A stretch of 34,804 nt of DNA. It comes from Acetobacteraceae bacterium. GTDB taxonomy: Bacteria; Pseudomonadota; Alphaproteobacteria; Acetobacterales; Acetobacteraceae. The notes beneath the pieces were generated by a model that saw only the letters and a program-made list of their open reading frames with translations, ran no database searches and had not been told where the DNA came from. The stretch lies in contig PKZM01000076.1 of assembly GCA_003133065.1 (NCBI GenBank), forward strand, positions 43,693 through 78,496. Reading direction: 5' to 3'. Position 1 is the stretch's first letter. Every line of letters starts with the position of its first letter. The position numbers and the translations under genes are program-made. Below are positions 1 to 34,804 of this stretch, piece after piece.

Positions 1-2
1 TC

Positions 3-32
3 CGTTCGCTCGCCGGAAAGGTTCGGCTGTGA
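3..32 (+). CDS. Possible C-terminal end of an upstream gene (…RSLAGKVRL*), truncated by window start
   Basis: Open frame from base 3 ending in TGA at 30-32, overlapping the GTG start at 29 (GTGA coupling). Too short to identify. Confidence 0.3.
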   Translation, partial: RSLAGKVRL

Positions 33-1042
33 ACGGGGAGGGGCCGGTTGGGCAGTCGATCAGAATTGGATTTGGATTCTTTCGGGCCGCAACACTGGTG
101 CTGGCGATGTTCTGGGCCAGCGGAAATATCCATCCGGTGCCGCCGGGCAGCCAGGCCGTGGTGCTGCGCCTGGGGCGGGTGGTGCGCGTGCAGCAGGCCG
201 GCCTCGTACTGGCCTGGCCGCGGCCCATCGAGCAGGTGATCACCCTGCCCAGCGGCGAACGCCAAATGACGCAGAAAATCGCGGCCCACGCCGGCACCAT
301 GACCGCCATCTCGGACGATCCCGCGGCGGCGGACGTGCCGCCGGATGCCGGTCTGTTCCTCACCGGCGACGGCGGCGTGGTGTTGCTGGATGCCGCCCTC
401 ACCTGGCGGATCTCGGATGCCGCCGCCTATTACGTGGGACAGGACCATGTGGCCGCGGCTCTGCGGCGGCTATTCCTTGAGGCGGCCGTCAGCGTCGCTT
501 CACGGCATGAGCTGGACGATTTCCTCGCCGTGCGGCCGGAACGCGCCAACGATCCCCAGGCCCAGGCCGCCCGCGGCGCGGTACGCGGCGAACTGGTGGC
601 GGAAATGAACCAGGGTCTGGCGGCGCTGGCGGCCATGGGCGGCGATCTGGGGATCGAGGTCACGCGCGCCGACATCACGGCGATGTTGCCGCCCGCCGCC
701 AAATCGGCCTTCGACGCGGTGCTGGAATCCGCCCAGCGCGCCGATCAGGGCCTGGCCAGCGCCCGCACCGATGCCGCGCACGTGCTGCAACAGGCCGACC
801 GTGACCGCGATCGCATCCTCACCGGCGCCCATGCGGCAGCCAAGGAGCGCGTGGAAGTGGCACGCACCACCACCGCCTCGCTGAGTGCGCTGGAGGCCCG
901 GATGGAACCATCCACCCGGCCGGCGCTACTGGATCAGCTCTACCGCGACAAGATCGCCGCCGTGCTGCACCAGGCCGGCGGTGTCTCGACGGTGGATGCG
1001 AAGAGCGTGAGCCGGGTCATCCTGTCTGGAGCCCCACAATGA
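29..1042 (+). CDS. SPFH/Band 7 (HflK-like) membrane-associated protein
   Basis: 337 aa ORF; N-terminal TM segment followed by VPPGSQAVVLRLGRVVRVQQAGLVLAWPRPIEQV, typical of HflK/stomatin N-termini, plus an Ala/Glu-rich coiled-coil region. Confidence 0.8.
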   Translation: MNGEGPVGQSIRIGFGFFRAATLVLAMFWASGNIHPVPPGSQAVVLRLGRVVRVQQAGLVLAWPRPIEQVITLPSGERQMTQKIAAHAGTMTAISDDPAAADVPPDAGLFLTGDGGVVLLDAALTWRISDAAAYYVGQDHVAAALRRLFLEAAVSVASRHELDDFLAVRPERANDPQAQAARGAVRGELVAEMNQGLAALAAMGGDLGIEVTRADITAMLPPAAKSAFDAVLESAQRADQGLASARTDAAHVLQQADRDRDRILTGAHAAAKERVEVARTTTASLSALEARMEPSTRPALLDQLYRDKIAAVLHQAGGVSTVDAKSVSRVILSGAPQ

Positions 1043-2961
1043 GCGCCTCGCTCGCCACTGCCGATGTCATCCCCGAGGCCGCGCCACGACGCGGCCTGCT
1101 TGCTCAGGCGGAACGTGTGGTGCTGGCGATCCGGCTGACTCTGGCGATGTTTTCCGCCGGCCTGCTGGTGCTGGCGCTGGCGTGGCAATGGGCATTCCCC
1201 GCCGATACGGCGCTGGCCAACCTGATCGCAGGTGCGGCGGCGGTGCTGGTGACAGCGCCGGTCCTGGCCGCGGCCTGGCATAGCCTGCGCCATCCGAGCC
1301 TGCACGGCATTACCGACCGGCTGATCGCGCTGGCACTGGTGGGGGCCTGGGCGAGTGGGGATCTGATGACGGCGGCGGTGCTGCCGATCGTGATGATCCT
1401 CGGCCATGTGCTGGAGGAGCGTAGCCTGCTGGGCTCGCGCGAGGCGATCGGGGCGCTGTCGAAACTGGCGGAGACCTCGGCGCGGCGCCTGCGCGCCGAT
1501 GGCGGCGTGGAGGTGGTGCAAACGCGGACGCTCCGCCCCGGCGATCTGATCGAGCTGCGGGCCGGTGACCGGGTGCCGGCGGACGGGATCGTGCGCGATG
1601 GCGCGGCCAGCCTGGATACCGCGTCCCTCACCGGTGAGTCGGTGCCGGTGGATGTGCAAGCCGGTGCGCGGGTGATGGCCGGCTCCATCGACACCGATGG
1701 CCGGCTGGTGGTGGAGGTGGAGCGTGTGGGTGGGGACACCACACTCGGAAAGATCATTGCCCTGATGCGTACGGCGGAGCAGGCCAAGCCGCCGATCACC
1801 CGGCTGCTGGAGCGCTATGCGGGGCAATATATGGTGCTGGTGATCCTGGTGGCGGCCGGCACCTGGTTCGCGAGCGGCGACAGCATGGCGACTCTGGCGG
1901 TGCTGGTCGCCTCCTGCCCCTGCGCGCTGGTGCTGGCGGCGCCGGCCACCGCCATTGCCGCGATAGCGGTTGCGAGCCGGCACGGCATTCTGATCAAGGG
2001 CACGGCGTTTCTGGAGCATATGGCCGATGTGAATTCGGTGGTGTTCGACAAGACCGGCACGCTGACCACAGGCGCGCTGACGCTGACAGAGATTAAGTCT
2101 GAGCCGGGCGCCGACCCGGATGCGATGCGGCTGCTCGCGGCGAGCCTGGGGTCGGCGAGCAGCCATCCCGTCAGCCGCGCCGCCCGCCAGGCGGCAGGGG
2201 CGGCGGCGTTGCCAGGCATTGCGGCGGTGCGGGAGGCCGGCGGCTTTGGCGTGACCGGCATGATCGGGGACGAGGTGGTGGCATTTGGGCGGCCGGATTT
2301 GTTCGTGCGGCTGGGCGTGTCCCCCTCCGCTGTGCCCGCGCATGAGGGGCCGATTGCCGGGCTGAGCCGGGGCGGAATTTTCCTGGGGTGGCTGCTGTTT
2401 GCCGATCAGCCGCGGGCGGAGGCGGCGGAGGCTTTGGCAGGGCTGCGGCGGTTAGGGCTTGGCCGGCAGATGCTGCTGACGGGCGATCGGGCGGCGGTTG
2501 CGGCGAAGATTGCCGTCGGCTTGGGGATTGTGGAGGTGCAGTCCGATGCCTTGCCGGAGGCGAAGATGCGGCGGGTGCTGGCGGAGGCGGAAGCCGGGTA
2601 CCGGCCTTTGGTGGTGGGTGACGGCATCAACGATTCGCTGGCGTTGAAGGCGGGGGCCGTGGGGATTGCGATGGGCGCGCAGGGCACGGATGTGGCGCTG
2701 GCGTCGGCGGATTTGGTGCTGATGAGCAGCGATCTGCGGCGGTTGGGCACGGCGGTGCGGCTGAGCCGGCGATGCCGCCGGACGATTGCCGTCAATGTCG
2801 GACTCGGCCTTGGCTGGACGCTGGTGCTGATGGCGCTGGCGGCCACGGGGGAACTGGGTGCCGAAGGTGCCGTGGTGGCCGCGTTGCTGCACAATCTCTC
2901 GACGTTCCTGGGCGTTGCCAACGCCGGGCGCCTGATGCTGTTCGACGAGCCCTTAAAGTAA
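1039..2961 (+). CDS. Heavy-metal translocating P-type ATPase (P1B-like)
   Basis: LTGES, SCPCAL (CPC motif), DKTGT phosphorylation site, SSHPVS (HP motif), GDGIND hinge. No N-terminal CxxC HMA domain visible. ATGA overlap with upstream SPFH gene. Confidence 0.93.
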   Translation: MSASLATADVIPEAAPRRGLLAQAERVVLAIRLTLAMFSAGLLVLALAWQWAFPADTALANLIAGAAAVLVTAPVLAAAWHSLRHPSLHGITDRLIALALVGAWASGDLMTAAVLPIVMILGHVLEERSLLGSREAIGALSKLAETSARRLRADGGVEVVQTRTLRPGDLIELRAGDRVPADGIVRDGAASLDTASLTGESVPVDVQAGARVMAGSIDTDGRLVVEVERVGGDTTLGKIIALMRTAEQAKPPITRLLERYAGQYMVLVILVAAGTWFASGDSMATLAVLVASCPCALVLAAPATAIAAIAVASRHGILIKGTAFLEHMADVNSVVFDKTGTLTTGALTLTEIKSEPGADPDAMRLLAASLGSASSHPVSRAARQAAGAAALPGIAAVREAGGFGVTGMIGDEVVAFGRPDLFVRLGVSPSAVPAHEGPIAGLSRGGIFLGWLLFADQPRAEAAEALAGLRRLGLGRQMLLTGDRAAVAAKIAVGLGIVEVQSDALPEAKMRRVLAEAEAGYRPLVVGDGINDSLALKAGAVGIAMGAQGTDVALASADLVLMSSDLRRLGTAVRLSRRCRRTIAVNVGLGLGWTLVLMALAATGELGAEGAVVAALLHNLSTFLGVANAGRLMLFDEPLK

Positions 2962-3033
2962 AAGTTCTTTGCTTCTTTCTTTCCAGAAAGAAGAGTCTTT
3001 CTTCTTCCAATAGAAAAGAAGCAAAAGACCTTT
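2960..3033. repeat. Structured AT-rich repeat, full inverted pair (copy a)
   Basis: AAAAGTTCTTTGCTTCTTTCTTTCCAGAAAGAAGAG…AGAAAAGAAGCAAAAGACCTTT. Confidence 0.9.
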
Positions 3034-3073
3034 GACGCGCTATTTCGGACGCCCCGCAAGCCGCGCCGCGTTG

Positions 3074-4522
3074 TCAGTTGGAGAGGCGGGTGGCGCTGCT
3101 GATGGCCTGGCCGACCAGGGTGGTCATGGCGTTCTGGATGTCGGTGGGCGAACTCGCCTGAACGAAGTCGCTGGGGGAGGATGCGCAGGAGGTCAGCGAG
3201 CTCACCAGGCCGGGGCTGGCGGTGCCGTTGATATAGGGGGCGAGTTGCACGTTGTTGCCGGGCAGGGAGATGCTGTCGGAGGCGTAGGTCGTGTAGAGAA
3301 CGAAGACCGTGTAGCCTTTGTTCTTCATCACCTGGCAGACAGCGGGGTTGATCGGTCCTTCGGTGGTGGGGATGGCTTGCGGCCAGGTATCGTCCTCCAT
3401 CCCGTCAGTGACCAGGATCAGCGCGCGTTTGGGCGACGCCGACGTGCTGCCGTCGCCTGAATCCGGGAGCAACGCGGCGATGTCGTTGAAGGCGCTGCCG
3501 AAATTCGTGTCGATCTGCGTGTCGATGCCGACGGTGGGGGTGATCGTCGAGAGCGACGCGATCGCCGCGGCCGCGCCCTTGCCGCTGCCGCCGTTGTCGA
3601 TGGTGGTTTCGGAATAGACCGTTTGCAGGTACGAGGAACTGGCCATGTTGACGCCGCCGAAGGTGAAGACCCCGACGCTGAGCTGGTTGAGCACGGTCTC
3701 CAGGCTGACCATTTCCTGAATGCCGGCGGTGGTGGCGGTCTGCACCACATCCCACCGCAACGTGATGGCGGCAGCGCCGCTCGTGGTGCGGGTGAGTGCG
3801 AAATAATCGGTCTGGTTGGTTCCGCTCGATGTCGCTTTCCAATGACAGGCGAAATCGCATTGTGGAATGCTGGTGCCGATTCCGTCCGGCACGGACGCGG
3901 CGTTGCCCGGCACCGCCAGCCAGGTGAGGATCTTCGCTTCCAGGCTGGCCTCGGCGGAAGCGGTTGCGGCCAGCATCATCGAGGCGGTGTTGTCGATCAG
4001 GAAATCGACGGTGCCGAACTGGTTGATCGTGATGGTGGCCTTGGAGGTGTTGGCGATCTGGGCACCGGCCGCGCGTGACCAATTGAAGAGCTGGCCCAGA
4101 ACCAGGGGCACATTGGCCGTATAGGCGACAGTGACGGTGAAGGTGTTGCCGGATTGCGAGATCGTCTCGGTGGCGGTGGCATTGCTGGCATTGGTCAGGA
4201 TGCCGACCTGGGCGTTCCACCAGTCCAATGCCGCCTGCTCGCCTTTGGCGACGTAGCCTGTCTTACCAGCGGCATAATCGGCGCCGGCTTCGCGCGCGCC
4301 GGCGAAGGCGGCGGAGTCCGCGGCGAGATCGAGTTCCGCCTTGGCCTGCAAGACCCAGTCGAAATCCACCGCAAGTCCCACCAGCATCATGATCGGTACC
4401 AGGCCGCTGGCGAACATGACCGTGACGGCGCCACGCCGACGGGCCAGGCGCGCATGGCCGGGCAGGGCCCGCCGCATCCCGGGGGGACTAAATATAGCCG
4501 GGGCAGACATTGGGATCAGCAC
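3074..4522 (-). CDS. TadG-like pilus assembly protein with VWA-type domain
   Basis: RRRGAVTVMFASGLVPIMMLVGLAVDF (Flp/TadG N-terminal helix), LIDNTASMM MIDAS-like motif, ALILVTDGMEDD. Exact start uncertain (overlaps upstream stop). Confidence 0.8.
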   Translation of the reverse strand: MLIPMSAPAIFSPPGMRRALPGHARLARRRGAVTVMFASGLVPIMMLVGLAVDFDWVLQAKAELDLAADSAAFAGAREAGADYAAGKTGYVAKGEQAALDWWNAQVGILTNASNATATETISQSGNTFTVTVAYTANVPLVLGQLFNWSRAAGAQIANTSKATITINQFGTVDFLIDNTASMMLAATASAEASLEAKILTWLAVPGNAASVPDGIGTSIPQCDFACHWKATSSGTNQTDYFALTRTTSGAAAITLRWDVVQTATTAGIQEMVSLETVLNQLSVGVFTFGGVNMASSSYLQTVYSETTIDNGGSGKGAAAAIASLSTITPTVGIDTQIDTNFGSAFNDIAALLPDSGDGSTSASPKRALILVTDGMEDDTWPQAIPTTEGPINPAVCQVMKNKGYTVFVLYTTYASDSISLPGNNVQLAPYINGTASPGLVSSLTSCASSPSDFVQASSPTDIQNAMTTLVGQAISSATRLSN

Positions 4523-5195
4523 TGGTGTCGTAGGTGATGTAGCTGGAAACGATCGATCGCTGATTGAAATAGGCGGTCTGGTAGATGGTGAAAGAGCCGG
4601 TGATCAGATTCAGGAAGAAGGGCGTAAACTGCACGCGCACATCGACCACGAGCACCGACGAGAGCGAACTGCTCATCCCCGAGGTTGGAACCGTGGTCCA
4701 GTGATCGCCGGTATTGGAACCGCGCTGCGTTCCTGTCGGCGTGGTCTGGTTCACCACGCCGCATGGCCGGTACACGTCCATGCCGTAACTCAGCGGCACG
4801 CTCCAAGCCATGTTGGCGGTGTAGTTCGGCTCCGTGCCGGTGAAGACCACATCCGATATCGTCACGGCGAAGGTCGGGTTGCCGACGAGGCTGCGCAATT
4901 GCGGCAGGATGGCGAAGATGACCGATTCCGCCTGTTGCGCCTGGGTCGGCGTCAGCGAGGTGGTCTGGTTGGGCTGTATCGCGAGGAGGGTGGCGATTTC
5001 GCCCACCTGCTGCGCGACTTCGATGCTGCGCCGCTGCATGACGATGGCCTGCGTGGTGTCCATCGCGCCGATGGCGATGGACAGCATCACCGGGCTGATC
5101 ACGGCGAACTCCACCGCCGCGATGCCCGACTTGCGTGGCCAGAGGGAGCTTGCCCTTGTGCTGCCGGGTTGAGCGGGTTTCCTCCTGCTTAGCAT
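4488..5195 (-). CDS. TadE-like pilus assembly protein
   Basis: KSGIAAVEFAVISPVMLSIAIGAMDTTQAIVMQRRSIEVAQQ, TadE-type N-terminus. ATG at 5195 overlaps the stop of the upstream gene (ATGCTAA). Confidence 0.75.
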   Translation of the reverse strand: MLSRRKPAQPGSTRASSLWPRKSGIAAVEFAVISPVMLSIAIGAMDTTQAIVMQRRSIEVAQQVGEIATLLAIQPNQTTSLTPTQAQQAESVIFAILPQLRSLVGNPTFAVTISDVVFTGTEPNYTANMAWSVPLSYGMDVYRPCGVVNQTTPTGTQRGSNTGDHWTTVPTSGMSSSLSSVLVVDVRVQFTPFFLNLITGSFTIYQTAYFNQRSIVSSYITYDTSADPNVCPGYI

Positions 5196-5782
5196 CCCAC
5201 CGTATCCGGGCCAGTGAAAGATTCGTTGACAAAGCCCATCGATGAGGTGGTGACGCGAACGCGCGATGATCCCGACAGGACAGACATGCCGGGGACCAGC
5301 ATGCCGACGACGGTGGGAGAGACGTAAACGGCCTGGACCAGCATGAGCTGGCCAGGCGTGCCCGCGCAGTAGGCATAGCCGGAGGTGTTCAGCACACCAC
5401 CGGTGGTTGGCGTCGTGAGCTGCTGCGTGTAGAAATCGGTCGTTACGGGTTGCACGCCTATCGTGATGGCGTTGCAGTTCAGCAAGCCGGCAGCGACCGG
5501 ACATACGTATTGCGATTGAAACGCGGCGGCACTGGCGGCACTTTGGCCGGCACCGATCTGCACCCGGCGCGACGTTTCAGCCACAACGTAGTCCAGCGCG
5601 GTCTGCATATAGAAGTCGAGGCCGACCTCGAACAGAAAGAGAAAGAACATCAAAAACGGCACGCCAAGCACGGCGAATTCCACCGCGGTGGTGCCTGCTC
5701 TTCCGGTTCTGCTGCCCCGTTTCAGCAGGCGAAGGATGTTCTTCCCCGCCACGAGGTAATGCCGGCGATCGACCCAATTCAT
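5189..5782 (-). CDS. TadE-like pilus assembly protein
   Basis: GRAGTTAVEFAVLGVPFLMFFLFLFEVGLDFYMQTALDYVVAETSRRVQIG, TadE family. Internal start MNWVDRRHYL at 5782 preferred to the ORF-track start. Confidence 0.75.
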   Translation of the reverse strand: MNWVDRRHYLVAGKNILRLLKRGSRTGRAGTTAVEFAVLGVPFLMFFLFLFEVGLDFYMQTALDYVVAETSRRVQIGAGQSAASAAAFQSQYVCPVAAGLLNCNAITIGVQPVTTDFYTQQLTTPTTGGVLNTSGYAYCAGTPGQLMLVQAVYVSPTVVGMLVPGMSVLSGSSRVRVTTSSMGFVNESFTGPDTVGC

Positions 5783-6100
5783 TCCATCCAGCTCTGCGGT
5801 CAGGCAATGACGACAATACCTGATAGCAGGATGAAACCAGGTGCACAACAAAAATTGAGATTGCCACATCTCAAAAACCGTCCGAACCACCAAGATGTGT
5901 TGAGCGAGGGAGGATTGCGCGTGCGCCGCGCAGAGCGCCACAGCCAATAACTATTAATTGGCGAAAGGCTGACGAAAGAAAAGCCGATTTCTGTCGGGCG
6001 CGCGCGTTTTCGCAACGCTGCTGCAACAGGCGTGACGCCAGAAAATGGTCTAGAGCCTTGTTCCCACGGGCATCTTTATCGGTTGGGGTTAGGTGGTGCC

Positions 6101-7189
6101 CTAGGTGACGCGTGCTTTTTCGATGCGGCGGAAGACATAGGCGCCGGGACCGGATTCACGCACCGCCGCTTGCATCACGCCATGATCGGGCGACAGCTCG
6201 CAGGCGGGGTCGGTGGCGGTGAGGTCGCCCAGCAAGGCGAAGGCCTGGCACCGGCAGCCGCCCCAGTCGATCTCGCGGCGGTCGCAACTGCGGCAGGGTT
6301 CACGCATCCAGGCTGTGCCGCGGAAACGCAGGAACGCGTCCGCCTTGTGCCAGATGTCGGAAAGGGTCGTCTCGCGCACGGAGGGGAACACGAATCCGGG
6401 CAGGGTTTCGGCGGCGTGGCAGGGCATGGCGCGGCCCGAGGGGGAGATGTTGATGAAGCGCTGCGCCCACCCGCCCATGCAGGCTTTCGGGCGTGCCGCG
6501 TGATAGTCCGGCACCACGTAGTCGATCACCATGCGGCCGGCGAGGCGCAGCCTGGCGGCCTCAACCGCCTCGGTCGCGGCTTCAAGCTGTGCGCGGGTCG
6601 GCAGCAGGGCCGCGCGGTTGACCAGGCCCCAGCCGTAATACTGGACATGGGCGATCTCCGTACGCTCGGCGTGCAGGGCCTCGGCCATGTCGATCATCTG
6701 CGGGACGCGGGCGACGTTTTCGCGATGGACGACGAAGTTGACGGTGAGCGGCAGGCCTGCCTGGCGGATGCGGGCGGCGGCGGCCTGTTTTTTGGCGAAG
6801 GCGCCGCGGCTGTCGCCGATCATGTCGTTGCCCGCGGCGTCGCTATCCTGGAAACTGAGCTGGATATGGTCGACGCCGGCGGAGGTGAGCGCCGCCATGG
6901 CGCGGTCGTCGAGCGTGACGCCGGAGGTGATGATATTGGTGTAGAGCCCGAGGGCCGAGGCATGCCGCACGAGTTCGGGCAGGTCGCGGCGGACCAGGGG
7001 TTCGCCGCCGGTGAAATGGATTTGCAGGATGCCGATGGCAGACGCCTGGTCCAGCACGCGCCGCCAGGTTTCGGTATCCAACTCGGTCGACGCGCGCTCC
7101 AGTTCCAGCGGGTTGGAGCAATAGGGGCAGGAAAGCGGGCAGCGATGCGTGAGCTCCGCGATCAGGCCCAACGGCGGCGGTGCCATCAT
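6101..7189 (-). CDS. pqqE: PQQ biosynthesis radical SAM protein PqqE
   Basis: LTHRCPLSCPYCSNP (CxxxCxxC radical SAM motif), LHFTGGEPL-like motif, and C-terminal SPASM-type cysteines CRSCDRREIDWGGCRCQAF. Confidence 0.95.
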   Translation of the reverse strand: MMAPPPLGLIAELTHRCPLSCPYCSNPLELERASTELDTETWRRVLDQASAIGILQIHFTGGEPLVRRDLPELVRHASALGLYTNIITSGVTLDDRAMAALTSAGVDHIQLSFQDSDAAGNDMIGDSRGAFAKKQAAAARIRQAGLPLTVNFVVHRENVARVPQMIDMAEALHAERTEIAHVQYYGWGLVNRAALLPTRAQLEAATEAVEAARLRLAGRMVIDYVVPDYHAARPKACMGGWAQRFINISPSGRAMPCHAAETLPGFVFPSVRETTLSDIWHKADAFLRFRGTAWMREPCRSCDRREIDWGGCRCQAFALLGDLTATDPACELSPDHGVMQAAVRESGPGAYVFRRIEKARVT

Positions 7190-7231
7190 GTGATGTCGCC
7201 CGCTTGCCGGGCGCTGATGCCAGCGAGGCGT

Positions 7232-7277
7232 AAAAGTCTTTTTGCTTCTTTTTCTTCAGAAAAAGAAGATTCTTTTC
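7232..7277 (+). repeat. Structured AT-rich repeat, single half (copy b), between pqqD and pqqE
   Basis: AAAAGTCTTTTTGCTTCTTTTTCTTCAGAAAAAGAAGATTCTTTTCG. Confidence 0.9.
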
Positions 7278-7286
7278 GTTTGCTGG

Positions 7287-7568
7287 TCATAGTTTGACGG
7301 CGCCGCGGCTGGCGAGGTCGGCGAGCATGGTTTGCACGTCGGCGCGGATTTGCTCCGCCGGGGCGGCGAAGCGGGCGGCGAGGTCGGCGGCGATGGCGTC
7401 GACGCTGCGGGTTCCGTCGATCAGCTTGAGCACTTCCACCGCGTGTTCATCGGGCACGAACATGCGTTCCGGGCCGAGGATGACCCAGGCGCCGCGCACC
7501 TGATCGAAGCGGAATTTGTGGCCGCGGCCCAGGGTGGGGATGGGGCTGGCGAGCGTGTCGGCGGTCAT
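7287..7568 (-). CDS. pqqD: PQQ biosynthesis peptide chaperone PqqD
   Basis: 93 aa: GHKFRFDQVRGAWVILGPERMFVPDEHAVEVLKLIDGTRSVDAI, typical PqqD. ATGA overlap with pqqC stop. Confidence 0.93.
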   Translation of the reverse strand: MTADTLASPIPTLGRGHKFRFDQVRGAWVILGPERMFVPDEHAVEVLKLIDGTRSVDAIAADLAARFAAPAEQIRADVQTMLADLASRGAVKL

Positions 7569-8371
7569 GCGGGGATGAAGGCGCCGGGCGGGGGGGTGGC
7601 CGGAGTGACATAGGCATGTTCCAGCGCATCGAGCTGCGCCCAGAGAACATCGCATTTGAAGCGGAGGGCGGCGAGCACGGCCTGCTGCTCCGCCGCGGTG
7701 CGGGCGTGACGCTGCACATAGGCCAGGGCGAAATCGGAATCCTGGGGGGCCTGGGTGAGGCGGGGGGTGAAATAGGCGAGCGTTCCTTCCGTGATCCAGT
7801 CGTAATTGGCGAGCATGCCGGAGACGCGTTCGGCGATGATCTTCGGCGAGAAGAGCTCGGTGAGCGACGAGGCGACCGCTTCCAGGACCGTGCGGTCGCG
7901 CACGAAGGCGACATAGGCATCCACCGCGAAGCGCGTTGCGGGCAGGATACCGGTGCCGGACTGCACGTAGTCGCGGTCCAGGCCCACACCTTCGGCGAGT
8001 TTCAGCCAACGGGCGACGCCGCCGGTGTTGGGGGCATCGCCGTCATGGTCCACCAGGCGGCGGCGCCATTCGCGACGCAGCTCCGCGGTGGGAAGGCGGG
8101 CCAGCAGAGTGGCATCCTTCACCGGGATGGTCGCCTGGTAATAATAGCGGTTCAGCGCCCAGGCCTGAACCTGGCCACGGGTCAGGCCGCCGGCGTGAAG
8201 CAGGCGGTGGAACGGATGATGGATGTGGTAGCGCTCTGCACCGATGGCGCGCAGGGCATCGGCCAGATCTTCGGGCGACAGAAGCGTTTCAGTCAGCACG
8301 ATAGGGCGCTCCGATACGTTAGAGGCCGCCGTTCGGGGTGCCGCTGGTCGTGGCGCGATGGGCGATTTCAC
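7565..8371 (-). CDS. pqqC: Pyrroloquinoline-quinone synthase PqqC
   Basis: RYHIHHPFHRLLHAGGLTRGQVQAWALNRYYYQATIPVKDA, PqqC signature. Start codon may be internal. Confidence 0.95.
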   Translation of the reverse strand: MKSPIAPRPAAPRTAASNVSERPIVLTETLLSPEDLADALRAIGAERYHIHHPFHRLLHAGGLTRGQVQAWALNRYYYQATIPVKDATLLARLPTAELRREWRRRLVDHDGDAPNTGGVARWLKLAEGVGLDRDYVQSGTGILPATRFAVDAYVAFVRDRTVLEAVASSLTELFSPKIIAERVSGMLANYDWITEGTLAYFTPRLTQAPQDSDFALAYVQRHARTAAEQQAVLAALRFKCDVLWAQLDALEHAYVTPATPPPGAFIPA

Positions 8372-8498
8372 CGAACCTTGGGGATTTCCTGGCCATGCGG
8401 TTTACTCCGGCTATTTATTCTTCAGGCGCAAGCTTGGGCCCGTTTGGCGGAGGGGTCAATTTTCTGGCCCTATGGACGAAGGTGCGAGATGCGCGCCC

Positions 8499-9290
8499 TC
8501 AACCGGCGGTGGACAGGGCCGGCCCGCACAAGGCTTTGATATCATGAGCTTGCGTCACATATTCGAACGCGGGCTGCGCGAAGTAGAAGCCTTGGACAAA
8601 TCTGATATGAGCAGCGCGGACAACGTCCAGTTCGGCCGCGGTCTCGACGCCCTCCACCACGAGTTTTACCCCCATGTCACGGCATAAAAGTGCAGTCGCG
8701 CCGATAATGCTCCGCTGCACCGGGCTTTTGTCGCACCCCGCGACGAGCACGCGATCCAGCTTGATGATGTCCGGCTGCAGGCGGGCGAGCCGCGCCAGGC
8801 CGGAATAGCCGGTGCCGAAATCGTCCAGCGCCACGGCAAAGCCCTGGCGGCGGTATTCGCGGATGATTCCCAGCAGATGCGCGTCGTCGGCGATCTGCTC
8901 GCCTTCAACGATCTCGAAGATGATGCGGTTGCTGGGGAAGCCGGTGCGCTGGGCCGCATCCAGCGTCTGGCGGATACAGGCGCGCGGATCATACACGGCG
9001 TTCGGCAGGAAGTTGATGCTGAGCCTTGTCTGCAAGCCCAGGCGGGCCGCCAATTCGATGGCCTTCACGCGGCACGCCTGGTCGAAAGCGTAGCGGTTTT
9101 CGTTCGTCACCTGGTCCAGCACCGTCCTGGCCGGGCTGCCGGTGGGGCCGCGAACGAGGGCCTCGTGGGCGTGGATCTCGCAACGCTCCAGGTCCACGAT
9201 CGGCTGGAACGCCATGCTGAAGGGGAACAAACCGATTGCAGTGCCGCACGCGGCGCATGTGCGCTGCTCCGCAATGCTTGTATCGCCCAT
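8499..9290 (-). CDS. Stand-alone EAL-domain protein (putative c-di-GMP phosphodiesterase) with N-terminal CxxC
   Basis: FQPIVDL, EALVRG, SINFLPN, FEIVEGE, DDFGTGYSGL, EGVET motifs; N-terminal CAACG. Start at 9290 or 9314. Confidence 0.88.
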   Translation of the reverse strand: MGDTSIAEQRTCAACGTAIGLFPFSMAFQPIVDLERCEIHAHEALVRGPTGSPARTVLDQVTNENRYAFDQACRVKAIELAARLGLQTRLSINFLPNAVYDPRACIRQTLDAAQRTGFPSNRIIFEIVEGEQIADDAHLLGIIREYRRQGFAVALDDFGTGYSGLARLARLQPDIIKLDRVLVAGCDKSPVQRSIIGATALLCRDMGVKLVVEGVETAAELDVVRAAHIRFVQGFYFAQPAFEYVTQAHDIKALCGPALSTAG

Positions 9291-9478
9291 CGAAGCTCCC
9301 CGGCTTGCCGACATCCCGGCGTTGAGCGCACGTGAACTTCAGAGTTGCAAATTCAAGCCAGCGGCACCGTTCAAAATCGCGCGATCGGGCGCGTTTTCAT
9401 GCATCCGCCAGGATCGTCGCGGAACGGTAACATCAACGCCATGGTCCCGCCGCATTGCAGGGTTTAACCAGGGCGATC

Positions 9479-10423
9479 ATGAGCACACTTCTCAACCCGA
9501 TGCGGCGCGCGTCGCTGGATCAGAAACACCTCCGGGGCCTGGGCGCCACCACCGAGCTGCCGCCCCGGCAGCGCGATAGCTGGCGCCATGTGCGGGCCGC
9601 GCGGCGGGTGGTATGGGTGCTGGCCTTCACCCCGATCGCTTCGGTGATCCAGGGGGCGCTGCTGCCATTCGCGGGGCGCGGGCGGGTGGAGTTCGCGGTA
9701 TTCTACTGGGCCGTGGTGGCACGGCTGCTGGGATTGCAGGTGCGGGTGATCGGGTCGAAGCTGCCGCCGCGGCGGCAGCGGGTACGGCCGGTGATTTATG
9801 TGTGCAATCACTCTTCCTGGCTGGATATCCCGGCCATTGGCGGCCAATTGCGGGCGTGCTTCGTCTCCAAGGACGATGTGGCGAGCTGGCCGATCGTGGG
9901 CACCATCGCGCGGCTCGGCCGCACCGTGTTCGTCAGCCGATCGCGGCAGGGGATCAGCCGGGAGCGCGACCAGATGCAGGGGCGCCTGGCCACTGGCGAC
10001 GACCTGATTCTGTTTCCCGAGGGGACGAGTTCGGATGGCTCGCGTGTGCTGCCGTTCCATTCGTCGTTTTTTGCCGCGGCCTATGGGGATGCGGCGCCGC
10101 TGATCCAGCCGGTATCGGTAGTGTATGACCGGCTGGCGGGGCTACCCGTGTGCCGGAGCAGCCGCGCGGTGTTTGCCTGGTATGGGGATATGAGCCTGGC
10201 GCCGCATTTCTGGCGCGTGGCGCAGTGGCGGGGCAAGCGGGTGACGCTGCTGTTCCATGTGCCGCTGGATCCCGCGGATTTTCCGTCCCGCAAGGCGCTG
10301 AGCCAGGCGGCGTGGCAGGTGGTGGCCGATGGCGCGGCCGCGCTGCGGCAGAACCGGCCAGCCGCGCCGTTGCCGGCCGCCGCGCCGGGTGTTGCCGGCG
10401 CGCCTGCCCTGGGTGCCGCGTAA
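9479..10423 (+). CDS. 1-acyl-sn-glycerol-3-phosphate acyltransferase (PlsC family)
   Basis: CNHSSWLD (NHxxxxD), FVSRSRQGI, LFPEGTSSDG motifs. Confidence 0.88.
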   Translation: MSTLLNPMRRASLDQKHLRGLGATTELPPRQRDSWRHVRAARRVVWVLAFTPIASVIQGALLPFAGRGRVEFAVFYWAVVARLLGLQVRVIGSKLPPRRQRVRPVIYVCNHSSWLDIPAIGGQLRACFVSKDDVASWPIVGTIARLGRTVFVSRSRQGISRERDQMQGRLATGDDLILFPEGTSSDGSRVLPFHSSFFAAAYGDAAPLIQPVSVVYDRLAGLPVCRSSRAVFAWYGDMSLAPHFWRVAQWRGKRVTLLFHVPLDPADFPSRKALSQAAWQVVADGAAALRQNRPAAPLPAAAPGVAGAPALGAA

Positions 10424-10457
10424 ACGCGGGCCGTGCCGCCGTCGGGTCCAAACGGAT

Positions 10458-10528
10458 AAAAGTCTTTTGCTTCTTTTCTTCAGAAAAGAAGACTCTTCTT
10501 TCTTGAAAGAAAGAAGCAAAGAACTTTT
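10458..10528. repeat. Structured AT-rich repeat, full inverted pair (copy c)
   Basis: AAAAGTCTTTTGCTTCTTTTCTTCAGAAAAGAAGACTCTTCTTTCTTGAAAGAAAGAAGCAAAGAACTTTT. Confidence 0.95.
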
Positions 10529-10565
10529 ATCATTATGGCACTTTCCGCCGGCACCGCCGGGGCTG

Positions 10566-13187
10566 CTAGACCAAACTCGCCCCGCCCAGCACCACATGCG
10601 GCTTCGGCACCACGGCCAGCAACGCCGGCACGAAGAGAAGCGTGGTCAGCACCGTGCAGAACAGGCTCATCAGCAACAATATGCCCATGCTGGCCGTGCC
10701 CGGATGGTCCGACAGCGCCAGTGATCCGAACGCCGTTCCCGTGGTCAGCGCCGAGAAGATCACCGCGCGGGCCGTGGCCGATCCCAAAAACCGCGTGACG
10801 CCGGATCGCCAGTTCATCACGAAATAGATGTTGAACGACACGCCCACCCCCAGCAGCAGCGGCAAGGCGATGATATTGGCAAAATTCAGATCCAGCCCGA
10901 ACGACATCAGCAGCACCACCGTCAGCAGGGCGGAAACCAGCAGCGGCGTCATCACCAGCACCACATCCAGCGGCCGGCGCAGCGCGAAGGACAGGATCAC
11001 GGCGATCGCGACAATGGCGCTGACGGCGGCGATGATGAAGGCGTTGATGATCGTCTCTGCGCTGCGCACGATCCACACCGCCGGCCCAGCCGCCTGTGGC
11101 ATGGCGGCACTCACCTGATCCACGAAGCGGCGGATGGCGGGGCTGCTATCCACCTCCGTGCGCGGCAGCACCTGAATCAGCGCACGGCCATCGGGCAGCA
11201 TCCAGTTCCGCTGTAACGCGGGCGGAACATCGCCCAGCGTCACGGGCTTGGCCGCCAGCGCGGTGCGCAACCGATCGAGCTGCACGGGCAGAAACTGCAC
11301 CAAAGCCGCATTCGTGGCGAGCAAGCTGGCGTCGCTGGCCGATGCCAGGCGATCAAGGTCGTCCGCGATCGCGCGCAAGCCACTCGCCGGTGGCAGCTTG
11401 GGCGCAAGCGTATGCAGCTTGGCATCCAGCGCGGCCGTGGCTTCGCGCAGCGCGCCGGCCGTGACCGCCGGCGGTGTGGCCGGCGCGGCCAGCGTCGCAT
11501 TCAGGATATCGGCGGCATCGGCGATGATCGCCAGCTTGCGGGTCTGGTCCTGCGGCACGAAACTGTTCAGCGAGAGCACGTCCTGCACCAAGGGTAGCTT
11601 GTCCAGCACCGCGGTATAATGCTCCGCCACGGCCAGGGACGGCAGCAGGGCCTGGATGGTATAGGGATTGGTGATCGGCGAACTGCGCAAATCCTCCAGC
11701 GTGCGCACCGCCTCGGTGCCCTGGTTCTGGGTATGCAGCGGATCGCCATCGAACTGCAAAAACGGCAGCAGCGCCGCTCCCGTCACCGCCAGCACACCGA
11801 ACACCGCCACGATCGGCCAATGCAGCGGCCGCACGATCGGTTCCAGCCGGCGCAGCGCCATCATGCCCACCTCCTCGCCTTCCCGGCGCGGCTGGCACAG
11901 CACCAGCATCGCCGGCAGAAACGTGACGGTGCACAGAAAGGCAATCAGCATGCCCCCGCCCGCGATCACGCCCAGTTGCGCCACGCCGACGAAATTGGTG
12001 GGTGTGAACCCCAAAAAACCCGCCGCGGTGGACAGGGCGGCCACCAGGATCTGCGCGCCCGATCGCCCGCCCGTCTCGCGCAGCGCATCGATCAGCTCGG
12101 GGTGGTTATGCCGCCGCTCGCGGAACCGCACAGTGAACTGGATGGCGAAATCGACCGCGATGCCGGTGAACAGGATCGCGAAGGCCACGGAAATCAGATT
12201 GAGCGTGCCTACCGCGACCGCCGCGAAGCCGGTGGTCAGCAGCAGGCCGAGCACGAGTGTGGCGCCCATCGGCAGCATTAGCCGCCAGGATCGGGACGCA
12301 GCGTAGAGCCACACCAGAACCAGGCAGAAGCTGACCGCCAGGCCGATCACCGCACCATGGGCCACGGTTGCGAATTGCTCGTCATCCAGTGCCACCGATC
12401 CGGTGAGCCGCACGTGGGCATCGTGGTTCTGCACGAAGGGCAGAGTCGCGGCAGCCGCGCGCAAGGCGGCGGTGGCAAGCCCGCCCGGCTGCAGCGAGCC
12501 GTAATTGAGCACCGGCTTGGCGAGCACGAAGCGGTATTTGCCGGCCTCCTGCGCCAGCGGCCCGGCCAGCAGGTTTTCCCAGGAGAGCGGCTGCGGATGC
12601 CCTGAACCGGCCGCGGCGAGGGCGAGGTGGAACTGGACCAGTGCCGGCCCCATGGAGGCCGCATCGATGCCGCGGCTGGCCCCTTCGGCCACCAGCGAGA
12701 GCGCTGAAAACAGCCCCCTCAGGCTGGGATCGGCAACCAGCTGACCCAGAAACGGCTGGGCATCGACAGTGCGGTTCAGCAAATCCTGAAGCTGTTTCGT
12801 GTCGATCAGCAGAAAGGCGTTCTGCTGCAAATACGGCAGCGCATCGGGCTGCGTGACGGTCTTGAACAGATCCGGCTGGGCGCGCAGCCGGACGGCCAGC
12901 GCCGCCGCGGTGGCTTCCGCCTCCTCCGGAATTCGCGCGTCGATCACCGCGACCAGCAGGCCGTCGTTTTGCGGAAAATCGGCCGAGAGCGCGGCACTGG
13001 CCCGCTTCCACGGCAGCGATGCGGAAAACATCTTGCTGGTATCGGTCGTCACGCCCAGGCGTGTACCGGCGGCCCACAGGCTCAGGCCGGCCACCAAAAT
13101 GGCCACGGCGATGACGGCCACGGGGTGGCAGGCACACGCCTTGACGAGCCGCGGAAGAATGGCGCGCGTGGCGCTGGCGACAGTCAC
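10566..13187 (-). CDS. MMPL/RND family transporter, HpnN-like (hopanoid-associated)
   Basis: 873 aa with two 6-TM SSD/MMPL blocks and a large periplasmic loop; sequence style matches hopanoid-associated RND transporters. Confidence 0.8.
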   Translation of the reverse strand: MTVASATRAILPRLVKACACHPVAVIAVAILVAGLSLWAAGTRLGVTTDTSKMFSASLPWKRASAALSADFPQNDGLLVAVIDARIPEEAEATAAALAVRLRAQPDLFKTVTQPDALPYLQQNAFLLIDTKQLQDLLNRTVDAQPFLGQLVADPSLRGLFSALSLVAEGASRGIDAASMGPALVQFHLALAAAGSGHPQPLSWENLLAGPLAQEAGKYRFVLAKPVLNYGSLQPGGLATAALRAAAATLPFVQNHDAHVRLTGSVALDDEQFATVAHGAVIGLAVSFCLVLVWLYAASRSWRLMLPMGATLVLGLLLTTGFAAVAVGTLNLISVAFAILFTGIAVDFAIQFTVRFRERRHNHPELIDALRETGGRSGAQILVAALSTAAGFLGFTPTNFVGVAQLGVIAGGGMLIAFLCTVTFLPAMLVLCQPRREGEEVGMMALRRLEPIVRPLHWPIVAVFGVLAVTGAALLPFLQFDGDPLHTQNQGTEAVRTLEDLRSSPITNPYTIQALLPSLAVAEHYTAVLDKLPLVQDVLSLNSFVPQDQTRKLAIIADAADILNATLAAPATPPAVTAGALREATAALDAKLHTLAPKLPPASGLRAIADDLDRLASASDASLLATNAALVQFLPVQLDRLRTALAAKPVTLGDVPPALQRNWMLPDGRALIQVLPRTEVDSSPAIRRFVDQVSAAMPQAAGPAVWIVRSAETIINAFIIAAVSAIVAIAVILSFALRRPLDVVLVMTPLLVSALLTVVLLMSFGLDLNFANIIALPLLLGVGVSFNIYFVMNWRSGVTRFLGSATARAVIFSALTTGTAFGSLALSDHPGTASMGILLLMSLFCTVLTTLLFVPALLAVVPKPHVVLGGASLV

Positions 13188-13225
13188 GCGGCGCGCACCC
13201 CGCCCGCAGCGGGCGCCCCCCGGCC

Positions 13226-13274
13226 AAAAGTTTTTTGGTTCTTTTTTTCAAAAAAGAACATACTTCTTTTTTTA
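13226..13274 (+). repeat. Structured AT-rich repeat, single half, GGTTC/GAAC variant (copy d)
   Basis: AAAAGTTTTTTGGTTCTTTTTTTCAAAAAAGAACATAC. Confidence 0.9.
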
Positions 13275-13278
13275 TTGC

Positions 13279-14094
13279 TCATGAGTGCGCCCTAATGAAC
13301 GCTTCAACATCGTTCAGAACCGGCGCCTTGCCCTGAAAAATCGGTGCGATTGCGATCACGAGACCGATATGCGCCACCCCGGGATAGATCTTGCCCGCCA
13401 CGCTGCCGCCGGCCGCCCGCACCCGCGCGGCCAAGGCCAGCGTGTTGCGCGGCATCACCGTGGTATCCGCGCTGCCAGCCAGCAGAAGCAGCTTCGGGGC
13501 GTGGCCGTCCACGTAGTTGATCGGCTGGGTGGACGGTCCGTCATCGGCCGGGGCGAACACGGCTTTCACCTCGGGGTCGGTCATCGGCAGAAAGTCGTAC
13601 GGTCCGGCCAGGCCGATCACGCCGGCGAGCTTGTCCCGGCTGGTGCCGGCGGATTGCAGCCATTTTGGGTCCAGCGCCAGCATCATCGCGTTATAGGCGC
13701 CGGCCGAGTGGCCCATCAGGAACACATCGCGGGGATTGCCGCCGATTTCGGCCAGATGCGCTTGCGTCCACGCCACGGCCTGCGCGCAATCCTGTAGGAA
13801 CGTGGGGTAGCGCACTTCGGGATACAGCCGGTAATCGGGCACCACCACGACGTTGCCGCGGCGGGCGAGGGTGGCGGCCACGAACGGGTACATGGATTTG
13901 CTGCCGCTGTTCCACGAGCCGCCGTAGAAGAAGATCACCACGGGGGCGTTCGCCACACCGTTCGGCCGGTAGATATCCAGCTTCTCGCGCGGGTTGGGGC
14001 CGTAGACGACGTCGTGGGTGATGGTCAGATCGCGGCGGGAGATGGTGGCGTTGAGGAGTTGGGCGGGCGTGCAGGCGGAAAGAGCAAAAAGCAT
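13279..14094 (-). CDS. Alpha/beta hydrolase (carboxylesterase-like), probable lipoprotein or secreted
   Basis: MLFALSACTP N-terminus (lipobox-like), VIFFYGGSWNSG oxyanion motif, MGHSAGAYNA nucleophile elbow. The ORF-track N-terminal extension is translated repeat DNA. Confidence 0.85.
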   Translation of the reverse strand: MLFALSACTPAQLLNATISRRDLTITHDVVYGPNPREKLDIYRPNGVANAPVVIFFYGGSWNSGSKSMYPFVAATLARRGNVVVVPDYRLYPEVRYPTFLQDCAQAVAWTQAHLAEIGGNPRDVFLMGHSAGAYNAMMLALDPKWLQSAGTSRDKLAGVIGLAGPYDFLPMTDPEVKAVFAPADDGPSTQPINYVDGHAPKLLLLAGSADTTVMPRNTLALAARVRAAGGSVAGKIYPGVAHIGLVIAIAPIFQGKAPVLNDVEAFIRAHS

Positions 14095-14107
14095 AAGGAA
14101 GACAGGC

Positions 14108-14219
14108 CTTCTTTTTTGAAAAAAAGAAGCAAAAAACTTTTGCTCTTGTGGCCGACGCTGCCGGCGAGGCGCGTACCAGGTGGTGAGAGTTTTTTGCTTC
14201 TTTTTTTCAAAAAAGAAGA
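14108..14219. repeat. Back-to-back half elements with GC-rich spacer (copy e)
   Basis: CTTCTTTTTTGAAAAAAAGAAGCAAAAAACTTTT - spacer containing ACGCTGCCGGCGAGGCGCG - GAGAGTTTTTTGCTTCTTTTTTTCAAAAAAGAAG. Confidence 0.9.
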
Positions 14220-14230
14220 CACTTTCCTTC

Positions 14231-14860
14231 TTACTTACTGACAAGAATAACATCCAGCGTCCTGGGCCCATGCACCCCCTCCACGCGATCCAGTTCGATA
14301 TCCGCCGTCGCCGACGGCCCGCTCAAGAACGTCACCGGCGCCCCCAGCATCACCCGCGCCTGCAGCGCCGCGATGGCTTCAGGCACAATGCCCACCACAT
14401 CGCTCTCGCGCACCACGCACAGGTGGTAATCCGGCAGTAGCGTCAGCGCGCGGCGTCCCTGCCCAAGGCCGCCATCCAGCACCACGGTGCCCGTCTCCGC
14501 GATGCCGATGAAACTTCCCGTCATCGCGCCCGCGGCGGCGTTCAGATCTTCCAGGCTCAGCCCCGTATCCTCGCGCGGCAGGGGGCTGGAGGGCCGCCAA
14601 GAGGCCGGCATGTCGGCGGGGACGACAAGGGAGGTGATGCCCCGCGTGGCAAGTTGGCGGGTGGCCACCTGCCCAATCTCGGAATCGCCGCGCGCGCGGA
14701 TCACGCCGACATGGTAATCGGAAAGCCGTTCGACGAAGCGCGCGATGATCTCCGCGCGGTCGGCGGCCCAAACGCGGCGATACGCCGCACGCGGCGTGGC
14801 CGCGGCGGCCACGGGCACAGCCTCTCGGATGCGGGCGATGATTTCGTCCCGTCCGCTCAC
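14231..14860 (-). CDS. lutC: Lactate utilization protein C (LUD domain)
   Basis: ARGITSLVVPADMP…GSFIGIAETGTVVLDGG…LLPDYHLCVV. GTG start overlapping lutB stop (GTGA). Confidence 0.85.
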   Translation of the reverse strand: MSGRDEIIARIREAVPVAAAATPRAAYRRVWAADRAEIIARFVERLSDYHVGVIRARGDSEIGQVATRQLATRGITSLVVPADMPASWRPSSPLPREDTGLSLEDLNAAAGAMTGSFIGIAETGTVVLDGGLGQGRRALTLLPDYHLCVVRESDVVGIVPEAIAALQARVMLGAPVTFLSGPSATADIELDRVEGVHGPRTLDVILVSK

Positions 14861-16284
14861 GTCCCGCGCGCCCGGTTTTTCCACCACGCCCGAAAACTCT
14901 GCGCCGGCAAGGCGGGGAAATCCCGCGTATCGGTCCAGCCGGACAGCGGACCCGGCAAGCGGCTGATCATGCCGTCCTCCACCCCCAGCACGCGCTGCCC
15001 CAGCCGCCCCAGATGCTGGGCCATGTCCATACGATTTTCGCCACCGAACACCCACAGAATGGCCTGCATGGCGAGCGATTCCGCATCCAGCCGGCGATTC
15101 GCACGGCGCGCCTCCGTCACCTCGGAACGCAGATGCACGAGGATGCGGGGAATATCGATTTTCACGGGGCATACCTCGTAGCACGCGCCACACAATGTGC
15201 TCGCGAACGGCAGTGACCCGGCTTCATCGAAGCCGCGCAACTGCGGTGTCAGAATCGCGCCGATCGGGCCTTGATACATGGAGTTATAGGCATGGCCGCC
15301 GGTGTGTTCATACACCGGGCAAACATTGAGGCACCGCGAACATCGTATGCAATGCAGGGTCTCACGCGCTTGCGCGTCGGCCAGGATTTTGGTGCGCCCA
15401 TTATCGAGCAGCACCAGATGGAATTCCTCCGGGCCGTCACCGTCCTCGCGCGCCCGCGCCCGCGTGCCCGACCACAGTGAGGTATAAGGGTTCATCCGCT
15501 CGCCGGTGGCCGATCGCGGCAGCAGTTGGAGAAACACCTCCAGATCGGAGAATTTGGGCAGCACCTTTTCGATGCCCATCAGCGAAATCAGCACGCGCGG
15601 CAGCGTCAGGCACATCCGCCCATTGCCCTCGCTTTCCACCACACCGACGCTGCCCGTCTCCGCGATCGCGAAATTCGCGCCCGAAATGGCGACCGGCGTA
15701 TGGAGAAATTTCTCGCGCAGATAGGTGCGCGCGGCATCCGTCAGATCGGTCGGTTTGTCGGTCAGCTTGCCCTGGCCGAATTTCCCCTCGAACAGCCCTT
15801 GGATTTCCGCGCGGTTGCGGTGAATGGCGGGCACCAGGATATGGCTCGGCGTATCGCCGGCAAGTTGCACGATCATGTCGGCCAGATCGGTCTCGATCGG
15901 ATCGATTCCGGCGGCCTGCATGGCGGGATTGAGGTCGATCTCGTCGGTGGTCATGGACTTGATCTTGATCACCCGCGCGGCGTTGTGGCGGCGGGCGAGA
16001 TTGATGATGATCTCGCGGGCCTCTTGCGCATCGCGCGCCCAGTGCACCTGGCCGCCGGCGGCTGTGACGGTCTGTTCGAGCTTGAGAAGATGCGTGTCCA
16101 GATCGCGCATCACGGCTGCCTTGATGGCGCTGCCGGCATCGCGCAGCGCCTCCCAATCCGGCAGCTCGGCGGTCACGCGCGCGGTACGGGCGCGGATGGT
16201 GGTGGTGGCCTTGCGGATGTTGCGGCGAAGCTGGGTGTTGCGCAGTTCGGCATGCGCCAGCGTGGGGAAAGATGTATCCGGCAT
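14857..16284 (-). CDS. lutB: Iron-sulfur lactate utilization protein LutB
   Basis: LUD domain plus CIRCSRCLNVCPVY and CGACYEVCPVKI ferredoxin-type motifs. Confidence 0.92.
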   Translation of the reverse strand: MPDTSFPTLAHAELRNTQLRRNIRKATTTIRARTARVTAELPDWEALRDAGSAIKAAVMRDLDTHLLKLEQTVTAAGGQVHWARDAQEAREIIINLARRHNAARVIKIKSMTTDEIDLNPAMQAAGIDPIETDLADMIVQLAGDTPSHILVPAIHRNRAEIQGLFEGKFGQGKLTDKPTDLTDAARTYLREKFLHTPVAISGANFAIAETGSVGVVESEGNGRMCLTLPRVLISLMGIEKVLPKFSDLEVFLQLLPRSATGERMNPYTSLWSGTRARAREDGDGPEEFHLVLLDNGRTKILADAQARETLHCIRCSRCLNVCPVYEHTGGHAYNSMYQGPIGAILTPQLRGFDEAGSLPFASTLCGACYEVCPVKIDIPRILVHLRSEVTEARRANRRLDAESLAMQAILWVFGGENRMDMAQHLGRLGQRVLGVEDGMISRLPGPLSGWTDTRDFPALPAQSFRAWWKNRARGT

Positions 16285-17012
16285 CAGGCAGCGTCCGTGC
16301 AGGCCAGGATTTCCGCCAGATGCATCGCGCGCACACCCGCCTGCAGGCGGTTCAGGCCGCCGGCGATATGCATCAGGCAGGAATTGTCGCCGGCCGTCAC
16401 CACCTCGGCGCCGGTGGCGAGCACTGCGCGCATCTTGTCGGTGAGCATGGCGGTGGAGACTTCGGCATTCTTGATGGCGAAGGTGCCGCCGAAGCCGCAA
16501 CATTCTTCCTTGGCCGGCAATTCCACGAAATCCAGGCCGCGCACCGCATGCAGCAACGCAAGCGGCGCACCGCCAAGTTTGAGGCCCCGCAACGAGTTGC
16601 AGGAGGCGTGATAGGTGACGCGATGCGGATAATAGGCGCCGACATCTTCAAGTTTCAGCACCTGCGTCAGGAATTCGGAAAACTCGAACACGCGCGGGAT
16701 CAGCGCCTCCACCTCGCGCAGCAGCACCCCATCCTCGGCCGCCAGGCGCGGATACTGGCTGCGGATGGTGGAGGTGCAGGAGGTGGAGGGAACCACCACG
16801 GTGGGCGCATCGCGAAATGTTTCCACAAAGCGGCGCACCAGGGTGATCGCCTCCGGCCGGTAGCCGGAATTGCTGTGCATCTGGCCGCAACAGCTTTGCG
16901 TGGGGCGGAATTCCACCTGGTGGCCGAGCCGTTCCAGAACGGCAACGGCAGCCTGGCCGGTTTGGGGAAACAGCGTATCGTTGAAGCAGGTGATAAATAA
17001 CGAAACCTGCAT
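16284..17012 (-). CDS. lutA: Lactate utilization protein LutA (CCG domain)
   Basis: CFNDTLFPQTGQA, QSCCGQMHSNSGY, KEECCGFGGTFAIKN (two CCG motifs). Confidence 0.92.
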   Translation of the reverse strand: MQVSLFITCFNDTLFPQTGQAAVAVLERLGHQVEFRPTQSCCGQMHSNSGYRPEAITLVRRFVETFRDAPTVVVPSTSCTSTIRSQYPRLAAEDGVLLREVEALIPRVFEFSEFLTQVLKLEDVGAYYPHRVTYHASCNSLRGLKLGGAPLALLHAVRGLDFVELPAKEECCGFGGTFAIKNAEVSTAMLTDKMRAVLATGAEVVTAGDNSCLMHIAGGLNRLQAGVRAMHLAEILACTDAA

Positions 17013-17203
17013 CAGACCAGCGCCATGCCAATGGCCAGACGGCGGCCGTCGCTCGGGTCGGGGTCCAGAACCATGGGGCGAAGTGTCTCCAGGGAGGCGG
17101 CAATACGCGCAACGATAGTGGCGAGTTCCGGGTGGCTGGTCTGGCGCGCCCCGCGGCAGGCGTGGCCCCGCATTCCATGCGGGCTACGACGGATGCTCAT
17201 CAC
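17012..17203 (-). CDS. Small ORF of unknown function upstream of lutA
   Basis: 63 aa ORF; its stop overlaps lutA start (ATGA). No recognisable family; its 5' end lies next to a repeat element. Confidence 0.35.
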   Translation of the reverse strand: MMSIRRSPHGMRGHACRGARQTSHPELATIVARIAASLETLRPMVLDPDPSDGRRLAIGMALV

Positions 17204-17214
17204 AGCGAACAGGT

Positions 17215-17284
17215 AAAAGTTCGTTGCTTCTTTCTTTCAAGAAAGAAGGCCCTCTTTTCTGAAGAAAAGAAGCAAAAGACTTTT
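17215..17284. repeat. Structured AT-rich repeat, full inverted pair (copy f)
   Basis: AAAAGTTCGTTGCTTCTTTCTTTCAAGAAAGAAGGCCCTCTTTTCTGAAGAAAAGAAGCAAAAGACTTTT. Confidence 0.95.
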
Positions 17285-17285
17285 A

Positions 17286-18179
17286 TCACTTTGGTGCCGA
17301 CTCCAGGGCGGGCAGTTTCGCGCGGAGGCGGCGGATGCGGCGGGCGTCCGAGTCCAGCACGCGGAACTCCGTGCCCGACTCGTGGCTGATCACCTCGCCA
17401 CGGGCAGGCACGCGTCCTGCCAATGTAAATACCAGGCCACCCACCGTATCGATATCGGCGTCCCGTTCCTCCTCGGTCAGCAACGGCCCGACGCGGGCCT
17501 CGAAATCCTCCACCTTCATCCGCGCATCCAGATCCAGCGTGCCATCGGCACGCTCCACCACCATCGGCAGATCCGGCTCGTCATGCTCGTCCGCAATATC
17601 GCCGACGATGGTCTCCACCAGATCCTCGATCGTCAGCAGGCCGTCGATGCCGCCATATTCGTCCACCACAAGGGCCAGATGCACCCGCGCCACGCGCATT
17701 TGCAGCAGCAGGTCAAGCACCGGGATCTGCGGCGCCACCATCAGCGGCTTGCGCAGCACCGACTCCAGCCGAAAGGCGTCAGGCTTGCCGTCCCATGCGA
17801 ACACATCCTTGATGTGGACCATGCCCGCGATGTCATCCAATTGCTCGCGGAACACCGGCATGCGGGAATGGCCCTCGCGGCGGATCAGCTCCAGCGCCTG
17901 GTCCCAGGTGAGATCGATCGGCATGGCCACGATATCGGCCCGCGGCACCATCAGATCGTCCGCCGTCTTGCCGCGCAGGCGCAGCACGTTGGCGATCAGC
18001 GCCCGCTCCTGCCGGTCCAGCTCCGGCACCGCGCCCTCGGCATCGCCCGCGTCGGCGGCTTCCTGCACCAGCTCGGCGATCGACTCGCGCACGCCGTGAT
18101 CCTGGCCCCGCCGCCGGGCACGGTTGCCCAGAATGCTGCCGATGCGGTTCAGCAGCGTGGATCCAGCGGCGTCACTCAT
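17286..18179 (-). CDS. CBS-domain hemolysin/CorC family protein (YbeX-like)
   Basis: [22 protein letters not shown], paired CBS domains, [25 protein letters not shown]-terminal CorC_HlyC domain. Confidence 0.92.
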
Positions 18180-18703
18180 CTTCGCTTCCAGGGGTTGGGC
18201 ACGCCGAGGCGGTGCAGGATGCGGGCTTCCGCCATTTCCATGCGACGCGCGTCGCCCACATGGTGGTGGTCGTGCCCACGCAAATGCAGGGCGCCATGCA
18301 CCACCAGATGCGCCAGGTGGTGGGCTGGCGATCGGCCGGCCGCGAAGGCCTCGCGCTTCACCGTGCCCAGCGCCAGCACGATATCGCCGCCGAGAAAACC
18401 GCCTGGGCCAGGGCCACCCCCTAGATCAAACGTCAGCACATTCGTCGGCTTGTTGCGTCGCCGGTGCAGGGCGTTGAGCTGCTTCACCTCCCGGTCGCTG
18501 GAGAGCACTATCGTGCCTGCACCGCCGGCGGCCGAGGCTGCCCGCGCGGCCAGCCGTTCGGCATCGCGCACCACGCCGCGCCATCCCGCATCCACCACCA
18601 GCACGGTAGGGCGCGTCTCACGCGCCGCCATCCGGGCCGGTCGTTTCGAAATCCCCGCCGCCTTGGTTGAAAGGCGGGCGGGGCTAGGACTGCCCGGTTC
18701 CAT
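18176..18703 (-). CDS. ybeY: Endoribonuclease/rRNA maturation factor YbeY
   Basis: [11 protein letters not shown] and the [17 protein letters not shown] zinc motif (HxxxHxxxxxH). Confidence 0.93.
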
Positions 18704-19730
18704 CGCTCTCCCGGCGGGATTTGCCTCGCACGGTCTCCCGCGCTGCCGCCGCCCGCTGATCATAGGCGTCCACGATGCGTCCGACCAGGGGATGCCGCAC
18801 CACATCGCGCACACCAAAGCGCGCAAACCCGATGCCCTGCACACCCTCCAGTGTTTCCACCGCATCCCGCAGCCCGCTGCGCGTGCCGGGCGGCAGGTCG
18901 ATCTGCGTGAGATCGCCGGTGATCACCATCCGCGTGCCCTCGCCCATGCGGGTGAGGAACATTTTCATCTGCGCCTCGGTCGTGTTCTGCGCCTCATCGA
19001 GGATCACGAAGGCATGGGCGAGTGTTCTGCCGCGCATAAAAGCGAGCGGGGCCACTTCGATCTCGCCGGTGCCCATGCGCCGGATCACCTGGTCGCCCGG
19101 CATCATGTCGTGCAGCGCGTCGTAGAGCGGGCGCAGATAGGGGTCGATCTTCTCCTTCAGATCACCGGGCAGAAAGCCCAGGCGCTCGCCGGCTTCCACG
19201 GCCGGGCGGCAGAGCACGATCCGCTCCACCCGTCCGGCCAGCAGCATCGCCACCGCCTGCGCCACCGCCAGATAGGTCTTCCCCGTGCCCGCCGGCCCGA
19301 GCGCGAACACCATCTCATGGCGGCCCAAAATATCCATGTAGGCCGACTGTCCGGGCGAGCGCGGTCCCACCGCGCCGCGGCGCGTGCGGATGGCGGGCAG
19401 ATCCGATAGCGGCAGGCGCGGATCCTCATCCGCGCCGCGCGCCGACATCCGGATGGCTGCGTCCACATCGCCGGAGGCCACACCCTCCCCCTTTTCCAAT
19501 CGCCGCCACAACCCGGTGAGCGCAGCCTGGGCCGCCTGCACCCGTTCGGGGTCACCGCTGATTGCCACCCGGTTGCCCCGGCAGGCAAGCCTGACGCCAA
19601 ACCCCTGTTCCAGCCTCACCAGGTGCCTGTCGTGATCGCCGAGCAGCAATGGCAGCAGGGCATTGTCATCAAACGCGAGGGTGACGGCGCGGCCGGCAAC
19701 CGGGGCGGTGGCGGTGTGTATTTGGGTCAA
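18684..19730 (-). CDS. PhoH family ATPase
   Basis: [63 protein letters not shown]. Confidence 0.95.
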
Positions 19731-21097
19731 GCGCAGGCCTTCTCCTTAAGGGTTGCTCCAGACAGTGAATTGGTGTGCGCGTCATCGATGCACACCATGA
19801 TCTCCTGGCCGATCAGCTCCGCCGGGCCGGTCAGGTGAACGGGTTGCAGGTAAGGCGACCGGCCCGCGATCTGCCCGCGGTGGCGGCCTTGCCCGGTGAT
19901 CAGCACGGGCAGGGTGAGCCCTACGCAGCGTGCGTTGAAATCGGCCTGCTGGGCGCGCAGCAGATCCTGCAGCGCATACAGCCGGCGATCCTTTTCCGCC
20001 TCCGGCACCTGGTGCGGCGCGCCGGCGGCGGGCGTTCCGGGGCGGGGCGAGTATTTGAAACTGAACGCCTGGGAAAAGCCGACGCTGCGGATCAGGTCCA
20101 GCGTCGCTTCGAAATCCGCCTCGGTTTCGCCGGGGTGGCCGACGATGAAATCCGACGACATTGCCAGATCCGGCCGGGCGGCGCGCAGCCGGCCGATCAG
20201 GCGCAGGTAATCGGCGGCGGTGTGCTTGCGGTTCATCGCCGCGAGCATCCGGTCGCTGCCGGACTGCACGGGCAGATGCAGGAACGGCATCAGCTGCGGC
20301 AGGTCGCCATGGGCGGCGATCAGGTCGTCGTCCATGTCGCGCGGGTGGGATGTGGTGTAGCGCAGGCGGGCGAGGCCAGGGATTTCCGCCAGCGCCCGCA
20401 GCAGCCGGGCCAGCGTTTGGGGCGTGCCATCCGGCCCTGCGCCATGCCAGGCATTTACGTTCTGGCCGAGCAGGGTGATCTCGCGCACGCCCGCCGCCAC
20501 CATGCGCCGCGCTTCGGCGATGATCGCGGCGGCCGGGCGGCTGGCTTCGGCACCGCGGGTGTAGGGGACGACGCAAAAGCTGCAGAACTTGTCGCAGCCC
20601 TCCTGGATCGTCAGGAACGCAGTGATGCCGCCGGCACTCTGCGGCGCCGCCGCGTCGGGTAAAAAATCAAATTTTTGTTCGGCGGGGAAGTCGGTGTCGA
20701 TCACCGTGCCGGCCGCACGCGCCGCCTGGGCCACCATCTCCGGCAGGCGATGATAGGTTTGCGGCCCGAGGATGATGTCCACGTACGGCGCGCGGGCGAG
20801 AATCTCGCGGCCCTCCGCCTGGGCGACGCAGCCGGCCACCGCCAGGATTGTGTTATGGCCGGCTTCGGCCCGGGCGTTCTTCACCAGGCGCAGCCGGCCG
20901 AGCTCGGAAAACACTTTTTCGGTGGCGCGGTCGCGGATGTGGCACGTGTTGAGGATCACCATGTCGGCGTCCTCCGGCCCTTCGGCCGGCGCGTAGCCCA
21001 GGGGCGCCAGCACATCGGCCATGCGGGCGCTATCATACACGTTCATCTGGCAGCCCCAGGTGATGACGTGCAGGCGCTTGGGGGTTGAGATTGGCAT
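19727..21097 (-). CDS. miaB: tRNA-2-methylthio-N6-dimethylallyladenosine synthase MiaB
   Basis: [35 protein letters not shown]-terminus. ATGA overlap with phoH. Confidence 0.95.
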
Positions 21098-21276
21098 CAG
21101 ACGGGGCTCCGGTCCTGTCCAGGCAGTTGGACGAAGGACGGAGGAATCGGGTCGGGAAGGTTCGCCGTCAACTGTTTCCCGCGTCTGGCATGCAATGCTC
21201 CGTGTGCGTGGCCTATCCTGCGTAATGAAACCGAGTCTGCGTCAAGTGAAGAAACCGAGACTGGGTCCCTGGGCCG

Positions 21277-21306
21277 TTGAATAATCGTCAATTTAGGGCA
21301 TAAAAT
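21277..21306 (+). promoter_or_regulatory. Candidate sigma70-type promoter (TTGAAT - 18 bp - TAAAAT)
   Basis: Hexamers by inspection at 21277-21282 and 21301-21306, within the miaB / retropepsin divergent intergenic region. Confidence 0.35.
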
Positions 21307-21397
21307 AGGAAAAGTCACTCTATTTGGTGCCGCCGTGGACCAGGCTATTGCGGCCGCCGCGGCCAACCGGCTTTCGCCGGCAGCGGGCGCAATGGTT

Positions 21398-21432
21398 AAA
21401 AGTTTTTTGGTTCTTTTTTTCAAAAAAGAACA
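21398..21432 (+). repeat. Structured AT-rich repeat, single half, GGTTC/GAAC variant (copy g)
   Basis: AAAAGTTTTTTGGTTCTTTTTTTCAAAAAAGAACA. Confidence 0.9.
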
Positions 21433-21546
21433 TGCTTCGTTCATGGATTACGTTGTCGGGAACGGCTTGTTGGTCCGTGCACGGCACCCTATCGTATCGG
21501 TGGCGACCCATTTCGCGGGCTCCGCCACGCTCGGGGGGATCGTTGC

Positions 21547-22506
21547 GTGTTTCTCAAACGCGTGGTTGTTGCCGGCCTGCTGTGGGGCTGCCTGTTTTCC
21601 GCAGCCCGACCCAGCCCTTGCGTGCTCGCGCTCAACTCGCAATTGCCGCTGCGCTCAACGACCGGCCATAAGCTGGTCGATGCCCTGATCGATGAGCAGC
21701 CGGCAACCCTGATTTTCGATACCGGCGCCTACAGCAGCCTGCTGACCACGCAAGCTGTCAGCCGGCTTCACCTGCATGCCGATCAGGACTTTTCTGAACG
21801 CTTCCGCGGTCCCGAGGATCCATGGACGGTCAGCGGCATCGGCGGCGCGCGCCTGGCGACGTGGGTGATGGCAAAACACGTCCAGGTGGGAGCGCTCAGC
21901 GGACGGCATTTTCACTTCCTCACCATCGACGGAAAAATGCATGACGGGCTGCTTGGGAACGATATCCTCAAGGGCTACGACGTCGATCTCGATTTTCCCG
22001 GCAAGGAGATCCGGCTTTACAAAACCTACGGGGATTGCGCAGCGCCGAAAGTGTTTCTCACACCGCCGCTCTATGTCGTGCCATTGATCCTGGAGAACGA
22101 CACGTCCGTCATGTCACCGTTGGTCAAAGTGACAGTCGATGGGCATGATCTGGTGGCGCTGATCGATACGGGCGCCTCGAGCAGCGCGCTCTACCAGCGC
22201 GGCGCGGCCAAGATCGGGCTGGCACCCAAAGACCTCGCCGCGGACCGCCAGGGCACGACGACGGGTGTAGGTCCGCAGGAAGTGCCGGTTTCCAGCCATA
22301 TTTTCGCAAGCGTCACCGTCGGCGATCTGACGCTGCGGCATATGCCGATCGACATCATGCAGGCCGACGATGAGCCGCCGGTGGACATGCTGCTGGGGGC
22401 CGATTTTCAGCAGCGCATCCATCTGTGGATATCCTATTCGTCCCAAAAGCTCGTCATGCAGTTTCCGCCTTCCGCCTCGCCGGCAGCGCCTGGTGGAGCG
22501 CCCTGA
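21547..22506 (+). CDS. Retropepsin-like aspartic protease (two DTGA motifs), secreted
   Basis: Hydrophobic N-terminus; IFDTGAYSSLL and ALIDTGASSSALY; second-domain MLLGADF. GTG start. Confidence 0.82.
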   Translation: MFLKRVVVAGLLWGCLFSAARPSPCVLALNSQLPLRSTTGHKLVDALIDEQPATLIFDTGAYSSLLTTQAVSRLHLHADQDFSERFRGPEDPWTVSGIGGARLATWVMAKHVQVGALSGRHFHFLTIDGKMHDGLLGNDILKGYDVDLDFPGKEIRLYKTYGDCAAPKVFLTPPLYVVPLILENDTSVMSPLVKVTVDGHDLVALIDTGASSSALYQRGAAKIGLAPKDLAADRQGTTTGVGPQEVPVSSHIFASVTVGDLTLRHMPIDIMQADDEPPVDMLLGADFQQRIHLWISYSSQKLVMQFPPSASPAAPGGAP

Positions 22507-22550
22507 GGGATCGTGCGAAGCGTGTCGACTTGTTGAACGGAGGTGGTGCG

Positions 22551-22832
22551 ATGGCAACCAATTATTACCTGGCGGTCGCGGACAAGGCGCCGGGCGAGGC
22601 AAACTGGTCGATCCTGTTCCCGGCGTTTCCGGGGGTCACCTCGGTCGCAGAGCGCTTTGCCGACATCATGCGACAGGCCAAGGACGCGCTGGCGACCGCA
22701 GTGGAAGATATCGAAGCGGAGGATGCGTCTCTTCCGCCGTCTATCGAGGAAGGATCGATCCCGATTTTGATCGTGCCGGCATTCACGATCCGGTCGCCCT
22801 GCTCGTGCCGGCGGCTCCGCGACAGCACAATT
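22551..22832 (+). pseudogene. HicB-like antitoxin remnant, apparently frameshifted and 3'-truncated at a repeat element
   Basis: MATNYYLAVADKAPGEANWSILFPAFPGVTSVAERFADIMRQAKDALATAVEDIE resembles HicB. The expected continuation (DPDFDRAGIHDPVALLVPA) is in another frame. RBS GGAGG upstream. Confidence 0.65.
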
Positions 22833-22868
22833 CAAAGTCTTTTGCTTCTTTTCTTCAGAAAAGAAGAT
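22833..22868 (+). repeat. Structured AT-rich repeat, single half (copy h)
   Basis: CAAAGTCTTTTGCTTCTTTTCTTCAGAAAAGAAGAT; overlaps the IMPase stop codon. Confidence 0.9.
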
Positions 22869-23706
22869 CTGTCTTCCCTTCCTCCAACAGCGCCTCGCGC
22901 AACGCCTGCCAACTCTCCCGATCCGGCGCGCAAATCAGCCCGCCCTCCACCAGCCCCGGCACGTAGGCCGAGCCATCAAAACGCGCGGCATAGCCGCCGG
23001 CCTCGCGGTGGAGCAGCCAGCCGGGGAGGTGGTCCCAGGGCATCAGGCGGTGGAACATCAGGAAATGACAATGCCCCGCCGCGAGCATGCGATATTCGTG
23101 CGCCGCACACCGAAAATCCCAGATCTGCGCCACGCGCGCGAGATTGGGCAGCGCGATGTCGCGCAAAGGCCGCGGCAAGTAGCGCCACGACGCGGCGCCG
23201 GTCATCCGCGAGACAGAAACGGCGGCGGCGACGTGAAGCTCGGTGCGGACAGGCTCGGTGCCATGTTCCCAGGCGCCCTCGCCACGCACGGCGAGCGACG
23301 ATGTGTCCAGCACCGGATCATGGATCACGGCAGCGGCAACTTCGCCGCGGATGACCGCCGCGGCCATCGTGCCGAAGAGCGGCAGGCCGGCGGCATAATT
23401 GGAAGTACCGTCCACGGGATCGACGACGAAGGCGAGATCGGCATCGGCAAGCTGGCCGAGCAGCGCCGGGTTCCGGCTTGCCGCTTCCTCGCCGACGACG
23501 AGGCAGCCGGGAAAAAGCCGCCGCAGCCCCTGGGTGATCATGGCTTCAGCCGCCTCATCGGCATCCGTCACCAGATCCAGCGGCCCGGTCTTCATGCGGA
23601 TTTCGGTGCCCGAAAGCTTGCGGAAGCGCGGCATGATCTCCGTGCGCGCCGCCCCCCTGAGCAGCAGATCTACCTCCTCCGCCTGTCTGATGGTGAAAGT
23701 GGCCAC
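22855..23706 (-). CDS. Inositol monophosphatase family protein (histidinol-phosphatase-like)
   Basis: DLVTDADEAAEAM, VVGEEA, FVVDPVDGTSNYAAGLP. GTG start inferred; stop codon lies inside repeat DNA. Confidence 0.87.
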   Translation of the reverse strand: MATFTIRQAEEVDLLLRGAARTEIMPRFRKLSGTEIRMKTGPLDLVTDADEAAEAMITQGLRRLFPGCLVVGEEAASRNPALLGQLADADLAFVVDPVDGTSNYAAGLPLFGTMAAAVIRGEVAAAVIHDPVLDTSSLAVRGEGAWEHGTEPVRTELHVAAAVSVSRMTGAASWRYLPRPLRDIALPNLARVAQIWDFRCAAHEYRMLAAGHCHFLMFHRLMPWDHLPGWLLHREAGGYAARFDGSAYVPGLVEGGLICAPDRESWQALREALLEEGKTDLLF

Positions 23707-23731
23707 GAGCCTATCTGCGAGCGAACAGGAT

Positions 23732-23806
23732 AAAAGTTTTTTGCTTCTTTTTTTCAAAAAAGAAGGATTCTTCTTTTTCTGAAGAAAAAGAAGCAAAAAG
23801 ACTTTT
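23732..23806. repeat. Structured AT-rich repeat, full inverted pair (copy i)
   Basis: AAAAGTTTTTTGCTTCTTTTTTTCAAAAAAGAAGGATTCTTCTTTTTCTGAAGAAAAAGAAGCAAAAAGACTTTT. Confidence 0.95.
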
Positions 23807-23808
23807 AT

Positions 23809-25212
23809 TCATGGGGTACGTTCAAAACGGGCACGGTCCGCGGGGAGGAGGCGTACGCGTACGTGGGCGGCATCTTCGTCGTCCTCGCGGCCGATCACCT
23901 CGCCATGCGCGTACAGCCAGGCGAGGCGGGCGCCGTCAGCATGGGCGATGTCGTAATCGGCCTGCTCCATGCCGGCGGCGATACGCGTGTCCAGCGCGGC
24001 CTTCAGCGCCTCCAGCCCCTCGCCGGTGATGGCGGAAACGGCCACGCTGCCGGGGCGCGGCGGCAGGGCATCCGCGCCGCCGAGCAGATCCGCCTTGTTC
24101 AGCACCTCGATCGTGCGCTGGGCGAAATCCTCGTCCAGCGTGCCATCCCGCGCCATGCCCTCCAGCACGCCCAGCACATCGCCGCGCTGCGCGGCACTAT
24201 CGGGGTGGGCCGCGTCGCGCACATGCAGGATTACATCAGCCTCGGCCACCTCCTCCAGCGTGGCGCGGAAGGCGGCCACGAGCTCGGTGGGCAACTGGCT
24301 GATGAAGCCCACCGTGTCGGAGAGGATCACCCGCCTTCCGCTGGGCAAAACCAACCCGCGCATGGTGGGATCCAACGTGGCGAACAACTGGTCGCGCGCG
24401 GTCACCTCCGCCCCGGTCAGCGCATTGAACAGCGTGGATTTGCCGGCGTTGGTGTAGCCCACCAGCGCCACCACCGGGAACGGCACCTTCTTGCGGGCGG
24501 AGCGGTGCAGGCCGCGGGTGCGGCGCACCTGGTCCAGCTCGCGCTTGAGGCGCACGATACGGTCCGTGATCAGCCGGCGGTCGGCCTCGATCTGGGTTTC
24601 ACCGGGGCCGCCGAGAAAGCCAAAGCCGCCGCGCTGCCGCTCCAAGTGGGTCCAGCTCCGCACCAGGCGGGAGCGCTGATACTCCAGATGCGCCAGTTCC
24701 ACCTGGAGCGAGCCTTCACGCGTGGCCGCGCGCTCGCCGAAAATGTCCAGGATCAGGCCGGTGCGGTCGATCACCTTGCAGCCCCAGCCGCGCTCCAGAT
24801 TGCGCTGCTGCACCGGGCTGAGCGCCGCATCGACGATCGCGACAGTGACGTGTTCCTCGTTCAGATGCAGCTTCTCGGCCGCCATCTGCCCCTCGCCCAG
24901 CAATGTGGAGGGCCGGCGGGCGCGCAGCGGCAGGATGGAGGTATGCACCACAACAAGGCCGATCGAGGTGGCCAGGCCCACCGCCTCGGCCAGCCGCGCC
25001 TCGGCAGCGCGCGAGGGGTCGGTGCCGTTACGTTCGGCGGCGCTGGGGCGCTCCCAAGGCAGGATCACCGCGGCGCGGGTGGGCGCCGGCCCCGCATCGT
25101 GACCGCCGGCGGCCCGGCCCTGGGGCGTGGACTCGCCGGCATCGTCGGTGTCGTCAGAAATCCTGATCGCCAGAACTACCCTCCCTGGCGCCGACCCCTT
25201 GGGTGCCGGCAT
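23809..25212 (-). CDS. hflX: GTPase HflX
   Basis: [55 protein letters not shown]. Confidence 0.95.
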
Positions 25213-25435
25213 CGAACAATTGAATGGGCGCGCCGGGCATCACGGTGCTGATGGCGTGCTTGTAGACAAGCTGGGTATGCCCATCCCGGCGCAACAGCAC
25301 GGAAAAATTATCGAACCAGGTAATGATGCCCTGCAGCTTCACGCCATTGATCAGGAAGACGGTGACCGGGGTTTTGGCCTTGCGCACGTGGTTCAGAAAC
25401 ACGTCCTGAACATTTTGCGATTTTTCTGTGGCCAC
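25154..25435 (-). CDS. hfq: RNA chaperone Hfq
   Basis: [58 protein letters not shown]. Confidence 0.97.
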
Positions 25436-25592
25436 GAAAGTTTGCCCTTCTTTGTTTGCGCCGGCCCTGCGTTGGTGCGGGCCGTATCCGCCTGGTGGCG
25501 CCGCTGCAAAGCGACGCCGTAGTGCCCTGCAAGCATCGTACCGCTCTTGCCGCAGTGCAGCAAAACGGTGTTAGCAGCTTACCACGGCGTGG

Positions 25593-26471
25593 TTAAGGCG
25601 TCTTTGCGGATATGTTGCGCCCGGCCGTGATATGCCGGGCGAACACAGCGAACAGCGCACGGGCAACCGGGCCGGGCGTGCCATCGCCCACCGGCGCGCC
25701 GTCAAGCTGAACCACGGGTTTGACGAAGCTGCTCGCCGAGGTCACGAAAACTTCGCGGGCAGACCGCAGCTCATCGATCGAGAACGCGCTCTCCTCCATG
25801 CTGATGTCCGCGTCCGCCAGTTCGCCGATCAGCGCGGCGCGTGTGCAGCCGGGCAGGATGGCATGGCTCAATGGCCGGGTGCGAAGCGCGCCGGCTTCAT
25901 CGACGATCCATACGGAGGTGGAGGCGCCTTCGGTCACCATGCCGGCCGCATCGTACAGGATGGCTTCATTGGCCCCGCGCTCCCGCGCCGCCTGGCGGGC
26001 CAGCACGTTCGGCAGAAGTGCCACCGACTTGATGTCGCACCGGGCCCAACGCTGATCGGGCGCGGTGATGGCCGTATATGTCCAGGCATCGATGCCGGTG
26101 GGGAAGGGCGCCACCCCGCGCAGGGTGATCACCAGGCTCGGGCGCGTGCCCGCGGGCGGAAAGCCATGATCACGCCGCGCCACGCCCCGTGTCACCTGCA
26201 TATAGATCAGGCCGGTCCGGCGCCGGTTGCGGTTGATCATCTCATCCAGCACCGCCAACAGGGCAGGGCGGCCGAGCGGAGCCGCGATCCGCAATTCGCG
26301 CAGGCTGCGGTCGAGACGGTCCAGATGGAGGTCGCGATCGATCAGCCGGCCATCCTGAAGATAGACGACCTCATACACGCCATCGGCGAACTGGTAGCCG
26401 CGGTCCTCGATATGCACGCTGGCCAGCCGATGTGGCATATACCGGCCGTTCACATACGCTACCCGACTCAT
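25593..26471 (-). CDS. Class IV aminotransferase, D-amino-acid transaminase-like
   Basis: VNGRYMPHRLASVHIEDRGYQFADGVYEVV, IYMQVTRGVA, EAILYDAAGMVTEGASTSVW. Confidence 0.9.
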   Translation of the reverse strand: MSRVAYVNGRYMPHRLASVHIEDRGYQFADGVYEVVYLQDGRLIDRDLHLDRLDRSLRELRIAAPLGRPALLAVLDEMINRNRRRTGLIYMQVTRGVARRDHGFPPAGTRPSLVITLRGVAPFPTGIDAWTYTAITAPDQRWARCDIKSVALLPNVLARQAARERGANEAILYDAAGMVTEGASTSVWIVDEAGALRTRPLSHAILPGCTRAALIGELADADISMEESAFSIDELRSAREVFVTSASSFVKPVVQLDGAPVGDGTPGPVARALFAVFARHITAGRNISAKTP

Positions 26472-26487
26472 GACAGTCCTTGTCCCT

Positions 26488-26534
26488 AGAGCATCATCCG
26501 ACCACATGGGGTCACCTGTCGGATAAAGATGCTC
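26488..26534. repeat. Palindromic repeat copy 1 (AGAGCATCATCCGAC … GTCGGATAAAGATGCTC)
   Basis: Arms complementary except for a 3-nt bulge. Confidence 0.8.
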
Positions 26535-26550
26535 GTCAAAACAAATAGCT

Positions 26551-26600
26551 AGAGCATTTTCCGACCGGCTCACCTGAGTCAAAACGATCGGAAATGCTCT
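26551..26600. repeat. Palindromic repeat copy 2 (AGAGCATTTTCCGA … TCGGAAATGCTCT)
   Basis: Arms complementary except for a 1-nt bulge; same arm consensus as copy 1. Confidence 0.8.
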
Positions 26601-26653
26601 GGCGCCCGGTCGGGGTGCCCGATCCGGTCCGGATCCAAGCGGGCCTCGGCTGC

Positions 26654-27187
26654 CTAACGCCCGGCATCCTCGAGCGCGGCGTCCAGGCCAGGCTGGTCGC
26701 CATAGCCCGGCGCCGGCCCGTTTGCCATCGGCTGCTGAGCCTCTTCAGACTCCGCCTGGTCGCGGTCGCGCCGCTGGCCGTTCTGCCCGTGGCCGCCTTG
26801 CTGCCCCCCTTGCTGCCCCCCTTGCTGCCCCCCTTGCTGAGAGTATTGCGGGTTCTGCCCCTGATACTGCCCGTTCTGGTGGCCCTGGCCGTTCTGCTGA
26901 GAGGCCTGGTTGATGGCGTTGAGGATACGGAAATAATGCTCCGCATACTGGAAATAGCTCTCCGCCATCACCCGGTCGCCCGAGCCGGTCGCATCGCGCC
27001 CGAGCTGAAGATATTTCTCGAACAGCTGCTGGGCGGTACCGCGGATACGCAGATCCGGGCCGCTGCTGTCGAAAACATGGTTTCTGTTGAGCGGGATATT
27101 TCCGCCATATTGCCGGGGGCTTCCGCCGCCACCACCGCCGCCGCCACCATTGCGGTGGGCACGTCCGCGCATGCGTTTCATGTTCAT
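26654..27187 (-). CDS. DUF4167 domain-containing protein
   Basis: MNMKRMRGRAHRNGG…FDSSGPDLRIRGTAQQLFEKYLQLGRDATGSGDRVMAESYFQYAEHYFRILNA. Confidence 0.92.
   Translation of the reverse strand: MNMKRMRGRAHRNGGGGGGGGGSPRQYGGNIPLNRNHVFDSSGPDLRIRGTAQQLFEKYLQLGRDATGSGDRVMAESYFQYAEHYFRILNAINQASQQNGQGHQNGQYQGQNPQYSQQGGQQGGQQGGQQGGHGQNGQRRDRDQAESEEAQQPMANGPAPGYGDQPGLDAALEDAGR
26798..26839. repeat. 12-bp tandem repeat (TTGCTGCCCCCC)n inside the DUF4167 gene
   Basis: Three perfect units plus a partial one; in-frame, encodes GGQQ repeats. Confidence 0.95.
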
Positions 27188-27485
27188 CCGATTGCCAAAA
27201 TTGCTTCCCTGTTCGAAGCGCCCCGCCCTCTGTGAGGCAGCCCGGCCGGCCATGGCCAAAAGATGCCACACCGTGAGCCGCCACCAGCAAGGAAGGCCTG
27301 CGTCGAGTTTCCTCGCCATAAGGTTGGCGGGCTGCCGCGCCGCGCCCGCCGCCATGGCAGGCATATCCGCAGCGAGTCCGTAGCCATGGCAAGTTAAAAT
27401 CGCCTCACCGGACCCGCTGTCGACGGCGCAGACGGACCCTAGCCGTAGCTTGCCCTGCTGCCAAACGATTTTTTTGGCCCGGCCA

Positions 27486-28334
27486 TCACCCGCCGCGCGC
27501 CGCGCGCGCGATCAGGGCCCTGGGTATGCCCGCCAGATCCCCCTGCGTGCCCATATGCGTCAGTCCCGCGTCGATGGCCAGGGCGGCCACCGCCTCCGCC
27601 TGGCCTTGCCCCAACTCCAGCACCGCCACGCCATGCGGCGCCAGCAAGGCTGGTATCTGCCGCAACACGGCACGATACGCATCCAATCCGTCCGCCCCGC
27701 CGGCGAGCGCCCTGACCGGCTCGTAACACCGCACCTCCGGCATCAGGGCGGCCAAGTCGCCTTCCCGGATGTAGGGGGGGTTGCAGAGAACCAGGTCAAA
27801 GCGGCCGCCAATGGAAGATGCCCAGTCGGCAGCCGCAAACGCGGCGCGGTGCGCCAGGCCGCTTGCATGCGCGTTCTGCGCGGCCAGACGCGCGGCGCCG
27901 GGCGAGATGTCGATGCCGACGCCGAAGGCCCCGGGGAACTCGCTCAGGGCTGCCAGCAGCAGGCACCCGGTGCCGGTGCCCAGGTCCAGCACACGCCTGA
28001 CAGCGGACCGATCGGGAAAACGGCCGATCGCCGCCGCGATGAGCGTCTCGCTATCGGGGCGGGGGATCAGCGTATCGGGGGAAACGGCGATATCCAGCGT
28101 CCAGAACCCGCGCTGGCCGGTGATGAAGGCCAGCGGCTCCCGCAGCACCCGGCGCGCGACCAGGGCGCCCAGGGCCGCCGCATCGATATCCATATCCGCG
28201 GGCAGCAGGCCGCCCGCCCGCACGCCGAGCACATGGGCGGCCAGCAAACGCGCTTCCCGCCGCGGCGCCTCCACGCCAGCCGCACCCAGCGACCGCGCGG
28301 CATCATCGATGGCGGCGCCCAGCCTCATGGCCAC
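27486..28334 (-). CDS. prmC: Peptide chain release factor N5-glutamine methyltransferase
   Basis: LAFITGQRGFWTLDIAVSPDTLIPRPDSETL, DLGTGTGCLLLAAL, LVLCNPPYI. Confidence 0.95.
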   Translation of the reverse strand: MAMRLGAAIDDAARSLGAAGVEAPRREARLLAAHVLGVRAGGLLPADMDIDAAALGALVARRVLREPLAFITGQRGFWTLDIAVSPDTLIPRPDSETLIAAAIGRFPDRSAVRRVLDLGTGTGCLLLAALSEFPGAFGVGIDISPGAARLAAQNAHASGLAHRAAFAAADWASSIGGRFDLVLCNPPYIREGDLAALMPEVRCYEPVRALAGGADGLDAYRAVLRQIPALLAPHGVAVLELGQGQAEAVAALAIDAGLTHMGTQGDLAGIPRALIARAARGG

Positions 28335-28406
28335 TCCTCACAACGCCCCATCTGCCCAACACCCGATCTTCGGCTATGCTGCCTTATACGTCACGGACCC
28401 CATCTG

Positions 28407-28850
28407 ATGCGTCATCTCGCCCCATTGCTGTTTTGCCTCGCAAGCGCGCCCGCCGCCGCGTCGGCCGGCACGATCACCTTCCATATCTCCGACGAAACCG
28501 ACCCGGCGGAGGTGACGGAGGCGACAACCGTATTCATCAACGGCCAGCTCGTGGCGCATTTCGAGCTCAGCGCCGCCCATCCCTTCGCCGAGGTGGCAGT
28601 CACGGTACCGGAAGCCAAAAACTACGAATATGCGCTGTGCGGCCGAATCACCATCCGGGCGGCAGATGGGCATAGCGAAACGCATGTGCTGGATGATGGG
28701 GCGACCCTGCCCAACCCCGCGGGGCGCCATCTGGAGGCACTGGCGGCGGATGGGTTCACCACGTTCTTCCTGGGGGAGCGTACTGGCGGGCCCGCGGCGT
28801 CGCCGGTGGATCTTCATAAGACGAACGTGTGTAGTATTCCGATATCGTAA
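28407..28850 (+). CDS. Predicted secreted protein of unknown function
   Basis: 147 aa with signal peptide MRHLAPLLFCLASAPAAASA; beta-rich remainder; no family recognised. Confidence 0.7.
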   Translation: MRHLAPLLFCLASAPAAASAGTITFHISDETDPAEVTEATTVFINGQLVAHFELSAAHPFAEVAVTVPEAKNYEYALCGRITIRAADGHSETHVLDDGATLPNPAGRHLEALAADGFTTFFLGERTGGPAASPVDLHKTNVCSIPIS

Positions 28851-28862
28851 GGAAGGAAGAGT

Positions 28863-28973
28863 CTTCTTTTTTGACAAAAAGAAGCAAAAAACTTTCAATA
28901 CTGGCGTACGCTGCCGGCGAGGCGCGCACCAACAGGCAAAAGTTTCTTGCTTCTTTTTTTCAAAAAAGAAGAG
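28863..28973. repeat. Back-to-back half elements with GC-rich spacer (copy j)
   Basis: CTTCTTTTTTGACAAAAAGAAGCAAAAAACTTTC - AATACTGGCGTACGCTGCCGGCGAGGCGCGCACCAACAGGC - AAAAGTTTCTTGCTTCTTTTTTTCAAAAAAGAAG. Confidence 0.9.
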
Positions 28974-28979
28974 CCTTGC

Positions 28980-29369
28980 TTACTCCGGCTGATGCATCAC
29001 CTTCGCCGGATCCTCCCCATATGGCGGCGCATAAATCACCAGCATCTTGATCCGTTCCGTCAGCACCTTGATGGAATGAAACACGCGGGCCGGAAAAAAC
29101 ATCATGTCGCCCGGCTTGATGTGATGGTCCACGCCATCGATACCGGCGATGGCCTCACCCTCCAGAACATACACTGCCTGCTCCAGGTCCGGATGCGCGT
29201 GCGGCGGCGATCCCTCGTGCCGCTCGATGTCGCCGAGCGCGATCTCCATGTATTTCGCGCCATTCACCTTCGGCCCGACCAGCCGGTAGTTCTTGGTGCC
29301 CGTGTGGTTGGCCGGGCTATAGGCTTCCTGCTCCTCGGCCCTGATGACATAGGGCGATTTCGTGGTCAT
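28980..29369 (-). CDS. Cupin-domain protein
   Basis: PPHAHPDLEQAVYVLEGEAIAGIDGVDHHIKPGDMMFFPARVFHSIK cupin motifs. ATGA overlap with upstream gene. Confidence 0.88.
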   Translation of the reverse strand: MTTKSPYVIRAEEQEAYSPANHTGTKNYRLVGPKVNGAKYMEIALGDIERHEGSPPHAHPDLEQAVYVLEGEAIAGIDGVDHHIKPGDMMFFPARVFHSIKVLTERIKMLVIYAPPYGEDPAKVMHQPE

Positions 29370-30277
29370 GCCTGAACTTCCTTCTCTGCGCGCATGCGAG
29401 CGCCCGCCGCCTCGGCCGCGGCCACGGCCGATTCCAGCTTGAGGATGCGCACCGCGTTCCGGTGAAACAGTTTTTCGATGATGGCGGGCTTGAACCCCTC
29501 CATCTGCCACTCGTCGCAGCATTGGCCGGGGCTCCAGCCGGGATAGTCGGATCCGAAAAGCACTTTGTCCTGCAAGCGGCGTTGCATATCGTGCTTCAGG
29601 GCCGCCGGCACGTATTTGGGTCCCCAGCCGGAAATATCGATCGATACGTTGCGCTTGTGCAAGGCAACCGCGATCAGCTCCTCCGTCCATGGCCAGCCGG
29701 GATGCGCCGCGATGATGTTCAGCTTGGGAAAGTCCGCGGCCACATCATCGATGTTAGGGATCGGCCGCGCGTGCCCCAGCTTGAAGCCAAGCCCGCCCGG
29801 CTCGCCCGCGCCGATGGCTGTGGTGCCGCAATGGATCAGCACCGGCGCGCCGAGAGACTGCAACAGATCCCAGATCGGATAGAACTGCCTGTCGTTGGGC
29901 GAAAACCCCTGCACCGGCGGCTGATATTTGATGCCCACAAGCCCCAGATGCTTGATCGCGTGCTCGATCTCTTCCAGGCCCTTGCGGCCGCGCCAGGGAT
30001 CCACCATGCCCCAGCCGGGCAGGAACACATCGGGATAGGTGCGGCAGAGTTCAGCCAGCGTATCGTTGGCATAAACCCCGCCGGCTGCACCGTGTTCGGC
30101 GTCCCAGGCAATGGGCAACGCCAGCACATCGTCGCGCCGGAAATCCTCGGCAATCTGGCTATCCGGCCGCGCATCGAACTTGCCCGCGAACATGCGCTGG
30201 GCCGCCGGCATGAAGGGCAGGCTCGCCTCCACATAGGCCGGGTTCATCGGATGGACATGCACATCTATGGCGCGCAC
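29366..30277 (-). CDS. Amidohydrolase family 2 (ACMSD-like TIM-barrel metal hydrolase/decarboxylase)
   Basis: IDVHVHPM (HxH), VLIHCGTTA, IAAHPGWPWTEE, LFGSDYPGWSP. GTG start inferred at 30277. Confidence 0.88.
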   Translation of the reverse strand: MRAIDVHVHPMNPAYVEASLPFMPAAQRMFAGKFDARPDSQIAEDFRRDDVLALPIAWDAEHGAAGGVYANDTLAELCRTYPDVFLPGWGMVDPWRGRKGLEEIEHAIKHLGLVGIKYQPPVQGFSPNDRQFYPIWDLLQSLGAPVLIHCGTTAIGAGEPGGLGFKLGHARPIPNIDDVAADFPKLNIIAAHPGWPWTEELIAVALHKRNVSIDISGWGPKYVPAALKHDMQRRLQDKVLFGSDYPGWSPGQCCDEWQMEGFKPAIIEKLFHRNAVRILKLESAVAAAEAAGARMRAEKEVQA

Positions 30278-31305
30278 AGAACCGCCTCCTGGGCCAGCAT
30301 CGCGGGCAGACTCGCCAGCCAGTCCCGCGCGATCGCGCCCGTATCGCCGCCCTCCAGGATCAGTACCAGGCGCGAGCGATGATCCTGATCCGGCCACGCC
30401 TTCAGGCAAACCGGGGCATGCAGCACGTGCTGAACCCCCTGCACCACCACCGGACCGGCTGCCTCCGCGCAGTTCAGCACACCCTTGATCCGCAGCAGCC
30501 GGCTGGCATTGGCGACGCGCACCTCCCGCAGCCACGCCTCCACCGCACGCCAGCGCAGTTTCTGGTGCGCCACCAGCGATACCGAGACCGTGCGCTCCGC
30601 ATGGTGATGCGCATGCGCCACGGGCGCAACCTCCGCCACCAGAAGCTCGTCGCTGAGCGCTGCGGGATCCACAAACCCGGCCGGCAGCACCGCGGCCGCA
30701 TCCACCGCGCCGTGCCGGACCTCAAAAATCTCGGCCGCCGGGTTGATGTGGCGCAGCACATCGCGAAGACGGCCGGCACTGCCATCCTCCGCGAGATCGC
30801 CCTTGGTGATCACCAGCCGATCCGCCAGCGCCACCTGCCGCCGCGTTTCCCCATGGCGCGCGATCTGCGCCTCGGCGAACACCGCATCCACGGTGGTGAT
30901 GATCGCTTCCAGCCGCAGCACCGCGGCCAGCACCGGATTGCGCAGGATGGCCTGCGCGATCGGCCCGGGATCGGCCAGGCCCGAGGGTTCCACGATCAGC
31001 CGTTTGAACGCCGGCAGATCGCCGTTCTGCCGGCGCGAGAAGATGCGCATCACCGCATCCTCCATATCGCCGGAAAGGTTGCAGCACAGGCAGCCATTTG
31101 CCATCACCACGGTGCTATCGCCATCATGCTCGATCAGCAGTTGATCCAGCGGGATTTCACCGAATTCGTTGATGGCGACAGCCGTCTCCGCAAGGCGCGG
31201 ATCGCGCAGCAGGGCGTTCACCAGCGTTGTCTTGCCGCTGCCGAGAAAGCCGCTCAGCAGCACCACCGGCAGCCGCGCCCGGTCGCGCGCCTGATCAAGA
31301 AACAC
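30265..31305 (-). CDS. CobW/COG0523 G3E-family GTPase (putative metallochaperone)
   Basis: VVLLSGFLGSGKTTLVNALL (Walker A), ANGCLCCNLSGD (CxCC metal motif), VEPSGLADPGPI. GTG start inferred. Confidence 0.92.
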   Translation of the reverse strand: MFLDQARDRARLPVVLLSGFLGSGKTTLVNALLRDPRLAETAVAINEFGEIPLDQLLIEHDGDSTVVMANGCLCCNLSGDMEDAVMRIFSRRQNGDLPAFKRLIVEPSGLADPGPIAQAILRNPVLAAVLRLEAIITTVDAVFAEAQIARHGETRRQVALADRLVITKGDLAEDGSAGRLRDVLRHINPAAEIFEVRHGAVDAAAVLPAGFVDPAALSDELLVAEVAPVAHAHHHAERTVSVSLVAHQKLRWRAVEAWLREVRVANASRLLRIKGVLNCAEAAGPVVVQGVQHVLHAPVCLKAWPDQDHRSRLVLILEGGDTGAIARDWLASLPAMLAQEAVLCAP

Positions 31306-32620
31306 CGGCCGCCTCCGCGGGCACGGCGCGCGGGCGCAGCGCGTAGAAAGCAGCCCCCGCCAGGATCGCCAGCACCGCGATCGCGCCCAGCCCCAGGCGG
31401 AAATCGCCTGTGGCATCCTTGATCCGCCCGATGAACCAGGGCGAGACGATGCCGCCCGTGACCCCCAGCGCGCTGATCGCAGCGATGCCGCCCGCCGCAG
31501 CCCCCCCGGTCAGAAACGTGCCAGGGATCGACCAGAACGGCGTGGTGAACGCCAGCGTGTTCGCGAACGCCACCGATATCAGCGCCACCCGCACCGTGGG
31601 ATCGGCCACCAGCACGGAGCCCAGCAGAGCGAGGCCCGCCACCGCATTGGGCAGCGCCGCATGGCCATAGCGTTCGCCATGCTTGTCCGAATGACGGGAC
31701 CACCAGATCAGCGCCACCAGCGCCAGAACACTCGGGATGGCGACCACGAAGCCAGTCTGCCCCACGGTCAGCCCGAACCCCTTCACGATCTGCGGCAGAA
31801 AGAAGGTGATGCTGTTCAGCACGCAGACATTGCTGAAATACAGCGCAGCCAGCAGCAGCACGCGCGGATTGGTCAGGCCGTTCAGGATGGAATACGTTCC
31901 GGCCCCATCCACCGCCGCCCGTTCACGCGCCAATTGCGCGATCAGCCACGCGCGTTCGGCCGCCGGCATCCACGTCGCTTGGGCCGGCCCGTCTTGCAGC
32001 CAGAATGCCACCATCGGCGCGAGCACAAAGGCCGGGGCCGCTTCAATCAGATACAGCCACTGCCAGCCTTGCAGGCCGCCCAGCCCGTTCAGCCCCAGCA
32101 ATTGGCCCGAAAGCGGCGCGCCGATAATGCCGCTGACGGGGATGGCCGCGATGAAGATGCCCAGGATGCGCGCGCGATAGGCGGCCGGAAACCACAGCGT
32201 CAGGAAGAACAGCACACCCGGATAGAACCCGGCCTCCGCCGCGCCCAGCAGCAGCCGCACCACGTAAAAACTCGTCTGCCCGCCAACAAACGCCATGGCG
32301 CCGGCGCATAGGCCCAGCGTCACCATGATCCGTGCCAGCCAGCGTGTGGCCCCCACACGATGCAGCATCAGGTTGGACGGCACCTCGCACAGACAGTAGG
32401 TGACGAAAAACAGCCCCGCCCCCAGCCCATAGGCCGCACTCGTCAGCCCCAGCGCCTTGTTCATCTGCAAGGCGGCAAAACTCAGATTCACCCGATCGAG
32501 ATAGGTGATGAAATAGCACAGGATCAGCACAGGGATAAGCCGCCACGCCGTACGCCGTATCGCCGACCGGCCCACATCATGCGCGGAAACAGGTTGTGCG
32601 ATCTCGACCTGCATGGCCAT
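31295..32620 (-). CDS. MFS transporter, ACS-type (organic anion) family
   Basis: 12-TM protein with LIPVLILCYFITYLDRVNLSFAALQMNKALGLTSAAYGLGAGLFFVTYCLCEVPSNLMLHRVGATRWLARIM. Confidence 0.92.
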   Translation of the reverse strand: MAMQVEIAQPVSAHDVGRSAIRRTAWRLIPVLILCYFITYLDRVNLSFAALQMNKALGLTSAAYGLGAGLFFVTYCLCEVPSNLMLHRVGATRWLARIMVTLGLCAGAMAFVGGQTSFYVVRLLLGAAEAGFYPGVLFFLTLWFPAAYRARILGIFIAAIPVSGIIGAPLSGQLLGLNGLGGLQGWQWLYLIEAAPAFVLAPMVAFWLQDGPAQATWMPAAERAWLIAQLARERAAVDGAGTYSILNGLTNPRVLLLAALYFSNVCVLNSITFFLPQIVKGFGLTVGQTGFVVAIPSVLALVALIWWSRHSDKHGERYGHAALPNAVAGLALLGSVLVADPTVRVALISVAFANTLAFTTPFWSIPGTFLTGGAAAGGIAAISALGVTGGIVSPWFIGRIKDATGDFRLGLGAIAVLAILAGAAFYALRPRAVPAEAAGVS

Positions 32621-32720
32621 GCTCGTCTCTTTCCTCCGTGCCGGCGCGTCATCGCGCTCTTGCTGGACTCTCGCAACCACCGACTCGGTACGCACCGGAG
32701 GCGGGCAGCAATCTCGCCTG

Positions 32721-32738
32721 GGCGAAAAGATTTTCGCC
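32721..32738. promoter_or_regulatory. Perfect palindrome GGCGAAAA-GA-TTTTCGCC, candidate operator upstream of the MFS operon
   Basis: 8-bp perfect arms, about 100 bp upstream of the MFS start in the divergent intergenic region. Confidence 0.5.
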
Positions 32739-32896
32739 ATTGCGACAGAGCATGTTTGCCTGGGGGCGTCAAGCCGCGCGGCTTCCCGGAATTGGCCGTC
32801 AGATCCCGCAAACAGGCGCAGCCCAGGCCTTTATTCCCACGGAGTTATACGCTATGGTGAAACTATCTTCGCATCAGCGAAAAAGTAAAATCAAAA

Positions 32897-32916
32897 CCGC
32901 ACGCCCGAGCATGCGG
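32897..32916. promoter_or_regulatory. Inverted repeat CCGCACGC-CCGA-GCATGCGG just upstream of the CaiB-family gene
   Basis: 8-bp arms with one mismatch, ending about 17 bp before the ATG. Confidence 0.4.
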
Positions 32917-32932
32917 ATAAAGGGAAACAGAC

Positions 32933-34129
32933 ATGTCTAGCCCGTCCAGTTCACCACCCCCCGGGCAGGCCGTATGGGGCACGCAGTCGCCGCCGCCCAC
33001 CGGGCCGTTGAGCGGCGTGCGGGTGCTGGACCTGACCACCGTGGTGATGGGCCCCTCCGCCACGCAAATGCTCGGCGACATGGGAGCCGATGTGATCAAG
33101 GTGGAAACCGCCGCCGGCGACAATATGCGCTGGATCGGGCCGTGGCGCCATGAGGGGATGGGCCCGCTGTTTCTACAGGCCAACCGAAACAAGCGCAGCA
33201 TCGTGCTGGATCTGAAATCGCCGCAGGGCAAGGCCTATGCGCTGAGCCTGGCGCGCGAGGCCGATGTGCTGGTCTCCAACGTACGGCCGCAGGGGTTGCA
33301 GCGGCGCGGGCTGGATTACGACACGCTGAAAGGCGTGAACCCCGCGCTGATCTATTGCGCGGCCGTGGGCTACGGCTCGGGCGGCCCCAATACCGGCCGC
33401 GCGGTATATGACGACCTGATGCAGGCGGCTTCCGGCATTGCCGGGCTGTTCCAGCGCGTGGATGGCGCCCCGCGCTACGCACCCATCAATCTCTGCGACC
33501 GCACGGTGGGGCTGTATGCCGTGATTGCCGTCACCTCCGCGCTGTATCACCGCGCCCGCACCGGGCAGGGGCAGATGATCGAGGTGCCGATGTTCGAAAC
33601 GATGGCGCAGTTCGTTCTGGCCGATCATTCCGGCGGCGGCGCGTTTGTACCGCCGCAGGGCGACATGGGCTATAAACGCCTCCTCTCACGCACGCGCGGG
33701 CCGTATGCCACGGCGGACGGATATCTGGCACTGGTAGTCTACACGGACCGGCACTGGCGCGATTTTGCGGTGCTGATCGGCGAGCCGGATTTGATGCGCA
33801 CCGATCCGCGCTTCGCCACCCAGGAAAGCCGCACGCAGAACGCCGAGGCGATCGGCGCCAAGCTTGCCGCGCATCTTCTTGCCCGCGGCAACGCGGAATG
33901 GCTGGAGGTGCTGCATGGCGTGGACATTCCCGCCTGCCCGGTGAACGCGGTTGAGGATCTCTACGAGGACCCGCATCTGAAAGCCGTCGGCTTCTTCCAG
34001 GACACCGAGCACCCCACCGAGGGCACGCTGAAAGTCAGCCGCTTCCCCATCCAATTCTCCGCCACCCCCGCAAACCTCCAGCGCCTCGCGCCCACATTGG
34101 GAGAACATAACGACACGGTGCTGACATGA
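32933..34129 (+). CDS. CaiB/BaiF CoA-transferase family protein
   Basis: GVRVLDLTTVVMGPSATQMLGDMGADVIKVETAAGDNMR, LFLQANRNKRSIVLDLK, DDLMQAASGIAGL. Confidence 0.95.
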   Translation: MSSPSSSPPPGQAVWGTQSPPPTGPLSGVRVLDLTTVVMGPSATQMLGDMGADVIKVETAAGDNMRWIGPWRHEGMGPLFLQANRNKRSIVLDLKSPQGKAYALSLAREADVLVSNVRPQGLQRRGLDYDTLKGVNPALIYCAAVGYGSGGPNTGRAVYDDLMQAASGIAGLFQRVDGAPRYAPINLCDRTVGLYAVIAVTSALYHRARTGQGQMIEVPMFETMAQFVLADHSGGGAFVPPQGDMGYKRLLSRTRGPYATADGYLALVVYTDRHWRDFAVLIGEPDLMRTDPRFATQESRTQNAEAIGAKLAAHLLARGNAEWLEVLHGVDIPACPVNAVEDLYEDPHLKAVGFFQDTEHPTEGTLKVSRFPIQFSATPANLQRLAPTLGEHNDTVLT

Positions 34130-34143
34130 CGGCACCCACAGGT

Positions 34144-34217
34144 AAAAGTCTTTTTGCTTCTTTTTCTTCAGAAAAAGAAGATTCTTCTTTCTTGAAAGAA
34201 AGAAGCAAAGAACTTTT
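34144..34217. repeat. Structured AT-rich repeat, full inverted pair (copy k)
   Basis: AAAAGTCTTTTTGCTTCTTTTTCTTCAGAAAAAGAAGATTCTTCTTTCTTGAAAGAAAGAAGCAAAGAACTTTT. Confidence 0.95.
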
Positions 34218-34238
34218 AACTGTTGGGGTGTGAGATCC

Positions 34239-34804
34239 ATGGCGGATATCCGGCTGGAACACAAAGAAAGCTCGCTGTGGGTTACGATTACGCGGGAGGA
34301 ACGGCGCAACGCGATCACCAGCGAGGTGCTCGAGGCAATCGCCGCCGCGGTGAAGCAGGCGCAGTCCGATCCCAGCATCCGGGCCATCGTGCTGACCGGC
34401 GCGGGCGACCGCGCCTTTTGCGCCGGCGCCGATCTTTCCCGCGGCACCGGCACATTCCAGGCCCAGGCCGATGAACCCACCACCGATTTCGGCCGCCTCG
34501 CGCGCCTGGTGCGCAGCGCGCATCTGCCGCTGGTCGCGCGCGTCAACGGCGCCTGCGTGGCCGGCGGCATGGGGCTGCTCTGCCTTTGCGACATCGCCAT
34601 CGCCGCCGATCATGCCCGCTTCGGTCTGCCGGAAGTCAAAGTCGGCGTCTTCCCCATGCAGGTGCTCGTCTATCTGCGCGCCACCATGCATGCCCGCCAC
34701 ATCAACGAGCTTTGCCTCACCGGCGAGCTGATCACCGCCGCCCGCGCCGCCGAAATCGGCCTCGTCAACGCCGTTGTCCCCGCGGCCGAGCTGGACGCGC
34801 ATAT
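34239..34804 (+). CDS. Enoyl-CoA hydratase/isomerase family protein (3'-truncated by window end)
   Basis: ADIRLEHKESSLWVTITREERRNAIT, VLTGAGDRAFCAGADLS, ARVNGACVAGGMGLLCLCDIAIAADHARFGLPEVKVGVFP. Open at the window end, so absent from the ORF track. Confidence 0.93.
   Translation, partial: MADIRLEHKESSLWVTITREERRNAITSEVLEAIAAAVKQAQSDPSIRAIVLTGAGDRAFCAGADLSRGTGTFQAQADEPTTDFGRLARLVRSAHLPLVARVNGACVAGGMGLLCLCDIAIAADHARFGLPEVKVGVFPMQVLVYLRATMHARHINELCLTGELITAARAAEIGLVNAVVPAAELDAH

Follow-up and report, generated by a model that had tools for sequence, protein, structure and literature searches.

What kind of element lies, again and again, between the genes of this stretch of DNA? The window, that is, the whole stretch of 34,804 nucleotides analysed here from an Acetobacteraceae genome (G000), has a GC content of 65.5%, so that the AT-rich half-units within it form islands, as an earlier note on this DNA had described. 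The note had listed eleven loci, namely five inverted pairs, four solo halves and two back-to-back halves, and had considered either a MITE/REP-like element or a structured terminator family. A search with the 17-base core of the half-unit (up to 3 mismatches) returned 18 matches in the window against 0.04 expected, with every shuffle far below this number, and all eleven loci were recovered where they had been placed, with exactly the counts claimed, the five inverted pairs being head-to-head. We consider it probable that all are members of a single family of dispersed, non-autonomous mobile DNA elements with triplex-folding ends, restricted to the Acetobacteraceae as sampled. The loci, followed by one dissected half, are:

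2960–3034, unstranded: head-to-head pair with a decayed right half, directly past the stop of the gene at 1039–2961
7232–7268, forward strand: solo half-unit of the T5-C subtype, within an insertion of ~100 bp; the flanking co-directed genes overlap or abut in the congener G128
10458–10528, unstranded: head-to-head pair flanked by convergent genes
13226–13259, forward strand: solo half-unit of the GTTC/T6 subtype; the orthologous sites in the congeners G049 and G128 are without the half
14096–14235, unstranded: back-to-back pair, a complete unit (polypurine, half, GC spacer, half, polypyrimidine)
17215–17285, unstranded: head-to-head pair, by core match and sequence
21398–21431, forward strand: solo half-unit of the GTTC/T6 subtype, flanked by divergent genes
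22833–22866, forward strand: solo half-unit of the CTTC/TC subtype, by core match and sequence
23732–23806, unstranded: head-to-head pair in an intergenic gap of 102 bp here and 1 bp in G049 (empty site)
28849–28985, unstranded: back-to-back pair, a complete unit with many genomic copies of up to ~90% identity
34144–34218, unstranded: head-to-head pair at the overlapping ATGA stop/start junction of a CaiB-like and enoyl-CoA hydratase-like gene pair
23737–23765, forward strand: one dissected half, preceded by AAAAG, with the putative Hoogsteen tract TTTTTT, G, stem CTTCTTTTT, loop TTCA and stem AAAAAGAAG

Anatomy of the half and of the complete unit

The aligned copies of the half share the consensus ..RAACAGRY-AAAAG-TTTTTT-G-[GC]TTCTTTTT-TTCA-AAAAAGAA[CG]-AYTCTTYCTTYCTT, in which the consensus of the palindrome foot is AAAAGTTTTTTG. 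The outer stem pair was tallied as CG 135 times, as GC 102 times and as others 11 times, a count unbiased by the detection pattern; a separate hairpin count is biased, since its detection required pairing. The hairpins carry U-rich tails on both strands.

The statistics for G000, the host of the window, were drawn from ~0.68 Mb of its sequence, and in these 678 kb 61 pairs stand back to back and 11 head to head, and 103 halves are single. The spacing of the back-to-back pairs falls into a sharp class of 80–85 bp and a second class of 96–98 bp, and their GC-rich spacers recur across loci and are mostly imperfect inverted repeats. The sequence of the spacer differs in other genera, yet it is often an inverted repeat again. 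Because the back-to-back pairs span from polypurine to polypyrimidine with a recurrent GC-rich spacer, the unit exceeds the half: the complete unit measures ~140–150 bp in the order polypurine, inverted half, spacer, half and polypyrimidine, and a head-to-head pair is two halves of the complete unit joined at the polypyrimidine side. The half that the earlier note took as the unit of the element thus holds as a building block, while the element itself is this larger back-to-back arrangement.

The note had also proposed that a pair could fold as one long hairpin. Such a fold can be drawn and is stable (z −7.3), but it was rejected as the conserved structure, as each half retains its own hairpin and the two halves of a pair are preferentially of unlike subtypes. 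The main subtypes are GTTC..GAAC with an all-T tract and CTTC..GAAG, often with C in the tract. Among the back-to-back pairs of other genera, 40 of 44 mix a GTTC..GAAC half with a CTTC..GAAG half (22 expected), mostly with the all-T tract on the former and the C-bearing tract on the latter. Mixed pairs number 46 of 63 in G000 (31.5 expected) and 7 of 7 in the genome G062, and the signal is weak in G128 (13 of 34 against 10.5 expected). The mixing of halves therefore indicates that the unit has distinguishable ends; a putative mobile unit with a left and a right end explains the mixed subtypes, whereas the need for one long palindrome does not.

Covariation across three strands

The change from one subtype to another consists of T-A to C-G at one of three loop-proximal stem positions, or of an altered stem length, and each stem change is paired with T to C at one position of the upstream tract, in an order that sets the tract parallel to the purine arm. 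Counted over 544 halves from five sources and several genera at the three separate positions, the tract letter T stands with a T-A pair 2,016 times and with C-G 0 times, and the letter C stands with T-A 8 times and with C-G 130 times. The lengths of tract and stem co-vary as well, at 6/9 (n = 481), 7/10 (n = 52), 8/11 (n = 3) and 5/8 (n = 8), with ~18 halves off the diagonal.

For 53 distinct sequences, the parallel register gave 18 double-change cells; shuffling gave 2.6, and none of 500 shuffles reached 18. Each of six shifted registers gave 0. Antiparallel Watson-Crick pairing of the tract with the purine arm gave 1 double change, which is the chance level, and was rejected by register. In mixed-subtype back-to-back pairs 79 of 88 tracts match their own stem and 21 of 44 the partner tract; pairing between the halves fails as the cause, because the tract follows its own stem and not the partner tract. 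This pattern, well supported by the comparison of copies, is the one expected of an intrastrand pyrimidine-motif triplex built of T.A-T and C+.G-C. The order of an intrastrand triplex (ITxF) of class IV is present, with the 5' Hoogsteen pyrimidine tract, the pyrimidine arm and the purine arm on one strand in matching register. In the definitions of Holder et al., T.A-T and C+.G-C triads constitute class IV, and the complementary strand would be class II (PMC4666352).

The single-stranded half would accordingly be drawn as a hairpin of 9–11 bp, the purine arm of which may also be bound by the pyrimidine tract immediately 5' of it, giving a class IV intrastrand triplex. We infer that the half can physically form this structure, although a single nucleotide links the third strand to the stem and the predicted triplex may be strained. 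A handful of founding events may lie behind the variant subtypes, and the cell counts therefore overstate independence. Because independent founding changes are few, we treat the triplex as well supported by the sequences and its physical formation as a prediction.

This bears on a different account, in which a few subfamilies arose by tract–stem conversion and the covariation is a side effect of this, without any triple helix. A few main subtypes do yield most of the counts, and identical copies are not independent. Against this, the matching triple change occurs at three positions, in several lengths, in several genera and on different stem backgrounds, and the combination of T with C-G is absent among the counted halves. 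A copied tract, moreover, predicts antiparallel agreement, of which none was found, and we hold this account to be doubtful. Substitutions that track one another on three strands have the expected look of natural selection for a triple helix, and we know of no other dispersed repeat family in which they track across all three.

Abundance, genomic setting and mobility

The half-unit (up to 3 mismatches) has 1,554 copies in the 4.19-Mb, 230-contig assembly of G000 and the reversed-pattern control has 0, so the family is not confined to the window; a lack of copies elsewhere in the genome would, by the earlier note, have refuted its reading. A 30-base pattern (2 mismatches) matches 55 of the 200 Acetobacteraceae genomes, spread over 33 of the 102 genera. 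The copy number is highly uneven: three species of the window's genus have 1,164, 526 and 22 copies, and 1,036 were counted in another genus. G128 accounts for the 526 copies, and G062, whose genome is 100% complete, has 111. The named carriers include Gluconacetobacter, Acidiphilium, Roseomonas and Pseudoroseomonas, and similar units also occur on plasmids of Pseudoroseomonas cervicalis. The pattern search found the family absent from ~285 alphaproteobacterial genomes of other families. The search of Rfam gave 0 matches at the gathering score, in agreement with the note, which had recognised no named family and had taken an exact match to a described one as its second refuting outcome; the only sub-threshold matches were to microRNA and plastid hairpins, and those to microRNA precursors were dismissed as chance likeness to long hairpins. 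Literature searches for the repeat sequence found nothing relevant, and as far as the searched literature shows the family was previously unnamed.

The elements are almost wholly extragenic. With gene positions from a simple codon-usage gene caller, 0 of 123 halves in one sample and 7 of 365 in G000 and G128 lie inside genes, at a coding fraction of 84–85%. Of the gene 3' ends that face a back-to-back pair, 85% lie 20 bp or less from the hairpin, with a median distance of 9 bp. Relative to the direction of co-directed genes, solo halves have no preferred strand (23 sense, 24 antisense). Among intergenic regions of at least 60 bp, elements are present in 50 of the 105 between co-directed genes, in 19 of the 35 between convergent genes and in 13 of the 43 between divergent genes. 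This setting fits tolerated insertion, with some avoidance of divergent promoters, better than a terminator. A replication-strand bias that had appeared for the copies of G062 was gone in the full list.

A signal at gene ends that serves the host, whether as a bidirectional terminator, a stabiliser of mRNA 3' ends or a brake on translation, and that has spread through its usefulness, would suit both the closeness of the facing 3' ends to the hairpin and the U-rich tails on both strands. It would also have a precedent in E. coli, where REPs within 15 nt of the stop codon are reported to stall ribosomes (PMC12306157). Such a function is nonetheless quite improbable: the solo halves are evenly split between sense and antisense, divergent regions hold elements as well as convergent ones, there are congeners without nearly all of these elements, and the stems are AT-rich, with terminator-like matches in part of the window amounting to 19 against 13.7 when shuffled (sd 5.0). 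An intrinsic terminator in particular was rejected, as orientation and position are not tied to the 3' ends of sense-strand genes and divergent regions are occupied too. The structured-terminator class of the earlier note is thereby set aside, given the lack of strand bias and of concentration in convergent regions and the gain and loss of elements at orthologous sites.

Two loci of the window have clean empty counterparts. At 23732 an intergenic gap of 102 bp in G000 corresponds to one of 1 bp in G049, and at 7232 the aligned ends, 107 bp apart here, are separated by 6 bp in G128. The element at 34144 interrupts an ATGA junction which the paralogous gene pair on contig C28 keeps intact, and the gene behind the insertion apparently starts at a new, more distal start; the reverse case was also seen, with a unit in G128 where the genes of G000 overlap. 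Scored orthologous pairs gave 0 shared, 5 in G000 only and 1 in G049 only for the comparison with G049, and 2 shared, 3 in G000 only and 3 in G128 only for that with G128, by a scoring pattern that misses diverged copies. An example is locus 14108, whose orthologous site in G128 carries a variant unit with another spacer and other stem subtypes that the pattern scored as none. Some elements are old, because elements are common to both genomes at two or three orthologous sites.

Dispersal is equally apparent: near-identical units of ~150 bp sit in unrelated flanks, the spacers at different loci being up to 95% identical and the flanks ~50% identical, which is random. The element at 34144 has an 87-bp copy of 98% identity on contig C2 of the same genome. 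The elements are thus gained, lost and dispersed as a unit, and transposition is the presumed route of their spread. The mobile, MITE/REP-like class of the earlier note is borne out by the empty sites, the variation of copy number among congeners and the dispersed near-identical units.

A classical MITE, namely a deletion derivative of a DDE-type insertion sequence with the halves as terminal inverted repeats, would share the ~150-bp unit, the inverted and slightly unlike ends and the variable interior, and start and stop codons are apparently duplicated around two insertions. These target-site duplications are unproved, because the relatives are only ~70–82% identical and the flanks too diverged. 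In the sequence of G000 that was read there was no insertion sequence with these ends, and no mobilising enzyme, autonomous copy or recurrent gene family between closely flanking halves. A hairpin with a third strand is, moreover, not required of MITE ends, which leaves the covariation unexplained, and this origin appears rather improbable.

For the preferred family of mobile elements with triplex-folding ends, which takes in as observations the abundance, extragenic location, empty sites, dispersal, three-strand covariation and two-ended composition, an enzyme that most likely recognises the folded ends would spread the copies. Copies would persist where they are harmless, between genes and beside stop codons, and solo halves would be remnants or partial copies.

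Known repeat systems and the REP transposase

Bacterial triplex-forming repeats have been proposed before from sequence, and oligonucleotide studies of them exist. Correia elements and other bacterial MITEs are non-autonomous intergenic units of 100–150 bp with inverted ends; the present ends differ in being a hairpin with a third strand, and no parent insertion sequence was found. In RNA, major-groove triple helices such as those of the telomerase RNA pseudoknot and the MALAT1/PAN ENE place a pyrimidine tract along the purine strand of the adjacent hairpin; unlike those RNA structures, the present family shows no sign of selection for the transcribed strand. The closest comparison in triplex capacity is TM_ECO, an enterobacterial intrastrand-triplex repeat of the purine-motif class II with up to 143 copies per genome and the G/C-rich purine motif 5'-CCCTCNCCC..GGGNGAGGG..GGGNGAGGG (Holder et al. 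2015, PMC4666352). Both are dispersed bacterial repeats with a triplex-capable single strand and a copy number that varies sharply between close relatives. The G/C-rich purine motif of TM_ECO is absent from the present A/T-rich sequence, which is of class IV on one strand (class II on the other), has ~10 times the copies and occurs in inverted pairs with three-strand covariation.

The family is also like the REP/BIME/REPIN repeats associated with RAYT (TnpA_REP) in consisting of short extragenic palindromes in hundreds of copies, alone or in inverted pairs around a spacer, that spread as a unit and lie close to stop codons. It is unlike them in being AT-rich, in having a covarying third strand and two distinct ends, and in the absence of the GTAG/CGTC tag, a foot of which none occurs in the aligned halves. 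A 2013 survey found CGTC repeats missing in Acetobacteraceae (PMC3733652). RepRanger gives 1,369 REPs for Lichenicola cladoniae (Acetobacteraceae) without stating a motif in its main text, and the palindromes that it counts are of a general kind.

If the elements were a divergent REP/REPIN family, moved by RAYT transposases that are encoded in the genomes carrying them, this would account for the two inverted hairpin units around a spacer, the extragenic location and the hundreds of copies. An initial search with the Y1 transposase model (Pfam PF01797) suggested that G000 was without a REP transposase, which proved a failure of sensitivity, as a search with a RAYT protein found it. The protein family was confirmed as NCBIfam NF047646 (REP-associated tyrosine transposase) at 205.8 bits, and the protein search had six matches in G000 and at least one in each of 37 of the 200 Acetobacteraceae genomes (G000 and 34 of 200 family genomes at E ≤ 1e-20). 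The presence of RAYT is associated with element richness: RAYT occurs in 15 of the 30 genomes with at least 10 element copies and in 19 of the other 170 (p = 4e-6, with no correction for kinship).

The RAYT genes with readable flanks, including that of G000, nevertheless stand next to GC-rich palindromes of the GTAG type that are their own, and only at a few loci is an AT-rich half present within 1.5 kb of a RAYT gene. Because the RAYT has GTAG-type REPs of its own, the AT-rich family is not the cognate REP of this enzyme. A RAYT match is missing from half of the element-rich genomes, including G128 (526 copies) and G062 (111), so that within the genus RAYTs are present in the copy-poor G049 and missing from the copy-rich G128. 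The family is thus high-copy and extragenic and moves as inverted pairs, but it lacks both the tag and the cognate RAYT and so fails two defining tests of RAYT-mobilised REPs. Mobilisation by these RAYTs is unlikely, and a REPIN-like manner of working is still an apt description.

On the comparison of genome sequences, the repeat is a real, family-wide dispersed mobile element with a REPIN-like layout and the covariation signature of a triplex. A bolder proposal is that it represents a new class of mobile element, in which both ends would be recognised as folded single-stranded triple helices by an enzyme other than the known REP transposase, shaping intergenic regions throughout the family; we offer this tentatively, as a possibility less likely to be right than wrong. 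With ~1,500 copies, a congener with a few dozen and many empty sites, the system offers a direct way to ask whether structures of this kind arise in living cells, how they affect replication and gene ends, and which enzyme moves them.

The earlier note had noticed neither the third strand nor the two distinct ends, nor the pairing of the genome's REP transposase with a different REP, the last of which implies that the RAYT of a genome need not be the mover of its most abundant palindromic repeat.

Spacers of the AT-rich repeat

In Gluconacetobacter and Pseudoroseomonas (loci L106, L150, and L104), the spacers between the inverted halves are long inverted repeats, such as ATTCGTTCAGG..CCTGAACGAAT, that bear no sequence relation to the spacers of the window's host genome, so the central arm of the AT-rich unit seems to be conserved as a structure rather than as a sequence.

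Carriers and host setting

The exact AT-rich repeat was present on contigs labelled as Acidobacteria, Nitrospirae, and Oscillospiraceae MAGs (L092, L119, and L130). Since the repeat is otherwise specific to Acetobacteraceae, these contigs are probably mislabelled or mis-binned. G128, a congener, and CAHJWU01, a MAG from the lichen Lobaria, share a 684-aa protein at 100% identity (loci L097 and L282), so the genus of the window's genome is probably lichen-associated.

Other repeats and a paralogous cluster

The same genome harbors a classical REP system, separate from the AT-rich repeat, which comprises GTAG-type REPs and a REP-associated tyrosine transposase (RAYT):

Host contig C40, 2587-3075 (locus L324): RAYT gene, flanked by GC-rich GTAG-type REPs, GTAGGGTGGGGTGC..GCACCCCACC

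A second repeat in the window, of about 118 bp and of the AGAGCATTTTCCGAC ... GGAAATGCTCT type, is sited between two genes at 26486-26604 and is unrelated to the AT-rich family; many further copies occur across the genome, the top ones being 95-98% identical. The gene cluster at 31295-34802, including CaiB-like and enoyl-CoA hydratase-like genes (names assigned by eye), has a paralogous copy on host contig C28 with 70-80% identity.
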